DNA of 64,000 nucleotides from Candidatus Minthosoma equi (GTDB taxonomy: Bacteria > Bacteroidota > Bacteroidia > Bacteroidales > Bacteroidaceae). Positions within the stretch are counted from its first letter, which is position 1. The number at the start of each line of letters is the position of its first letter. The stretch is taken from contig JAGHUI010000003.1 of NCBI GenBank assembly GCA_018064885.1, positions 1 through 64,000 on the forward strand. Direction: 5' to 3'. Made by a program: the position numbers and the translations under genes. Shown here piece after piece: positions 1 through 64,000 of this stretch. The notes below the pieces were generated by a model that was not told the origin of the DNA, searched no databases, and saw nothing but the letters and a program-made list of their open reading frames with translations.

Positions 1-105
1 ATGTTCAACAGGGCGGGAATTAAACTGCTTAGGGCGAAAATCATCTATGCGGACTACGGAGAAAGGATACTAACTTGCCACTAAATTGACGCAGAACCGA
101 AATTC

Positions 106-264
106 TTGCGTACGGAACGTGATAAGATTCTTCTGGTGAACGGTGCTTGACAGGTGGGAAAACCGTTTCTCATCAGGTACGTCGGTAAGAAACTATATAA
201 GAATTTTGTAGAGATAAACCTCAAGGAAGACAAGGAAACAGACCATGTATTTGCAACATCCTGA
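106..264 (+). pseudogene. Relic of an AAA ATPase N-terminus (AAA_14/DUF4143 type)
   Basis: Reading from base 121 gives DKILLVNGA, a stop (TGA at 148-150), then QVGKP and about 30 further ATPase-like residues (FLIRYVGKKLYKNFVEI). In intact members of this ATPase family the P-loop reads GARQVGKT. Here the Arg codon has become TGA and the final Thr has become Pro, so the nucleotide-binding loop is destroyed. The frame ends at a second stop at 262-264. No other part of the ATPase is present. The related intact gene at 3713-5053 shows that the family is carried in this region. This is a dead fragment. Confidence 0.6.
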
Positions 265-300
265 CGAGGTAAACGAAGAGGTTATTTTACCAGAACTTGA

Positions 301-468
301 GCCTTTGTTATAGGATATAGAAAGGAAAAAAGAGAAATTTCATTAGTGAAAATTGAATTTTCGTTCACATCTCACTATATTAAGGGCATAAACTTCAAAA
401 CAGCCTTCGATGATGCAGTCAAAGAGTATTTCGGAGTAAAGACAGATTACTATGATTGGAACAATTAA
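301..468 (+). pseudogene. C-terminal fragment of an unidentified gene
   Basis: An open frame with no convincing start follows a stop at 298-300 and runs to TAA at 466-468. The peptide begins AFVIGYRKEKREISLVKIEF and ends VKTDYYDWNN. It reads like the natural C-terminus of a larger protein whose 5' part is missing. I do not recognise the family. It may belong to the same decayed ATPase or to a different neighbour. The rest of bases 1-490 holds nothing else I can support. Confidence 0.35.
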
Positions 469-490
469 CAATTTTAGATTTTTATAAACA

Positions 491-1828
491 ATGAATCTAC
501 CTCAACTATATGACAATTTTAGCCTCTGGCATAACAGGAATGCACAACCTTTCATGTTGTTTGACATAGTTAATGCAACAGAGAATGATCATACATGTTT
601 ACTACAGCGTCTGTTAGCATGGACAGATAGGAACGGAAAGAGAATATTCCTGGAGTCATTCCTTGCTGATGCACTGGGACTAAATGCTAATGGCATCACG
701 GACGTTTTTATCACAGACCAGCAATCTGCTCTCGGCATTAAAGATGGTGGAAAGGGGATGATAGATTTGTTCATTTCATACAAGGACAGCAAAGGTACGA
801 AGAAGAGCATAATCATTGAGAATAAGATAAATGATGCTTGTGATACAGATAATCAACTGAATCGTTATGTCTATACTCTGATCGAGCCTCAACAGAGTTT
901 TGACGAATGGATTGGTGATCCTGTTTATCTCTGTGCTGGTTATGATGCCAGCGAGAATGTTTATGAGAATATCCGTGTGGTGTATCTTACAAAGGATGGT
1001 CAGAAGGAGCCTTCTACCAAGAGCCTGAACGAGGTACTTAAGAATAACCTTGGACAGAGTTATGTTCCCATGAATTATGTAGAGGACATCCTGCCTTGGT
1101 TAAAGGAAAACGTTCTGCCGCAATGTCCTTACGATGATAAAGGAATACTCATTGCTGGCGTGCAGCAGTACATAGCATATCTTGAATATCTCCTTAAGCC
1201 AACAGAAGGACTATGGATGCCGTACGAGGAGATAAGAAAGGAGTTCACCTCTTTGACAGACATAGAACTATATGAATGTCTTGGAGAAATTCAGTTGGAC
1301 GATGCTGTTGATAAAGATTCCGCAACATACAAGGCATTCCTGAAGCAGATAAATATTTTCCGCGAATATATGTTTGATGACTCGGCATCTCTTGCTGACG
1401 GCTGGACAGTGCATGTCACACCATCCTTTATCTGCCTTTACAAAAAAGCATGGCAAACTAACGAGGAACGTAAATACAACGCTCCATCTCTAATCTACAC
1501 CTGCTCTATGTCACAGTACAAGCAAGGTAAGGGAGCAAACATAGAGTGGAAACTTATCCTTACACATCTGCCTGTTGGTAGTGCAAGAAGAAACCATCCT
1601 GAGCAATATACATCCAGACTGTATCGTGCTCTGCGCTCTCTGAACATGTATGATGGCAAGGTCAGAACATCAAACCATGACCGTGATCATATCTTTGGTG
1701 ATGCCCGTAGAATTGATGTCAATTTTGATGTAAACGACAAAACACAGAGAGTTTGTTATCTCAACGAATTCATAGATAGCATAACGGCTGAAACCCTGGT
1801 AATAGATGCAGCGCTAAAAAATATTTGA
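491..1828 (+). CDS. PD-(D/E)XK nuclease family protein (PDDEXK_4-like)
   Basis: Predicted cytoplasmic protein of 445 residues with a PD-(D/E)XK nuclease fold near its N-terminus. Asp92 (MIDLF), Glu110 and Lys112 (IIIENKIN) form the D...ExK catalytic set, with Asn between the last two. Gln122 and Tyr126 (QLNRY) match the QxxxY element that often follows this core. The LLQRLLAW segment before the core is typical of PDDEXK_4 proteins in phage and defence islands. The C-terminal half (about 240-445) has no motif I recognise. It is the first gene of a tight + strand group with two unknown or nuclease-like genes and a hydrolase, which suggests a shared role. The nuclease fold is well supported; the substrate is unknown. 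Confidence 0.78.
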   Translation: MNLPQLYDNFSLWHNRNAQPFMLFDIVNATENDHTCLLQRLLAWTDRNGKRIFLESFLADALGLNANGITDVFITDQQSALGIKDGGKGMIDLFISYKDSKGTKKSIIIENKINDACDTDNQLNRYVYTLIEPQQSFDEWIGDPVYLCAGYDASENVYENIRVVYLTKDGQKEPSTKSLNEVLKNNLGQSYVPMNYVEDILPWLKENVLPQCPYDDKGILIAGVQQYIAYLEYLLKPTEGLWMPYEEIRKEFTSLTDIELYECLGEIQLDDAVDKDSATYKAFLKQINIFREYMFDDSASLADGWTVHVTPSFICLYKKAWQTNEERKYNAPSLIYTCSMSQYKQGKGANIEWKLILTHLPVGSARRNHPEQYTSRLYRALRSLNMYDGKVRTSNHDRDHIFGDARRIDVNFDVNDKTQRVCYLNEFIDSITAETLVIDAALKNI

Positions 1829-1844
1829 CTAACCCAACTACAAC

Positions 1845-2165
1845 TTGGTCATGATGATATTCAGAACTGTCATTTCAATCAGCGGAAAGACTTCGCGGGT
1901 TGACGCAGTTGAAACCTTAATACGTGAGGTAGGCAAACGAACAGGCGTGATGGACAATGAACTGGGATTGTATATTCCTTTTCAGGCTGTCATGCAAGTC
2001 ATTGAGGGAGAAAACGATCATGAGGGTAATATCATCTTCATGGAACGTACAGCAAACGGTGAGATCATCCTCAAATGCGAGGAAGGACCCCGTTCATTGT
2101 TTGCTCTGGAAGCGGCACTCCAAGAGTACTTCGAAGTTGAGATTGACGATTACGAATGGGAATAG
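1845..2165 (+). CDS. Small acidic hypothetical protein
   Basis: 106 residues starting 16 bases after the nuclease stop; an ATG six bases further in (1851) would also serve as a start. The protein is acidic at its C-terminus (EVEIDDYEWE) and has no signal peptide or membrane segment. I do not recognise the family. Alternating hydrophobic residues in VMQVIEGENDHEGNIIFMER suggest beta strands. Its place between two predicted nucleases, in the same direction and with short gaps, suggests co-transcription. It could be a regulator, inhibitor or partner of the nuclease, but that is inference. Confidence 0.6.
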   Translation: MVMMIFRTVISISGKTSRVDAVETLIREVGKRTGVMDNELGLYIPFQAVMQVIEGENDHEGNIIFMERTANGEIILKCEEGPRSLFALEAALQEYFEVEIDDYEWE

Positions 2166-2190
2166 AGTTTTTTAATAAAGTTAGGAAACC

Positions 2191-2844
2191 ATGTCATATA
2201 TAGCAGTAAACTATGGAGAGCTTGCTCCATACAAGGTGGAGCGAGTTGCAGGCAATGGAATAAAGAAAATCACATGGGATAAGATTGCATCTCAGGATAC
2301 AAAGATGCCTTTCGATGTCTATATCGTACCGGCAAAGGAAGCATGGGCATGGGGAGACTACGTCAGAAGTCAGAAACATCTGCAAGAGTTATTCAACTGC
2401 GTGTATCTGCTATGGGGGCACGATTTTATCTATGCAGGAAAATCCATTGACGGCGACCGCATTCTTGGACACATCGAGTACGATGACACATCTGACTTCG
2501 ACTATCAGATGCTGTTCGTTCCCAATAGCGATAATCCTGCCACGAAGGCATACAGGACAAGCAACTTCATGGCATACTTGGAGTCTGAGTTGATAGACAG
2601 AATCAGAACTAACAATCCTTATTGCCACAATGTGATAGTGGAAAAGAACAGGGAGAAGAACAAGCAAGATCTGAACCAGAATGCCGACAAGGAGGATTTT
2701 GCTGCAAATATAATAGGTCTGATTGTTGAAGTGTTTATGGATATCTCATATTGTGGTTATTTATTACCGGAGGAGAAGAAAACTCAGCCATTAGACAATG
2801 ATCCAGAAGAAGCTGATCCAGAAAAAGATGATTTAGAAAGATGA
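2191..2844 (+). CDS. GIY-YIG nuclease-like protein
   Basis: 217 residues. Between residues 71 and 133 the spacing of GIY-YIG nucleases is visible: VYL (71-73) in place of GIY, IYAGKS (80-85) in place of YIGKS, then Arg90 and His94 (GDRILGH), and a Glu in YLESELI (131 or 133) that could bind metal. The match is degenerate in the first motif, so this call rests on spacing and on the conserved Arg, His and Glu. The last 25 residues are highly charged (DNDPEEADPEKDDLER) and likely disordered. The gene follows the small acidic gene by 25 bases and overlaps the next gene by four bases, so translation is probably coupled. Confidence 0.55.
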   Translation: MSYIAVNYGELAPYKVERVAGNGIKKITWDKIASQDTKMPFDVYIVPAKEAWAWGDYVRSQKHLQELFNCVYLLWGHDFIYAGKSIDGDRILGHIEYDDTSDFDYQMLFVPNSDNPATKAYRTSNFMAYLESELIDRIRTNNPYCHNVIVEKNREKNKQDLNQNADKEDFAANIIGLIVEVFMDISYCGYLLPEEKKTQPLDNDPEEADPEKDDLER

Positions 2845-3644
2845 TTATGAAGAAGCTTCTATACATACATGGCTACAACGGCTCGCCAGAAGGGGGCAGC
2901 TGTAGATTATTCAGAAAGCACATGCCACAGGATGAGTGGCAGGTGATAGGGATGGACTACACGCAGGATGACTGTGCTGTAGCCCTGAAGGAGATACGTG
3001 AGACAATAGAGCGTGAGGGAATAGAGCTTGTGGTTGGCTCGTCGCTCGGCGGTTTTCTCACGCTGCTTACAACAGGCATAAAACGCATAGTGATTAATCC
3101 ATGCTACCTGCCTTCTGTGGAACTGCCAAAGCTCGGTCCAAACAACGGTCTGCCAGCACCCTCTAAGGAGATGCTGGCTACTTATGCTGCGTTTGAACCA
3201 CAACTGAAGACATTCAGCGACGAGGAACGCTTTCTCATAACGGGTTATTTTGCAGAGGAAGACGAATTACTGGGAGACCGCTATCAGGATGTGTTCGAAG
3301 AAGATGTGCATGGATTCTACGATATTCCAGGTGGTCACCATGTCTGTGAAGAAGCGGTGAGGATAATATGTCGTCCTTTTACTCCTGAATACCAATACTT
3401 GAAGCGTGCCCACAAGGAATCTTTCAAGAACAAAGAGAGCATCCTCCGCTCTCAGGTGTGCGGCTGCTTCTCTTGCTTAAAGACCTTTGCTCCAGGCGAA
3501 GTGACATTTCGCGAAGAGATGGATGGACAACAAACTGCATGGTGTCCATACTGTGACATTGACGCAGTATTAGGCGATGCTACTGGCTATCCAATAACTT
3601 CGGATTTCTTGAAAGAGATGAAAAAGGAGTGGTTTGGGGGCTAG
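2841..3644 (+). CDS. YqiA/YcfP-family alpha/beta hydrolase fused to a C-terminal zinc ribbon
   Basis: 267 residues. Residues 1-180 are an alpha/beta hydrolase of the YqiA/UPF0227 type, with HGYNGSPEGG (10-19) near the start, nucleophile Ser68 in GSSLGG and a late His pair (166-167) that supplies the catalytic His. Residues 200-267 form a second module with Cys207, Cys209, Cys212, Cys235 and Cys238 (CGCFSC...CPYC) and GDATGYPITSDFL. This resembles a stand-alone bacterial 'cytoplasmic protein' zinc-ribbon family. The fusion is unusual; the shorter paralogue at 22486-23085 lacks it. The ATG at 2841 overlaps the upstream stop. A second ATG at 2847 is equally plausible. Confidence 0.72.
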   Translation: MIMKKLLYIHGYNGSPEGGSCRLFRKHMPQDEWQVIGMDYTQDDCAVALKEIRETIEREGIELVVGSSLGGFLTLLTTGIKRIVINPCYLPSVELPKLGPNNGLPAPSKEMLATYAAFEPQLKTFSDEERFLITGYFAEEDELLGDRYQDVFEEDVHGFYDIPGGHHVCEEAVRIICRPFTPEYQYLKRAHKESFKNKESILRSQVCGCFSCLKTFAPGEVTFREEMDGQQTAWCPYCDIDAVLGDATGYPITSDFLKEMKKEWFGG

Positions 3645-3712
3645 TCAAAAACTGGTATTGGTCATTAACACACTATTGCTCATAGAATAGCATTTGGTAT
3701 CCCGACTACACT

Positions 3713-5053
3713 TTATAGTAATCCCGTCATATATACTGGAATCAAGATCGTTTGCTCATCGCGTCGTAGGTCTTTCGTATATATCAGGTATCTTCGGTCT
3801 ATTCGTGATGAAAATTTAGTGCAGAATGCGTCCAATGAAGGATGATTGCTATACCCCTCCGACTTCACCTCCAATGGCCATATCTTTGCACCCCGTGACA
3901 GTAAGAAATCTATTTCATAGTTATGTTTGTCGTCTTTCGGCCATGTGTAGTAGAATAACTTGTTGCCTGCTGCACGTAACATTTGAGCCACAAGATTTTC
4001 ATATATATATCCAAGATTAACGGACAATCTGTCGCTTAACAACTTGTCATATATAACATTTTCAGTATATTTCTTATCCCAGAAACACAACGTTATCATC
4101 AATCCTGTGTCACAGACATACATCTTAAAACGGTTCTTATCTTCTTCAAGCGACAAGCCAACATTTGGGTCATCGGCATGATAGCATATGTTTACTGTCT
4201 TACTATCCTCAAGCGAAATCAGTAAATCCGTCATGGTATCTGTAGGCACTCCCTTGATAACAGAAGTTGGAGCAAATCGTGATACGCCTTTGCTTAATTG
4301 TGCAGGAATGCTCATGAACAAGCGACCCAATTTGCCTGTTTTGTCTAATTTCCGAAAATCATCTTCGTAAAGTTTGATGATCTTCCTCTTGACTGCATCG
4401 ACTGCCTTTATGTTCTTTGTGTCCAGATAGGCATTGACCGCCTGTGGCATTCCACCTACAAGCATATAGAGACGTAGGTCTCGCATGCGACTTCTATTGA
4501 GGTCATCCCCCATACTCATACGCTTTTCCAAAGTCTGCCGGAGTAACGGAATGGTGGCTTTATCACCCATTGCCCAACGAAACTCTTCATAGTCCATCGG
4601 GAACATCTCCAAACGATCCTCCTCGCTGGGTATTGTGATATTTTCAGTGTTTTTCTTGATGCTAATCAGTGAACCTGTTTCGATATAATCGTAGCGGTGG
4701 TCTGCAACAAGATATTTTATTGCTTGACGTGCCATTGGACACTTCTGTACCTCATCAAAGATGATAACAGATTCTCGCGGATAAAGTGTCTTATGGTATT
4801 TGCTTTGTAGATAGAGAAATACATAATCCAAGTCCTCCATGTTTTCACTGAAGAGCTGATGAATATCTTTTCCAGCCTTATTGAAGTCTATAAGGATGTA
4901 CGATCGATATTCGTTCTGGGCAAATTGTTCTACAATCGTAGATTTGCCTATACGTCTGGCGCCTTCTATCATTAAAGCACTTCTGCCATCGTTTTCTTTC
5001 TTCCACTCCAGAATATCGGAGTATATTTTGCGTTCAAAAATACGTTCGATCAT
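3713..5053 (-). CDS. AAA family ATPase with DUF4143 C-terminal domain
   Basis: 446 residues. The N-terminal AAA_14 domain has the P-loop GARRIGKST (31-39) and Walker B VIIFDE with Asp100-Glu101. The C-terminal DUF4143 region contains YEIDFLLSRG followed by LEVKS, a PD-(D/E)XK-like Asp...Glu-x-Lys arrangement seen in this family. These ATPases are abundant and often multicopy in Bacteroidales; their cellular role is not settled. The gene is transcribed alone, towards the hydrolase/zinc-ribbon gene. It has its own promoter with three 33-base-spaced repeats just upstream. It appears intact, unlike the ATPase relic at the left edge. Confidence 0.85.
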   Translation of the reverse strand: MIERIFERKIYSDILEWKKENDGRSALMIEGARRIGKSTIVEQFAQNEYRSYILIDFNKAGKDIHQLFSENMEDLDYVFLYLQSKYHKTLYPRESVIIFDEVQKCPMARQAIKYLVADHRYDYIETGSLISIKKNTENITIPSEEDRLEMFPMDYEEFRWAMGDKATIPLLRQTLEKRMSMGDDLNRSRMRDLRLYMLVGGMPQAVNAYLDTKNIKAVDAVKRKIIKLYEDDFRKLDKTGKLGRLFMSIPAQLSKGVSRFAPTSVIKGVPTDTMTDLLISLEDSKTVNICYHADDPNVGLSLEEDKNRFKMYVCDTGLMITLCFWDKKYTENVIYDKLLSDRLSVNLGYIYENLVAQMLRAAGNKLFYYTWPKDDKHNYEIDFLLSRGAKIWPLEVKSEGYSNHPSLDAFCTKFSSRIDRRYLIYTKDLRRDEQTILIPVYMTGLL

Positions 5054-5075
5054 ATGTGTGTCATTTAATCTAGTG

Positions 5076-5106
5076 CAAAGTTATTAAAATTAAATGAAAT
5101 AGCAAA
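5076..5106 (-). promoter_or_regulatory. Bacteroidota promoter of the DUF4143 ATPase gene
   Basis: On the - strand, TTTG (complement of 5103-5106) is followed after exactly 19 bases by TAACTTTG (complement of 5076-5083). This matches the Bacteroidota primary sigma consensus TTTG-(19-21)-TAnnTTTG. The -7 box lies about 22 bases before the ATG at 5053. Confidence 0.75.
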
Positions 5107-5129
5107 GTATGTGAGGGTAAATTCTATTA

Positions 5130-5207
5130 TTCCCTTAATTTTATTTTACTATATATCTATTGTTCCCTTAATTTTAAATTCTCATTATTATGTCATTCCC
5201 TTAATTT
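5130..5207. repeat. Three direct repeats of TTCCCTTAATTTTA at 33-base spacing
   Basis: Copies begin at 5130, 5163 and 5196. The first two match over 14 bases and the third over 12 (TTCCCTTAATTT). The period is exactly 33 bases, about three helical turns, which places the repeats on one face of the DNA. They lie just upstream of the -33 box of the ATPase promoter, where an activator or repressor could bind. The sequence around them is AT-rich and otherwise empty. Confidence 0.7.
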
Positions 5208-5308
5208 GAACTATAATTCTGTAATAGTATCTCAATACCTGCTATAGACTCGTATGAACTCAAAAAGTCGGTTGGCACACCTTCGGTTGTCAAGCATACG
5301 CAAATACT

Positions 5309-5584
5309 CGATTCCATTATTATATAAATGAGATTCGAAATGCTGTACTTGTTGTTCATGGCGAGAAGGCTCACTCACGCTACTTCGGCGAGAATGCTTA
5401 CGAGTATATGATGACTGGCAAGGCAGAAGGTTATGATACCGTACGTAAGCCAAATCCTGCACCAGAAAACAAGGAACTCCTCATCATTCCAGGAGCCTCA
5501 CACTGTGATCTTTACGATGGTGGCAAGAACAAGGTTATACCTTGGGATAAGCTTGAGTCATTTTTCAACGACAACATGAAATAA
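5309..5584 (+). pseudogene. C-terminal relic of an alpha/beta hydrolase
   Basis: The frame ending at TAA 5582-5584 encodes AVLVVHGEKAHSRYFGENAY and later LLIIPGASHCDLYDGG, then ends ESFFNDNMK. The HGEKAHSRYF and GASHCDLYDGG segments resemble the catalytic Asp and His region at the end of dienelactone-hydrolase-like enzymes. The nucleophile half and any start codon are missing. The sequence upstream of about 5333 no longer looks coding. The fragment is dead; the remaining 606-base interval also holds the ATPase promoter and repeats. Confidence 0.65.
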
Positions 5585-5659
5585 ATGCAAGAAATTCACT
5601 TATCTGCTATTTGAAGCCAGGGAGAACTCTTTGAGTTTATGGGAATTTGGAATCTACTG

Positions 5660-6271
5660 CTACTTCACAAACCCAACCTTGTCGGCATCTGTAATCTCTC
5701 GGATCACACGGCAAGGATTTCCTGCAGCAACCACACGAGGTGGAATGTCATGTGTCACGATGCTACCGCAACCAATGACTGCACCCTCGCCGATGGTCAC
5801 ACCAGCCATGATCTTAACGTCACCTGCTATCCATGCCTTATCTCCAATAGTGATACGTCCTCCGATGAGAGCACCCTGTGCACGTTCTTCTGGGTCAAGG
5901 CTGTGGTTTGCGCTATACATTCCAACGTTAGGACCAATCAGCACATTATGGCCAATGGTAATGCGTGAGCAGTCGAGCAACACGGCACCAAAGTTGATAT
6001 AGACATTGTTACCAATGTAGATGTTCTTGCCGAACTCACACTTGAATGTAGGTTCCACATACACGTTCTCACCAATACTGCCGAATAGTTGTTTGAGAAG
6101 CACCTTGCGTTCCTCTACCTGTTCATCGGTTGTTTGGTTGTATTTGTTGAAGATGTTCTTTGCATCTACTCTGCGATTGAAGAGGTCTTCGTCAAAGTCA
6201 TCATAAATCATGTCGAGCTGCATCTTCTCCCATGCAGTAAGGTTCCGATTCTGTTCCATAGGACAAATCAT
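5660..6271 (-). CDS. Maltose/galactoside O-acetyltransferase-like sugar acetyltransferase
   Basis: 203 residues, the normal size for the LacA/Maa group of left-handed beta-helix acetyltransferases, which move acetyl from acetyl-CoA to a sugar hydroxyl. An N-terminal helical segment containing LTAWEKMQLD (11-20) is the Maa substrate-cap region. Hexapeptide repeats run from about 75 to 190 (IYIGNNV, ITIGHNV, ITIGDKAWIAGDV, VTIGEGAVIG), with catalytic His123 in SANHSLD. It lies 46 bases downstream of an acyltransferase gene on the same strand, so both may modify surface or exported glycans. An alternative start at Met5 exists. The true sugar acceptor cannot be read from sequence. Confidence 0.88.
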   Translation of the reverse strand: MICPMEQNRNLTAWEKMQLDMIYDDFDEDLFNRRVDAKNIFNKYNQTTDEQVEERKVLLKQLFGSIGENVYVEPTFKCEFGKNIYIGNNVYINFGAVLLDCSRITIGHNVLIGPNVGMYSANHSLDPEERAQGALIGGRITIGDKAWIAGDVKIMAGVTIGEGAVIGCGSIVTHDIPPRVVAAGNPCRVIREITDADKVGFVK

Positions 6272-6317
6272 TTACAATTTTGACAATTTACCATTTACAA
6301 TTCATGAATGGCGAATT

Positions 6318-7460
6318 TTATTTTTTTAACCAATGTTCCTTCAGCCAAGCACGAACAGGAAGGTCGTACAGCTTCAAGGCGGCCCATGCATTCATGATGA
6401 CAAGGATTGTGGTGGTAATAGCCACAAAGATGTGTGTGCTGACTGGCGAGTCCAAGTGACGCTGTGCCCATGACATGTGCATGTAAAGCACCGGATAATG
6501 AGTAATGTAAAGAGGGAACGAAATATCGCCCAAGAACTTGCATATCTTAGTACTTACCTTGCCAGTGACCTTACTGCCAGCACCTGTGACAAGGACAAGA
6601 GGGAAGAGCACCAATACGCAGAAGAGCTGATATGCACCATCCACGATGTTGCCGCCGCCCATATACTTAGGCACGTTGAACATGCCGAAGACGATGAGTG
6701 AGGTAATGAGGAAACCATGATTTGACTTGATCATCTTGCCCATGCGTGACATCAGCAAACCGATGAGGAATGGATAGAGCAAACGAGTGAAGGCAAGATA
6801 CACATGCTCTGGATTGAATACGAATCCACCGTTGATGTAATAGAAGTAATCAGTTTCCGTCAGGTTGCCAAATATATTGAGATTCAAAGCAATGTCTGCG
6901 GTCAGGACAGCTGAGCCCATTGCCAGTATCGCCAATCCCCAAGTAGGCAGGAAACGGAAAATGAAGGCATAGAGGATATTGGCAATATACTCATAGATGA
7001 GTGTCCATACAGGACCATTGATGCTTGACAGCTCACCCCATCCACGGATGTCCCACGACTGCGTGAATGGAATGCAGAACAAAGTGAGCACCGCCTGGAG
7101 CATCAGGAAATGCCAAGGTGCACTATCCACGGCTCCAAACACATCTACGCTACCCGAATAGTAGAAGAAGATGATGCCCATCAGTACACCAATCAGAAGC
7201 ATAGGATGCAGACGTGCGATACGACGCTTGAAGAAGCCCTTGTAACCCATCTGGTCAAAACGATCCTGATAAGCATAGCCAAGAACGTAACCCGAAAGGG
7301 CAAAGAAGAAATCGACAGCAAGGTAGCCATGCGCCATGATGTTGTTCGTGATGTCGGCAGAATAGCATTCCATCATGTGGAAGCCAACGACACAGAGTGC
7401 TGCCACACCTCTGAGTCCGTCCAAGACCTCATATCTTGGTTTTGATTCTAAGTAAGCCAT
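6318..7460 (-). CDS. Acyltransferase family 3 (OafA-like) membrane protein
   Basis: 380 residues, with about ten hydrophobic membrane segments. LDGLRGVAALCVVGFHMME near the N-terminus is the hallmark of acyltransferase-3 proteins, and the following YLAVDFFFALSGYVLGY and RRIARLHPMLL match the family. These proteins carry acyl groups, usually acetyl, across the inner membrane to O-antigens, exopolysaccharides or peptidoglycan. It sits between a LuxR-type regulator and the sugar acetyltransferase, all on the - strand. The acyl acceptor is unknown. Confidence 0.88.
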   Translation of the reverse strand: MAYLESKPRYEVLDGLRGVAALCVVGFHMMECYSADITNNIMAHGYLAVDFFFALSGYVLGYAYQDRFDQMGYKGFFKRRIARLHPMLLIGVLMGIIFFYYSGSVDVFGAVDSAPWHFLMLQAVLTLFCIPFTQSWDIRGWGELSSINGPVWTLIYEYIANILYAFIFRFLPTWGLAILAMGSAVLTADIALNLNIFGNLTETDYFYYINGGFVFNPEHVYLAFTRLLYPFLIGLLMSRMGKMIKSNHGFLITSLIVFGMFNVPKYMGGGNIVDGAYQLFCVLVLFPLVLVTGAGSKVTGKVSTKICKFLGDISFPLYITHYPVLYMHMSWAQRHLDSPVSTHIFVAITTTILVIMNAWAALKLYDLPVRAWLKEHWLKK

Positions 7461-7474
7461 TGTTTTTGTATAAA

Positions 7475-7492
7475 CGTTTAAACTGTTAAACG
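7475..7492 (-). promoter_or_regulatory. Inverted repeat between the LuxR-type and acyltransferase genes
   Basis: CGTTTAA, a four-base loop ACTG, then TTAAACG: a perfect seven-base stem. It sits just before the acyltransferase start and just after the regulator stop on the - strand. It may be a weak terminator of the regulator gene or an operator. The T tract is poor, so neither role is certain. Confidence 0.35.
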
Positions 7493-7508
7493 ATTAAAAT
7501 TTTGTTAT

Positions 7509-8264
7509 TCACTCAATAAGCCCAAGCTTTTTTGCTTTGAAGCAAGCTTCGGTCGTATTGCTGACCTGCAATTTCTCTATGATGTTCTGCCTGTGGCGGT
7601 CAACTGTATTTTTGCTGATGCCCATTATTCCTGCAATCTCTTTGCTGGCAAGTCCTTTTTGAATGTACTGCAGCAGTTCTTTTTCTCGATTACTCAGTAT
7701 TGAGCGCAGTTCAGAGATGTCGATGCGACGTTCCTCACCTGTCAGCTTATGTATCAGTCGGGCATGAGTGAACGACTCCTTCGTCAACTTGTATATACAA
7801 AGCGCATAGCAGATGCCTTGTTTGCCTTCGCTCGGGAAATACTGTATGCGATGTATAATAGGATGGTACTTGCCATCAGCATCGTGCATACTGATTATCT
7901 GCTCCATATACCAAGGGAATCCCTCGCTGACGTTCTGTGGTGTCAGCATTCGGTTGAAGAACTTCAGTTCCTGAAGGTTCTGAATCACCAGATTGTCAGG
8001 ATTGATGCAAGAGATAATCTCTTCCTCGAATACAGAATCCACAAACAAATGTGTGCCAGCTTTTCCTATGCCAAGAACCTCTGCCGTCTTGCCCAGAAAG
8101 ATGTGGCACTTACCTGTTCTCATATTGTTAAGTGCAACAATGGCATTGTCGCACATGGCATACGTTTCTGCGAAGTTCAGCAATCGCTGTTCCTCGGCTT
8201 CCAAATGTACTCCGTCTTGCTGGCTCATAAAGCGAGACACAAGTTTGTCGTTTATTTCAACCAT
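7509..8264 (-). CDS. LuxR-type helix-turn-helix transcriptional regulator
   Basis: 251 residues. The last 65 residues form a GerE/LuxR HTH: LSNREKELLQYIQKGLASKE, then IAGIMGISKNTVDRHRQNI and EKLQVSNTTEA. The N-terminal 170 residues look like a PAS-type sensory region (NPDNLVIQNLQELKFFNRML, then PWYMEQIISMHDADGKYHPI). There is no receiver Asp pocket, so it is not a classical response regulator. It probably senses a small ligand or intracellular state. Its closest candidates for control are the acyl- and acetyltransferase genes downstream on the same strand, but that is inference from position. Confidence 0.85.
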   Translation of the reverse strand: MVEINDKLVSRFMSQQDGVHLEAEEQRLLNFAETYAMCDNAIVALNNMRTGKCHIFLGKTAEVLGIGKAGTHLFVDSVFEEEIISCINPDNLVIQNLQELKFFNRMLTPQNVSEGFPWYMEQIISMHDADGKYHPIIHRIQYFPSEGKQGICYALCIYKLTKESFTHARLIHKLTGEERRIDISELRSILSNREKELLQYIQKGLASKEIAGIMGISKNTVDRHRQNIIEKLQVSNTTEACFKAKKLGLIE

Positions 8265-8349
8265 AATTTTGAGAATACTATATGGTTATTTATTATCTTG
8301 ACTATTTATATAAGAAAAGAAAATTTCCTCTTATTCTATTATTTTTCTA

Positions 8350-8357
8350 CAAAGGTA
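8350..8357 (-). promoter_or_regulatory. Putative -7 box for the LuxR-type gene
   Basis: TACCTTTG on the - strand fits TAnnTTTG and lies 86-93 bases before the regulator's ATG. No clear TTTG at the right -33 spacing was found. Confidence 0.4.
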
Positions 8358-8450
8358 CTCAAAAAATATCATAACTGACATGGCTGTTGAACTAAAAACA
8401 TGAAATCATGGTCATAAATCAGTAGTATTTTTTTTGAGCTGAGGTAAGAT

Positions 8451-8490
8451 ATGGGTACAATCATCGTCTTGATGGTGGCACCCATTTTTT
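8451..8490 (+). terminator. Orphan intrinsic terminator between divergent genes
   Basis: ATGGGT (8451-8456) pairs with ACCCAT (8480-8485), with an inner ATCATC/GATGGT stem, and a run of six T ends at 8490. It faces the + strand, yet no + strand gene ends upstream. It may end a small RNA starting after about 8358, or shield ispE from read-through. The rest of the 341-base gap holds only promoter-like boxes. Confidence 0.5.
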
Positions 8491-8565
8491 CATGCATTTG
8501 CATTAAAATTCTTGGTTTTATGGAAATTTATGGTGGAATCCTTCTTTACTTATGCAGAAATGTGG

Positions 8566-8573
8566 TATATTTG
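8566..8573 (+). promoter_or_regulatory. Putative -7 box for ispE
   Basis: TATATTTG fits TAnnTTTG and lies 33 bases before the ispE ATG at 8606. A weak TTTA is 17 bases upstream. The box lies downstream of the orphan terminator, so ispE has its own promoter. Confidence 0.5.
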
Positions 8574-8605
8574 CAAAAATAATGTAATACAAAAGAAGAA
8601 GCACT

Positions 8606-9433
8606 ATGATAGTATATCCTAACGCAAAGATAAACATCGGACTTAATGTTGTTGAGAAACGCCCGGATGGCTACCACAACCTCGAAACTGTGTTCTACCC
8701 TATCAACCTGCAGGATGTCATCGAGATAAAAGAGATTGAGAACGACATTCCTGAATGCGGATACCGCCTGAAAGTGCTCGGCACTGTGTTCGACGGCTCG
8801 CCAGACGATAATCTCGTCATACGCGCCTTCAAGATGCTCAAGGCCGACTACGACCTGCCTCCTGTGAGCATCGGTCTCTACAAGCACATTCCGACTGGTG
8901 CAGGACTTGGCGGCGGTTCGTCCGATGCGGCATTCACCATCAAGACACTCAACGAGCGTTTCCACCTCGGATTATCCAACGAGAAGATGGAGGAGTACAG
9001 CGCGCGACTTGGTGCCGACTGCGCATTCTTCATCCAGAACAAGCCAGTATTCGCAACAGGCATAGGCAACATCTTCCACCCTATCGACATCAATCTGCAG
9101 TACAAGCAGCTCGTGCTGGTCAAGCCAGACATCTTTGTATCCACGAAAGATGCCTATGCCAAGGTCAACGTGCATCGTCCAGAGCAATCGCTGCCCGAGC
9201 TTCTTTCCCAGCCGATAGAGACATGGAAGGACACCGTCGTAAACGATTTTGAGGAAAGCGTATTCTCCAAGTTCCCAGAGATTGCAGCCATCAAGGACAA
9301 GATGTACGACCTCGGAGCTGTCTATGCCAGCATGTCGGGCAGCGGCTCCAGCGTCTTCGGCATCTTCGACGATCCTGTTGACAACGTCGATGAGGAATTT
9401 TCAGGAATGTTCTGCCGACAGAGAGAATTGTAA
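8606..9433 (+). CDS. ispE: 4-diphosphocytidyl-2-C-methyl-D-erythritol kinase
   Basis: 275 residues, the usual length. This GHMP-family kinase phosphorylates CDP-methylerythritol in the non-mevalonate (MEP) isoprenoid pathway in the cytoplasm. The N-terminus has the IspE signature PNAKINIGL and [15 protein letters not shown]. The ATP-binding GHMP loop is [14 protein letters not shown], and the C-terminal glycine-rich motif is [14 protein letters not shown]. The ATG at 8606 follows an AGAAG ribosome site. It is a single-gene unit bounded by a promoter and a terminator-like hairpin. Confidence 0.96.
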
Positions 9434-9484
9434 CGCACTCATACCCACAAGCATAGACATCACAAGCATAAGAAGCGCAACAAC

Positions 9485-9523
9485 AAGGGCAACCTCGCAC
9501 TCTCTGCAAGGCTGCCCCTTTCT
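9485..9523. terminator. Terminator between converging ispE and HU-family genes
   Basis: AGGGCAACCT (from 9486) pairs imperfectly with AGGCTGCCCCT across a short loop and is followed by TTTCTT. It lies between two converging genes and could serve both directions. The stem has one mismatch and one bulge. Confidence 0.5.
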
Positions 9524-9537
9524 TCATGACGTCTCGG

Positions 9538-9936
9538 CTAATCGTTCAGCGCATCGCCAGCTGTCTTGATGGTGAGATCTGCCATTGTCTGACGGAGACG
9601 CTTGCCAGGGATAAACTGGATTCGCTTCTTCTGGATTGTCTCGCTTGTCGCCTCCTCCTCAGTCTTCACGCACTTCACGTTGATGACAGGATTGAAAGAG
9701 CCGAACTCGCCCATCTTCACAGGGTGACCAATCTCGATGTAGTGGCACATACGGTTGAGAAGCGCATCAATCACAGCCTTTGTCTGCGACTCGTTCACAC
9801 CGCACGATACGGAGCACTCGTTAACGAGCTGATCAGTTGTCACCTGAGGGTAGCGAATCTGCTGCACCTTGTAAACCGTTGGCTTGCCCTCCTGGTAGCC
9901 AAGAACCACTTTTGCCTTTCTTGTAATAATTCCCAT
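9538..9936 (-). CDS. HU-family DNA-binding protein (HU-HIG type)
   Basis: 132 residues, longer than classical HU (about 90) but normal for the Bacteroidota HU-HIG family. The HU helical core is VTTDQLVNECSVSCGVNESQ, then TKAVIDALLNRMCHYIEIGH, followed by the beta segment VKMGEFGSFNPVI; the C-terminus FIPGKRLRQTMADL is also HU-like. It is expected to bind and bend chromosomal DNA. It is transcribed alone and converges on ispE. Confidence 0.85.
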   Translation of the reverse strand: MGIITRKAKVVLGYQEGKPTVYKVQQIRYPQVTTDQLVNECSVSCGVNESQTKAVIDALLNRMCHYIEIGHPVKMGEFGSFNPVINVKCVKTEEEATSETIQKKRIQFIPGKRLRQTMADLTIKTAGDALND

Positions 9937-10080
9937 AGTGTATTAAGATTTTTGGTTTTGACTCATCGGATTGCCTGGAACCCGAATCATCTTGTAAATT
10001 GGTTAGGTTGTGGGAGTTTAGGTTTGCCCCGCGTCCCACATGGTCTCCCTCGCCCTCTACGGGTAGCGACCGTGAAGAAA

Positions 10081-10097
10081 CGTGACTAAATGTCACG
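10081..10097. repeat. Short inverted repeat at the end of the unknown - strand gene
   Basis: CGTGAC, loop TAAAT, GTCACG: a perfect six-base stem that overlaps the stop region of the gene ending at 10093. It may be a transcript end or operator. There is no T tract. Confidence 0.3.
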
Positions 10098-10590
10098 ATT
10101 TAGGAAGCGACTGAGCGAAGTGCTCTTCGCGAGGACGGGCTAGGTTCGGGGAGAGGGTCTTTTCGTTCGTCACACGAAGCCTTGCGCCCATCTGGTAGTT
10201 TTCGTAAATGATCCTGATGAACTCCTCGCGAGCACGATCGATGTCCACCATCCTGCGAATTTCCGGATCTTCGCATTCATTGGCAAATCCCACATTCACC
10301 TTGTTCACCGTAGCCTGCTTCTTCGAGTCGAAGCACGTGATTCGGCATCCCCTTCTGTGCGGATCATCCACAATGCGGTAGCACATCGTCATGCAATCGT
10401 CTGTCGTCTCACGGAGCACATACTCACCCTCAGCAAGGCAATAGCGAGTATGTCCGTAGAACTCCTCGCCTCGTCGGTACTGGCGGAATCCATTCTCGCG
10501 CGCCTCACCGCGGAACAGCACCCTACCCTCCTCATTTTCAATCGTCACGAGGCTCTTTGTGATGTTAACATCTCCATAGTATCGGAACAT
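10093..10590 (-). CDS. Hypothetical protein
   Basis: 165 residues with no signal peptide or membrane segment. It is rich in Arg and in acidic residues. Segments such as CMTMCYRIVDDPHRRGCRITCF contain four Cys but no regular metal-binding spacing. The C-terminal tail PNLARPREEHFAQSLPKS looks disordered. I do not recognise the family. It is divergent from the small gene at 10630 with a 39-base gap, so their promoters must overlap. Coding status is supported by even codon use and clear boundaries. Confidence 0.6.
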   Translation of the reverse strand: MFRYYGDVNITKSLVTIENEEGRVLFRGEARENGFRQYRRGEEFYGHTRYCLAEGEYVLRETTDDCMTMCYRIVDDPHRRGCRITCFDSKKQATVNKVNVGFANECEDPEIRRMVDIDRAREEFIRIIYENYQMGARLRVTNEKTLSPNLARPREEHFAQSLPKS

Positions 10591-10629
10591 CCCTCATGCT
10601 TCTTGCCCGAAGAAACGTACACTATAACT

Positions 10630-10854
10630 ATGAAATACAACAAGAAAGAGCACCGCCTAATGCCCTCGCTTGACGGCAAGGCATGGATACTGATGGGGAA
10701 TGGTGCTATGGCGTGCAGGGACGGTTCTGTTGTGGTAGGCGAAAGATACCTGCCAGGCGTGGTACTGCATTCGCGCCAGCAGTTTGCGCTTCTCTACGAA
10801 CGAATAGCCAAGAACATCAAGCGAGGCAATGAGGTGACACTCGTGATACGCTAA
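10630..10854 (+). CDS. Small hypothetical protein
   Basis: 74 residues from the ATG at 10630, beginning MKYNKKEHRLMPSLDGKAWI. It is basic with a predicted beta-strand N-half and an amphipathic helix near RQQFALLYERIAKNIKRG. A longer frame extends upstream to 10357, but it would run through the divergent gene, so the internal ATG is preferred. It ends just before a strong bidirectional terminator shared with guaA. Function unknown. Confidence 0.55.
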   Translation: MKYNKKEHRLMPSLDGKAWILMGNGAMACRDGSVVVGERYLPGVVLHSRQQFALLYERIAKNIKRGNEVTLVIR

Positions 10855-10893
10855 GACGAAGAATAGCTTAGGAAGGAAGATTGGCTGAAAAGA

Positions 10894-10936
10894 AGAAAGG
10901 CTGCTTTGCAAATCGTTATGCAAGGCAGCCTTTTTG
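10894..10936. terminator. Bidirectional intrinsic terminator
   Basis: AAAGGCTGCTTTGCA (10896-10910) pairs with TGCAAGGCAGCCTTT (10919-10933), a 15-base stem with one G-U pair and an eight-base loop. T runs follow on the + strand and mirror A runs serve the - strand. It ends the small + gene and guaA. Confidence 0.88.
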
Positions 10937-10955
10937 TTGTAGTTATGCGAAAGTG

Positions 10956-12563
10956 TCACTCCCACTCGATCGTTGCTGGTGGTTTTGAGGACACATCGTA
11001 GCATACGCGGTTTACGCCACGGACGTTGCGGATGATCTTGTTGCTGACCTCGGCAAGGAACTCGTATGGGAGCTTTGCCCAGTCGGCTGTCATGGCATCG
11101 GCTGATGTCACGGCACGGAGAGCAACAGGGTTCTCGTATGTGCGCTCGTCGCCCATCACGCCTACTGACTTGACATCGCTAAGGAGAATGGCGCCTGCCT
11201 GCCAGATCTGGTCGTAGAGGCTCACCTCAATCTCACCGTCCTTCATGTCGGCTGGAACGCCTGCCTGAAGCACACGGCGTGCGTCTTCACCGCTGAGCTT
11301 TGTCTTCCAGTTGCGGAGTCCCTGAATGAAGATGTCGTCGGCATCCTGAAGCACACGAACCTTCTCTGGAGTGATGTCGCCAAGAATGCGAACGGCGAGA
11401 CCTGGCCCTGGGAATGGATGGCGTGTGATGAGGTGCTCTGGCATTTCCATCTGACGTCCTACACGGCGAACCTCGTCCTTGAAGAGCCACTTGAGAGGCT
11501 CGCAGAGCTTGAGTCCCATCTTCTCAGGAAGACCACCCACGTTGTGGTGGCTCTTGATGACCTTGCCCGTGATGTTGAGCGACTCGATGCGGTCAGGGTA
11601 GATTGTTCCCTGAGCAAGCCACTTGGCTCCTTCAATCTTCTTTGCCTCTGCCTCGAACACGTCGATGAAGCCTTTGCCGATGATCTTGCGCTTGCGTTCT
11701 GGCTCGTGCACGCCAGCGAGTTCTGTATAGAATTTCTCTGATGCATCAACGCCTACAACATTGAGGCCGAGGCATTCGTAGTCGCGAAGCACGTCGGTAA
11801 ACTCGTTCTTGCGGAGAAGACCATTGTTGACGAAGATACAAGTGAGGTTCTTGCCAATTGCCTTGTTGAGAAGCACAGCAGCCACAGATGAGTCAACACC
11901 GCCAGAAAGACCGAGGATGACCTTGTCGTCGCCTACCTGCTCCTTAAGTTCCTTGACTGTCTGCTCTACGAACTGAGCTGGGCTCCAATCCTGCTTGCCT
12001 CCGCAGATGTCAACCACGAAGTTCTTGAGAAGCTGTGTGCCATCGATTGAGTGGAACACCTCAGGATGATACTGAACACCCCAGATCTTCTCGTCGTTGG
12101 CTGCGTATGCAGCGTACTTGACAGTTGATGTTGATGCGATGACACGGAAGCCTTCAGGAAGCTTTGTGATGGTGTCGCCGTGGCTCATCCACACCTGGCT
12201 GTTTGGAGCGAAGTCCTTGAGGAGAGGATTGCCCTCTTCCATGAATTCAAGGTTTGCGCGTCCGTACTCGCGTGTGCCTTCTGGCTCTACGTTTCCACCA
12301 AAGGTGTATGCCATGAGCTGCGCACCGTAGCAAATGCCGAGGATTGGGTATTTGCCGCGAATCTCGTCGAAGTTGATGTGGAAAGCATCATCGGCATAAA
12401 CGCTGAGCGGAGAACCTGAAAGGATGACGCCAATGATGTCTGGATCGTCCTTTGGGAACTTGTTGTAAGGCATGATCTCACAGAATGTGTTCAACTCACG
12501 AACGCGACGTCCGATGAGCTGAGTTGTCTGTGAGCCAAAGTCTAAGATGATAATTTTCTGCAT
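10956..12563 (-). CDS. guaA: GMP synthase (glutamine-hydrolysing)
   Basis: 535 residues from [20 protein letters not shown]; an upstream Met (12578) would add five residues that are not typical. The enzyme makes GMP from XMP, ATP and glutamine. The N-terminal class I amidotransferase has its Cys in [11 protein letters not shown] and His/Glu in YHPEVFHS. The ATP-pyrophosphatase loop is [12 protein letters not shown], and the C-terminal dimerisation domain ends in ATIEWE. The gene has its own promoter-like box and a repeat-rich leader. It shares a terminator with the small + strand gene. Confidence 0.98.
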
Positions 12564-12570
12564 AAATTCA

Positions 12571-12627
12571 TGTACCATTTGCCATATACCTATGTACCAT
12601 TTACCATTTGGCTGTGTACTAGGTACA
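12571..12627 (-). promoter_or_regulatory. guaA leader with direct and inverted repeats
   Basis: TGTACCATTT occurs at 12571-12580 and 12593-12602 (22-base period), with a third ACCATTT at 12603-12609. TGTAC-TAG-GTACA at 12615-12627 is an inverted repeat. All lie in the untranslated leader of guaA, so regulation is possible. No known purine riboswitch structure is visible. Confidence 0.4.
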
Positions 12628-12664
12628 ATATGGTATGAGAATGGATTTGTTATTTTAATTTTTG

Positions 12665-12672
12665 CAAATATA
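12665..12672 (-). promoter_or_regulatory. Putative -7 box for guaA
   Basis: TATATTTG on the - strand fits TAnnTTTG and would give a guaA leader of roughly 95 bases. No -33 TTTG at normal spacing was found. Confidence 0.45.
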
Positions 12673-12687
12673 GAGAAAATGTTTTGA

Positions 12688-13464
12688 CTAATTATTATTT
12701 TCTGTCAAAAATTCTTCTGCTTTTGCTATTGTATCGAGTTTTCCCACGTCAAGAAGCTTCAATTTGTCATCTGGACGGCAGTATATCGCTTCTTTGTCGC
12801 AGATGCTGAGGTAGAAGTCGATGATGGAGAATTTTCCTTCCCATGAGTCCATGTATTTGAGCAATGAGGGATGGAACACCTGTATGCCTGAGAATGCGTA
12901 GCGCTTGCTGCTGCTGACGTCGAGATTGGCGTATGGGCTGCGCACCTGTCCTGTGGCAATGTTTGTCCAGCCTACGAGACGGTTGTCGTCGTTGAAGAGC
13001 AGGTAGCGCTGTGTCTCGCGGTATGAAACGAGGAGCGTGGTTGATGCTACCTGATCGTAGAGCTGCTGAAGGTCGGCATTGCTGAGAATGTCAACATTGT
13101 GGACAAGTATCGGCGCATCGGTGGAGAAGAGCTTTGCAGCTTTCTTGAGTCCACCACCCGTTTCGAGCAGCATGTCGGTTTCGTCGCTGAACTTGATGGT
13201 GATGCCGAAGCTGTCGTTGGCATTGACGAAGTCGATGATCTGCTGGGCAAAATGATGCACGTTGATGACTACTTCGGTCACACCAATAGCTTTCAGCTTC
13301 TCGATAAGAATCTGAACGAGGGGTTTGCCGTTGATTGGCACCATTGCCTTCGGCATTGTATCTGTGAGCGGCTTGAGGCGTGTGCCAAGTCCTGCCGCAA
13401 AAATAAGAGCGTTGACCACTCTAACTTCCCCATTAGGGGATGACTTTATAGTGTCTGAAGTCAT
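12688..13464 (-). CDS. Sugar-1-phosphate nucleotidyltransferase (MurU-like)
   Basis: 258 residues. The nucleotidyltransferase signature [20 protein letters not shown] contains the GxGTRL loop and the PKAM motif. The next landmark is [14 protein letters not shown], the metal-binding Asp region. The length and sequence resemble MurU (MurNAc-1-phosphate uridylyltransferase) and mannose-1-phosphate guanylyltransferases. The gene overlaps the stop of the upstream kinase fusion by four bases (ATGA). A kinase-plus-MurU pair is the AmgK/MurU arrangement known from Pseudomonas cell-wall recycling, which favours a UDP-MurNAc salvage role. Substrate is inferred. Confidence 0.8.
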
Positions 13465-14918
13465 TTCAAAATTTGCGTTATGTTCTGTTCTCTATGACAC
13501 AGGTGCACTTCGACTCCGAACTTGTTGTGAAGATGCTCAGCTATGTGCTGGGCGGAATAGACGGAGCGATGCTGTCCTCCTGTGCATCCGCAGCTGATCT
13601 GAAGATCCTTGAAGCCACGGTCGAGCCAGCGCTGGGTGTGGAAATCGACAAGCGGATAGATGTTGTCGAGGAATGTGAGGATTTCTCCGTCTTTCTCAAG
13701 GAAGTCAATGACTGGCTGATCTAGACCTGTCAGCTTCTTGTATTCGGCGTAGCGTCCTGGATTATTGCTTGAGCGACAGTCGAACACGTAGCCGCCTCCG
13801 TTGCCGCTGATGTCCTCCGGGATGCCTTTCTTGTAGGAGAAGGAGAAGACGCGGACGATGAGGTTGTCGTGGACGAATGGCTTTGGCTGTGCCTCGATGA
13901 GCCGCAGGCACACATCTTTTAAATATGGATAGGCGTCGCACGTGCCAAGCTCTATCTCCTTACGGAGGTTCTCGATGGCAGGCGGTATGCTGTCGATAAA
14001 GTGCTTCTTCTTTTCCCAAAGTCCACGATAGCCGTAGGCTCCAAGAACCTGAAGGAGACGGAAGAGGACGAACTGGTGAAGGCGTTCGATGAAATGCGCC
14101 TTGGTAATGCCTTTGTAGCATTCAGGACAGTTGCGTTCTGTAATGTAGTATTCGAGAGAATGGTAATATTCGCTTATGAGCTTGTTTCTGAGGTCATCGC
14201 TGTATTTGGCTGATGCTTGCCAAAGGAATGATGCGACATCGTAGTAGATCGGTCCTTTGCGTCCGCCCTGATAGTCGATGAAGTATGGCATTCCGTCTTT
14301 CAGCATGACGTTCCTTGCCTGGAAGTCGCGATAGAGGAAGGTGTTGCCGTTCTCAAGAAGCAAGCTTTCGGAGAACTTCACGAAGTCTTCCTGAAGGCGA
14401 ATCTCGTTGAACTCCACGCTTGTAAGCTTCAGGAAGTTGTACTTGAAGTAGTTGAGATCGAACATGATGCTGACATCATCCATTTCTGCCAACGGATAGC
14501 ATTTGGAGAAGACATATTCGCTGCCTGCCTCGAACTGGATCTTTGGCAGCTCGGAGATGACAAGGCTGAGCATATTGACCTCTTTGGCATCGTAATTTCC
14601 ATCGCTCTCCCTACCCTTTTTCAAGTAGTCGAACAGGGAAACGGAACCCATGTCCTCCTGAAGATAAGCCATGCAGTCGTCGCTATGGACGTAGAGGCGA
14701 GGTGTGCCGAAGTCTTTGCTCTCGAAGCTCTTGGTGAGGGCAATGAAAGCACGGTTTTCCTCTTCGTTGGTTCCGATAACGCCAATGGCTGTGAAGCCGT
14801 CAGCACCTGTGAGGCGATAGTAACGACGATTGCTGCCTGCTCCTGGAAGCGCTTCGACAGAGACAGGATCAGCATTCTTGTACTTTTTGTATAGCTTGGC
14901 TAATCTTTCCTTTTCCAT
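13461..14918 (-). CDS. AmgK-like sugar kinase fused to a RapZ C-terminal-like domain
   Basis: 485 residues. Residues 1-340 are an aminoglycoside-phosphotransferase fold: LYRDFQARN with catalytic Asp198 and Asn203, then IDYQGGRKGPIYYDVAS with metal-binding Asp215. The last two match AmgK, which phosphorylates the anomeric hydroxyl of MurNAc and GlcNAc. Residues about 355-485 resemble the C-terminal domain of RapZ, with FDCRSSNNPGRY, WLDRGFKDLQISCGCTGGQH and RSVYSAQHIAEHL. RapZ's own P-loop half is absent. The start overlaps the permease gene by 19 bases and the stop overlaps the nucleotidyltransferase start, so these genes form one operon. Confidence 0.82.
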   Translation of the reverse strand: MEKERLAKLYKKYKNADPVSVEALPGAGSNRRYYRLTGADGFTAIGVIGTNEEENRAFIALTKSFESKDFGTPRLYVHSDDCMAYLQEDMGSVSLFDYLKKGRESDGNYDAKEVNMLSLVISELPKIQFEAGSEYVFSKCYPLAEMDDVSIMFDLNYFKYNFLKLTSVEFNEIRLQEDFVKFSESLLLENGNTFLYRDFQARNVMLKDGMPYFIDYQGGRKGPIYYDVASFLWQASAKYSDDLRNKLISEYYHSLEYYITERNCPECYKGITKAHFIERLHQFVLFRLLQVLGAYGYRGLWEKKKHFIDSIPPAIENLRKEIELGTCDAYPYLKDVCLRLIEAQPKPFVHDNLIVRVFSFSYKKGIPEDISGNGGGYVFDCRSSNNPGRYAEYKKLTGLDQPVIDFLEKDGEILTFLDNIYPLVDFHTQRWLDRGFKDLQISCGCTGGQHRSVYSAQHIAEHLHNKFGVEVHLCHREQNITQILK

Positions 14919-16099
14919 ATTGACATTACTTTATTGCGGACAGCTATGATATTGAACACCGATACGACAATGAGCAAGATGAAGCCTACGCAGAGCGATG
15001 GAAGTATGCTTGCTGACTGGAAATCAGGGAACATCTGCTCGAAGAGTCCTATGTAGATGCTCCTCACAACGAGAAGGATGACGATGGCAAGAAGGAGGAC
15101 AAGCACGTTAAGTCCTACGGTAAGCGCCTGATATGGGAAGGACACCTTGGATGGAGAATAGCCAATGAGAAGAAGGTTCTCGAGCTTGCTGCTGTTCTTC
15201 TGGACAAGGAGAAATACGCTGAGCATGAGGATGTAGAACGAGAGGATGCTGATGACAAGTCCAATGACCATGACGATGCTGACAATGATGCGAAGCACGA
15301 AATTGGTTTTGGAGGCATCAAGCTTGTCTTCGTCTGTCTCGTAGTTGTGGCCTTGCAAGTAGCTGGTGATCTTTTCGTCTGTAGGATTGTTTACCTCAAG
15401 AATGAGGCGTGTTGGCTCCTGAGCAGCATCGGATGATGCGTATTCGCCATTTGCCCATTGCATAAAGCTCTCTGGAACGAGGATGGTGTTCAATCGGGAT
15501 GAGAAACCAACAATCTTGCCGTCATATTCGCCAGAATTTCCGTTTCCATTGATGCTGACCTTGAGCTTCATGGCACCAAGGATGCCTGTGCTGAGCTTTG
15601 GAAGTCCTTTGCCCTGAGCATAGCCAAAGTTGTAGAGGTCGAGGTAGTTCTTTGGAAGAATGATAGGTATCTCTGTGCTGCCTTCCTTGTATTCCCATTC
15701 ATCGCTTGCAACATCGACAAACTCATCAGGAACGCTCTCGAAGAACATTTCTGTGGAGAAGTTGGCAAAGCCGTCAACATCGAAGCGTGCGCGGACATTG
15801 AAGCTGGATGGAGTGAATGCGCCAATCTTTTCGACAAAGCTTTCATCTTGCAGTTCTTCGATGTCTGCCTTGGTGAAGGACGATGACTTGCCGGTAATGG
15901 TGGACATTGCTCCTATCTTCTTGTTGACAATGAGGTAGTCGGCTTTCATGAAGCTGTCCTCGCTGTCGAGCGACTGATAGTCGTTGTAGAATTGCACACC
16001 AAGCAGAATGATGACGACTCCAACGAGATTGGCAAAGAAGAAGCCAGCGAACTGAGGTATGCTAATATGCTGTCTGAGAAGTTTCCAAACTAATTTCAT
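14900..16099 (-). CDS. ABC transporter permease (FtsX/MacB-like)
   Basis: 399 residues: one N-terminal membrane helix (about 18-38), a large periplasmic region (40-270), then three membrane helices near the C-terminus (about 275-300, 325-350, 365-390). This is the MacB/LolC layout of type VII ABC systems, which do mechanical work on lipoproteins or periplasmic substrates rather than transport through the membrane. The ATG at 16097-16099 overlaps the ATPase stop by four bases. It is the partner of the ATPase at 16096-16740. Substrate is unknown; a lipoprotein is plausible because the next gene upstream encodes one. Confidence 0.8.
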   Translation of the reverse strand: MKLVWKLLRQHISIPQFAGFFFANLVGVVIILLGVQFYNDYQSLDSEDSFMKADYLIVNKKIGAMSTITGKSSSFTKADIEELQDESFVEKIGAFTPSSFNVRARFDVDGFANFSTEMFFESVPDEFVDVASDEWEYKEGSTEIPIILPKNYLDLYNFGYAQGKGLPKLSTGILGAMKLKVSINGNGNSGEYDGKIVGFSSRLNTILVPESFMQWANGEYASSDAAQEPTRLILEVNNPTDEKITSYLQGHNYETDEDKLDASKTNFVLRIIVSIVMVIGLVISILSFYILMLSVFLLVQKNSSKLENLLLIGYSPSKVSFPYQALTVGLNVLVLLLAIVILLVVRSIYIGLFEQMFPDFQSASILPSLCVGFILLIVVSVFNIIAVRNKVMSIWKRKD

Positions 16100-16740
16100 A
16101 ACTTAAACACTTTATCGTAGTTGAGTTCAATGTGCTTGCCAATACTTGTGGCAATAATTCCTGCTCCCTGACGCTTTGCCTCGGTGGTAAGGATGCGTCC
16201 CATAATCTCGCTGTTGGTGTCGTCAAGGTGCGAGATAGGCTCATCCACGAAGATGAAGTCGAAAGGCTGGCAGAGGGCTCGTATGAGCGCAACACGCTGC
16301 TGCTGACCGAAGGACATTCTGCCCATCTTTGCATCGACCTTGTCGGCAATGCCAAGCATCTCGAACCATTCAAGAATCTGCTTTTTCTTCTGATAGCCTG
16401 TTAGCTTGTTTTTTATCTGCACATTCTCCATTGCTGTGAGTTCAGGGAACATGCGAAGCTCTTGCCAAAGAAGGGCGAAGTGCTTCTTGCGAATCTCTGT
16501 CCACTGGGCAACGGAGTAGTTGCGTGTTTCTTCGCCATCAAAGAGTATCTGTCCCTGATAGTCGCTGCGATAGCCATAGATGAAGCTGCAGAGAGATGAC
16601 TTGCCTGTTCCGCTGTTCGCCTCAACAAGATAGAGCTTGTCTTTCTCAAACTCAACCTTCTGATTCCAAATGTCGCTGCTGATGTCTGTCCTTGTCTGGA
16701 AAACATTTGGAAGCGTATTTATTAACTGTATTTTTTCCAT
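16096..16740 (-). CDS. ABC transporter ATP-binding protein (LolD/MacB-like)
   Basis: 214 residues, the normal size for a LolD-type ATPase. The Walker A is ANSGTGKSSL, with Ala instead of the usual first Gly; the signature is MSFGQQQRVALIRAL (Phe instead of Ser in SGG/SGQ); Walker B is FIFVDEPISHLDD; the D-loop Asp is present. It pairs with the FtsX-like permease. The altered Walker A and signature are mild and still compatible with activity. Confidence 0.88.
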   Translation of the reverse strand: MEKIQLINTLPNVFQTRTDISSDIWNQKVEFEKDKLYLVEANSGTGKSSLCSFIYGYRSDYQGQILFDGEETRNYSVAQWTEIRKKHFALLWQELRMFPELTAMENVQIKNKLTGYQKKKQILEWFEMLGIADKVDAKMGRMSFGQQQRVALIRALCQPFDFIFVDEPISHLDDTNSEIMGRILTTEAKRQGAGIIATSIGKHIELNYDKVFKL

Positions 16741-16774
16741 CTGAACATTCCCTATTTATACTGAACATTCCTAC

Positions 16775-18286
16775 TTATAGAAGTTTCTTAAGGAAATTCT
16801 CACTCTTGTCGTCCATCTCGACAGTAATCTCCATCTTGTCGGCAGAAGCAGATTTGATTATGATGGATTTGAGTCCTGCAAGCTTATCGCCGAATTGAGG
16901 CATTCCGAATACCATAGCTACCTCACGAAGAGGAACTGCCTTGAGATTCACGTATGCATAGAACTGATTTTTCTTAACGTCGCTTTCATAATCAGCAAGA
17001 TAAGATATTTTCTGCGGAGTGGCTGTGCGCTTTGCCATATAGTCGGCAGACGCCATATAAAGATTGTCTTCATCAACACCCCACTGCATGCCCTTTCCAT
17101 CAAAATTGATGAGGTAATCGCAAGCGCCTGTCTTGCGCATGCTGATGCCGTATTCCTTCATGCTCTGCTGCCAATAGTCAACATCCTTGAGGAAATCTTT
17201 ATTCTCAAGCTGAGCTGTGAACAGGAAATCAATGTCAAGAGGATCATTGCTCTTAGATGAGTTTTCAATAACGCTGGCTGGGACAACGATTGCAGCATCG
17301 CCTTCAACTGCTCGGAGCATTTCTTCAATGTCAATGCCGCGCTCGATGATGCGGATCATCTGACTCATGTCTTTATCGTCCTTCATCTTGTCGAGCCACC
17401 ATTTGCCCTTCACACCCATGCTTGCCCATAAAAGGAAATCTTCGTCAGGAAGACCTGTATAGCGGCCTTCCAATGGCTTCATGTTGTCATTGACCTCATC
17501 AATGAGCTTCTGAGCCGCATCTGTCTTTCCCCAGATGCTGGAAGAGAGGTTCATGGCGCCATTGACGAAATCGGCTGTTGCTATGAGTTCCACGTCATTC
17601 TTCTTGACAGTCTTTGGAAGAAGCATCATCACGTGTTCTGAGACATCAGAAGGGAGAACGCCTAAATTGGAGTAGATAACAACGTCATTGCCACTCACAT
17701 CGTCCATCTTGCTATAAGCATCGGTTGACAAGAAAGATTCTTCTTCTGTAAGCGCCATAAGCTGTGCTGACGTTTGTTTGCTTACAGCTGTTCCACCATC
17801 ACCTAAACAGCTGACGAGCAGTAATGTGCTACCGTTGTATGTATAGTCAATATCATCAAGGAGCGTGCCGCACATGAGGTCGTTGCGCTCAACCGCCTTG
17901 GTTGCAAGACCTTGCTTTGCAAGCAGAGAGAGGAAATCTTCCAAATCGCCCTTGCTGCCAACTTTCATGGTGAATGCCATGCAGTCGTTAGGCGTTGCAA
18001 AGAAATATACTGGAGCTGTGAAGTCAATGCCCATCTCTGATGGATCGTCCATGTACTCCTTCACCTTATCCTTATCATTACCAGATACGACAAGCCCCAT
18101 GTATTCGTTCATCATCTTCATGGCTTCCGAATTAGGAAGATCTGCTTCTTCTGCCAAAGACTTGAAATCGAAGCTTGCCACAAGCGTGGCATTTGCAGGA
18201 ATGACGTTCTTATATTCATTCTTGCTGCATGATGACAGCATTGCCACCATCAGTACCACAAATGCAAGAAAATATATCTTCTTCAT
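16775..18286 (-). CDS. DUF4836 family lipoprotein
   Basis: 503 residues. The signal peptide MKKIYFLAFVVLMVAMLSSC ends in a lipobox Cys at residue 20, so the protein is probably anchored in the outer membrane on the periplasmic or outer face. PANATLVASFDFKSL after the signal and the repeated domain pattern are typical of DUF4836, a Bacteroidota family of unknown function. It lies 34 bases before the ABC ATPase and 47 bases after rsmE, in the same direction. The ABC pair could act on it, but no evidence beyond position supports this. Confidence 0.78.
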   Translation of the reverse strand: MKKIYFLAFVVLMVAMLSSCSKNEYKNVIPANATLVASFDFKSLAEEADLPNSEAMKMMNEYMGLVVSGNDKDKVKEYMDDPSEMGIDFTAPVYFFATPNDCMAFTMKVGSKGDLEDFLSLLAKQGLATKAVERNDLMCGTLLDDIDYTYNGSTLLLVSCLGDGGTAVSKQTSAQLMALTEEESFLSTDAYSKMDDVSGNDVVIYSNLGVLPSDVSEHVMMLLPKTVKKNDVELIATADFVNGAMNLSSSIWGKTDAAQKLIDEVNDNMKPLEGRYTGLPDEDFLLWASMGVKGKWWLDKMKDDKDMSQMIRIIERGIDIEEMLRAVEGDAAIVVPASVIENSSKSNDPLDIDFLFTAQLENKDFLKDVDYWQQSMKEYGISMRKTGACDYLINFDGKGMQWGVDEDNLYMASADYMAKRTATPQKISYLADYESDVKKNQFYAYVNLKAVPLREVAMVFGMPQFGDKLAGLKSIIIKSASADKMEITVEMDDKSENFLKKLL

Positions 18287-18333
18287 ATTTAACTATTGAT
18301 TTCTATATTATTGATTCGCCAATTTCATTAGAA

Positions 18334-19059
18334 TCATTGATTTACCAAGTTCATCAGATGAACAGCAACAAGTGCTGCCGTTTCCGTTCTCAAGCGGCTC
18401 TGTCCAAGGCTGACACTCTGGAATCCGAGCGACTCTGCAAGTTTCACCTCCTCGATGGAGAAATCGCCCTCAGGGCCTACAAGCACAAGCGTGTCTTCAT
18501 CTTTTTTAAGCACATCCTTGAAGAGTTTCTTTTCGCCAAGACCTGGTTCTTCATAGCAATGGCAGATGAACTTGCTGCCCTTAACATCTTTCACCGTCTC
18601 CAGGAATTTCTTAAAATCTGTCATTTCATTAAGCACAGGCTTCCATGCCTTGTGGCTCTGCTTCATGGCTGAAACGAGAATCTTGTCTATGCGCTCATTC
18701 TTGATGACTGTTCTTTCAGAAAACTTGCAGCGAAGGAAAGTGAGCTCATCAAAACCAATTTCCGTTGCTTTCTCGGCGAACCATTCCGTTCTGTCCATAT
18801 TCTTCGTAGGGCCCATGGCAAGGTGAAGATGAGGATTCCATTGACGATGTTGCGGAAGGGCTTCTTCTATGCGATAGAGACAGCGCTTCTTTGTGGCTTC
18901 TGCAACCGTTGCTCTATAGAATGTGCCCTCTCCATCCATCAGCATCATCTCATCGCCCATCTCCATTCTCAGCACTCGAACGGCATGAGCCGCCTCTTCC
19001 TCGGGCAACTCGTTCTGCTTTGCAGCATCGGGAACGTAGAAAAATCGCTGTTCTTTCAT
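18334..19059 (-). CDS. rsmE: 16S rRNA (uracil(1498)-N3)-methyltransferase
   Basis: 241 residues, the normal length for RsmE. This SPOUT methyltransferase modifies U1498 of 16S rRNA using S-adenosylmethionine. The trefoil-knot motifs LVGPEGDFS and SLGQSRLRTETAALVAVHLM are visible at residues about 190-235. The N-terminal PUA-like region begins MKEQRFFYVPDAAK. It overlaps the end of tsaD by four bases. Confidence 0.95.
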   Translation of the reverse strand: MKEQRFFYVPDAAKQNELPEEEAAHAVRVLRMEMGDEMMLMDGEGTFYRATVAEATKKRCLYRIEEALPQHRQWNPHLHLAMGPTKNMDRTEWFAEKATEIGFDELTFLRCKFSERTVIKNERIDKILVSAMKQSHKAWKPVLNEMTDFKKFLETVKDVKGSKFICHCYEEPGLGEKKLFKDVLKKDEDTLVLVGPEGDFSIEEVKLAESLGFQSVSLGQSRLRTETAALVAVHLMNLVNQ

Positions 19060-20069
19060 TGTGTGACTCTTGCGTATGCTGGAAGATCAATACTGGCAAA
19101 ATCGTTGTCAAGATACTTGAAGTATCCTGTAATGCCAATCATAGCAGCATTGTCGGTTGTGAACGAGAACTTAGGAATAAAGATTTTCCAGCCATAGCGC
19201 TTAGCATGGTCACGATAGGCATTGCGAAGACCATTGTTGGCACTCACACCTCCTGCAACGGCAACCTGCTTGATGCCAGTATCCTTGACTGCCTGACGAA
19301 GCTTCTTCATGAGGATGTCAACAATAGTCTTTTCAAGCGAAGCTGCAAGGTCTTCCTTGTGATGCTCGATGAAATCGGGATCGTCCTTAATCCAGTCACG
19401 AAGATTATATAGGAATGAAGTCTTCAATCCAGAGAATGAATAGTCGTAGCCAGCAATGTTTGGCTTTGCAAACTGGAAAGCATCAGGATTACCTTGACGA
19501 GCAAGCTTATCAATGATAGGTCCGCCAGGATAGCCAAGTCCCATGACCTTTGAGCACTTATCAATCGCCTCGCCTGCGGCATCGTCGATTGTCTGACCAA
19601 TGATTTCCATATCCTTGTAGGAGTTGACCTTGACAATCTGAGAGTTACCTCCGCTGACAAGGAGACAAAGATAAGGGAATGTTGGCTGATCGTGGTCGTC
19701 TTCGCTTTCACGAATGAAATGAGCAAGCACATGTCCCTGAAGATGGTTCACGTCTATCATTGGAATACCAAGGCTGCGAGCAAAGCCCTTAGCAAAGCTG
19801 ACACCAACCAAAAGGCTTCCCAAAAGACCTGGACCGCGCGTGAAAGCAACGGCATTAAGATCTGCCTTTGTGACGCCTGCACGCTTTATGGCAGCATCTA
19901 CAACAGGAACAATGTTCTGCTGATGTGCTCGGCTTGCCAATTCTGGCACAACGCCGCCGTACTCTTCATGAACTGCTTGAGATGCTGTTACATTGCTGAG
20001 CAATATGCCATCCTTCAGCACAGCAGCACTGGTGTCATCGCATGATGATTCTATTGCAAGTATATACAT
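19056..20069 (-). CDS. tsaD: tRNA N6-adenosine threonylcarbamoyltransferase
   Basis: 337 residues, the normal size. TsaD transfers threonylcarbamoyl to A37 of ANN-decoding tRNAs, working with TsaB, TsaE and TsaC. The N-terminus is MYILAIESSCDDTSAAVL; the metal-binding motif is HLQGH in DVNHLQGHVLAH; GGNSQI and AVAGGVSANNGLR are the usual nucleotide-site motifs. Its start overlaps the stop of map by one base (TAATG), so the two are translated together. Confidence 0.97.
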   Translation of the reverse strand: MYILAIESSCDDTSAAVLKDGILLSNVTASQAVHEEYGGVVPELASRAHQQNIVPVVDAAIKRAGVTKADLNAVAFTRGPGLLGSLLVGVSFAKGFARSLGIPMIDVNHLQGHVLAHFIRESEDDHDQPTFPYLCLLVSGGNSQIVKVNSYKDMEIIGQTIDDAAGEAIDKCSKVMGLGYPGGPIIDKLARQGNPDAFQFAKPNIAGYDYSFSGLKTSFLYNLRDWIKDDPDFIEHHKEDLAASLEKTIVDILMKKLRQAVKDTGIKQVAVAGGVSANNGLRNAYRDHAKRYGWKIFIPKFSFTTDNAAMIGITGYFKYLDNDFASIDLPAYARVTQ

Positions 20070-20932
20070 TAGTATGTAAGTATTTCAAGTCCTTCTTCTG
20101 TCATCAGATAGGTATGTTCCCACTGAGCAGAATCACTATAATCGTCTGTAACTACTGTCCAATCGTCCTCGCTGTCAACAAACACTTCCCATCCGCCAGC
20201 ATTGATCATAGGCTCGATAGTGAACACCATGCCCGGAACGAGAAGCATGCCTGTGCCTTTCTTTCCGTAGTGCTCCATGTCTGGCTCTTCGTGAAACTTA
20301 TTTCCAACGCCATGACCGCAAAGGTCGCGCACAACAGTAAAGCCATTCTTGTGAGCGTGCTTAGTAACTGCTGCTGCCTGATCGCCTACAAAAGAGTATG
20401 GCTTGCATGCTGCTGCACCGATTTCCATGCATTCCTTTGCTACCTGAACGAGTTTCTCACGCTCTGGCGTTGTCTTGCCAATAATGAACATACGGCTTGC
20501 ATCAGCAAAGTATCCGTCAACAATAGTTGTGCAGTCAACATTTATTATGTCACCCTCTTCAAGTATTTCTTCTGCATCAGGAATACCGTGGCAAACGACT
20601 TCGTTAATGCTTGTGCAGCAGCTCTTAGGGAAGCCCTCATAGTTGAGCGGTGCTGGGATTCCACCATTCTTTGTTGTGAAGTCATAAACAAGCTGGTCAA
20701 TCTCTAAGGTTGACATTCCTTCGTGAATCTTCTCGGCAACAAGATCGAGCACTGCTGTGTTCAGCACTCCTGCCTTGCGTATTCCTGCTATCTGTTCTGG
20801 TGTCTTTATGAGGTCGCGTGTTGGAACTAAGTGACCTTTGTTCTGAATGGCAAGTATTCGCTTGTCCATTTCTGTAAGAGGCTGGCCACTCTTCACACGC
20901 CAGTTTCTTGGATTCTTGTTGAAAATTCCCAT
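20069..20932 (-). CDS. map: Methionine aminopeptidase, type I
   Basis: 287 residues. It removes the initiator Met from new proteins. All five metal ligands are visible: two Asp in NVDCTTIVDGYFADASR, His in CGHGVGNKFHEEPD, and Glu in FTIEPMI and QWEHTYL. The first 40 residues (MGIFNKNPRNWRVKSG...) are an N-terminal extension found in some Bacteroidota enzymes. It heads an operon with tsaD and rsmE, probably continuing into the DUF4836, ABC and kinase genes. Confidence 0.96.
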   Translation of the reverse strand: MGIFNKNPRNWRVKSGQPLTEMDKRILAIQNKGHLVPTRDLIKTPEQIAGIRKAGVLNTAVLDLVAEKIHEGMSTLEIDQLVYDFTTKNGGIPAPLNYEGFPKSCCTSINEVVCHGIPDAEEILEEGDIINVDCTTIVDGYFADASRMFIIGKTTPEREKLVQVAKECMEIGAAACKPYSFVGDQAAAVTKHAHKNGFTVVRDLCGHGVGNKFHEEPDMEHYGKKGTGMLLVPGMVFTIEPMINAGGWEVFVDSEDDWTVVTDDYSDSAQWEHTYLMTEEGLEILTY

Positions 20933-20964
20933 GTTAATTTGTTATTCAAATACATTTTTCATTG

Positions 20965-20972
20965 CAAAGTTA
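20965..20972 (-). promoter_or_regulatory. Putative -7 box for the map operon
   Basis: TAACTTTG on the - strand fits TAnnTTTG and lies 33 bases before the map ATG. The -33 element is weak. Confidence 0.5.
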
Positions 20973-21032
20973 CCACCTTTTTTCCATACAATATGCCATT
21001 TTATACACATTATTAAATATTTTTAATCATCC

Positions 21033-21065
21033 TTTGCATTAATAACTTTCTTTTAACTAATTTTG
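21033..21065 (+). promoter_or_regulatory. Bacteroidota promoter for the DUF4738-like lipoprotein gene
   Basis: TTTG (21033-21036), a 21-base spacer, then TAATTTTG (21058-21065). Both boxes match the consensus exactly. The downstream ATG is at 21091. Confidence 0.75.
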
Positions 21066-21090
21066 CAAAACAAAAAAACAAAGTCAGATC

Positions 21091-21678
21091 ATGAAATCAC
21101 TAAAATTAGCAGTTATCCCATTGTTCGCTGCAATGGTTTTCGCCTGCACGCATAAAGAAATAGCAACGCCAACAGAACGAGTTGTCGAGGATGTTGATTC
21201 TGCAACAGGAATCATATCTCTACGTGACTATACAATGACAGATTCCATTACCGTTGGAGGAAAGACATACACCTATACATTATCTTTGGAACATGTGGAT
21301 TCCATGCCTATCGTCATCAACCCTCAGGGTTTAGAGTATCATGAAAGCCGCGTGAAGATCAGCGTGAACAACGGAAACAGCGAGTTTTTCAAAAAGGTAT
21401 TCTACAAGCGCAACTTCAGCGATTTCGTCCCTTCTCACGAATTGGAAACAAGCACAATGGTTGGCGTAAACTACAACTACACCAAGCAGAATGATAATAC
21501 AGCATTGTATTTCATTGTTTCTGTGGGAGATCCAGACGAAGCTTCAGACATGGTATGGCCTCTTGAGCTGAAGGTTCTTCCTGACGGTACATTCTCCATT
21601 CACAAGGCAGAAAACCTCGACACAGAGCCAATCAGCACAGGTCTTACGGTTGATCCGAGTGATGATGCTGAAGTATAA
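21091..21678 (+). CDS. Lipoprotein, DUF4738-like
   Basis: 195 residues. The signal peptide MKSLKLAVIPLFAAMVFAC places the lipobox Cys at residue 19. The mature protein has TITVGGKTYTYTL-like strands (SITVGGKTYTYTLSLEHVDS) and KKVFYKRNFSDFVP, which resemble DUF4738 proteins of Bacteroidales; function unknown. The gene stands alone with its own promoter. Its last 35 bases overlap the end of a converging membrane-protein gene, so mutual interference is possible. Confidence 0.7.
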   Translation: MKSLKLAVIPLFAAMVFACTHKEIATPTERVVEDVDSATGIISLRDYTMTDSITVGGKTYTYTLSLEHVDSMPIVINPQGLEYHESRVKISVNNGNSEFFKKVFYKRNFSDFVPSHELETSTMVGVNYNYTKQNDNTALYFIVSVGDPDEASDMVWPLELKVLPDGTFSIHKAENLDTEPISTGLTVDPSDDAEV

Positions 21679-22441
21679 TGTGCTTCCTCAGTTTATTGCA
21701 CATTGGCACAAAGATTATTGCAGAAACGACGCCTGAGATAATAGCACAGGTGAATGGAATAATCATGTCGAACATCACATTTATATGCTCCTTCGCCAAA
21801 ACAATTGAGAACCACTTGATTGCTTGACGTCTCACAATGACAAGTCCTGTTCTGGAGAATTTCTGAATAAGGCGAGGCCCTATGCGCCTAACGACTTGCT
21901 TTCCCAGCCATCCTAAAACGCTCTTCATCTTCTGAAGCAATGGGTATTTGCCAATCATCAACCCTGAGCTGTCAATTGCGATAAGGCGTTCAACCCCCTG
22001 CTCTTCGGCTTTGCTAAGATCACATTCCTCGCCATAGAGAATCAGTGTCTTCTGCATTGCGATGAAAAGCAAGCATTGGAAAATGACAAGATCGACAACA
22101 CACGAAAGTATGGTAACCCATACAATATCAGGCACAAAAGTAAGAAAGAATGATGTGAGGAATACAGCAGAACCGTATTGCCACATCATTCTTTTATAAT
22201 ATTTCCTCTGCTGTTCTGGAGACAAGACATCACAAAGCGATGTTTCCATTGCCTTTTGAAACATTGCGTCCCTATCCTGCTTCTTGTAAAAATGCTTCAC
22301 AACCGCACGAGTGAACTTTTCTTTATTGACTTTCACATCCTTGATTTTCAGCAGGAATGACAATAGCCATTCGTACTTGTCGAACAAGTAATAAAACCAC
22401 TTCTTAAACCAAGCTATTATTTTTGAGAAAGTTTCATTCAT
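21644..22441 (-). CDS. Hypothetical membrane protein
   Basis: 265 residues with three or four hydrophobic stretches: AVFLTSFFLTFVPDIVWVTI and the following VVDLVIFQCLLFIAM (about 92-128), and MFDMIIPFTCAIISGVVSAI (about 225-250). The rest is basic and helical. I do not recognise the family. It lies 44 bases downstream of the hydrolase gene on the same strand and is probably the third gene of that operon. Its 3' end overlaps the converging lipoprotein gene by 35 bases. Confidence 0.6.
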   Translation of the reverse strand: MNETFSKIIAWFKKWFYYLFDKYEWLLSFLLKIKDVKVNKEKFTRAVVKHFYKKQDRDAMFQKAMETSLCDVLSPEQQRKYYKRMMWQYGSAVFLTSFFLTFVPDIVWVTILSCVVDLVIFQCLLFIAMQKTLILYGEECDLSKAEEQGVERLIAIDSSGLMIGKYPLLQKMKSVLGWLGKQVVRRIGPRLIQKFSRTGLVIVRRQAIKWFSIVLAKEHINVMFDMIIPFTCAIISGVVSAIIFVPMCNKLRKHIILQHHHSDQP

Positions 22442-22485
22442 AAAGATGCTCTACGGACGCGATGCGGTTGTCTCCATTATGCTGA

Positions 22486-23085
22486 TTAGAAAACAATAGT
22501 GCCTGTCGTTCTAATCTGCTCGACCAAAGGGAGAATTTCTTTCTTGATGACTTTATCATTCAACTGATGTTCTCCATCAAAGCGTTTCACATGCGAAGCC
22601 AAATAGTTCTTCTTATAGACAGCTTCTGCATTTGTCACAGTGGTGTCATGAAGTCCTACGAGACACCAGCATGTTTCTTTCTGTTCTGCTGTGAGTTCTT
22701 TGAACTGCTGACGTTCCATCTGATTGTGATGTTGAATTATGTCCTTGGTGATTTTGAACGTCTTAGCCCCGTCATATCGTCCGCTGTAGAACTTATGCTC
22801 GCCTGTTTTGAGTCCTTTAGACATTGTTGACATGTTAAAGGCTGGATTAACAAGCACTCGCTTGAAATCCCTCATCTGCTGAGCATACATTCCTCCCATG
22901 CTTGTGCCGATAATGAGATCTGGCTGTTGTTCCAGACAGAAGCTTCTCAGATAAGGCAAAGCCTCAACAGGGTCGATAGGAATGTCTGGTGCAACAATCT
23001 CATCATCAGGAAGAACCTTTCTGAGAATTTCTACAGTACCGCTGGCATGAGAAGAGCCAAAACCATGGAAGTATATTATTTTCAT
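22486..23085 (-). CDS. YqiA/YcfP-family alpha/beta hydrolase
   Basis: 199 residues, a complete small esterase. HGFGSSHASGTVEIL starts the fold, nucleophile Ser62 lies in GTSMGGMYA, and His of FDGEHQLNDK completes the triad. It is a paralogue of the hydrolase at 2841 but lacks the zinc ribbon. The start overlaps the stop of the tandem ABC ATPase by four bases. Substrate unknown; the Escherichia coli relative YqiA has esterase activity on short acyl chains. Confidence 0.83.
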   Translation of the reverse strand: MKIIYFHGFGSSHASGTVEILRKVLPDDEIVAPDIPIDPVEALPYLRSFCLEQQPDLIIGTSMGGMYAQQMRDFKRVLVNPAFNMSTMSKGLKTGEHKFYSGRYDGAKTFKITKDIIQHHNQMERQQFKELTAEQKETCWCLVGLHDTTVTNAEAVYKKNYLASHVKRFDGEHQLNDKVIKKEILPLVEQIRTTGTIVF

Positions 23086-24677
23086 CTCTTTTTCAAGAAT
23101 ATAGAGTTTGTAATGTTATTTGGAAGTTCCTCTTGGTAATGAGTGACCATAATCATTGTCTTGTTTCGGCGCATGCAGAATGTCTGTATGATGTCCTTGA
23201 CAAGGCGGCGATTCTTAAGATCAAGACCATGAAGAGGCTCGTCGAGAATAAGCAATGCTGGATCCTTGACAAAAGCACGAGCGAGAAGAACAAGGCGCTG
23301 CTCTCCGCTGCTGAGCTTCAAGAAAGTAGTATCTGCAAACTGTTTGATGCCGAAGATGTCCATCCAGAACTCGCAAATGGCGTTCTGCTCTGGCTTTGGC
23401 TTCTTGTAAAGACCAGACACATCGCTCAATCCGCTTGCCACAATATCAACGCATGGAATGTCTCTCATGTATGCACGATGCATCTCAGGAGAGATGTAGC
23501 CAATATGCTTCTTTATGTCCCAGATGCTCTCGCCCTTTCCTCGCTGATGACCAAAGAGAACAATGTCATTAGCATAGCTCTGAGGATTGTCAGCACACAC
23601 GATGCTGAGAAGCGTTGACTTGCCTGCGCCATTCTCTCCGCTCAAAGCCCATCTCTCACCATTCATGATAGTAAGGTTCAAGTCCTTGAGGATTGTACGT
23701 TCGCCATAACGAATATTGACATTGCGGAAATCAATAACTTGCTGAGTGCCAGGATCTGCGCATGAAGCATCATCTGGATATGGAAGATTGAGTATTGCCT
23801 GTTCCTTTTCCTCTGAAAGCATCCTTTCTGGAATTGGCGCCATAGAATCCTTAAATTCCTTCAAAGTGATCTTAGGCATTACTGCCTTCTCGACAACAGG
23901 AACGACATGAGTGATGAAATCAGGAATATCATCTGTCTTTGACAAAACGAGAATGATTGTGACATTTGTTTCCTTTGTTAGAACATCAAGGAATTCTCCC
24001 AATTGCTTTCGAGCATTGACATCAAGACCGATGAAAGGATTGTCCATGATGAGCACTCGCGGATTCGTGAGCAATGTCTTCGTAAGCTGGAACTTGCGCA
24101 ACTCACCGCTGCTAAGAAGAATAATGTGCTTGTCCAACAGCTGATCAAGATGGAACATTGTGTAGAGTCGTTCTCTCACCTTTTCAAGCTCTGCATGCAT
24201 AGCTTGTCTGTCTGCCTCTTCCTCTGCCAATCTTCGCGCTTCCTGTTCTGGAGTTTCATCACGAACAACGAACTTGTCAAAGACTGTCTTGCGAGTGAGG
24301 CCCTCATCTGCAATGCGGAACGATTCCTCAAGCAAGTCAGCAACAATAGGCGTTTCGCCAATATCGTTCGAGTTCCATCGCTGCTGGTAATAATAAACAC
24401 CTTCGCTGGTTCCATAAGAATCGCGGAAAGTAAGGTATTTGATGTTATCACTAACCATCTTTGCCTTGCTTGGAGAAAAGTCGTACTTCACATCATTCAT
24501 AGGAAGAAGCGCATGCTTACCTGTCAGAATATCGACAAGCATACTCTTTCCCGAGCCATTGTCGCCAACAAGAGCAATCTGCTCGCCTGCAAGCACCTCA
24601 AAGTCTATCGGTGCTGCCATCTTGTAGAGAGGATGGCGTGCCACACCACCCTTTATTTCTATAATCTTCTGTGTCAT
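23082..24677 (-). CDS. Tandem ABC ATPase (ModF/ABC-F-like)
   Basis: 531 residues from MTQKIIEIKGG. A frame start at 24698 exists, but a promoter box (24696-24703) overlaps it, so the internal ATG is preferred. Two ABC domains are present. The first has Walker A GDNGSGKSM, signature LSSGE and Walker B VLIMDNP, with Asn replacing the catalytic Glu. The second has GENGAGKST, LSSGEQ and LLILDEP, which is complete. There is no membrane domain. The layout matches ModF, a cytoplasmic relative of molybdate-uptake ATPases, though ABC-F proteins are an alternative. It leads the operon with the hydrolase and membrane gene. Confidence 0.75.
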   Translation of the reverse strand: MTQKIIEIKGGVARHPLYKMAAPIDFEVLAGEQIALVGDNGSGKSMLVDILTGKHALLPMNDVKYDFSPSKAKMVSDNIKYLTFRDSYGTSEGVYYYQQRWNSNDIGETPIVADLLEESFRIADEGLTRKTVFDKFVVRDETPEQEARRLAEEEADRQAMHAELEKVRERLYTMFHLDQLLDKHIILLSSGELRKFQLTKTLLTNPRVLIMDNPFIGLDVNARKQLGEFLDVLTKETNVTIILVLSKTDDIPDFITHVVPVVEKAVMPKITLKEFKDSMAPIPERMLSEEKEQAILNLPYPDDASCADPGTQQVIDFRNVNIRYGERTILKDLNLTIMNGERWALSGENGAGKSTLLSIVCADNPQSYANDIVLFGHQRGKGESIWDIKKHIGYISPEMHRAYMRDIPCVDIVASGLSDVSGLYKKPKPEQNAICEFWMDIFGIKQFADTTFLKLSSGEQRLVLLARAFVKDPALLILDEPLHGLDLKNRRLVKDIIQTFCMRRNKTMIMVTHYQEELPNNITNSIFLKKR

Positions 24678-24695
24678 CTTATTTAAAAACTTACG

Positions 24696-24703
24696 CAAAA
24701 ATA
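24696..24703 (-). promoter_or_regulatory. Putative -7 box for the tandem ABC ATPase operon
   Basis: TATTTTTG on the - strand fits TAnnTTTG, 19 bases before the preferred ATG. It overlaps the longer candidate start, which argues against that start. Confidence 0.45.
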
Positions 24704-24747
24704 CATCTTTTTGAGTAAATATTTAGAATTGTTCGCGGAAAATTTAC

Positions 24748-24755
24748 TAATTTTG
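24748..24755 (+). promoter_or_regulatory. Putative -7 box for the T9SS plug operon
   Basis: TAATTTTG fits TAnnTTTG and lies 19 bases before the ATG at 24775. No good -33 TTTG was seen at 19-21 bases. Confidence 0.5.
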
Positions 24756-24774
24756 AATTTGAAATCAATTCATT

Positions 24775-26016
24775 ATGCATAAAACGCTTTCTATATTAGC
24801 ATTGCTTTTTACATTCTGCGCAGTATCATCAGCACAGGAAAACATCTGCTTTTCCTCTCGTCTGAAGACACTCCAAGTGAAAATCAACGGAGAATGGGGA
24901 GAACCTCCCGTGATGCTTCTCAATGGCAGCAATTGGATAGAAATAAGCTTCGACGACCTGCAAGCGCAGTATCAGCGCTACACATACTCCATCACGCATT
25001 GCAATGCCGACTGGAAGCAGAGCGACCTGCTCGTTAGCGAATACATGACAGGCTTCAACGACTGTCGCCTGGACAATTACGAGCCTGCCATTGGCACAGA
25101 GATGGACTATTGCCATTACACGCTCCGTCTTCCAAACGAGGAGAACAAGCTGCTTGTCTCAGGCAATTACCGCATAGACATTTTTGAGGATGGAGAAGAC
25201 GAGCCAATAGCGCAAGCATGCTTTTCCATCATCGAGCCTCATGTGGGAGTTGAGATGAGTTCTTCAGGAAACACAGACTTAGACACATACGATTCTCACC
25301 AGCAAGTATCATTTTCCGTCAACTACAGCGGCTATCAGGTTTCTGACCCTATCAACGAATTCAAATACATCGTTCAGCAGAACCGCCGGTGGGACAACCA
25401 TGCCGATGGCATCATGCCATCATCCATGAGAATCAACAAGCTTATTTTCGATCATAACCGCTCTCTCATATTCCCAGCAGGCAATGAATACCGCCGCTTT
25501 GAGATCCTTGACGAGTATGTTGCCACCATGGGAGTTGACAGAATGGAGTTTGACGGCGATTACTACCATGCATTCATCTTCCCTGACGAGCAGAGAATAA
25601 ACTATCTGTACGATCAAGACCAAGATGGACGCTACATCATTCACAATGACGACAATGTTGCCAACGACACGCAAAGCGACTATTTCTTCACTCATTTCAC
25701 CCTTCAGATGCCGCAGATTCCAGGAGGCGACGTCTATCTGTTTGGAGATTTGACAGGCAACAGAATCGACGAGGAATACAAGATGGAATATAATCTCATT
25801 GACCATCAATACGAGCTTATCACCCCTCTCAAGCAAGGCACATACAACTACATGCTCATGTTTGTCAGGGATGGCGAAAGCGTAGCACTCACACGCCAGG
25901 CAGAAGGCGACTTCCATCAAACCGAGAACGAGTATTATATATATGTGTATCATCGTGGCGTCGGAGAGAGATACGACAAACTTGTTGGTTTCCAAAAAAT
26001 GAAGCATAAAGAATGA
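24775..26016 (+). CDS. Type IX secretion system plug protein (DUF5103)
   Basis: 413 residues with an N-terminal signal peptide ending at about SSA-Q20. FSSRLKTLQVKINGEWGEPP, NGSNWIEISFDDL and YSITHCNADWKQSDLLVSEY are hallmark segments of DUF5103, the periplasmic plug of the T9SS outer-membrane channel SprA. The family is found in Bacteroidota with type IX secretion. The stop overlaps the next start by four bases, so it is co-translated with the golvesin-domain amidase. This suggests a T9SS in this organism, although channel genes are not in the window. Confidence 0.88.
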   Translation: MHKTLSILALLFTFCAVSSAQENICFSSRLKTLQVKINGEWGEPPVMLLNGSNWIEISFDDLQAQYQRYTYSITHCNADWKQSDLLVSEYMTGFNDCRLDNYEPAIGTEMDYCHYTLRLPNEENKLLVSGNYRIDIFEDGEDEPIAQACFSIIEPHVGVEMSSSGNTDLDTYDSHQQVSFSVNYSGYQVSDPINEFKYIVQQNRRWDNHADGIMPSSMRINKLIFDHNRSLIFPAGNEYRRFEILDEYVATMGVDRMEFDGDYYHAFIFPDEQRINYLYDQDQDGRYIIHNDDNVANDTQSDYFFTHFTLQMPQIPGGDVYLFGDLTGNRIDEEYKMEYNLIDHQYELITPLKQGTYNYMLMFVRDGESVALTRQAEGDFHQTENEYYIYVYHRGVGERYDKLVGFQKMKHKE

Positions 26017-28832
26017 GAATATCATTTATCATCATATCACTCCTATGCACTTTGTTTTTGAACGCGCAGTCGTTTGAAAGCAAGGTGAGAGATTGGGCTA
26101 CATCCTATCATCCCTCCAATGCAAAGGTTCATGACACAAAGTTCGTTTCATGCATCGTTGATGACGAGAACGCAACTATTCGCATCATACTCGATGGAGG
26201 TTTCAAGGAACAACAGTTCACGCAATCTTCCGTTGATGCAATTTACAGTCATGTTCGAAGCCTCGTCCCTGATGGCAAAAGCAATTACGACCTCACAATA
26301 GAGACAGAAGATCATGCCATTGAAGATCTCATTCCTAATTTCTTTCGCACAGAAAAGAAAGACAATTCCCGATTATTGAAGGACACCTACAAGGGCAAAG
26401 CATGGGTGAAGAACACATCTCGTCCATACACAGCAAGCAAAGGCCTTGAAGGCAACCACATTTCTCTTTGGCAGAGCCACGGCAGATACTACAGAAGCGA
26501 GAAGGACGACTGGTACTGGCAGCGTCCGCGCCTGTTCGGAACAACAGAAGACCTCTTCTCCCAGACATTCGTGATTCCTTATATCATCCCTATGCTGCAG
26601 AATGCAGGAGCCGTAGTGTTCACCCCACGCGAAAGAGATTGGCAGGCAAACGAAGTGATTGTTGACAACGACCAGCCAAGCCATAACGGAACATACTTGG
26701 AAACCGTTGCGAGAAAGCACAAGAAAATAAAGTGGGAAACTGCGCCTGACCCTGGTTTTGCTCACTACAAGAAGACATACGAGAACTGCGATTCGCCTTT
26801 CTGCGATGGAACAGCACGATACATCCCTACTGTTGATGTTCTAAAGGAAGAATGCCATGCCCAATGGGTGCCAAACATTCCAGAGGATGGAAAGTACGCT
26901 GTTTATGTTGCATACAAGTCATACCAGAACTCGGCAGACGATGCTCTCTACGAAGTGCGTCACAAAGGAGGAAAGACCGAGTTTCATGTAAACCAGAAGA
27001 TTGGAGGCGGCACATGGGTGTATCTCGGCACATTTGAGTTTGACAAGGGAGAAAACACTCATGGCATGGTCACCCTATCCAACATGAGCAAGGACAAGAA
27101 CTCCATCATCACAGCCGATGCAGTGAGGTTTGGAGGCGGCATGGGCAACATCGTCCCTTCGTCCTACACAGGCTCTATTCTCCCTTCCGGTCTTCCTCGA
27201 TGGGCAGAAGGTGCAAAGTACAGTATCCTCTGGTATGGCTTCCCATACAAGATCCATACGGAAAGATTCGGCACGAACGAATACAACAACGACATCTACA
27301 GCCGTTCAGGAGCAGTCAATTACCTCTCTGGAGGAAGCATATACAACCCTGCCGAAGAGGGCATGGGAGTGCCGCTTGACCTCAACATCGCATTCCATAC
27401 CGATGCTGGATTCAACCGTAACGATTCCTACACAGGTTCTCTTGGCATTTACATGACAGATTACAACGGCGGAAAGACAGCCTCAGGCATGGACAGATAC
27501 GCCTCTCGTGACCTTGCCAGCATGCTGCTCACCAATCTGACCACAGACCTGAAGAAATACAATTGGTCTGTTCGCGACATAAGAAACAAGGACTATGGTG
27601 AGGCACGCACGCCATTGTCTCCTTGCTGCATCTTAGAAATGCTTTCTCACCAGAACTTTGCCGACATGAGAAAAGGATACGATCCGCAATTCAAATTCGA
27701 TTTCGGACGTTCCGTATATAAGACGATTGTCAAATATCTGGCAACGCTCTATCAGCGCTCCTACGAGATTCAACCATTGCCTGTTGACAACTTCTCAATC
27801 ACTCTGAACGAGCAGAAAGGAACAGCCACCCTCACATGGGACGACGTTGCCGACCCGCTTGAGCCAACAGCGAAAGCGGCATCATACATCCTCTACACTC
27901 GCAAGGGAAATCAAGGCTTCGACAATGGCGTGATCGTAAAGGGATCAGGATGCGAGGTAAAGCTGAATCCAGACGAAGTTTATTCATTCAAAATCACAGC
28001 ATTGAACAAAGGCGGCGAAAGTTTCCCTTCAGAAGTTCTATCATGTGGCATATCATCTAAAAACAAAGGAACAATCCTCATTGTAAATGCCTTTACAAGG
28101 CTTGAAGGGCCAAAGACTATTGACACAAGTTCCGATTGCGGCTTCGACATAGAATCAGACCCTGGAGTGCCATACGGAGCCTTTGCCGGATTCTGCGGCA
28201 ACCAGCGAGTGTTCACACGCTCAAGAGCAGGCGACGAGTCAAGCTCAGGACTTGGCGCAAGCGGCAGCGAATATGAAGGCATAGTGATGATGGGCAACAC
28301 CTTCGACTATCCTGCCATACATGCCAATGCCATCATGAGAAGCGGCAGCCACTCCTTCACTTCATGCAGCGAGAAATCTCTCCTTTCAGGCAAGCACAAC
28401 CTCCGCAGCTACCCTATCGTTGACATGATCTACGGAGTGCAGAAGAATTTCAACTCGCAGACCAACAGCATCATTGAGAACTACTACAACAATGGAGGCA
28501 AGCTTATCCTAAGCGCCGCCAACAATGGAGGTCCTTCTATTGGCGGCAATGTCTCAGGAAGCATCGCAGAAAAATCGTCAAGCACAATCTCTGGATGCGG
28601 CATCACATTCAACATTTATCGCAAGATGAATCCTCACAGCTACAGTGTTCCTGCACCATCCGTGCTGAGCCCAAGCAATGGTGCTGTTCCAATTCTCACA
28701 TACTCCAACGGCAGCTATGCGGCAATTGCAAAGCAAGGACGCTTCGTCCGCCTTGGCTTCCCTTTGGAATCCATAACGGATAAAAGCAAAATCACTCAAT
28801 TGACTAACGCATTTATTAAATACATAGAATAG
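26013..28832 (+). CDS. Predicted exported N-acetylmuramoyl-L-alanine amidase with inserted golvesin/Xly domain
   Basis: 939 residues with a signal peptide (MRISFIIISLLCTLFLNAQS). A divergent amidase-3 fold is split in two. The zinc ligands are probably His156 (WQSHGRYY), Glu179 (TTEDLF) and His462 (AFHTDAGF), with catalytic Glu542 (ILEMLSHQ); TPRERD at 204-209 fits the TR..D motif. A golvesin/Xly-type beta domain (about 285-375, VPNIPEDGKYAVYVAYKSYQ) is inserted between the halves. A fibronectin-III domain follows (about 580-675), then an unassigned C-terminal region. Similar proteins are often labelled xanthan lyase. The substrate is probably peptidoglycan; that is inferred from residues. 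Confidence 0.7.
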   Translation: MRISFIIISLLCTLFLNAQSFESKVRDWATSYHPSNAKVHDTKFVSCIVDDENATIRIILDGGFKEQQFTQSSVDAIYSHVRSLVPDGKSNYDLTIETEDHAIEDLIPNFFRTEKKDNSRLLKDTYKGKAWVKNTSRPYTASKGLEGNHISLWQSHGRYYRSEKDDWYWQRPRLFGTTEDLFSQTFVIPYIIPMLQNAGAVVFTPRERDWQANEVIVDNDQPSHNGTYLETVARKHKKIKWETAPDPGFAHYKKTYENCDSPFCDGTARYIPTVDVLKEECHAQWVPNIPEDGKYAVYVAYKSYQNSADDALYEVRHKGGKTEFHVNQKIGGGTWVYLGTFEFDKGENTHGMVTLSNMSKDKNSIITADAVRFGGGMGNIVPSSYTGSILPSGLPRWAEGAKYSILWYGFPYKIHTERFGTNEYNNDIYSRSGAVNYLSGGSIYNPAEEGMGVPLDLNIAFHTDAGFNRNDSYTGSLGIYMTDYNGGKTASGMDRYASRDLASMLLTNLTTDLKKYNWSVRDIRNKDYGEARTPLSPCCILEMLSHQNFADMRKGYDPQFKFDFGRSVYKTIVKYLATLYQRSYEIQPLPVDNFSITLNEQKGTATLTWDDVADPLEPTAKAASYILYTRKGNQGFDNGVIVKGSGCEVKLNPDEVYSFKITALNKGGESFPSEVLSCGISSKNKGTILIVNAFTRLEGPKTIDTSSDCGFDIESDPGVPYGAFAGFCGNQRVFTRSRAGDESSSGLGASGSEYEGIVMMGNTFDYPAIHANAIMRSGSHSFTSCSEKSLLSGKHNLRSYPIVDMIYGVQKNFNSQTNSIIENYYNNGGKLILSAANNGGPSIGGNVSGSIAEKSSSTISGCGITFNIYRKMNPHSYSVPAPSVLSPSNGAVPILTYSNGSYAAIAKQGRFVRLGFPLESITDKSKITQLTNAFIKYIE

Positions 28833-29146
28833 TGTACAAAATACAAACCAATGCATCAGGCACTCGCTCAATAGAAATCAGCGAGGAGCATCTCAACACA
28901 TTAGATCAGCATTCTCTTTTGAAGGGACTCATCCCCTCAAACGGCATTGTTGACGAGACAACACTCGAGACTCTCAAGCACAATGTCAAGTCCATCATTC
29001 TCAGCGGTGAAGCTGATGACAACAAAGCCATCTGCGACCTCGCTTTCAATGTGCTTTTCCACGACAACATGAAGGTCTTCGGGCTCAAGGAGCTCATCAT
29101 GCTTTATGTTGGATGGAAGGATGCAAAAGAAGAACAAGAACTCTGA
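28832..29146 (+). CDS. Small hypothetical protein
   Basis: 104 residues with a GTG start that overlaps the previous stop by one base. The sequence has no signal peptide and is mainly helical, with LDQHSLLKGLIPSNGIVDE and AICDLAFNVLFHDNMKVFGL. I do not recognise the family. The last 26 bases overlap the start of the YgiQ gene. Position points to co-translation with the T9SS plug, amidase and radical SAM genes. It may be a cytosolic accessory protein. Confidence 0.55.
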   Translation: MYKIQTNASGTRSIEISEEHLNTLDQHSLLKGLIPSNGIVDETTLETLKHNVKSIILSGEADDNKAICDLAFNVLFHDNMKVFGLKELIMLYVGWKDAKEEQEL

Positions 29147-30989
29147 TCAGATGACTTGGCTGCCTACTACAAAGAAAGAACTTGAAAGACTGGGATGGGA
29201 TGAGCTTGACGTGATTCTCTTCTCGGCAGATGCTTATGTTGACCACCCATCCTTCGGCATGGCTGTCATAGGCAGACTGCTCGAATCATTAGGCTTGAAG
29301 GTTGCTATTGTGCCTCAGCCTGACTGGCATGGCGATTATCGTGATTTCAAGAAACTTGGACGTCCGCGACTGTTCTTCGGAATATCCCCTGGCGCCATGG
29401 ACTCCATGGTCAACAAATACACCGCCAACAAGCGTCTTCGAAGCGAGGACGCCTACTCCCCTGATGGTCGTCACGATCTTCGCCCAGAATACCCGACCAT
29501 TGTCTATACTCGCATTCTGAAAGAGCTCTATCCTGAGGTGCCCGTCGTCCTTGGAGGCATAGAGGCAAGCCTTCGCCGTCTCACGCATTACGACTACTGG
29601 CAGGACTCTCTGCGCAAATGTATTTTATGCGACTCAGGAGCCGATTTGCTCATCTACGGAATGGGTGAGAAACCAATGACTTCGCTCGCCACGCTTCTCA
29701 TGCAGCAGGACTGCGAGATTGATGTAAAGATGTTCCGCAACCTCATGGCGCGATTCCCTCAGAAACAGACCGTTTCACTACTCTCCGAGAAGGAGATACC
29801 TGGAGGCATCCGCAAGGACGATATCATCCTGCATAGTCATGAGGAATGTTTGAAAAACAGGAAATTCCAAGCAGAAAACTTCCGCCATATTGAGGAAGAA
29901 TCAAACAAATACCAAGCTCAGCGAATCCTCCAGCAGGTTGACGGTTTATACGCTGTTGTAAACCCTCCTTACCAGCCTCTCACGCAAGACGAGCTGGATG
30001 CCTCGTTCGACCTTCCCTACACACGTCTTCCTCATCCGAAATACAAGGGCAAGCGCATCCCTGCATACGAGATGATAAAATTCTCCGTAAACCTTCACAG
30101 AGGATGTTTCGGAGGCTGTGCATTCTGCACTATTTCGGCACATCAGGGCAAGTTCATCACCAGTCGTTCCAAAGAGAGTATCTTAAAGGAAGTCAAGGAG
30201 ATGACAAAGCTGCCCGACTTCAAAGGCTATCTCAGCGATCTTGGAGGACCGAGCGCAAATATGTATGCTATGCATGGCAAGAATCTTAACATCTGTCACA
30301 AGTGCAAGCGTCCTTCGTGCATCAATCCGCAGGTATGCAAGAACCTCAACACGGACCACTCTGCCCTGCTCGACATCTACCATGCCGTAGATGCCCTTCC
30401 AGGCATAAAAAAGAGCTTCATAGGCAGCGGAGTGCGCTACGATCTGCTACTGCACAAGAGTGATGACGAGCATGTAAATGACGTCAACCGCAAATACACA
30501 GAAGAGTTGATAACCAAGCATGTAAGCGGCCGTCTCAAGGTAGCTCCCGAGCACACCTCACAGCACGTCCTCGACCTCATGCGCAAGCCCTCATTCCAGC
30601 TCTTCTACGACTTCAAGCGCATATTTGACAGCATTAACCGTCGCCATCACCTCAATCAGCAGATAATACCGTATTTCATCTCCAGCCACCCTGGTTGCAC
30701 GCCAGCAGATATGGCAGAGCTTGCCGTCCTCACCAAAGGACTAAACTTCCAGTTGGAGCAGGTTCAAGACTTCACTCCAACTCCAATGACTGTCTCTACT
30801 GAAGCTTGGTACACTGGCTTCCATCCATACACACTTCAGCCTGTGTATAGTGCTAAGACACAAAAAGAAAAGTTAGCTCAGCGACAGTTCTTCTTTTGGT
30901 ACAAACCATCCGAGAAAAACAACATCATCCGAGAGCTTCGCCGCATGAATAGAGCCGACCTCATTGACAAGCTCTTTGGCAAAAAATAA
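29121..30989 (+). CDS. YgiQ family radical SAM protein
   Basis: 622 residues from the Met at 29121; a later Met at 29151 (MTWLPTTKKELERLGWDELD) is also possible. The N-terminal B12-binding-like domain has VILFSADAYVDHPSFGMAVI, the hallmark of YgiQ. The radical SAM 4Fe-4S cluster motif is CFGGCAFC (CxxxCxxC) at about residue 335. The reaction is unknown. A loose third set, CHKCKRPSC and NPQVC, may bind a second metal. The gene overlaps the end of the small protein upstream and is the last of the T9SS-plug operon. Confidence 0.92.
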   Translation: MQKKNKNSDQMTWLPTTKKELERLGWDELDVILFSADAYVDHPSFGMAVIGRLLESLGLKVAIVPQPDWHGDYRDFKKLGRPRLFFGISPGAMDSMVNKYTANKRLRSEDAYSPDGRHDLRPEYPTIVYTRILKELYPEVPVVLGGIEASLRRLTHYDYWQDSLRKCILCDSGADLLIYGMGEKPMTSLATLLMQQDCEIDVKMFRNLMARFPQKQTVSLLSEKEIPGGIRKDDIILHSHEECLKNRKFQAENFRHIEEESNKYQAQRILQQVDGLYAVVNPPYQPLTQDELDASFDLPYTRLPHPKYKGKRIPAYEMIKFSVNLHRGCFGGCAFCTISAHQGKFITSRSKESILKEVKEMTKLPDFKGYLSDLGGPSANMYAMHGKNLNICHKCKRPSCINPQVCKNLNTDHSALLDIYHAVDALPGIKKSFIGSGVRYDLLLHKSDDEHVNDVNRKYTEELITKHVSGRLKVAPEHTSQHVLDLMRKPSFQLFYDFKRIFDSINRRHHLNQQIIPYFISSHPGCTPADMAELAVLTKGLNFQLEQVQDFTPTPMTVSTEAWYTGFHPYTLQPVYSAKTQKEKLAQRQFFFWYKPSEKNNIIRELRRMNRADLIDKLFGKK

Positions 30990-30997
30990 TCGTTTTT

Positions 30998-31018
30998 GGG
31001 GGGCTTTTACCCCCCCCC
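30998..31018. terminator. G/C-tract hairpin with a nine-base C run after ygiQ
   Basis: GGGGGG (30998-31003), loop CTTTTA, then nine C (31010-31018). It forms a strong stem but lacks a downstream T run on the + strand, so termination is likely but not certain. Bases 31019-31156 hold promoter-like elements for the fimbrial locus. Confidence 0.5.
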
Positions 31019-31109
31019 GAAATTCCTATATTATTTCCATTATTACCCAAGCACGATCAAAACGTGCTGTTTTTCAAACAAAAAGCATTATTATTTGCAA
31101 GAATATATC

Positions 31110-31117
31110 TATCTTTG
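31110..31117 (+). promoter_or_regulatory. Putative -7 box of the fimbrial locus
   Basis: TATCTTTG fits TAnnTTTG and lies 39 bases before the first fimbrial gene. No TTTG is found 19-21 bases upstream, so the promoter may need an activator or a special sigma factor. Confidence 0.45.
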
Positions 31118-31156
31118 CAAGACAAATATAGTTGCAAATATAGTTGATCACCGGCT

Positions 31157-32602
31157 ATGACACTAAAAAAATTAACCATCTTAACAATCATTTTTCTCAG
31201 TATTTGCTTCACTTCAAATGCTCAGACTGCCAAGAACAGCCTGCCAGATGGTTATAGCATCATGCCAAATTTTCCATTCGTTATCATTGAAGACAACGGA
31301 ATCAACTATGACCTTCAGGTTTCCGACTCACTTTTCAACAACAATTCAGTAGGAGCACGATTCAGAGTGAACAGAACCGTCATCGACCCAACGTCTGAGT
31401 TCTACACAACCTACAAGAATCAGCTGCTCCCACTCCTCTACGGAAGCAATCTCACCATCAAGAAGCTCTTCATCCGAGGTGCCGCATCTCCTGAAGGTCC
31501 ATACGAGAACAACCGCCGCCTTGGTATCGGTCGTGCAAAAGCGCTCTATGCCATCATCGCTGAAGACCTCCAGAGAGTGCTCGACGGCAAAGAACCGCTC
31601 CGCACAGACTCAAAGACAATCATCGAGGATTACGGCTACCTCATCCACCTCATGCGAGAATCCGACGACCCTGACTATGAGGTTGTCCGCAATATCTTTG
31701 AAGGCTGCAACCGCGACGAGAAAAAGACAAAAGCGCTTCTCATGAAAGAGAGAGGCGGTGCGCTCTGGTACAGACTTCTCCATCAGTACTTCGACCGCCT
31801 TCGCACAGCACGCATCATGCTGGTTGTTCGTGAAAATTCATCAAAAGCAGAAACCAAAACAATAGTTCCTAATCAAATACATGTTGATGTAATTCCAAAT
31901 AAACATCTTGACCCTGTTCAAATTCCTCACGTTGATTTCGGATATGTAAACACAAATCTTGAAGCAGCCCCTGACTCATGCCGACGCCATCTGATTGCTC
32001 TTCGCACCAACCTTCTCCGTGACTTCCTCTATATGCCGCAGTTCGGTTGGGCGCCAGGCATCGACGTTCAGCTAGAGTACTATCCGCTCGACGGACACTA
32101 CACATACAACGCAGGTTTCACATGGACAAACCACCATCATTGGGGCTCACAGGAATTCTTCCAGATCAGAGACCTTCAGCTTGAGCTTCGCCGCTACTTC
32201 CGTGGTCATGGCGACTTTACAGGACTCTATCTCGGAGCATACCTTGAAGGCACAGTCTATGGCATCGGCTTCAGCAAGAAAAAGGGATGGCAAGGCGAAG
32301 GCGTTGGAGCAGGCGTAACATTCGGCTACGTCATGCCGCTCAACAGACGAGGCAACTGGCGACTTGAGTTCATGGCAGCAGCTGGAGGATTCGTCACACG
32401 CTTTGACCCTTATGTTTATGGCAATCCAGTAACGAATGAAGAAGATAAGTTCTATTATTACGATTATCTCGGTTCTGCTTCTTCCTTCAAGAAGCGCAAC
32501 CACCAGTTCACATGGTTCGGTCCTACAAATCTTGGCATTCAGCTCACATACGATATTCTCTATCGTCATCCAAAGCAAGTAAAGAAAGGAGGTGCAAGAT
32601 GA
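31157..32602 (+). CDS. DUF3575 outer-membrane protein with OmpA-like segment
   Basis: 481 residues with a signal peptide cleaved near SNA-Q23. Residues about 65-135 resemble an OmpA-type domain (LFIRGAASPEGPYENNRRLG then IGRAKALYAI). Residues about 270-481 fit DUF3575: LIALRTNLLRDFLYMPQFGW, GWAPGIDVQLEYYPLDG, YLGAYLEGTVYGIGF and aromatic beta strands to the end, as in an outer-membrane barrel. DUF3575 genes commonly start Bacteroidales fimbrillin clusters. Its stop overlaps the next ATG (ATGA), and it opens the locus here. It is a likely assembly or anchoring factor, not a pilin. Confidence 0.85.
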   Translation: MTLKKLTILTIIFLSICFTSNAQTAKNSLPDGYSIMPNFPFVIIEDNGINYDLQVSDSLFNNNSVGARFRVNRTVIDPTSEFYTTYKNQLLPLLYGSNLTIKKLFIRGAASPEGPYENNRRLGIGRAKALYAIIAEDLQRVLDGKEPLRTDSKTIIEDYGYLIHLMRESDDPDYEVVRNIFEGCNRDEKKTKALLMKERGGALWYRLLHQYFDRLRTARIMLVVRENSSKAETKTIVPNQIHVDVIPNKHLDPVQIPHVDFGYVNTNLEAAPDSCRRHLIALRTNLLRDFLYMPQFGWAPGIDVQLEYYPLDGHYTYNAGFTWTNHHHWGSQEFFQIRDLQLELRRYFRGHGDFTGLYLGAYLEGTVYGIGFSKKKGWQGEGVGAGVTFGYVMPLNRRGNWRLEFMAAAGGFVTRFDPYVYGNPVTNEEDKFYYYDYLGSASSFKKRNHQFTWFGPTNLGIQLTYDILYRHPKQVKKGGAR

Positions 32603-33786
32603 AAAAGATATTCTCGACTCTAACCTCAAACCTCTCGACTCTAACCTCAAACCTCTCGACTCTAACCCTCATATTAGTGCTGAATTCATGCATCGAGCCA
32701 CCTCTTCGCCTTCCTGGAGAGACTGTTATGGTAGATGTACCAATCGTTCTCACCGAGATGGAAGTGGTATGGAATGTTGATGTTGATTGGAAAACTCAGT
32801 GGTATTATGGTTGGGACACAATTGACGAGTCACTGTGGGGCAAGATTGAATATCCTAAGCCAACAAGCTACGAAGTTCGCAGATATTATCTTGGAAACAC
32901 TCCTCACAAACCTCACACTGAGGTAGATGCTTTCTCTATCAACGAAACACATTTCCGCCGTTACTATAATTTCGGATACTACGACCTTCTCATCTGGAGC
33001 GACATCGATTCTGAGGAAGGTGTTCAGTCTGTGGTTATCAACGAGGAAAATCTTGATGAGGTCACAGCCACCACATCCGGAACACGAGGCATGAGCAACA
33101 TCGTTACAAGATCGGATGAGGAAGTGACAGCAGGTCTTTACAACCAACCGGAAATCTTCTATTCAACATATCCCCGAGACGTTTATATCTCACGCAATTT
33201 TGATGACTACGATTATTACGATGAAGTCGAAATGGTATGGGTGAAGAAGATTAATGCAACACTTAATCCTCTTGTTTACTACTATCTTGTGCAGATTATC
33301 ATATACAACAACGATGGCAGAATCACGGGAGTGAATGGAAACAATGCCATTTCTGGATTCGCTTCTTCCACAAGCGTTAATACAGGACATACAAGCAACA
33401 GTCCTGGTATGATCTATTTTGAGAGCCGAATGAAACAGGGCATAGATGTCAACGGAAGATCTGCCGACATCATTGGTGGTAAGCTCACTACATTTGGATT
33501 GTGTGGCATGGAACGATGGGAGAAAGGCTCGTCTCCTATATATAATGGTTCCCGCAAGGACCTCAAGAATTCATTGTTCTTCGATTTGACATTCAACAAT
33601 GGAAAAGAGAAAACATTTGAAGTTGATGTCACTGAACAATGCCAGAAACAATGTCATGGTGGAGTCATCACAGTAGTGCTTGACGCCAATGACATCGATA
33701 TACCTTCTTCTGATGATGGACCGGGAAGCCTCTTCGTTCCTACAGTAGAAGACTATGATGAAGTAATTTGGGAAGTAACAATTTAA
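32599..33786 (+). CDS. DUF5119 lipoprotein of the fimbrial locus
   Basis: 395 residues. An upstream extension to 32512 exists, but the ATG at 32599 follows AAAGGAGGTG and overlaps the previous stop. The signal peptide contains a heptad repeat, STLTSNL-STLTSNL-STLTLIL, before lipobox Cys31. The mature region has VPIVLTEMEVVWNVDVDW and a YYLGNTPHKPHTEVD-like strand typical of DUF5119, a family found in Bacteroidales fimbrial clusters. The two-gene start (DUF3575, DUF5119) then leads into the pilins 13 bases on. Likely role is pilus anchoring or assembly; this is inferred. Confidence 0.8.
   Translation: MKKIFSTLTSNLSTLTSNLSTLTLILVLNSCIEPPLRLPGETVMVDVPIVLTEMEVVWNVDVDWKTQWYYGWDTIDESLWGKIEYPKPTSYEVRRYYLGNTPHKPHTEVDAFSINETHFRRYYNFGYYDLLIWSDIDSEEGVQSVVINEENLDEVTATTSGTRGMSNIVTRSDEEVTAGLYNQPEIFYSTYPRDVYISRNFDDYDYYDEVEMVWVKKINATLNPLVYYYLVQIIIYNNDGRITGVNGNNAISGFASSTSVNTGHTSNSPGMIYFESRMKQGIDVNGRSADIIGGKLTTFGLCGMERWEKGSSPIYNGSRKDLKNSLFFDLTFNNGKEKTFEVDVTEQCQKQCHGGVITVVLDANDIDIPSSDDGPGSLFVPTVEDYDEVIWEVTI
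32612..32667 (+). repeat. 21-base tandem repeat inside a signal-peptide coding region
   Basis: Two perfect 21-base units (32612-32632, 32633-32653), each beginning TCTCGACTCTAACC, are followed by a partial third copy. Each unit adds seven residues, so copy changes preserve frame and alter signal-peptide length. Confidence 0.85.
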
Positions 33787-33799
33787 CAATTATACTAGT

Positions 33800-36256
33800 A
33801 TGAAAACAAAAAAACTTTTGTCTTTCGCCGTTGCTGCTATTGCTTTAGCAGGATGTTCCAATGACGTTGATGTTGTCAATGGACCTAACGGACCAAAGAA
33901 CGATGCGATTAATTTCCGGGTAGGACAATCTAACCTGACTCGTGTTCAAGACCTTAACAAAGCCGGTCACTACAACTTTGGTGTGTTCGCATATAAGAAC
34001 ACAGACAAGACTAATGGCATCATGGACAACTATCTTGTAGGATACCATGATGACGCACTGGCTTACTCTGCTTCTGGTACAACAGTTGGAGACACTCCAG
34101 GACAGGAAGACGGAAAGTCACAGTGGATGTACGAGGGACTTGGCTATTCTGAGTTCACAGGCACTTATGCTGGCAAGACTCTCAATGCTGGCACAGTATT
34201 TGCCTCTAATGTGGACAAGCAGTATCTCCGTTTCTGGGATAGCTCTGCCGCAAACACATTCTTCTATGCTTATGCTCCATATGTGAATACAACAGCTACA
34301 GGCAAGACTGTCACTTATGTTGATGGAGAATCAAACACTATGACCTTCCCTGATGGAGCAATCGAGCACGGTTACAACGATCCATCAAAGCATGAATACC
34401 TCTATGCTTCTGCAAAGGTGAATAATGCTGACTATGGTCATGATGTTGCTCTACAGTTCAAGCACCTCAATGCTAAGGTGAACATCAAGTTCTGGGAGAA
34501 CATTCCTGGCTATCGCATCCGTATCATCGATGTGAACAATGATTACAGCGTTTCTGCAGTTCCTGCAATCAAGGACGGAACAAGTGGAAAGTATGGATAT
34601 AAGAAAGGTACAATCTACTCAAAGAGCGGTGCAACTCTCAAATTTGAGAATGGAGCATTGAAGACTATGAGCCAGCTTACAGGTACTACTACAGATGCTC
34701 CACTCAACTTTGCTGCACCTGAAGAAGCTACTATTGGCGAGAATCGTGTAAATGCTTCTGCTTCTGCAACTACTTACTATGCTATTCCAAAGAACAACGA
34801 TACAGGTCTTACATTCCACGTTACATACGAGCTCCTTTCTACAACAGGTGAAAAGATTACTGTAAAGGATGCAACTGTATTCGTTCCAACTGATTACACA
34901 AATTGGGTAGCAAACAAGCACTACACATACATCTTCAAGATTACAAAGAACAGTAACGGTAGCACAGGCAGTGTTTCTCCAGACCCAACAGATCCTGACG
35001 TCCCAACAGTTCAGGCTCTTTATCCTATCGTATTCGATAACTGTACAATCGAGGATTGGGAGGAAATTGATAGCGAGCACAATATCTCTGATGGCACAAA
35101 TGCTGCATACCACGATGTTGAGTTGTCTGCATACTCATTGTCTTCAGGTACAATCGACGTTACTGTAACAGACAATGATACTTATACTGGTCATGGAATC
35201 AATTACAGCAATATCTCAATTACTGGTCCTGATGGCGCTGACATGACTAAGGTAACATATGTTGCTGGTGCAGATAAGGGTACAATCACAGTAGCAGATG
35301 GTGCTGCAGCAGGTACTTATACTGTTTCCTACAGATGTTCTGCAGGTGCTTATGAGAACCACCCTAATGCCGATACTTGGACAGAAACATTCGAGGTTGG
35401 TAGTGTTTACACTGTTGCCCTCAACAAGTATGTTGTTGGCACAGGCGGTCAGGCTGACTCGTACCTTGCTATCACAACAACAAAGGATGGAACTGCAGAA
35501 ACAGCAGCATCTGGAACATTGACGATTGACTATCCTGCTAATGTTTCATCTACTGATAAGGTGAAGGTTGAAGGCGGAAAGGTTGTTATTGCAAAGGACG
35601 CTCCTGAAGACTTCTACAAGCTCATCTACAAGGTTGATGGAAAGAAGGTTGACGAGAAGGTCTTCGAGGTTCGTTCTTACCAGCACAACCTTAGCATGAA
35701 CATTGTTTACCTCAATGGCGAAACACAGACAATTTCATCTTCACACCTCGGAAGTGACGATGCGTTGTCACTTGATGCATCTGCTCCTGCAGGTCTTACA
35801 ATTGATGGTTACACAATCAAGGTTTCAAATGACGTTCCAGCTGGCAGCTACAATGTATATTATACAGTAGATAAGTCAGACAGCAACTCAAAGGTAACTT
35901 ACGTTTCTACATTTGAAGTAAAGGAAACTATTGCAGTGGCTGTTAATAAGTCATCACTTGACAGAAATCAGGGAACTTCAACTTCAGGTCAAATCACAAC
36001 TGATGGTATCACTGTTACAACAACAAGAAATGGTATGCCAACAACAGGTGATCTCACATCAAGCATTTCAATCGTCAAGTCAGATAAGACAGCAGCTTGG
36101 GATGGCGACTTCACAATCTCTTACGACAGCTCTGCAAATATGTACACAGTTCGTTGTAAGAACACAGTTGCTACAGGCAACTACTACGTGAAGTTCACTC
36201 AGACTCTCTCTGATGGCGAGAAGTCAGAGTACGCAATCTTCACAGTTCAGGAATAA
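33800..36256 (+). CDS. Fimbrillin family lipoprotein with Ig-like C-terminal repeats
   Basis: 818 residues, lipobox Cys19, Arg48 in LTRVQ. The fimbrillin region (20-420) has the FKHLNAKVNI motif at about 219 and ends with the DNCTIEDWEEID strand near 405. Residues 425-818 form about four Ig-like repeats, each beginning with a strand such as VELSAYSLSSG, TVALNKYVVGTG or TIAVAVNKSSLD and ending in a strand such as TYTVSYRC or YNVYYTV. The tail region suggests a stalk or spacer. It is the first pilin after the assembly genes and is followed by a strong hairpin, so it may be made in excess. Confidence 0.8.
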   Translation: MKTKKLLSFAVAAIALAGCSNDVDVVNGPNGPKNDAINFRVGQSNLTRVQDLNKAGHYNFGVFAYKNTDKTNGIMDNYLVGYHDDALAYSASGTTVGDTPGQEDGKSQWMYEGLGYSEFTGTYAGKTLNAGTVFASNVDKQYLRFWDSSAANTFFYAYAPYVNTTATGKTVTYVDGESNTMTFPDGAIEHGYNDPSKHEYLYASAKVNNADYGHDVALQFKHLNAKVNIKFWENIPGYRIRIIDVNNDYSVSAVPAIKDGTSGKYGYKKGTIYSKSGATLKFENGALKTMSQLTGTTTDAPLNFAAPEEATIGENRVNASASATTYYAIPKNNDTGLTFHVTYELLSTTGEKITVKDATVFVPTDYTNWVANKHYTYIFKITKNSNGSTGSVSPDPTDPDVPTVQALYPIVFDNCTIEDWEEIDSEHNISDGTNAAYHDVELSAYSLSSGTIDVTVTDNDTYTGHGINYSNISITGPDGADMTKVTYVAGADKGTITVADGAAAGTYTVSYRCSAGAYENHPNADTWTETFEVGSVYTVALNKYVVGTGGQADSYLAITTTKDGTAETAASGTLTIDYPANVSSTDKVKVEGGKVVIAKDAPEDFYKLIYKVDGKKVDEKVFEVRSYQHNLSMNIVYLNGETQTISSSHLGSDDALSLDASAPAGLTIDGYTIKVSNDVPAGSYNVYYTVDKSDSNSKVTYVSTFEVKETIAVAVNKSSLDRNQGTSTSGQITTDGITVTTTRNGMPTTGDLTSSISIVKSDKTAAWDGDFTISYDSSANMYTVRCKNTVATGNYYVKFTQTLSDGEKSEYAIFTVQE

Positions 36257-36275
36257 TCTGTCACAGATAATTTCA

Positions 36276-36306
36276 AGCCAGAGGGGGTTCGACTCCCCCT
36301 CCGGCT
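36276..36306 (+). promoter_or_regulatory. tRNA-acceptor/T-arm-like hairpin between pilin genes
   Basis: Twelve-base stem (AGCCAGAGGGGG / CCCCCTCCGGCT, one A-C mismatch) closed by the seven-base loop TTCGACT, the same size and near sequence as a tRNA T-loop. It ends in ACTA. It follows the first pilin stop by 20 bases and has no T run. Candidate transcript-stabilising or attenuation hairpin, or a tRNA relic. Confidence 0.6.
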
Positions 36307-36330
36307 ACTATATATAATATATGTACGCGC

Positions 36331-36358
36331 GAGGACAAGCAGTACGGTACTGCCCCTC
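36331..36358 (+). promoter_or_regulatory. Second hairpin before the next pilin gene
   Basis: GCAGTAC-G-GTACTGC is a 15-base perfect palindrome (36339-36353), enclosed by GAGG and CCTC. It lies 18 bases before the likely TTG start of the next gene and could limit its translation or transcription. Confidence 0.55.
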
Positions 36359-36376
36359 ATAATTAAAATAACTGTT

Positions 36377-37597
36377 TTGACTAAATACATATACATATTA
36401 TCTTCTTTTATGCTTGCACTTCTGTCAGCATGTTCCTCAACCGAAGAATTGGAAAAGGTTGAGAACGAAGCTGCCAGCAATGACCCATTGGTTTTCACCT
36501 GCATAGCTCAGGATGCGGAGCAGGCTCAGGGTACACGTGCGGTATCATCTCCGCTTACTTCCGACTTCATGGTTTCAACCTACAAGGCGTTTGCTAAAGA
36601 TGAGCAGCAAACTGTTATGAGCAAATATCGTGTAGAATACAAGACCTCAGGAAGTGCATGGGATGGAACTGTGCGTCCTTACTGGGATTATACCACAGTG
36701 TCTGGTCAATATGAGAAGTATTGGGATTATAGCAATTACCCATATCGCTTCAATGCTATTGCACCATGTCCAGGCAACACTACAAAAGCCGTTCTTAACG
36801 ATAAGCAGCTCACAATCAATGTTCCATACAAGATGCAGTCATGCCTGAACGGACAGATCATTCCTGCCGATGCAGAAGCAGAGCCATACTTAGTGGCACA
36901 GGTTCAGCGCAATACAAACGGCAAGGATTACGACCTCATGACTACTACTGGAAAAAAAGAGATAAACATTAATACTGCTACACTCAACCGTTCAGTGGCA
37001 TTGCCATTCCATCACCTGAACTCAAAAGTTAGATTTGGTGTCTATACAACATCCCATTGGGCTACAGCAAACGACCTTTTCATCAAGGATCTTATAATAA
37101 ATGTATCTTCCGATCGTTTTGCCACAAACGCTGTAGGCTATAATGCTACAAGCACCGATGGTGATTACACATGGTATCGTGGCACAAACAATTCAGGATT
37201 CACAGGAGTAAGTCAAGCATCAGCCATTGGCACCCGTCTTCTGCAGTTCGATGGAGGCAAAGACATTGAAGATAACAATCTTAGTAAGCATCAGGGACGC
37301 TCGTCAGCATATTGGTTACTTTGTCAGAATGGAATAATGCAAATTCCACAGGAACAGGTCCAAATGACAGTTAGCTTCAAGCTATACAAGATGGATGGAA
37401 CATTATACAAAGCATTCAGCAACGTTCCGGTAAAACTGGATGACGACACACAGGTCTTCGACTGGAAATCAGGCAATATCTACACATACTACTTGATAGT
37501 CACAGGTATAGATGATAAACTTGAAATAAACTTTACCGCCACCCTCACCCCTTGGGATGATGTTAGCGGAATCCTAAACACAGACCTTGAGAAATAA
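36377..37597 (+). CDS. Fimbrillin family lipoprotein
   Basis: 406 residues, read from a TTG start at 36377 (MTKYIYILSSFMLALLSAC, Cys19). The next ATG (36407) would leave only seven residues before the Cys, too short for a signal peptide. Arg54 in QGTRAV follows the lipobox by 35 residues. FHHLNSKVRF at about 211 and the final strand INFTATLTPWDDV mark the Mfa-like fold. It is a single-domain, typical-size pilin. It follows two hairpins in a 120-base gap, so its level may differ from the first pilin. Confidence 0.78.
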   Translation: MTKYIYILSSFMLALLSACSSTEELEKVENEAASNDPLVFTCIAQDAEQAQGTRAVSSPLTSDFMVSTYKAFAKDEQQTVMSKYRVEYKTSGSAWDGTVRPYWDYTTVSGQYEKYWDYSNYPYRFNAIAPCPGNTTKAVLNDKQLTINVPYKMQSCLNGQIIPADAEAEPYLVAQVQRNTNGKDYDLMTTTGKKEININTATLNRSVALPFHHLNSKVRFGVYTTSHWATANDLFIKDLIINVSSDRFATNAVGYNATSTDGDYTWYRGTNNSGFTGVSQASAIGTRLLQFDGGKDIEDNNLSKHQGRSSAYWLLCQNGIMQIPQEQVQMTVSFKLYKMDGTLYKAFSNVPVKLDDDTQVFDWKSGNIYTYYLIVTGIDDKLEINFTATLTPWDDVSGILNTDLEK

Positions 37598-37642
37598 GTC
37601 CAATAAGTCCAATTAAAAGAATAATAACAAATACAACATAAT

Positions 37643-40351
37643 ATGAAAAAGTACATTTACCCAATGCTCCTCGCTACATCTTTCGTAGCAGGTGCTTGCA
37701 GTTCCGACGACTCAATGGAAGTTAGTATTCCGGATGATCAGAAGACGCCAATAGAGTTCATGGCAAGCGATGCAAGTGTTAATGCAACACGTGCAGGTTT
37801 TACAGGTACTGACGGTTCTAACACTCAACAGAAAACATTTATAGTAGCACGTTTAAGCAGCAAGAATAAGAATACAACAAGCATTCGTCATACCCGTACT
37901 ACGTTGCTGGCGGATTATGATCCACAAGCAAATAATGGCAAAAATTGGGCAACATGTTCAAGTGTTGCGTTTAATGGAGATGATTACAAACGCTATTGGG
38001 ATGATTGTTTCGGTCGTGATGCAATGTTATCTATTTATGCAATAGCTGTACCAAACAAGTCCACTGTTGTAACAAATAATGGCGCAACACTTGAAAACAA
38101 ACTTATTCCAGGTAGTACAGTTGTCGGTAGCACTAAATGGTATAGTGATGCTGAAAATAATACAGTATCTTGGAAAGTCACTAATGTTGTAAATCCTGCA
38201 TCTGGTCAGACTCTTTACACTGCCCAGAGTAGTGCTATTATGGACAGTGAAGATCTTTGCTATAGTAATAACATCAAGGATGGCGGTAAGGATGGACGTT
38301 TAGAATATGATGGTACACAATACCCAGCATATTTGTATAAGGCACATGTATCATCAGGTGACGATGCATGCACGCATGCGCAATATGCACATGACTTCTA
38401 CCCAAATATGACTAATGGAGAAATGTCTTTCAAATTGTCTGGTACGGCTACAGATGGTCCTGGACATTTTGATTATGGACACATGATATTCAAGCATGCG
38501 TTATGTCGTATCACTGTTGACATTAAGGGAGGTAGTGGTTTTGATTATACTAATAGTGCTAATTTTACTTTGAAATCTCAAACAACAAATTACCCTGCAA
38601 CTGTAGATTTGCTGAAGATGAATACATCTGGAAATCTTGATGTTAAAGCAGGTTCTTGGAGTAACTATTCTACTTCTGACCATACATACATGTCTTGTGG
38701 AGCTAAATCAACAGGTGATAATTTTGCAAAGGACAAAGTTATTTACTCGTTGTCTGCACAGGTTCTTCCAGGTTATGTGGTTACAAAGGATAAGGTTGAC
38801 AATAATTTCATGACCTTCAATATTGATGATAACAACTACTATGTTACAGAGAAGGAAATATTTGAAGCGTTAAACACTACAGAAAATAAACAAAAGGATG
38901 AAGCTGATGGAACTCAGAAGGTGACAGTATCTTCTGACAACAAAATAACTCTTGAACAGGGCAAGAACTATCATTTCACTATCACTGTAAATAAGACTGG
39001 TATTAATGCTCTTACTTGTACCCTTGTTGATTGGGTTGATGTAGAGGGTTCATTCGCTGCAAAGAACTCATATATAGAATTCACGTCACTTTCTACAAGT
39101 CAAACGGGAGATAAGGATTGCCTTAATTTCGATCTTTATAGAGTGTTGAATACAAGTGCTACTATTACAAGCCCAACAGTAAAGGATTTTGTTTCTGATG
39201 GTACTCACGAGATTCAATACATGACAGGTTATGCTTCAAATAGTACACCTGTTGCAGATATGGTATCAACAGCTTCTTCAAGTGATGCAACAAAGATTAC
39301 AGTTAAGACTCCGGGAACATCTACTACAAAATCATTGTTTACTACTCCTTGGTACTTCCAAGATAACTATAGTTTCTATCATTTCCGTTCTGTAATTCCA
39401 GGAACAGCAATTACTAAAGAAGAGTCAACAGGAAAGGGTGACTATTTTACAATGTATTCTGGTCCTATTATGGATACGTACCCAACATCAGGTTCGCCAA
39501 CATTCCCTACAGCTGTAATTGATGGTAACGAAACCGCAAAGTATAATGATTACCACTGGGGAGCTATTTTCAAACCTTCTGATACAGGATCAACTCCATC
39601 ATATAAGGCAAGTTTGTCATATAATATAAGTAACGGATTTAATAGTCATCTTGCAGGTCCTGTTGGTCCAACAACAAGCACTCTTAATCTCATAGAACAG
39701 CACATGATGAGTAATATTAAAGTTGTGTTGCTGACTCCATCTGCTGGAGATGCTCTCAATGGTGCTGTAGATTTGTATGTTGAAAAAACAGGTGGCACTC
39801 AACATCCGGGAAATGTGTCAACCGTAAACCTGACAAATTTCCTAGGTACAGCAAAAGTACGCATGGGCAATGGTCTTATTACACCTGAGGGGGATCGTAT
39901 AACAAAGACTCTTACAAAGCCTTCTTATACAGTAGAGAAAGACGATGAAACTGCTACAAACAATTATTGTGTAAGCAATGAATATACATTCTCTGGTTCA
40001 ACTCAGAAGTACTATAAAACTAAAGAATATACATATCGTGTAGTTCCTCAGGCTCTTACTGATGATACTAATAAAGTTGGTCTAACCATTCAGACTCCAG
40101 ATAACAATATGTACTATGTTGTTGAAGAATTAGCAAATATTGAGGTTAGTAACGTTTCTGGTAATAGTCTTAAGAACGATTATGATGGTTGGAATTCTTC
40201 AACTAAAAAGAAAATAGATCGCTGGCTTCCAGGTTATACTTATACCTACTATTTCATTCTTACCAAGACTGGTATTCAGGCTCTTACATGTACCATCCTT
40301 GATTGGGTGACAGTAGATGGTAAGCCCGTAGATATTAACCTCGAAAACTAA
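37643..40351 (+). CDS. Tandem double fimbrillin lipoprotein (copy 1)
   Basis: 902 residues, Cys19 lipobox, Arg50 in NATRAG. The N-half has RYWDDCFGRDAMLSIYA, FKHALCRITV at about 282 and ends at ALTCTLVDWVDV (about 455). The C-half has FYHFRS at about 577, HMMSNIKVVL at about 686 and ends in ALTCTILDWVTV (about 879). The two end strands are near copies of each other. This is the longest of four similar double pilins in the locus, and its codons look more AT-rich than its neighbours, although I have not measured that. Confidence 0.8.
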   Translation: MKKYIYPMLLATSFVAGACSSDDSMEVSIPDDQKTPIEFMASDASVNATRAGFTGTDGSNTQQKTFIVARLSSKNKNTTSIRHTRTTLLADYDPQANNGKNWATCSSVAFNGDDYKRYWDDCFGRDAMLSIYAIAVPNKSTVVTNNGATLENKLIPGSTVVGSTKWYSDAENNTVSWKVTNVVNPASGQTLYTAQSSAIMDSEDLCYSNNIKDGGKDGRLEYDGTQYPAYLYKAHVSSGDDACTHAQYAHDFYPNMTNGEMSFKLSGTATDGPGHFDYGHMIFKHALCRITVDIKGGSGFDYTNSANFTLKSQTTNYPATVDLLKMNTSGNLDVKAGSWSNYSTSDHTYMSCGAKSTGDNFAKDKVIYSLSAQVLPGYVVTKDKVDNNFMTFNIDDNNYYVTEKEIFEALNTTENKQKDEADGTQKVTVSSDNKITLEQGKNYHFTITVNKTGINALTCTLVDWVDVEGSFAAKNSYIEFTSLSTSQTGDKDCLNFDLYRVLNTSATITSPTVKDFVSDGTHEIQYMTGYASNSTPVADMVSTASSSDATKITVKTPGTSTTKSLFTTPWYFQDNYSFYHFRSVIPGTAITKEESTGKGDYFTMYSGPIMDTYPTSGSPTFPTAVIDGNETAKYNDYHWGAIFKPSDTGSTPSYKASLSYNISNGFNSHLAGPVGPTTSTLNLIEQHMMSNIKVVLLTPSAGDALNGAVDLYVEKTGGTQHPGNVSTVNLTNFLGTAKVRMGNGLITPEGDRITKTLTKPSYTVEKDDETATNNYCVSNEYTFSGSTQKYYKTKEYTYRVVPQALTDDTNKVGLTIQTPDNNMYYVVEELANIEVSNVSGNSLKNDYDGWNSSTKKKIDRWLPGYTYTYYFILTKTGIQALTCTILDWVTVDGKPVDINLEN

Positions 40352-40448
40352 CCCCTTGTGCTTTCTTCCAAGCACATTCGCTCTTTACATCTTGCACAGC
40401 TAACTATCCCTTGCTTAATCTTTATAATAACTTCTGAAGTGATGGCAA

Positions 40449-40502
40449 GGAACGTTCCGGTATCATGACGAGGAGTGTTCATGTAACATGACGAGGAACG
40501 TT
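40449..40502 (+). repeat. Direct repeats and palindrome before a pilin gene
   Basis: CATGACGAGGAGTGTT (40464-40479) and CATGACGAGGAACGTT (40487-40502) are direct repeats with a 23-base period. GGAACGTTCC (40449-40458) is a perfect palindrome. They fill the longest pilin-to-pilin gap that has no gene fragment in it (207 bases) and may be a regulator site or a separate promoter region. Confidence 0.55.
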
Positions 40503-40558
40503 AGGCAAGAATGACGGGCAATAGCTGACGCAAGACTTTGAACAATACTTTTTGACTA

Positions 40559-42895
40559 ATGAAATTGAAACAACTACATACAATACTTTCCTTCTCGTTA
40601 TGTGCCCTTATCACGGCATGTAGCGAGCAGGATATATTGGTAGATACGCCACAAAACGACAAAACTCCAATAGAACTGAGTGTGGGTGGCGTAGAAAGCA
40701 TGGAACCAAGTACTCGTGCTGTCATCACCGATGAAATCTCAGGTAGGATGAAGGCTTTCAAGGAGAACACCAGCTTGTATATGCTGATGCAGAGTGACTA
40801 TGTGGGGACTCCTGCTGATGCTAATAAGACTCCGAAGGTTACCAGAACCATCATGTTTGCATTACCACAAACGGATAATACAAAAACAGAATCCGACGTC
40901 AATTACTCTGCATCCAACGAGTATGGTAAGTTTGTTCGTTTCTGGGATGATACTTATGCTCGAGATGCAGCTATATCTATAGTAGCGGCATGTACTCCGG
41001 GCATGGGTGCTGGTGTAGATCAAAAAGCATGGAGAACAGGTGGAGATGCAGCGTATGCTAATCAACTATGGACAGACAAAGTGGGAGGTGCATCTTATCC
41101 ATCCATAGCATGGCCAATAGGAGAGACAAAGGTTACGGATCAGTCGGTTTATACTAAGGATAAGAAAAATCAAGATGTTTCTTACATCAAGAACCAAGAC
41201 CTCTGTTTCTCAAACAATCTGAATGATTACTCCAGCGAAGCAAAAGGGAATAAAGGTGATCGTCGCTTGAAGTTCAATACCGAAACAAAGAAGTTCGACA
41301 AGGGACACCTGATATTCTATCATGCCCTCTCAAAACTCACATTCCGTTTTGTTATGGGAGAAGGTTTTACTGATGATGAATTTAAATTCAAAGATAGCGA
41401 GAATGCATTGTTGAAAAACTTCTATAGCTCTGGCACTTTTAACCTTGAAGATGGTGAGTTTGTTTTCTCAACCTTGAAGAAGGCTAATGGAGTGAGTGGT
41501 CAGAATCCAGTAATCGAAAAGATTTATCAGCGTACTAATGCAGAGCTTACCGATGCAGAGAAATCAGCATACAAGTACATTCTCGATGCACTCGTTATTC
41601 CAGGCACAGACCTCACATCTTCAGACGATGCTGTGTTCTTTACTATCAATAACAATGACTATAAGGTTACTATGTCGCAGTTGTATAAGGCTATTCTTGA
41701 GGTAAAGGATGCTGATGGCAACTATATCTATAGCACAGATGGAACATCTGTCAAAACCGATTACTTAACAGAATACAAAAAACTGAAAGCAGGTGTTCAC
41801 TATGTCTTTACCTTTAATGTAGCCAAGTCAAAGATCAGCGGAATTACTGCATCCGTTGTGGATTGGGAAACAGTCACATCCGACAATATCATCCCTTCAA
41901 ATGCTCGTATCTCTTTGAAGCTTGAAGAGCGTGGAACTGAGGTAAAATCAGATGCAGCTTTCTATCGTGCATTAGACCCAGGCAATACAACTATTTCAGA
42001 TACCTATGAAGGTTATAAATGGACTACCGGTTATAGCAAATCAACAGGAGCATCATATAATAGTGGTGATAAAAAATGGACAACAACCGACTGGTTATGG
42101 CCGGACAATACAACCTTCTACCATTTCCGTGCGTTGGCTCCAACAACGCAGACAGTCACAACAGCTACTAATGACTACACGTCTCTTACAGCTGGACAGA
42201 CGTACATCGATGTTCGCTGGGGTGCTCCAATATTGGATGATGCAGTTGATGAAGTTGCAGGTTCATTCAAATTGTACTACAACACTACTAACGGTTTTGA
42301 TGCTACTGGTGACGGCTCTCCAAATTCCTCTCACCAGATTTACAAAGCTATAGGTCCTACAAACGATCCTATAAAACTCATTATGTTCCACATGATGAGC
42401 GATGTGACAATTAATGTTGAGAGTGTGACGGGTGATGCTGCTGTACAGTTAAAGGATGGTGAAAATCTTACCAAACTACGTTTTGAGAAGATTTACCAAT
42501 CAGGTAAGGTAGCAATGGGTAATGGTCTTGTATCAACTGATGGAGATATCACTAATACGACATCAGACCTTTACCAAGATGCAAATAGCACTGACGACAA
42601 GAAAATATGGAAATATGGTGCTATTCCTCAGTCGCTTGAAAACGTCGTCCTTGTCATAACAACACCAGACAAGAATGAGTATCGCATCGCCATGAAGGAT
42701 GTGGTATGCACTGCACCAAATTACAGCAATGTCTCATATCCGGCATACACCGACAATAAGGTTAACTATTGGTATCCTGGCGTGCAATACACCTACAACT
42801 TCAAGCTCTCAAAGAAGAAGATAGAAAGTATCACTGCCACCATCCTTGGCTGGGAGTCCATAACAGCAGGCGACGACAACGTGCAGATAAAATAA
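40559..42895 (+). CDS. Tandem double fimbrillin lipoprotein (copy 2)
   Basis: 778 residues, Cys21 lipobox, Arg53 in PSTRAV. The first half has RFWDDTYARDAAISIVA, FYHALSKLTF at about 252 and a terminal strand ASVVDWETV near 430. The second half has FYHFRALAPTT near 519, RWGAPILDDAVD, HMMSDVTINV near 610 and ATILGWESI near 759. Both halves match the corresponding halves of the copy at 37643. It is expected on the outer membrane or in the pilus. Confidence 0.8.
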   Translation: MKLKQLHTILSFSLCALITACSEQDILVDTPQNDKTPIELSVGGVESMEPSTRAVITDEISGRMKAFKENTSLYMLMQSDYVGTPADANKTPKVTRTIMFALPQTDNTKTESDVNYSASNEYGKFVRFWDDTYARDAAISIVAACTPGMGAGVDQKAWRTGGDAAYANQLWTDKVGGASYPSIAWPIGETKVTDQSVYTKDKKNQDVSYIKNQDLCFSNNLNDYSSEAKGNKGDRRLKFNTETKKFDKGHLIFYHALSKLTFRFVMGEGFTDDEFKFKDSENALLKNFYSSGTFNLEDGEFVFSTLKKANGVSGQNPVIEKIYQRTNAELTDAEKSAYKYILDALVIPGTDLTSSDDAVFFTINNNDYKVTMSQLYKAILEVKDADGNYIYSTDGTSVKTDYLTEYKKLKAGVHYVFTFNVAKSKISGITASVVDWETVTSDNIIPSNARISLKLEERGTEVKSDAAFYRALDPGNTTISDTYEGYKWTTGYSKSTGASYNSGDKKWTTTDWLWPDNTTFYHFRALAPTTQTVTTATNDYTSLTAGQTYIDVRWGAPILDDAVDEVAGSFKLYYNTTNGFDATGDGSPNSSHQIYKAIGPTNDPIKLIMFHMMSDVTINVESVTGDAAVQLKDGENLTKLRFEKIYQSGKVAMGNGLVSTDGDITNTTSDLYQDANSTDDKKIWKYGAIPQSLENVVLVITTPDKNEYRIAMKDVVCTAPNYSNVSYPAYTDNKVNYWYPGVQYTYNFKLSKKKIESITATILGWESITAGDDNVQIK

Positions 42896-42911
42896 AAGAA
42901 AAATAAAGGCA

Positions 42912-43390
42912 ATGGCAATACGAATCCACAATAGCAATGGCTACATGGGCTTGACAGTTTGGGTGCTGAACAACGTCATCCAGCTGGCAACGGAGTCATT
43001 CTGCGACAGGTTCCTTAACCTGCAGAATGTATCCTTGCCATGCGACAGCGATTCGCACATGCCTTGGAGAATGATGATCCGATAAAAGCTGCGAAGTCGC
43101 TTCTCATCCTTTGCAACCGCTCCATCTCCTTGCTGGAGAAGATGATACAACAGGAGCTGGAAGAGTTCCGTCAGCAGGGAGGCTTCCGCGAAGGACTGAC
43201 AGAACTTCGCCTCGCTGCAAAAGCAGAGAGCCAGCGCTCAGAAGGAGCGCCCCAATGCCCGCAATGCCAAGCACCGATGGTGCTGAAGTCAATAACCAGA
43301 GGGGCACGCCTCGGAGAGCTGTTCTGGGGTTGCAGCCAATGGCAAACCACCGGCTGCCAAGGCAAGCTACCATATAAAAAGAAAATATAG
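42912..43390 (+). pseudogene. Broken four-helix-bundle (S23/Avd-like) protein with zinc-finger tail
   Basis: From 42912 the frame reads GYMGLTVWVLNNVIQLATES, the start of bacterial four-helix-bundle proteins, but stops soon after. A second frame from about 43040 (two bases out of phase) carries the C-terminal part: a helical suffix domain (ISLLEKMIQQELEEFRQQGG), then a topoisomerase-type zinc finger, CPQCQAPM...FWGCSQWQTTGC. The central bundle core, with its usual region between the two parts, is missing. So there is an internal deletion plus a frameshift near 43020-43045. The 116-residue tail frame might still be made, but the whole is probably dead. Confidence 0.65.
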
Positions 43391-43409
43391 TCGTTTAATA
43401 ATAAAAATA

Positions 43410-45656
43410 ATGAAGATAACTCACAACATATTAGCCCTTTTCGCTGGCCTCGGCATCCTTACCGCCTGCAGCGATGACCTCACCGCACCAACCTATACTG
43501 TAGGCGAGGCGGACAATGCCATCGTCCTACGTGCCGGAATTAGCGAGGGCAATGGTGGTTTGGTGACGAGAGCTGGTGCTGCGGGTGGTTATGACGATAT
43601 TGATGAAGCTAACCACAACAAGCACTTACCGTTCTCTTCTGGCACAAAGGCTACATTGCGCATTGATGGCGACTGGTGGAAGACCGCAGATGCTACATCT
43701 GGAGACGTGATTTCAAAGTCAACCACTGCTACCATCGGAGTTGAAACAGTAGCAGATAGCAAACATAATAGTGTTACCATGTCACCCCAACTATACTGGG
43801 ATGACTATGGCACTGCCGATCCTAATAACATGAGTGATGGAAGAGGCCGTAAGAAGGGGCTAACAATCTATGGTGTTGCCGTTAATGACGAGACAACTGC
43901 ACCTGAGGTAAGCACCTGGGAAGCGCTTTCATGGACTCTTGCTGCTGACCAGTCAAACAATTGGAACACAAAAGACCTCCTTATATCTAATAATGTAAAG
44001 GTCGGAGGTCCTGATGATACTTATAAGTTTGAAGAACGCTCATTGGGTAAACTTCTTGAGTTCACTCACGCCATGAGCAAGATAACCGTTCGTCTCATTG
44101 CTAACGATGGCTTCCCTACAACGGGTACAGGACTTGTTGGTAATACCACAAATAAGTTTGAGGCTCTTCCAGAGGTTAAGCTAACAAGCAATGAAACCGG
44201 CGGTTCTAATACAGAATGGGCATATACATCATGCAATGTTAATGTAACGACAGGTGCTGTAACTAGTGCTGCTAATCCTGCTGTGATAACGATGTATTCT
44301 CAAACGACTTCAGATAATACTTACACAGCTATCTATGACGCACTCGTAGTTCCAGGTTCTTGCTTTGGAACGGATGATAATGCTGTCATCGCTCGCATCG
44401 AGGCGGATGGTAATATCTATTATGTTACAGCAAAGGAGATTCGCGCAAAGAGTGCTTCTACTGATTACAAGACTGCCTCTGGCAAGAACTACATCATCAC
44501 AGTAAAAGTAAACAAGACCGACATTGATGTTACTGCTACTATCAAAAATTGGGAAGATGTGGAAGCAGGAGAGGCTTCTCCAAAGATTAATGTGACAGCA
44601 GATTGGGGAGATGCCTCAGCAACGGGCACTATCACAGAATTCTGCCTGTATCGTAGTGCGAGTGATGTGAAGTCAGACCCTAAGGTTAAGAACGACATGA
44701 GTGGATACAGCAAGGGTTTGAATACCGCAGCAAACAACGGCTTCTTCCCTCACGAATCGGTGATAACTAAGAGTAGTGGTACATGGACCATGAGTCCTGC
44801 ACTCTATTGGCCAGCGCATGATACACATTATCATTTCAGAGGTGTGATGCCTACGACGTCCACTGCTGCTATTGCTGACGGTACAAAACCAACAGCTCCT
44901 CACGTTGAGGCTCTATCTGCCTCTGATGCTACTCAGATAATAAAGATCTGGGATGCTGAGTTTGGTGCGGACCTGTTCCCTTCTAACCTTGCTATTGGTA
45001 AACCTATCATTCCAGCAGGCACCAAGTGCAGCAATGGTGATCATCCCGCTGTTGATGTCAACGACTATGGCATCTGTGCTACGGAAGGAAAGATAAACCT
45101 TGAATTCAAGTATATGATGTCGCAGGTTGAGGTTGAACTGAAGACTACAGATGGTGATGACAAAGTAAGACTTGAGGATGCTACGGTGGAGATCATCAAT
45201 GGTTACATTGAAGGATATGCGAAGTTGGGCGACCGTGAAATAGTTCCTACAGGTAGCGTTGATGCATTCACGTTGCCTGCAGTATCAACAGCAGGTCTCA
45301 GCGGTGATGCTCTTACTACAGCTGAGAATACTCGCAAGGGTGCTATCGTTCCTCAGAAGTTGTATTCAACAACATCTTATACGGCAACACCGTCAAATGA
45401 TTTCACAAGTACAAATAATCTCCGCTTTAAGATAACGATAACCAATACGGATGGTACTCATGATGTGTATTATACGGATATCGCTCCGATAAAGAAGAAG
45501 GGCACCACGACCGGTGAGATGGTTGCTCCTGATGGATATTGGAAGAGCGGAACGCATTACAAATATGAGTTAACGCTCAGCAAGACTGGTCTGACGGTCA
45601 TTGCAACCCTGAAGGATTGGATACATGTTGAGGCGGTTGAAGACATTTGGTTCTAA
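43410..45656 (+). CDS. Tandem double fimbrillin lipoprotein (copy 3)
   Basis: 748 residues, Cys20 lipobox, Arg54 in LVTRAG. The first half has QLYWDDYG, FTHAMSKITV at about 217 and TIKNWEDVEAGE near 376. The second half has ALYWPAHDTHYHFRGVMPTT (about 465-480), KYMMSQVEVEL near 567 and the final strand ATLKDWIHVEAVEDIW near 731. It follows the broken four-helix gene by 19 bases and precedes the giant repeat protein. Confidence 0.82.
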   Translation: MKITHNILALFAGLGILTACSDDLTAPTYTVGEADNAIVLRAGISEGNGGLVTRAGAAGGYDDIDEANHNKHLPFSSGTKATLRIDGDWWKTADATSGDVISKSTTATIGVETVADSKHNSVTMSPQLYWDDYGTADPNNMSDGRGRKKGLTIYGVAVNDETTAPEVSTWEALSWTLAADQSNNWNTKDLLISNNVKVGGPDDTYKFEERSLGKLLEFTHAMSKITVRLIANDGFPTTGTGLVGNTTNKFEALPEVKLTSNETGGSNTEWAYTSCNVNVTTGAVTSAANPAVITMYSQTTSDNTYTAIYDALVVPGSCFGTDDNAVIARIEADGNIYYVTAKEIRAKSASTDYKTASGKNYIITVKVNKTDIDVTATIKNWEDVEAGEASPKINVTADWGDASATGTITEFCLYRSASDVKSDPKVKNDMSGYSKGLNTAANNGFFPHESVITKSSGTWTMSPALYWPAHDTHYHFRGVMPTTSTAAIADGTKPTAPHVEALSASDATQIIKIWDAEFGADLFPSNLAIGKPIIPAGTKCSNGDHPAVDVNDYGICATEGKINLEFKYMMSQVEVELKTTDGDDKVRLEDATVEIINGYIEGYAKLGDREIVPTGSVDAFTLPAVSTAGLSGDALTTAENTRKGAIVPQKLYSTTSYTATPSNDFTSTNNLRFKITITNTDGTHDVYYTDIAPIKKKGTTTGEMVAPDGYWKSGTHYKYELTLSKTGLTVIATLKDWIHVEAVEDIWF

Positions 45657-45723
45657 AGGGTCCCTATTCCGATAGATTAAAACATAAATTACCATAAATT
45701 GAACATTAATTCTCATTAATATA

Positions 45724-48700
45724 ATGATGATAAATACGCACGATATGGCAAAGAAATTTATAAATAGTACACTCCTGAAGGTGGTCTTCCTGGCTGTCAC
45801 AATGATGGCTACAACGGTTAGTGCATGGGCACAGGAATCTGTGAATGTTGCAAAGATTGGAGGAACGGAGTATCCAACTTTGGAGGATGCGATTACTGCG
45901 GCTGGAACTCCTACGTCTGAAAATCCTATCACCATCCATCTCCTCAATAATGTTACTAGTTTGACGGAAGAAAGCACAACAATTCCTGATTATGTTACGC
46001 TTATTGTAGCGAGTGACAAGTCTATAGAGTTTTCAGTTGGTAATGTCAAGACTCTCACTATTTCAGGCAATGCTTCATTCATCAATGAAGGAACATTGAC
46101 GCTTACAGGTGCATGTACGATTACTTCGCTTACCAATAGTGGTACTCTGAATATCAATGCTGGCACGGTTAAAGCTCTTTCTAATGGTGGAACATTGTAT
46201 GTGAATAGTGGTACAGTCACGACTTTGAATGCCACTGGTACAAAATCAACAGTTACTGCTGCAGAGACGGGAGCTGCTATTACAACCGTCAATGTAGGTG
46301 ACGGGGTTAGCACAACCATATCGGGTAAGGGATATTCTAATATTACAGGTACAGGTACTATTAACCTTGGTAGCAATATTACGGATCCGCTGACAATAGC
46401 AAGTGGCAATACTCTTACCATTGATCTTTGTGGTAATAATATCCCTATCACTGCTAAAGTTACTAATGAAGGAACTTTGACAGTGAAGGACACTGGTAAG
46501 TCTGATGGAGATAGAATTACTTATGGTGCGGTAAATACCTTGGAGAATAAAGGTACAATTACTGTTAAATGTACTGTTAGCGGTTTTGAGAACTCAGGAA
46601 CAGCTACAGTAGATACTGATGCTAAAGTTACAACTATTACAAATACAAGTGTTTTGACTGTTAATGGAACAGTTGAAACCTCCCTCACAAATAATAATGG
46701 TACAGTAACTATCAATGCAGATGTAGAAACTGTAACAACAACAGGCGGAACGGTTACGATTAATGAAGGAAAGACAGTTGCTTCTTTGACTGCAACAAGT
46801 GCAAACATCGTTGCTAATGGTACAGTAACAGCATTTGTGAATTCGGGTGAAACTACAATTTCCGGTACTGGTGTCTCTACTATCACAGGTCATGGTACTA
46901 TCAAGCTTGTTGAAGATATTACACAGAATTTGACTTTGACAGCTAATTCTGGTGCAGGATTTACCCTCGACTTGAATGGTAGGAGTGCTACTGGTACAAT
47001 TACAAATGCTGGTAAGTTGGAGGTAGAAGATAGGACTGCAGGCGCTGGTACTATTGCTGCTTTAACTTCTGGTGCAGGAACTGAAACTACAATTATCAGT
47101 GGAAATGTTACAACTTTGACAACAACAGAAGCCACTGCTAAAGTTAATATAAAAGGTGAAGCGGCTAAAACTGTTGGCACTTTGACTGTAGTAAATGGTA
47201 CAGCGGTTACTTTCCAGGAAGTAGCTTCACAAGATGCATTGCAGAAGGCGATAGAATTGACTGGTAAATCTACTATTGAGTTGGGTGGAGACGTATCTGG
47301 CGATATTACTATAGCAAGCGGCAAGAACATCATTCTTGATCCTAAGGGAAACAACATCGATGGTACTGTTAGTAATGCAGGTACGTTGGAACTCAAGGAC
47401 GCTGGAGTAACATCAGGCGATCCTGCAACAACTACTTACGGTACAATAACAGCACTCACCAATACTGGTACATTGACTGTGACTGAGGGACAAGTTACTA
47501 CTTTGACAAATACCTCTGGTGCAACAACAATAAATGGTGGTACTCTTGATGCTGTAAAAGCAAGTGATGGCACATTGAATGTTACTAACGGTAATATAAC
47601 AGGCACCCTCACGACAGCTGCAGACAATGTCGTGACCGTGACAGGTGGAACTATCAATGCCTTTGCTGGTAATTATATTATAAAGTTCCCTGAAGTTAAT
47701 GAAGCTGCAGAACTGACTCAGGCACTGAACGCCCCAAAGGCTGATATTAAACTGACAGGTGATGTAACTACAACAGGGACCTTTACTGTTGGTCACAATG
47801 CCACTATTAATGTTAATGCCCAGTCAATCACAAATACTGCGGGTAACACATTTGACGTAAGCACTGATGGCAACCTCACCATCACAGGTAACGGTAATGT
47901 GAATTGCGGCAAAGAAGGTAGCGTGGCAGTAAATAACAAGGGTACATTCACTTTGAATGGTCCTGCTGTTGCATCGGCTACTTTGAACGGAACTCAACAG
48001 ACAGTTACTGCTGGTACACTTACCTCGGCAACATTGGCGGCAAATAAGGATATCAATGTTACTGGTGGTCATGTTTCAACACTTACTGCTGCAGGTGGCA
48101 ATACAATCACTACATCAAGCCCTGGTAAGGTAGAAGCATTGACAGCTAATGGTAATGTGACTATCTCTGGTAGCGGTTTCACGAATCTTGCTGGACCAAC
48201 AACAGGTGATGCTACTACAATTACTTTGGCAAGTGATGTAACAAGCAACCTTACCGTAACAGGTGGCAAGGTTAAACTGGCGTTGGAAGACCATAACATC
48301 AGAAATAACGAGTCTCAGAATACTGTGACAGTAAACACTGGTGCAGAATTGACAATCAGTGGTACAGGTAATATCACTAACAACAATGCAAGTTTTGCAG
48401 CTGTAGAGAATAACGGAACTACAACGCTCAGTGGTGGTACTATCGAAACAGTAAAGAGCACTGGTGGTACATTGACCGTTGATGGTGGTGCTAAAGTTAC
48501 AACTTTGACAGCAGGTGGTGGTGCTACATATATCAATGGCGGTTCGGTGGCTAACTTGAATGGTACTGGTACTGTTACTCTTCTTGGTGATAACCTTGAG
48601 ATGGACCTCACCGTGACGGGTGGTTCTGTAACCTTGGATCTTAATGGTAAGGACATGAATCGTGCAAATAAGACCGTAAAAGTAAACCAAGAAGCAGCAC

Positions 48701-50511
48701 TTACTGTCAAGGATTCTTCAACTGGTGGTACAGTCGGTAATATTGAAAACTATGGCACTACTACAGTTGAGAGTGGTACCGTAACAGCACTTACATCTTC
48801 TGGCAATGTGGTATTCTCTGGTGGTAAGGTTACTACATTGACTGCAGAAGGCGGAACTGTGACTGTTAATAATTCGGGTATTACAACGCTTAATGCTAAT
48901 AGCGGTTCGGAGGTTACGGTTACTATTGATGATGAAACTCATAAGCCTAAAAATCTGAATGTTAATTTAGGAGCTAAGATTCAGATTGGTAGCCAAGAGA
49001 TGATTGACTTTGGCACAATTGATAGTAACGCAAAACTGACATCAGCATTAAACTTAGTAAAACAAGGTACTCTGAAGTTAGCCGCTAATAATATTGATGG
49101 CAACTTTACTGTTCCTGCAGGCTCAAATATTACCATAGACTTGAACAACCATGAGCTTACTCCATTATCAGGAACGGCTATTACTGCAAAAGGTGATGTG
49201 AACATAACAAGCTCTGGAACTGTTTCAAGCGTATCTGTTCCGGCTGGTGGTAGCTTCACTCTTGGTGGTGTAGGCACAGTTGCAACTCTTGATAATGAGG
49301 GCACAACAACAGTAAATAATGGTACAGTGACAACAATCAGATCATCTACAGGAACATTGAATGTTAATGGTGGTACGGTTACTGAAGCTACTGCTACAGG
49401 TACTACTAATGTATCTGATAATGGTAAAGTCGTTACACTCAAAACTACTGCTGGTACAACAACAATTAGTGGTGGAACAGTAACAAAGCTTGATGCAACA
49501 GGCTCAACAACAGTCAATATCAGTGACGGTAATGTTGGCACGGCTACTGCAGGCAAGAAGATGACTGTAAGTGGTGGTACTATTGGAACGCTTAAAACAA
49601 CTGCTTCAACAGCCGGAGATGACGGAGGTTTGGCTATCACTGCAGGAACAATCACAACATTGACTGTTGTAGAAAATTCTAAGGCAAATGTCAGCGGTGG
49701 TTCAATTACAACCTTAGATGTAGCAGATGCTAATCTTACAGTTGCGACAGATGGTATAGTAACAAAATATACTGGCAATGGTGGCGCAAATGTAAAGCTG
49801 CCAAGTTATACTATCACGGATGAAACAGCCGGTTATTATCCAGGCAACTTCAAAGCAACTACAGCAAAATATACACGCACTACAGGTGTAGGTACTCAGA
49901 ATAAGTGGGGTACAGCTTGTCTGCCATTCGACTTTACTTATAACAACCACAACTATGTCGTTGTTTATAAGGTTGAAAATGTTGATGAAGATAAGCTTAA
50001 TCTTACCGAGTATGACGTGAATAATAGTGAATTAATTACTGCTGGTACTCCATTTGTGTTCCATATTATACAACAAGATAGCGAATCTTCTGCAACAACT
50101 CAGGTCTTCAGTGCCTCTAACACCAATGTAGATATAGATGCTCAAGGCACCCAAACAGCAACAGGTGTTAATCTCGTGGGTGTAAATGAGCAGAAAGTAC
50201 TTAACGAAACTACAACTCCAGCAGTTACCGACTGCTACTATATCAGCGATAATACCTTCCATCAGGCACTCAAGAAGTTGACAGTTCCTAAGTATCGTGC
50301 TTACGTGCAGATAACAACTTCGAATGGTGCAAGACCACGAACACTTTCTCTTCAAGCGGAAGATATGACAGGAATCAATGCTCTCCTGGCTGAGGATAGT
50401 GAGATTATTGGTTATTACGACTTGAATGGAATCTGTCATGATGCTCCTCAGAAGGGAATGAACATCGTAAGGATGAAGAATGGTAAGTCAGTTAAAATGA
50501 TGATTAAATAA
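45724..50511 (+). CDS. Giant Thr/Gly-rich beta-helix repeat protein, likely secreted adhesin
   Basis: 1595 residues from 45724; the Met at 45745 (MAKKFINSTLLKVVFLAV) gives a more normal signal peptide, cut by signal peptidase I after VSAWA. There is no lipobox. Residues about 60-1370 are built of TVTTLTNTGT-type strands that predict a right-handed beta-helix. About eight super-repeats share a core such as DITQNLTL...DLNGR or DVSGDITIASGK...GNNI. The C-terminus (1380-1595) is distinct: KWGTACLPFDF, and the end GYYDLNGICHDAPQKGMNIV then RMKNGKSV resembles Prevotella C-terminal secretion or cell-surface signals. It is the only non-lipoprotein structural gene in the locus. An adhesin or pilus-associated fibre is likely. 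Confidence 0.78.
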   Translation: MMINTHDMAKKFINSTLLKVVFLAVTMMATTVSAWAQESVNVAKIGGTEYPTLEDAITAAGTPTSENPITIHLLNNVTSLTEESTTIPDYVTLIVASDKSIEFSVGNVKTLTISGNASFINEGTLTLTGACTITSLTNSGTLNINAGTVKALSNGGTLYVNSGTVTTLNATGTKSTVTAAETGAAITTVNVGDGVSTTISGKGYSNITGTGTINLGSNITDPLTIASGNTLTIDLCGNNIPITAKVTNEGTLTVKDTGKSDGDRITYGAVNTLENKGTITVKCTVSGFENSGTATVDTDAKVTTITNTSVLTVNGTVETSLTNNNGTVTINADVETVTTTGGTVTINEGKTVASLTATSANIVANGTVTAFVNSGETTISGTGVSTITGHGTIKLVEDITQNLTLTANSGAGFTLDLNGRSATGTITNAGKLEVEDRTAGAGTIAALTSGAGTETTIISGNVTTLTTTEATAKVNIKGEAAKTVGTLTVVNGTAVTFQEVASQDALQKAIELTGKSTIELGGDVSGDITIASGKNIILDPKGNNIDGTVSNAGTLELKDAGVTSGDPATTTYGTITALTNTGTLTVTEGQVTTLTNTSGATTINGGTLDAVKASDGTLNVTNGNITGTLTTAADNVVTVTGGTINAFAGNYIIKFPEVNEAAELTQALNAPKADIKLTGDVTTTGTFTVGHNATINVNAQSITNTAGNTFDVSTDGNLTITGNGNVNCGKEGSVAVNNKGTFTLNGPAVASATLNGTQQTVTAGTLTSATLAANKDINVTGGHVSTLTAAGGNTITTSSPGKVEALTANGNVTISGSGFTNLAGPTTGDATTITLASDVTSNLTVTGGKVKLALEDHNIRNNESQNTVTVNTGAELTISGTGNITNNNASFAAVENNGTTTLSGGTIETVKSTGGTLTVDGGAKVTTLTAGGGATYINGGSVANLNGTGTVTLLGDNLEMDLTVTGGSVTLDLNGKDMNRANKTVKVNQEAALTVKDSSTGGTVGNIENYGTTTVESGTVTALTSSGNVVFSGGKVTTLTAEGGTVTVNNSGITTLNANSGSEVTVTIDDETHKPKNLNVNLGAKIQIGSQEMIDFGTIDSNAKLTSALNLVKQGTLKLAANNIDGNFTVPAGSNITIDLNNHELTPLSGTAITAKGDVNITSSGTVSSVSVPAGGSFTLGGVGTVATLDNEGTTTVNNGTVTTIRSSTGTLNVNGGTVTEATATGTTNVSDNGKVVTLKTTAGTTTISGGTVTKLDATGSTTVNISDGNVGTATAGKKMTVSGGTIGTLKTTASTAGDDGGLAITAGTITTLTVVENSKANVSGGSITTLDVADANLTVATDGIVTKYTGNGGANVKLPSYTITDETAGYYPGNFKATTAKYTRTTGVGTQNKWGTACLPFDFTYNNHNYVVVYKVENVDEDKLNLTEYDVNNSELITAGTPFVFHIIQQDSESSATTQVFSASNTNVDIDAQGTQTATGVNLVGVNEQKVLNETTTPAVTDCYYISDNTFHQALKKLTVPKYRAYVQITTSNGARPRTLSLQAEDMTGINALLAEDSEIIGYYDLNGICHDAPQKGMNIVRMKNGKSVKMMIK

Positions 50512-50519
50512 GGTAACCT

Positions 50520-52736
50520 ATGCAAAGAAAGATATTATTTTTGGCGTGTCTGGGAGCCTTAGCACTCACATCATGTAGTGATAACGACTCACTCTCTCCT
50601 GAGGATAATGCGTTTCCAAAGGGAGAACTGATTGATGTTGTTACAACGCTCTCTACCAACGCCCCTTCTACCCGTGCTGTAGATAAGGTATTTGAACCAA
50701 GCGACGAATTGCTTGCTTATGTTCAGGCAGGTCGTACGGATGGAGATGTGTTCACTCCTGTAACAGATGAGGATGGATTTGACCAAAGCAAAGCTTCTAT
50801 CTATAGCAAGATGCTGACTTTTACGATGAAGTCATCTGCAGATGAAATCACTCACACAGCAAAGGATGATTATACCAATAAGACTAGCAGTTTCGATGCT
50901 GCAAGTAATTATTATTGGGATGACTTCAGTACATCTGCATACGATCTTCGTACATCGGGTCGTGGTATCCGTCTTTACTATGGCTATTGCTATAATGGTG
51001 GAACACCAACAACTGGATTAACTGATGAGGCAACCGGTGTCTTAGGTTGGACTGTAGAGTCAGACCAGAAGACCAAAGGCACTAAGACCAGCGACCTCCT
51101 CTTTGCCAAGACGCAGAATATGATTAAGTATGATCATAACAAGGGAGAGGGTTCACAGCGAGGCACACTGGAGATTCCTTATACTCATGCCATGTCTAAG
51201 TTCTCTATTGAGATTCAGTGTGGAGATGGATTTGAGAATGTGACTGATCCTATGGCTAATACTGAAGTTACGCTGTACAACGCGCAGTTGAAGTGTAAGG
51301 TTACGGCTCCTGGAAAGGGTGCTGGTACTGCAGATGACCCTATTAAATATGTAGAGCAGGAGACGGGAACTGGTGCTACAGGTAATGTTAAAATGCATGA
51401 AACGGGTTCGGGAACCCAGAAGGTGTTCTCTGCCATCGTGGCTCCTACAACGCTCTCTGTGGGTAATATCCTTGCAACCATCAGCGATGTTAAAGGCATA
51501 CCATATACTATCTATATTACTGAGAGTCTTTTGGATAATGCCCCTACGGGTCAGACCAATAACTGGAAACGTGAGTTGGATGATGCGAAGATTGATGAAA
51601 ACCTTGAAGAAGGCGTTGCCCATGCACGACCAAGAACAAGAGCCGATGCCAATATTGACAAGGGTAAGGGATACTGCACCCGTTCTGGTGTGCATTATCA
51701 TCTGAAGGTAAATATCTCTAAACAGAAGATAGATGTCTTGGCTACCATCACCGACTGGAAGGATGTGTATGCTGAGACTGATGGTACCATCAATTTCAGC
51801 AATGACATCACAGACAAGGGTAGTATCACTTTGGCTGATATGAGCACGTTTGATGTGTATATGGGACAGGAAACCAGCAATCAGTCATTTGATGGTAAGA
51901 GTAGTACGGAAGGTATCAATCCTGCTACAACATATACATACAGCGGAGGAACATGGAGTTGCTCTCCTCAGCTCTATTGGACAGATGCTAATACAGGTTA
52001 TTACTTCCGTGCTTTGTCGGGAGCAGTGGTTTTTTCTGATGCGACCAGTGGTAATATCACTGTATCTAACACCAAGGTGGGAGGCAGAAACAACAACGAC
52101 CTTATCTGGGGTACTACAGAAGCACATAGTGGTACAGATGCTGATGGCCAACCGTATAACTATACTGAAGGCGGTATGTTAAAGCCACGTACTGGTGATG
52201 TGCCATTGACCTTCCGTCATATCATGTCGAAGGTTAAGTTCGTGCTTGAGACGGAGACAACGGATCATGATGGTTCAAAATTGCTTGCAGTTGATGGTGT
52301 GAACCTCTATGGAGCGAAGATTCAGATTGACCATCTTGCAACAAGCGGTAACCTGATTCTGAATACTGGTGAGATTTCAACAACTGCATTCGGCGGTACA
52401 TTGTATGAACCAACAAATGTTCCTGATTTGACTTACAATTCATCAACATTGACTGCATATACCGCAAATGAGCAGATTGTATTGCCGCAGACGATAAGCG
52501 CTGATGCTAAGATAACCATCACTTTGGCAGACGGAACCACCTATAAGGCTACACTCAAGGATTGCAAAGTCTTTGCAGACGGAGCATTGACGGATACACC
52601 TATCACTCAGTGGGAATCTGGTAAGCGTTATATATACACTATCCATCTCAAGAAGGAGGAAATCACCTTCCGTGCATTGATCAAGGATTGGGAAGAAGCA
52701 AAGGGAAGTGGCGATGCCACTCTGGAGTGGGATTAA
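50520..52736 (+). CDS. Tandem double fimbrillin lipoprotein (copy 4)
   Basis: 738 residues, Cys19 lipobox, Arg52 in PSTRAV. The first half has NYYWDDFS, YTHAMSKFSI near 220 and ATITDWKDVYAET near 408. The second half has QLYWTDANTGYYFRAL near 487-500, FRHIMSKVKFVL near 564 and ALIKDWEEAKGSG near 718. An Arg-rich insert (HARPRTRADAN, about 365) precedes the end of the first half and may be a second protease site. It starts eight bases after the giant repeat protein, so the two are tightly linked. Confidence 0.82.
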   Translation: MQRKILFLACLGALALTSCSDNDSLSPEDNAFPKGELIDVVTTLSTNAPSTRAVDKVFEPSDELLAYVQAGRTDGDVFTPVTDEDGFDQSKASIYSKMLTFTMKSSADEITHTAKDDYTNKTSSFDAASNYYWDDFSTSAYDLRTSGRGIRLYYGYCYNGGTPTTGLTDEATGVLGWTVESDQKTKGTKTSDLLFAKTQNMIKYDHNKGEGSQRGTLEIPYTHAMSKFSIEIQCGDGFENVTDPMANTEVTLYNAQLKCKVTAPGKGAGTADDPIKYVEQETGTGATGNVKMHETGSGTQKVFSAIVAPTTLSVGNILATISDVKGIPYTIYITESLLDNAPTGQTNNWKRELDDAKIDENLEEGVAHARPRTRADANIDKGKGYCTRSGVHYHLKVNISKQKIDVLATITDWKDVYAETDGTINFSNDITDKGSITLADMSTFDVYMGQETSNQSFDGKSSTEGINPATTYTYSGGTWSCSPQLYWTDANTGYYFRALSGAVVFSDATSGNITVSNTKVGGRNNNDLIWGTTEAHSGTDADGQPYNYTEGGMLKPRTGDVPLTFRHIMSKVKFVLETETTDHDGSKLLAVDGVNLYGAKIQIDHLATSGNLILNTGEISTTAFGGTLYEPTNVPDLTYNSSTLTAYTANEQIVLPQTISADAKITITLADGTTYKATLKDCKVFADGALTDTPITQWESGKRYIYTIHLKKEEITFRALIKDWEEAKGSGDATLEWD

Positions 52737-52778
52737 GCGATTAGGTGATAAACAGATTATACGAGAATTCAATACATA

Positions 52779-54581
52779 ATGATTAAATCATTCCGTTACA
52801 TATTGTCCATACTGGCAGCGATGCTATTCGTTACCTCCTGCACCGATGAAGACCTCGCAGGAGGGGGGAACGGCACCACCGAAGATTACTACGGCGAAAT
52901 GGTGCACTTTGCTGCAGGTACCACGGTGAACTCTGTCAGCACACGTGCTGATGGAGGCAACTCTGGTAACAACTACTCAGAGACACCTGGACAGACCTAC
53001 TATATGCCTGATGCATATCGTTTCGTATGCCGCATGTATTATAAGGCGGCAACAGGAGAAAATCCCGAGTATGATGTCTCAGGTAAGACTGATGTAACCA
53101 CATGGCTCAAGGTTAAGGGCGATGTAGGTCATTCGCTTTACTGGAGCAGTGACTATCCTGTACTGAATGAAAATGATAAGAGCCTTTTTGACAACTACGG
53201 CAATGACATAAAAGCTACATGCTTCTATTGGCAGAACCGTAAGGAGCATGCCTTCCTTGCATGGACGGACCTCAATAAGGCAACGACATTCACCGCTACT
53301 TCAACTCCTGTTCCGCTCAAGATGGAGACGACTTTTGAATATGAGGAACATACAGGAGAGAAGCAGAAGCAGTATGTATCAGATGGCTATAGACTTTATG
53401 GCGTAGATGATGCCCAGAAGCTGACGAGTGTGACAGCTGCTATAAACTATGGTGTAGAGCATTATGATGAGATAAAAGATTTGCCGGGGCAAAAGGATGT
53501 TGTGAGTCTTTTAGACTGGTCTTTGGTCAATTCTGAGTATTTCGATCAGTATACCAATAGTATGTATCTCACTTACATCAAGTCTCTTTATAAAGAGTTC
53601 GATCAGGTGTATGATAAAGATAATCACATGATCAAATACAAGTGGGGAGGATATATCGGCTTAAAGTGGAGTGATGATCAGAGGCTGGAATATACTTTGC
53701 AAACTGATGATGTGGTAGCCAGCACACCCGATGCTAATGACAAGATATGGGTTAAAAACAGCTCAGGTACGATTGTTGCAAGAAAATTGGGTGAAAACCG
53801 ATACTGCGCAGTAGATGGCACAAGGAACCATGATGATCTTTACGACATCACTCAGGAGCCAGCCTATAAGGTGGCATTCTATGTTCCATATGAGGAGAAG
53901 GTGGCAGAGATTATCAATAAGTATAAGGCGCAGAAGTTCGATATCGCAAGAGGCAATTATGGCAGCATTAACGAAATGCCGGACATAGTACAGGCATTGA
54001 AAAAGATGAAGCCGGAGGGTGCTACGCAGGAGGCTAACCGAGTGAACCTCAAATTCACGCATCAGTTCAGTCAGGTGCAGGTGAATGTGAGAACATCATC
54101 CGACCTCTCTGTGGTTATAGAGAAAGAACAGATTCAGAAGGTGGAACTTCTGGGTGTTTCTGATGAAGCTTACGTCTTTACGGAATTAAATAAAGATGGA
54201 AACGTCAAGGCCACAACTTATAAGTCGGTAGATATATCGAAATATGACGATGAACAACTCAAGCGTAATCAGTATGGTTCATCCTTCGAGATGTTCCCGA
54301 TGGCAGAACCTTCATCCGGTTATATCAAGTCGTTCAATGCTCTGACCTTTGGTCAGCTTAGGGCTATCCGCATAACATGGAATGAGGAACCGAATGGTAC
54401 GGGTATCTCTCACGAGTCAACATACCATATTGCAGATGAGGACTTGAAGAACCTCAAGAGCGGATACAAGTACGTCTGGAATATTGAACTACGCCGTGGT
54501 ACACTTGCCATTGTCCGTACTGAAATCGTTGATTGGAGTGTAGGTAAAGAGTATAATATAAGTGGTACGATAATCAATTAA
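52779..54581 (+). CDS. Fimbrillin family lipoprotein
   Basis: 600 residues, Cys21 lipobox, Arg56 in VSTRAD. FTHQFSQVQVNV at about 425 and the final strand AIVRTEIVDWSVGKEYN fit the fimbrillin fold. A middle insertion (about 190-400), including SVTAAINYGVEHYDEIKDLP and an unusual Tyr- and Asp-rich segment, makes it larger than a plain pilin. No beta-helix tail is seen. It may be a linker or accessory pilin. The gap to its neighbours is short (42 and 50 bases). Confidence 0.75.
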   Translation: MIKSFRYILSILAAMLFVTSCTDEDLAGGGNGTTEDYYGEMVHFAAGTTVNSVSTRADGGNSGNNYSETPGQTYYMPDAYRFVCRMYYKAATGENPEYDVSGKTDVTTWLKVKGDVGHSLYWSSDYPVLNENDKSLFDNYGNDIKATCFYWQNRKEHAFLAWTDLNKATTFTATSTPVPLKMETTFEYEEHTGEKQKQYVSDGYRLYGVDDAQKLTSVTAAINYGVEHYDEIKDLPGQKDVVSLLDWSLVNSEYFDQYTNSMYLTYIKSLYKEFDQVYDKDNHMIKYKWGGYIGLKWSDDQRLEYTLQTDDVVASTPDANDKIWVKNSSGTIVARKLGENRYCAVDGTRNHDDLYDITQEPAYKVAFYVPYEEKVAEIINKYKAQKFDIARGNYGSINEMPDIVQALKKMKPEGATQEANRVNLKFTHQFSQVQVNVRTSSDLSVVIEKEQIQKVELLGVSDEAYVFTELNKDGNVKATTYKSVDISKYDDEQLKRNQYGSSFEMFPMAEPSSGYIKSFNALTFGQLRAIRITWNEEPNGTGISHESTYHIADEDLKNLKSGYKYVWNIELRRGTLAIVRTEIVDWSVGKEYNISGTIIN

Positions 54582-54631
54582 CACCCCTTCTAAACCTCCC
54601 CGATGGAGAGGAAATAAAATAGAATGAGAAT

Positions 54632-57600
54632 ATGATAGTTAAACATTATATATATAGATGCATGTTATCATTGGCGGCAGCGCTGGTGCTGACAGGATGC
54701 TCTGAATCACTTGGCTCTATCTTCGGTGAAGGTGGGATAGAAAAGGGCGATCCTGTCATGTTCACCACTATGGTGCCAGAGATAGAACCAAGCACCCGCT
54801 CTGCCAAAGAAGAATGGGAGAAAAAGGTCAAGGCATATAAGGCTGTACAACTTGACTATACCTTCAATGTGGAGATGTGGAAGAAGGGTGACGGACAGGC
54901 AACGGCATCTAACAAATACAGCCCTAAGAAGTCAACAAATGAAGGCTCAGAGCCTATAGCAAACTATGACGGCACACTCCAGGCAAAGGACAATATGGAG
55001 ATGTACTGGCAGGATAACGTCAACAGATGGGGTTTCAAGGCTACGTCAGAGAGTTCTCAGACAGTTGAAGCTGAGCAAAACAGCCAAAGCAACTGGTTGC
55101 GTCAGGACAAACTTATCGGCTACTCATATATGCCTTTGTGGATAGAGAATGAGGATAGGGCGGCAGATGACTTCAATGCCATCAACTATCGCACCAATAA
55201 GGAATGGTATGCTGATAATAAGAAAGCCAAGGATCTTGAAGGTTTGATGGTGGAAAGCGACGATGACTATAAGAAGATTCCTCTCTACATGCAGCATGAG
55301 CGCTCTTGGATTACCATCATTCTGAGAGCTGGTGAAGGTGTGGCACGTGAGGCACTCGCTTATGCTACGTCTGATGATAATATCAAGACGTCCATCAACA
55401 GCTTTGCTTCTGATGGTGCTGAGCCTTTTGTCATTGACAAACCATGGTCGAGAGAGACATTCATTGATTATGTGCAGGACAAAAACGGTGCGGCTAAGAA
55501 TAATGTCAGCACTACTCGCTACGATGCTATCGTCATGCCACACAACTATGCTGCCAAGAAAGAAGAGGAGATAATAGCAAAGATAAACCTCTCCAACCAG
55601 ATATTCTCGTTCTATGCAAGCAACGACAGCCGCTACTTCTCTGGAGACCAGGCACAGATAGATGCTGCCGACAAGGCTTATAACCTTGAAGCTGGCAAGC
55701 ACCTCACCATTGAGGCGACATTGTCGCGTGAGAGCCGTAAGATACTTATCACGGCATGGATACAAGATTGGACAGAGGTGGCTACACAGACCATCTGCGA
55801 TGACTACGGACAGAATGGCGACCCGATAGTTATCAAGGATCGTGACGAACTCATCGCTTTCCTTAGGGGCAGTGACAATAAGTCGGGTAGTGTGGCTATT
55901 ATTCAGCCAACAGAGCTCAACCTTGATATTCAGGGAAGTGATTGGCCACAAGATCTTAATCTCAATGCCACGCTCAACCTTGCCGGTTGTGTCTTGAATA
56001 CAGGACATCGCTTGTTCAAGGATATGTCATCGGCTGCCAATCTTGTGAATGGAACTATCAATATTCCTGACAATGCTACATTGGACTGTGCTGTAGCAGA
56101 AAAGAACGAAGGAACGATAGAGCGTGTCAAGGTCACCACCAGTGGCGAGTTGACAACAGCCAAAGCTACTGTAGCAGGCCTTGTTAAGGAGAATCATGGC
56201 ACTATCTATCAGTGCTCATCCACATTGCCTGTATATGGAACAGATGGATATTCAAACGGAGTGGATGGTGATAGCAAAAAGTATATTGGTGGCATTGCGG
56301 CTGTTTCAACCTCCAAGGATGCGGCATCACTGGCTGTGATTGATGCTTGTTCGGTCAATGCATCGGTCAATGGTACGGACGTTTATGGAGGAGGTGTCGT
56401 AGGTTATGTAACAGGACGTGTCTCTAACAATACATACGAATACGGCATCACTGTCAACCAAACTGTTAATCAATTCAAGAATATCTTTGCACAGGCAGGT
56501 ACAGCGGAAGTTCGTGCCACAGGCAATGCATGGCCAACAACTGCACTGAACTATATCCATGAAGACGATAAAACAACGAATCCTAACGGGTACACCGGCA
56601 AGAAGTATGATGCAGTGCTGGATTGTCAGGCAGAGCTTCATGCGTTAATGATGGGTGGCCAATATAATAAGTTAGGGAAAGTATATCGTATCTCGAAGAG
56701 TTTTACTGTAAGCAGCTCTGCTAATGAAGAAGACGACTGGTCACACGGAACTATAGCAGCAGATAACACATCTTATGACAACCTGAACAATGTATCGTTC
56801 ACACTTGAAGGCAACAGTAAGACCATTACCTTGACGGGTGACAAGACAGTAAAGACGACAAATGGCTCTAACCTTTCTGACGGCGAAGCTACAAATTACA
56901 CCACAGCGCCAATGCTGTTTAATTATGTCTTAGGAGAGGTGAAGAACCTGAATCTCTATCTTGAAAAACCTTTGGTGGCAAGTCCGACAGAGGCAACAGA
57001 TTCTAAAACAGGTGAGAAAACCTACAATGCCGAAGATGCCATAGCTCCCCTTGCATACGGCGTCTATGGACCTGAAGCAAAGCTGACGAACGTGAAAGTT
57101 ACGGGTAAGACGGATGCTGCTACACCTGCTGACAATGCATACGTTCAGGCTTCTACCCCTGCCGGTTTGGTGGTATGGGCGTATGGTGGTGCAACAATAA
57201 CCAGCTGCACAGTAGGCGTGCCTGTACGTATGTGGCTTCCAAGTGATATGGGAACTGATGCTAAGCATTATGCCGGTGGTGTCGTTGCCTGTGCTGCCAA
57301 AGCAAATATCCTTCAGACTTCTTACACTGGCAGTGATGAGAATTCTGTGTCAGGATCAGATTATTCTACAACAGCAAAGAATTCTGGCAACTATTTCTAT
57401 GGTGGTATCGTAGGCGGTACATCCACCAAGAATGGTGATACACCAGAATTGGTTATCAAGGACTGCTCAAGTTGGTTTGTTGCCAAGCGTGCAACAGCTG
57501 AAAGTACAGATAGGTCGTCAAAGGGTGGCATCATCGGTTATTGCTGTTATGCTGACAGCGACAGCGGCAGTACTATCAAGAATGGTATGAAGGAAGGCAA

Positions 57601-57712
57601 CGAAGGTAACTGGTGGCAGCTGAGTGCTGTAGGTGCTCATACATGGCTTTCAGGCCTCAATGAAGAAAAAGTTATCGGTAAACGCAACAGTATAACACCT
57701 TCAGCCCCATAA
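54632..57712 (+). CDS. Fimbrillin-like lipoprotein with beta-helix/GLUG-like C-terminal region
   Basis: 1026 residues, Cys23 lipobox, Arg56 in PSTRSA. Residues 24-385 are fimbrillin-like and end with LITAWIQDWTEVATQ. Residues about 395-1026 are repeat-rich: LNLAGCVLNTG, NEGTIERVKVTTSGE, then a GLUG-type motif GGVVGYVTGRVSNNTYEYG and related Gly-Gly-Ile/Val units (YGGIVGGTS, KGGIIGYCCYADS). GLUG units are known from adhesins. It is the longest lipoprotein here and a strong candidate for a pilus-tip adhesin. Confidence 0.78.
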   Translation: MIVKHYIYRCMLSLAAALVLTGCSESLGSIFGEGGIEKGDPVMFTTMVPEIEPSTRSAKEEWEKKVKAYKAVQLDYTFNVEMWKKGDGQATASNKYSPKKSTNEGSEPIANYDGTLQAKDNMEMYWQDNVNRWGFKATSESSQTVEAEQNSQSNWLRQDKLIGYSYMPLWIENEDRAADDFNAINYRTNKEWYADNKKAKDLEGLMVESDDDYKKIPLYMQHERSWITIILRAGEGVAREALAYATSDDNIKTSINSFASDGAEPFVIDKPWSRETFIDYVQDKNGAAKNNVSTTRYDAIVMPHNYAAKKEEEIIAKINLSNQIFSFYASNDSRYFSGDQAQIDAADKAYNLEAGKHLTIEATLSRESRKILITAWIQDWTEVATQTICDDYGQNGDPIVIKDRDELIAFLRGSDNKSGSVAIIQPTELNLDIQGSDWPQDLNLNATLNLAGCVLNTGHRLFKDMSSAANLVNGTINIPDNATLDCAVAEKNEGTIERVKVTTSGELTTAKATVAGLVKENHGTIYQCSSTLPVYGTDGYSNGVDGDSKKYIGGIAAVSTSKDAASLAVIDACSVNASVNGTDVYGGGVVGYVTGRVSNNTYEYGITVNQTVNQFKNIFAQAGTAEVRATGNAWPTTALNYIHEDDKTTNPNGYTGKKYDAVLDCQAELHALMMGGQYNKLGKVYRISKSFTVSSSANEEDDWSHGTIAADNTSYDNLNNVSFTLEGNSKTITLTGDKTVKTTNGSNLSDGEATNYTTAPMLFNYVLGEVKNLNLYLEKPLVASPTEATDSKTGEKTYNAEDAIAPLAYGVYGPEAKLTNVKVTGKTDAATPADNAYVQASTPAGLVVWAYGGATITSCTVGVPVRMWLPSDMGTDAKHYAGGVVACAAKANILQTSYTGSDENSVSGSDYSTTAKNSGNYFYGGIVGGTSTKNGDTPELVIKDCSSWFVAKRATAESTDRSSKGGIIGYCCYADSDSGSTIKNGMKEGNEGNWWQLSAVGAHTWLSGLNEEKVIGKRNSITPSAP

Positions 57713-57748
57713 TGCAAGGTTCAACAAATCCATCGACAAAAATGATCA

Positions 57749-60103
57749 ATGATGAAGTATAAGACAATATATTATATAATGTGTGTCATTGCAGCGCAGT
57801 TCTTCGTGTGCTCCTGCTCTGATGATACCCTCACGCCTGGAGCAGAAGCCGGTGCTGGGGATGTGATCAATGTAGGTGCAGACGTTGATGGATTGACGGT
57901 GTCGTCATCAATGACACGTGCTACGGGAGAATCAAAAGATGCAGAGAAAGTTTCATGGCTTGTACAGCCTCTCCTGAAAGGCTTGGATATTACATACGGA
58001 AATATTAAGAATAACAATAGGAACAATGAGCGTGTTGCAATCTTGAAATTGGTACCAAATGATGATAAATCTGAAGGAGCGGATCCATATAAGACAAATA
58101 CCAACAGCGGTTTTGCTGAATATACCTTCAAATATCGTTCAGAAACCGATGGTAGCGAAACTACGGAAAAGGCGCGTTGGTATGACAACGGTCTTCACTT
58201 CTTTGAGGGCGTGCATGTGCCAAACCGAATCAGATACGCAATCGACGCCACAGAGATAGAAAATGATAATAGAACAGTCACAGGAGATAATGGTAACCTA
58301 GTGCCTGTGGGCAAGGTTACGAATCTTACTACCGACCAGAGCGGAGATGTATCTGAAGGTACTGACGACCAGCTTTCCAATTATTATCTGTTGTCTCACT
58401 ATCTCGGTATGCCGGCAAATACGCAGATTTCAGCTACTGTAGCGCGTATCAAGTTGCCTTTCCGTCACCGTCTGGCACGTGTGTTGGCTTATATCCTTAT
58501 TGATCCATCACTTATGAATGGTGCAAATCCTACAAAGATTAAGGGATATGCCAATATTGCAGAAGAGGGAAAACCTTTTCGTGATAACCCTGCCACCAGC
58601 GAGATACGTTTCTGTAATGTGGATGTTCTTGCGGGTGTTCACGATGTGTATAACCAGGCGACAAAACTTCACACCCTCACTCCTAAATGGGAAGAGAAGG
58701 TGCGTAAGGTCATTCCGCATTTCAACACGCAGTTAGCAAGTTTCAAGACATATCAGTCAGACAAAAAGACTTATTACGAGGGCACTTCTGACTTCCCGTC
58801 ATCACTACCTGCAGGCTTTACTCCTGTTACTTACACAAATGTGCCTGTCTATGACCTTATCGTGCGTCCAACTTACACCGACAAGGATAATGTGATGTAT
58901 GATGAGGATTTGTATGATGAGGATTTGAAAGACTACGAAACACCTGAACAGTACGCCGCAAAGACTAACAAGATTGACTTCATCGTGTCGCTTGATAATG
59001 GCTTGACATACGAGAAGGAGTTCGTCTTTGACCTTGATGCCAACTACCAAACCATTGTCTATCTAAAGATTACCCATGAAGGTGTGGATTATAATGAGTC
59101 AGGTTCGGCACAATGGGTGGAGGAAACCCGTAATGACAATTGGTATGGTGTTGATAACCAGAATGGCAACACACTCTCTAAGGCTGGTAGCAGTTGGCAG
59201 AGAGCTTATTATAATGACGACCTCCATGATACAGACAAGGTTACCGATGGCGGATTCTATGATGAAGATACCCCAGGTGAGGATGGCACAAAGGGACAGT
59301 ATGTCAATGAGGCTACATGGAAGGAGTACTTCCTGCAGGCATACAAGGGCGGTGCTCATCATGGCGATTATTTCGTGTTGTCAAATGATATTACCATAGA
59401 CGCCAATGAGTTGCCTAATAACTTTGTGTTTACGGGACACCTCGATGGATTTACAACTCATCAAAGTCGTAAGTACTGCAAAATCACCCTTACAGGAGGA
59501 AACTCTTGGGCAGAGTATGATAAGGATGAACTCCGCAACCTGAAAGTGAAGACTGGAAATGAAGGTAGTGATGCTGACTACACCGATGTTCCTCAGTTAT
59601 ATTGGACAGTAGAGGAGGCGCATGCCCGTCCACGAAAGGCAGAATACATCCCTGGAGGTGATCCAAAAGTGACAGAGATACCTATGATCGAATATCCTTC
59701 TTATCTCTCGCAGCTTGATAGCGAAGGCAAGGTGATACTGTATAAGGATGGCGATAATAAGTATAAACTCTATACTAACCGCACCTTCTACAGAAAGACC
59801 GCCGGTTCGCTCTTTGACGGCCTTGACGGTATTTATACCACTAATCAGGAGAGAGGAGAGACACCGTGGGAAGCTAATGTGCATAAGGAAACCAACAACG
59901 GCAAGACTTATTGGCTACCATACAAGGATACAGAAGGCGATGGCGCTACAAACACAGGTTGGCGTGCAGAGGTGATGAACCTTGAAGTGTCTGGTGGTTC
60001 CCTTTTCAAAGACAATGCTGTCATCACGGGTTACGTATATAATTGTAAAGATGATAATGGCAGAGTAGATGATCAACCCCCTGCTATGCCTAAATACAAG
60101 TAA
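57749..60103 (+). CDS. Fimbrillin-like lipoprotein with extended C-terminal region
   Basis: 784 residues, lipobox Cys23 (CSCS), Arg57 in SMTRAT. FRHRLARVLAYI near 237 is the fimbrillin core motif. EKEFVFDLDANYQTIVYLKI near 430 ends the pilin part. The C-terminal region (about 470-784) has FVFTGHLDGFTTHQSRKYC and AGSLFDGLDGIYTTN, a degenerate form of the beta-helix motif in the next gene. EEAHARPRKAEY near 630 is an Arg-rich segment also found in copy 4. The gene ends five bases before the next start. Confidence 0.72.
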   Translation: MMKYKTIYYIMCVIAAQFFVCSCSDDTLTPGAEAGAGDVINVGADVDGLTVSSSMTRATGESKDAEKVSWLVQPLLKGLDITYGNIKNNNRNNERVAILKLVPNDDKSEGADPYKTNTNSGFAEYTFKYRSETDGSETTEKARWYDNGLHFFEGVHVPNRIRYAIDATEIENDNRTVTGDNGNLVPVGKVTNLTTDQSGDVSEGTDDQLSNYYLLSHYLGMPANTQISATVARIKLPFRHRLARVLAYILIDPSLMNGANPTKIKGYANIAEEGKPFRDNPATSEIRFCNVDVLAGVHDVYNQATKLHTLTPKWEEKVRKVIPHFNTQLASFKTYQSDKKTYYEGTSDFPSSLPAGFTPVTYTNVPVYDLIVRPTYTDKDNVMYDEDLYDEDLKDYETPEQYAAKTNKIDFIVSLDNGLTYEKEFVFDLDANYQTIVYLKITHEGVDYNESGSAQWVEETRNDNWYGVDNQNGNTLSKAGSSWQRAYYNDDLHDTDKVTDGGFYDEDTPGEDGTKGQYVNEATWKEYFLQAYKGGAHHGDYFVLSNDITIDANELPNNFVFTGHLDGFTTHQSRKYCKITLTGGNSWAEYDKDELRNLKVKTGNEGSDADYTDVPQLYWTVEEAHARPRKAEYIPGGDPKVTEIPMIEYPSYLSQLDSEGKVILYKDGDNKYKLYTNRTFYRKTAGSLFDGLDGIYTTNQERGETPWEANVHKETNNGKTYWLPYKDTEGDGATNTGWRAEVMNLEVSGGSLFKDNAVITGYVYNCKDDNGRVDDQPPAMPKYK

Positions 60104-60107
60104 AGAC

Positions 60108-62843
60108 ATGAAGAAATTCATTTATATAATAGGTGTATTGCTGACAGGACTTTTCGTTGCATGTTCGGAGGAGGATGTGTTGGGTGGTAACACCCTTACC
60201 GCCGAGCAGGAAGCGCTGATAGGTCGTGCCGTAAACTTCAACGCCTCATACGCTGATGCGTTCACCACCCGAGTATCTAACTACACCAATATTATTGACG
60301 GTTCGTTCAATCAGAACGACCGTATGCGCATCTACCGTAACTATTACGAAGGCACTGCATGGTCGAATAATGAGGCTTACCGTACCTATGCTTATGTTTA
60401 TAAGTCGGATGCCACGACAGGCATCGACCTTGGTCATGACTGGCAGGTTGAAGTCGGTCGTACAGGATATGACGATAAGGGTGAAGGCTATAAGACATTC
60501 CCGCAGTCGAAAGCAGACTCTCTGACATGGGAGAACGGTAAGACTATCCGTTTCCGTGCCTGGAGCCAGAGCAATTACCACAACATCTTGTACGGTACTA
60601 CCAATACCTATTTCTATCCGGACTTCTGCGCTTCAGATTATGTGAATGCATCAGGTCCTAGCACCAGTATCCCTATGGTGCTGAGACATCTTGGTACGCG
60701 AATCATGTTCAAGGCGTTACCGGATGGACCCGGTGGAGGCAACGAGTTTCATGACATCCGTCTGTGTAGCAACATCAATCCTGATGGAACAGAGAATCCT
60801 GACGGTTGGAAGGATTATAAGTATGCCGACAATGCCGACACAAACGAAAATGATGGTTCTTCATCGGAAGAGAGTAAAGAAGATGACCAAGCCAAACAAG
60901 AGTGTGATGCTGTAACTGCAGTATTCAAGCGCATGTGTATGCCGGCAGGTGTGGATATTACCACAGGCACGCTGAAGGCGGTGAAGAATGAGTGGTGGAA
61001 GAATGCAAGTTCTGATCAGGTGAGAACACTTGAAGATCAAGCCCCAAGCAATTTCTATAGTTTTAATACAACGTCAGCCGAAGACCTTGCAAAATATGCT
61101 AAGCGTCCATTCTTCTGTACCATCAACTACAACCCGATGATGGTCACCATTCCATACGACATGAGTAATGATGCAACCACATCTGGAGAGGTGCTTACGC
61201 TACCTGCATGTACTCGTTTCCGTATTTACATGCGCGACGTGAATAATGGTGATGAGTATAATAAAACTGGTTATGAGGGCAAGTATCACATCTTCGCCTT
61301 GTCGGATATTATGAAGACAGAGAATGGTCAGGACGTTCCGGCCTTCCCTGATGGCTTGAAGTTGGGTTCGGGTCTAAGTTATACCTTCAGGGTGGGTTAT
61401 CGCTATGGTGGTCTTTATGTTACGGTGGATAATAACATTTCATGGGTGGAACAGGATCTCGGAGAACAGGAAGCTGCTAATGCAGTAGTCACGCCTACTC
61501 CAAGCTCTGAGCCATATAAGTGGTGGCAGGATGCTATCAGATATGCTATTCCTCAGGGCACTAATGACTTCCAACCTGTGTTCCATATTGAGAACGAAAC
61601 ACAGTTTCTTGAGTTCATCAAGCTTGTAAACGGTACTACTGGCGCAAAGACAGGAAATCTCTACCTTTTAGATTCAGGTGAGAAGGATTCATATGGCAAC
61701 CCAATAAAGAAATGGTCAACCGTAAATAGTGTATATAAGCCAAACTGGGTGACAGAGGAAGATATGGCGGCACAGGGATACTTGTTCTATGATCACTATC
61801 ATGCAGCCAATGCCGATAGGGCTGCCTACTCCGAGCGAGATTATCTCAAAGGTCCCTATCCGTTCTATGATGATAACCTGAGCAGAAACTTTACGGTCAA
61901 GTTGGACGAAGACCTTGACCTTCAGGATTGGATGCTGGAGAGTATCGGTGCCAGCGAGGACACACCTTTCCGTGGTTGCTTTGATGGTCAAGGACACACC
62001 ATCAAGAACGTGTATATGAAGGACGAGAACATCTTCGGGTATGTCAACGGTATCGGTACAGAACATGCTGCCATCACCAACCTGAAGATAGAGAGTTTGC
62101 ACAACACCTGCCTGATAGGTACTGGCGTAAATCAGATATACGTGGCTGGTATTGCCCTCTATGCTCCAAGCTCTACAAACAGCATTGCGCATAGCATGAG
62201 CATGGACTCAAATACTTCTGGTACAAGCTATGTTGTTGGCTGCATACATGTGGGTGATGCCCGTGGGGCTCTTGTGGGTACTGCCAGCAACCTGAATATG
62301 TTTGGGTGTATGCAGGCAGCGCAGGGTATCACAGGTGGCGCTTTGATTGGCACAGATGCTAATACCACTCCTGTCTTTACTCCTCAGATTAGTTTGAATG
62401 GACAGAAGGCAGGATCAAAGATAAATGCAAAACCGCAGTTCAAGAACTTTATCGGCAACTTCTATGATACGCAGCTGTCACCAAGTGCTAAGGCTGTTGG
62501 TTCAACTTCCGACGACTACTCGCTCCTTGAGTATATCCGTGGAAGGAATACGGACATCCTTTGTGCTAAGAACGACTACCTGACTTCAGAAGTGTCTATG
62601 AAGCAATTGCTGACACTGAGTTACACACAATATTACGGTCTGGCTCCATGGAAGGTTATGAACTATGCCATTTACTGGTACAACAAGAACAGAGTGAATG
62701 CGCAGGTTAACCATCCTTGCACCATACACTACGAGAACAACACCACAGGTTACGTACACCGTTATCCTGTGCCGATGACAGGAAAACCTGAAGATAAATA
62801 TTCAACCGTAAGCTCCTGGAACCCTGTTGAACAAACAAACTAA
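60108..62843 (+). CDS. Fimbrillin-like lipoprotein with beta-helix adhesin domain
   Basis: 911 residues from ATG at 60108 (MKKFIYIIGVLLTGLFVAC, Cys19); the longer upstream frame (60069) would run through the previous gene and spoil the signal peptide. Arg55 lies in FTTRVSN. LRHLGTRIMFKAL near 191 and VTVDNNISWVEQDL near 437 mark the pilin part. The C-terminal half has FTVKLDEDLDLQDWMLESIG, then FRGCFDGQGHTIKNVYM near 621, the classical start of a GLUG/pectin-lyase-like beta-helix, with later units ITNLKIESLHNTCLIG and GGALIGTDANTTP. Likely tip adhesin. It is translationally tight with its neighbours. Confidence 0.82.
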   Translation: MKKFIYIIGVLLTGLFVACSEEDVLGGNTLTAEQEALIGRAVNFNASYADAFTTRVSNYTNIIDGSFNQNDRMRIYRNYYEGTAWSNNEAYRTYAYVYKSDATTGIDLGHDWQVEVGRTGYDDKGEGYKTFPQSKADSLTWENGKTIRFRAWSQSNYHNILYGTTNTYFYPDFCASDYVNASGPSTSIPMVLRHLGTRIMFKALPDGPGGGNEFHDIRLCSNINPDGTENPDGWKDYKYADNADTNENDGSSSEESKEDDQAKQECDAVTAVFKRMCMPAGVDITTGTLKAVKNEWWKNASSDQVRTLEDQAPSNFYSFNTTSAEDLAKYAKRPFFCTINYNPMMVTIPYDMSNDATTSGEVLTLPACTRFRIYMRDVNNGDEYNKTGYEGKYHIFALSDIMKTENGQDVPAFPDGLKLGSGLSYTFRVGYRYGGLYVTVDNNISWVEQDLGEQEAANAVVTPTPSSEPYKWWQDAIRYAIPQGTNDFQPVFHIENETQFLEFIKLVNGTTGAKTGNLYLLDSGEKDSYGNPIKKWSTVNSVYKPNWVTEEDMAAQGYLFYDHYHAANADRAAYSERDYLKGPYPFYDDNLSRNFTVKLDEDLDLQDWMLESIGASEDTPFRGCFDGQGHTIKNVYMKDENIFGYVNGIGTEHAAITNLKIESLHNTCLIGTGVNQIYVAGIALYAPSSTNSIAHSMSMDSNTSGTSYVVGCIHVGDARGALVGTASNLNMFGCMQAAQGITGGALIGTDANTTPVFTPQISLNGQKAGSKINAKPQFKNFIGNFYDTQLSPSAKAVGSTSDDYSLLEYIRGRNTDILCAKNDYLTSEVSMKQLLTLSYTQYYGLAPWKVMNYAIYWYNKNRVNAQVNHPCTIHYENNTTGYVHRYPVPMTGKPEDKYSTVSSWNPVEQTN

Positions 62844-64000
62844 ATGATGATGACAAGAGTAAATTATTTATATAAAGAGTTTTTGGGCTTGCTGCTGTTT
62901 GCTGTCCTGATTTTCTCTTCTTGTACAAAAGAGGAGAAGACTCCTGCTGTTTATGACGACGGTCCTGTAAAGATTACGATGGATGTGACTCCGTTTGAAG
63001 GGGAAGTGTCAACACGCACAAATGTAGAAGGTACAGGGTTTGAAGGTGGAGACAAGATTCGCTTTAAGATTATCTGCCCTAACTCTTCATCCCATGAATT
63101 GGGCGAGACATGGGGTAGTTATTATACTATTACTGCACCAGCAAATTTAAATAACGGAGCTTATTTCATCACAGGTACTCATGGTTCCTACGAAGCTCAG
63201 GCAACCACTTATATCTACACTGCGATGAATACCACGGACAATAGAATATACGTGGTGGGAGATTATCGATATTCCTTCCCTAGCAGCTTCTTCTTTGCCG
63301 ACCAGAGTAAGTTGTCGCAGTTTAAGAGCAGCGATGTGGTGTGGGCACAGGCGGTGCGACAGACAGGTGCCCGTGAGGTGCATCTCAACTTCAAGCATAA
63401 GGTTGCGAAGCTGGATATCACCATCGTTGATGATAAAGGCGAACTGTTGGAAGAAGGACAACTGTCCAACAATCTCATCCTCACCCTAGAAGGCATGCCG
63501 GATATAGATGGCGCAGAGATTGTCGTGGGCGACTATTATGCCGACCAGAGTATAGACAGTGACTACTCGTTCAAATACATGCATAAGGCATCTTGCAGTT
63601 ACGAGAACAATGGCAAGGTGATAGGCATTGAGGTGCTTGACGATACAAACAAGAGGACAAGGGTTTATGCTTTGACGGGTAATCCATATCCTGCCGGAGG
63701 CGACTATAATAGCTATAATTATGCAAAAGTTCCTAATACGGGTACATACCGCGCTTATCAGGATACTTCGAATAAATTGCACTTTACGCTCTATGTGCCG
63801 CCATGCAACCTTGATCCTGATGGTGTTGATGCAAACAACGAAGGCACCAACCATGCTGTCATGTGGCTTCGCGATGGCACCAAGCGCTATAAGATGGTGC
63901 TCAACCAGAAGGTGTTCGAGGAGGGAGTCTGCTATAAGCTGAAGATGGTAGTGAGCAAGAATCCTGCTCCTCCTGCAGATCCAGATCCAGACCCCAATCC
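62844..64000 (+). CDS. Fimbrillin-like lipoprotein, cut by the window end
   Basis: At least 385 residues, starting at ATG 62844, immediately after the previous stop; the frame is open to the end of the window. The signal peptide is MMMTRVNYLYKEFLGLLLFA then VLIFSSC, Cys27. Arg58 in VSTRTN follows. FKHKVAKLDITIVD near 181 is the core fimbrillin motif, and YKLKMVVSKN near 375 may be its last strand before a Pro/Asp-rich linker (PADPDPDPNP). The linker suggests a further domain, probably another adhesin, beyond the window. Confidence 0.8.
   Translation, partial: MMMTRVNYLYKEFLGLLLFAVLIFSSCTKEEKTPAVYDDGPVKITMDVTPFEGEVSTRTNVEGTGFEGGDKIRFKIICPNSSSHELGETWGSYYTITAPANLNNGAYFITGTHGSYEAQATTYIYTAMNTTDNRIYVVGDYRYSFPSSFFFADQSKLSQFKSSDVVWAQAVRQTGAREVHLNFKHKVAKLDITIVDDKGELLEEGQLSNNLILTLEGMPDIDGAEIVVGDYYADQSIDSDYSFKYMHKASCSYENNGKVIGIEVLDDTNKRTRVYALTGNPYPAGGDYNSYNYAKVPNTGTYRAYQDTSNKLHFTLYVPPCNLDPDGVDANNEGTNHAVMWLRDGTKRYKMVLNQKVFEEGVCYKLKMVVSKNPAPPADPDPDPN

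Follow-up and report, generated by a model that had tools for sequence, protein, structure and literature searches.

In a review on type V pili (PMC12632263), these structures are described as having only a tip, a stalk and an anchor. The closest described systems are the fimbriae of Porphyromonas gingivalis. According to one account (PMC5954841), the Mfa1 fimbriae (mfa1-5) are built of lipoprotein pilins that are cut after an Arg, which is Arg49 in Mfa1, and the cluster encodes the shaft, anchor, adaptor and tip along with Mfa5, a T9SS-secreted partner. The FimA fimbriae are specified by a set of five genes (fimA-E) that together average 7.3 kb, as given in another study (PMC11316588). Type V pilus genes are also present in Bacteroides and Prevotella, as stated in a review that in turn cites a review from 2020 (PMC8551831). 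Here we describe a locus, found in a 64,000-nucleotide stretch of DNA from Candidatus Minthosoma equi (hereinafter the window), that we predict from sequences and structural models, with a probability of roughly 0.7, to encode one elaborate type V pilus of the lipoprotein, protease-triggered, donor-strand kind. We found no description of such a twelve-pilin locus in the open-licence literature, and within that literature the first-pass annotation's description of it as undescribed thus holds.

The locus spans positions 31157-66803 of the plus strand (35.6 kb), with its last 2.8 kb lying beyond the window, as was seen upon retrieving the right-hand flank. This bears out the initial proposal of at least 33 kb on one strand continuing past the window end. 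It comprises genes for twelve pilin-type lipoproteins (p1-p12), preceded by those for a DUF3575 protein and a DUF5119 lipoprotein, together with a repeat protein of 1595 residues and a protein of 116 residues that the first-pass annotation had not noted; all lie on the plus strand. Eleven fimbrillin-type lipoproteins of 406-1026 residues had been proposed; ten complete ones have lengths in this range, but the eleventh, p11, is cut by the window and its full length is 403 residues, while a twelfth, p12, lies entirely beyond the window. The latter is the final gene of the locus and is followed by a minus-strand gene that was named HtrA-like by eye.

As expected from the first-pass annotation, the locus opens with a DUF3575-domain protein predicted to reside in the outer membrane (31157..32602; PF12099, E 4.5e-14), whose orthologs stand first wherever the left end of a locus was read; a profile search with it returned nothing useful. 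The DUF5119 lipoprotein, likewise anticipated with its end at 33786, probably starts at 32599 (32599..33786), overlapping the DUF3575 gene by 4 bases, and matches PF17145 with 25.3 bits, slightly below the cut-off of 27. Next comes p1 (33800..36256; 818 residues; PF13149, E 4.5e-10), a pilin with a C-terminal stalk that is lacking in many of its relatives, which are of 354-474 residues. The single pilin p2 (36377..37597; 406 residues) has no Pfam match; hhalign relates it to p1 (99.3%), and it shows 24.6% identity to p6 over 207 residues (E 4e-4). Four double pilins that are full-length paralogs follow: p3 (37643..40351; 902 residues) and p4 (40559..42895; 778 residues), which match PF13149 in two and three stretches respectively, p5 (43410..45656; 748 residues; E 1.1e-25) and p6 (50520..52736; 738 residues; E 1.1e-37). 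The single pilin p7 (52779..54581; 600 residues; PF13149, E 1.7e-10) precedes p8 (54632..57712) and p9 (57749..60103). The model of p8 has a pilin domain at about residues 24-383 and a beta-helical part at 397-1026, while that of p9 has a pilin domain at about 36-453 and a poorly modelled C-terminal part. The remaining genes are p10 (60108..62843, with 60108 as the probable start; 911 residues), a pilin-type lipoprotein with a large C-terminal part; p11 (62844..64055, cut by the window at 64000; PF13149, E 7.5e-9), a pilin in which the customary final strand and tail are missing; and p12 (64095-66803; 902 residues; PF13149, E 0.017, below the cut-off). The set includes a stalked pilin (p1), double pilins (p3-p6) and pilins whose non-pilin C-termini are presumed adhesin tails (p8-p10 and p12), the kind of mixture noted at first sight.

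The strength of the pilin assignment differs across these families. Matches to PF13149 above the cut-off are found in p1, p3-p7 and p11. The models of p8 and p9, neither of which has a useful Pfam match, resemble solved Bacteroidales pilins; these two are predicted to adopt the two-domain pilin fold and are among the subunits that by sequence are least like known pilins, and a comparison of the p8 profile with PDB sequences yielded nothing useful. The inclusion of p2, p10 and p12 as probable pilins rests on profile comparison: p10 aligns by hhalign with p11 (94.5% over 176 columns) and p12 (96.9% over 152 columns), while a profile search with p10 returned chance matches only and just 2 of 25 of its relatives match Mfa_like_1 at E<=0.01. 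NCBIfam scans returned nothing useful.

We assembled 31 named loci, obtained through p8, with 273 genes, none of which is on the minus strand. Adjacent genes occur in the p1-to-p12 order in 237 of the 242 pairs; the other five are of the same family and none is reversed. The intergenic gaps have a median of 6.5 bases, with 230 of the 242 being 100 bases or less. Twenty-four of the 31 loci reach p12, and every one of these retains all of p8-p12. The most frequent departure is the absence of p4, with p3 directly followed by p5 in 14 of the 31 loci, whereas p1, p3, p5 or p6 is missing in about one locus each. Thus, orthologs recur in the same order, making a chance arrangement unlikely and ruling out chance tandem duplication. 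Separate use of unrelated genes is hard to reconcile with such ordered conservation, and the recurrence of almost all of the set in this order among the relatives suggests one unusually complex adhesive structure.

Among the genomes searched, p8 is confined to the window's family: 15 of 399 genomes there have it, and of 393 in the window's order only the window's own does. Many of the carriers are from the horse and the rumen, and they include named strains among the gut relatives of Prevotella, such as Prevotella communis E15-14 and Xylanibacter ruminicola D31d. The set lies at different sites: when up to three called genes per locus were compared using simple ORF calling, the right-hand surroundings of 21 named loci fell into 17-18 unrelated groups, none of them like the window's. 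The first right-hand neighbours alone, with one homologous pair among the 21, had given too favourable a picture. Nevertheless, some neighbouring groups share flanks on the right (L082 with L097; L087 with L095 and L096, and weakly L088) or on the left (one gene in G279, G056 and G401; two in G384 and G307), indicating that simple common descent accounts for some of the conservation. Distances correlate weakly for p2 and p3 (0.32-0.52), and an apparent division into two co-evolving blocks (p5-p6 versus p7-p12) was not upheld on the 12 loci possessing all ten of the families compared.

All twelve locus pilins have a lipobox and an [ST]R motif about 30 residues further on; in p6 the first match to the lipobox pattern is at residue 10 and the aligned Cys is at 19. 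Since start-codon errors and KR or TK sites cause a plain regular expression to undercount cleavage sites, we counted the aligned column instead. Among 251 members of the twelve families, 7 with an unclear start were set aside, and the cleavage column is basic in 234 of the 244 that are usable (222 R and 12 K), with the preceding residue being T or S in 213 of the 234. By comparison, only 27 of 941 other alignment columns reach at least 85% basic residues. The regular expression was positive in 17 of 37 control lipoproteins, a control that is not clean as many of these are pilins of other loci by sequence or place. In the model of p8 the Arg falls in a low-confidence loop (52-57) after the strand at 43-49.

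The window's own genome encodes a C11 (clostripain) peptidase, a candidate for the cutting enzyme, which scores 134 bits and begins like a lipoprotein as judged by eye; 8 of 9 other genomes tested have one too. In one genome, G797, the cleavage residue is Lys in all twelve pilins of the locus, as it is in the only pilin seen elsewhere in that genome. This natural exchange could help to tell which protease drives assembly. The segment after the catalytic Cys of the G797 C11 peptidase reads SQTEVL as against SPAEIP in four other genomes and the window's genome, and our guess would be that this reflects an altered specificity. A peptidase of family C25 that may be the T9SS sortase is present in 5 of 7 genomes and was not found in G797 and G798, though draft genomes can lack genes.

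Taken together, the twelve lipoprotein pilins with a leader ending at a basic residue and their conservation as an ordered unit are the basis for reading the locus as one pilus; the fold of p8 and p9 and the C11 protease agree with this proposal of the first-pass annotation. We envisage that the subunits would reach the outer-membrane surface as lipoproteins, where the C11-type protease would cut behind the Arg, or behind the Lys in one lineage, releasing each subunit and opening a groove into which the following subunit would insert its C-terminal tail. Such polymerisation by donor-strand exchange is indirectly suggested by the tails, which are family-specific in p2-p6 and absent in p11, bearing in mind that tail conservation is relative, with p8, which has no pilin tail, at the 71st percentile as against the 73rd for p3. 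The DUF5119 lipoprotein might serve as the membrane anchor with the DUF3575 protein as its outer-membrane partner; p1-p6, including the four double pilins, would form the stem; and p7 would link it to p8, p9, p10 and p12, whose non-pilin C-termini carry presumed binding domains. As p11 ends short of the final strand and tail, it could only accept a donor and would lie at an end of the fibre. Such a structure would probably serve to bind plant or mucus glycans, or other cells, in the guts of herbivores. It is conceivable, albeit doubtful, that each of the twelve subunits accepts only its proper neighbour via a family-specific tail, so that the operon yields a single hetero-oligomeric fibre of set order whose end bears several adhesins, and that in one lineage the processing protease common to the pilins changed from Arg to Lys and took all the pilins of that genome along.

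Five subunits lack a donor of the pilin type at the C-terminus and fit awkwardly on one unbranched fibre. This brings up the possibility that the operon specifies several alternative pili with a common base and stem, on which p8-p12 are interchangeable tips of different fibres: given the non-pilin C-termini of p8, p9, p10 and p12 and the tailless p11, all five look like acceptor-only tips. However, tips of that sort would be expected to disappear or be exchanged singly between genomes, and their joint retention in all loci reaching p12 renders this unlikely. We give little credence to the idea of a coat of separate, non-polymerising surface lipoproteins with a pilin fold, in which the basic residue merely marks release or maturation; polymer units do not usually have large adhesin tails or, as in four cases here, two domains, but the tails of p2-p6 and the aligned basic site in all twelve families fit the needs of strand exchange. 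A store of tandemly duplicated pilins expressed one or a few at a time for antigenic variation is highly improbable, for although p3-p6 are full-length paralogs and p1, p4 and p3 are doubled in G025, L098 and L100, respectively, the fixed ortholog order despite 36-59% identity of p8 relatives to the window's p8 points to old, distinct roles, and no phase-variable or invertible promoter was found among inverted repeats 20 bases or longer between 30900 and 64000.

There are three such repeats, with 73-83% matches: two lie more than 15 kb apart and one is a palindrome within p6. The Bacteroidales promoter pattern has three matches in the window, where 1.64 would be expected, and no match falls within the locus. 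A lone Bacteroidales-type -7 motif at 31110, near chance level by our own estimate, occurs only before the DUF3575 gene. An E. coli-type scan of 30500-46000 (47 promoters versus 34.4 expected; 6 terminators versus 10.3 expected) was not used. Gaps of 120-207 bases at p1-p2, p3-p4 and p4-116-residue gene in the window's locus allow for internal promoters, a point against the locus being one unit.

We would guess the DUF5119 protein to be the anchor because it has a lipobox and lacks the basic cleavage site: of 25 members examined, 21 have a recognised lipobox, and none of these carries the [ST]R site. PF17145 is matched at E<=0.01 by 7 of 9 relatives. The DUF5119 profile gave no link to solved structures in the PDB, including solved anchors, or to the p6 profile, and none of the locus proteins scanned matches a FimB/Mfa2-type anchor in Pfam at E<=0.1. 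Two further genes are peripheral to the system. The 1595-residue secreted protein (45724..50511) is the giant beta-helix protein of the first-pass annotation; its size and repeats stand, while the beta-helix is probable from the repeats, there being no match in Pfam or NCBIfam, including their C-terminal sorting domain models. Its C-terminus presumably resembles a T9SS sorting tail, and the T9SS translocon SprA is encoded in the genome (2613 bits). It is an accessory: apart from the window, it was seen only in G025 (= L077), a genome of the same genus, where it lies between p5 and p6, and in L076, where a shorter version precedes p6. The 116-residue zinc-ribbon/four-helix-suffix protein (43040..43390; TIGR04258, E 6.5e-8, below the cut-off) is an insertion between p4 and p5 outside the conserved set: BLAST found no relative in the other class A loci read, its GC content is 0.541 versus 0.436 for the locus, and PADLOC returned nothing useful.

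With type V pili known for three structural roles, about twelve conserved pilins would make it testable how subunit order is fixed without a chaperone or usher, and allow one to ask how many adhesins a single pilus can carry. The named strains among the carriers open the locus to study, and it may explain their hold on feed particles or one another.

The predicted pilus resembles the Mfa1 fimbriae in its Arg-cut lipoprotein pilins, with the aligned Arg at 47-58 as against Arg49. It differs in having fourteen genes rather than five; four of its pilins are double, and others bear large tails, beta-helical or otherwise. Moreover, the Mfa1-type shaft pilin carries Fimbrillin_C. This domain (PF15495) has no match among the locus proteins scanned, and in the genome only contig C97 matches; DUF3575 and DUF5119 base genes take the place of a detectable Mfa2. 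With the FimA fimbriae the predicted pilus shares the logic of export and proteolysis, while its locus spans 35.6 kb as opposed to an average of 7.3 kb. The two-domain fold predicted for p8 and p9 is common to the singly solved gut Bacteroides pilins 4k4k, 3ufi, 3t2l and 4h40, the first three of which are also matched by the p6 sequence profile. A second kind of locus, class B (C50 of the same genome; C1 and C18 of G025; G220, G364 and others), has the same DUF3575-DUF5119-p1-like start and a p2-like pilin; in lieu of p3-p12, it often carries p1-like genes in several copies along with a secreted protein, mostly of about 4000 residues.

The locus begins with the DUF3575 gene at position 31157 and, in gene calls that include the right flank, ends at 66803, on contig C64, which extends to 85609 and whose positions 1-64000 make up the window. 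The first-pass annotation had held that it runs on beyond the window end, and the gene that closes it there, p12, indeed encodes a pilin-type lipoprotein. It comprises DUF3575, DUF5119, twelve pilin-type lipoprotein genes (p1 to p12, in gene order), a gene for a 116-aa protein and one for a 1595-aa repeat protein between p5 and p6, all on the forward strand. Intergenic gaps are -4 to 67 bases, bar four of 120-207 bases: upstream of DUF3575, between p1 and p2, between p3 and p4, and between p4 and the 116-aa gene. To the left lies a YgiQ-type radical SAM gene (PF08497 match); to the right of p12, on the opposite strand, are htrA-like and asnA-like genes (named by eye). A T9SS plug-domain protein and a Golvesin_C/amidase-like protein are encoded upstream (24775-28832).

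The earlier proposal of an elaborate type V pilus locus was supported by a synteny comparison, in which the gene set and order recur across 31 loci from a scan of named genomes. This count is a lower bound (at least 31) because the scan relies on short patterns; several of the loci are the same contigs as in other genomes studied, two derive from a single isolate, and the genome of the window itself may be missing. None of their 273 family genes is on the minus strand, and neighbouring pairs are in order in 237 cases, of the same family in five (two doubled and three split genes) and reversed in none, with a median gap of 6.5 bases between family genes. Direct joining of p3 to p5 is seen in 14 loci, while the skips p2-p4, p5-p7, DUF5119-p2 and p3-p6 occur once each. 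The final family gene is p12 in 24 of the 31, and all 24 have the complete p8-p12 run. Counted by eye, wholly read loci range from 11 pilin genes (G396, G209, G384 and G307) through 12 (the window, G279, G130 and G263) to 13 (G025). The last of these genomes has the entire set in order, with p1 doubled, the 116-aa gene absent and flanks differing from the window's. Two-frame splits affect p9 in locus L082, p3 in L084 and p8 in L092; these copies may therefore be defective or reflect errors in assembly.

The 116-aa four-helix-suffix/zinc-ribbon gene (43040-43390), inserted between p4 and p5, has a higher GC content (0.541) and no relatives among the other p3-p12-type loci read; in G130 an unrelated 113-aa frame occupies the same gap. 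Counterparts of the 1595-aa protein were found, among the loci read, only in G025/L077 and, in shorter form, in L076.

With simple ORF calls, 17-18 unrelated groups were distinguished among the right flanks of 21 named loci and 8 among the left flanks of the 11 loci that had genes called there; the window's flank is matched by none of the loci compared. Thus, the locus unit occupies many different sites. Common flanks are shared by close relatives (G279-G056-G401; G384-G307, left only; L082-L097; L087-L095-L096), and part of the likeness between loci is explained by plain descent. This is a real, conserved and uncommonly large type V pilus locus, whose subunits likely co-assemble into one putative fibre.

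The DUF3575, DUF5119 and p1-like start also opens a second kind of locus. There, between one and five p1-like genes are accompanied by a p2-like pilin, a small lipoprotein and a very large secreted protein, usually around 4000 aa long. Since this start is common to both kinds, the DUF3575/DUF5119 pair serves as a general base, and what sets the window's kind apart is p3-p12. The window's own genome has a locus of this second kind on contig C50, its second fimbrial locus, which carries a 6296-aa secreted protein and, among its pilin genes, two small-gene pairs resembling PIN-type toxin-antitoxin pairs by eye. A third (contig C97) has FimA/Mfa1-type Fimbrillin_C pilins, with a protein of 1877 aa or more encoded after them.

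We then aligned pilins to the cleavage-site Arg of the window's members; of 251 examined, seven with an unclear start were set aside. The residue at this column is R in 222 and K in 12 of the 244 usable members; p9 accounts for six of the ten exceptions, mostly with TK or TR displaced by a few residues. Of the 234 basic residues, 213 are preceded by T or S and 227 are followed by A, T, S or G. Only 27 of 941 other alignment columns are at least 85% basic, and [ST]R is found at the DUF5119 leader in none of 21 testable members (25 examined). In L075 (Horse_feces50, genome G797) all 12 locus pilins have TK (the alignment covers p4-p12, eight of them at the column and p7 offset by three residues; p1-p3 were read by eye), as does the single Mfa_like_1 protein found outside that locus, whereas three P. 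communis pilins outside the locus have TR. This argues, at the sequence level, that one protease would read all pilins of a cell. TK also occurs in p8 of L073, and in L074 and L078 several pilins have KR where TR is usual, a change again common to pilins throughout the locus. A candidate pilin protease is the one C11 peptidase of the window's genome, in which a lipoprotein start and both the His and the Cys motif were recognised by eye; a C11 peptidase is also present in eight of nine other genomes tested. That of G797 differs in sequence after the catalytic Cys, and no C25 peptidase was found in that genome.

In p2-p6 the last Trp strand is followed by a short tail that is family-specific and conserved within each family; these tails rank among 14-residue windows at percentiles 86, 73, 96, 84 and 94, respectively. 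The corresponding values are 57 (p7), 47 (p9), 51 (p12), 8 (p10) and 0 (p1 and p11); p8 reaches 71 although it lacks such a tail, its C-terminus being a predicted beta-helix. The C-termini of p9, p10 and p12 are unlike pilin tails, and all 25 aligned p11 proteins lack a last strand of the kind seen in p2-p6. The tail pattern of p2-p6 versus the termini of p8-p12 suggests an order in which an anchor would be followed by a stem (p1-p6), a linker (p7) and end pieces (p8-p12).

DUF3575 relatives (E <= 0.001) are present in 20 of 45 genomes of the genus, with matches below 1e-75 only in G000 (the window's own), G001, G013, G024 and G025. Across 399 family genomes, the DUF3575 profile matches 51 and the p8 profile 15, the latter spread over 6 of 30 genera; of 393 genomes searched across the order, the window's own alone has p8. 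Record titles of the 31 loci name horse faeces (3), species names derived from the horse (3), sheep (1) and RUG (8), presumably denoting rumen; others are Prevotella communis, P. ruminicola KHT3, Xylanibacter brevis, X. ruminicola and Prevotella sp. MA2016, the rest being without a stated host.

Among known systems, a review describes pilins with the roles of tip, stalk and anchor, which a clostripain at the cell surface cleaves (PMC12632263). Mfa1 requires Arg gingipains, Mfa3 is possibly an adaptor and Mfa5 is exported through the T9SS (PMC5954841); fim loci average 7.3 kb (PMC11316588). No published account of a comparable locus was found in the open-licence literature searched. The present type V pilus locus is a variant of a known pilus type.
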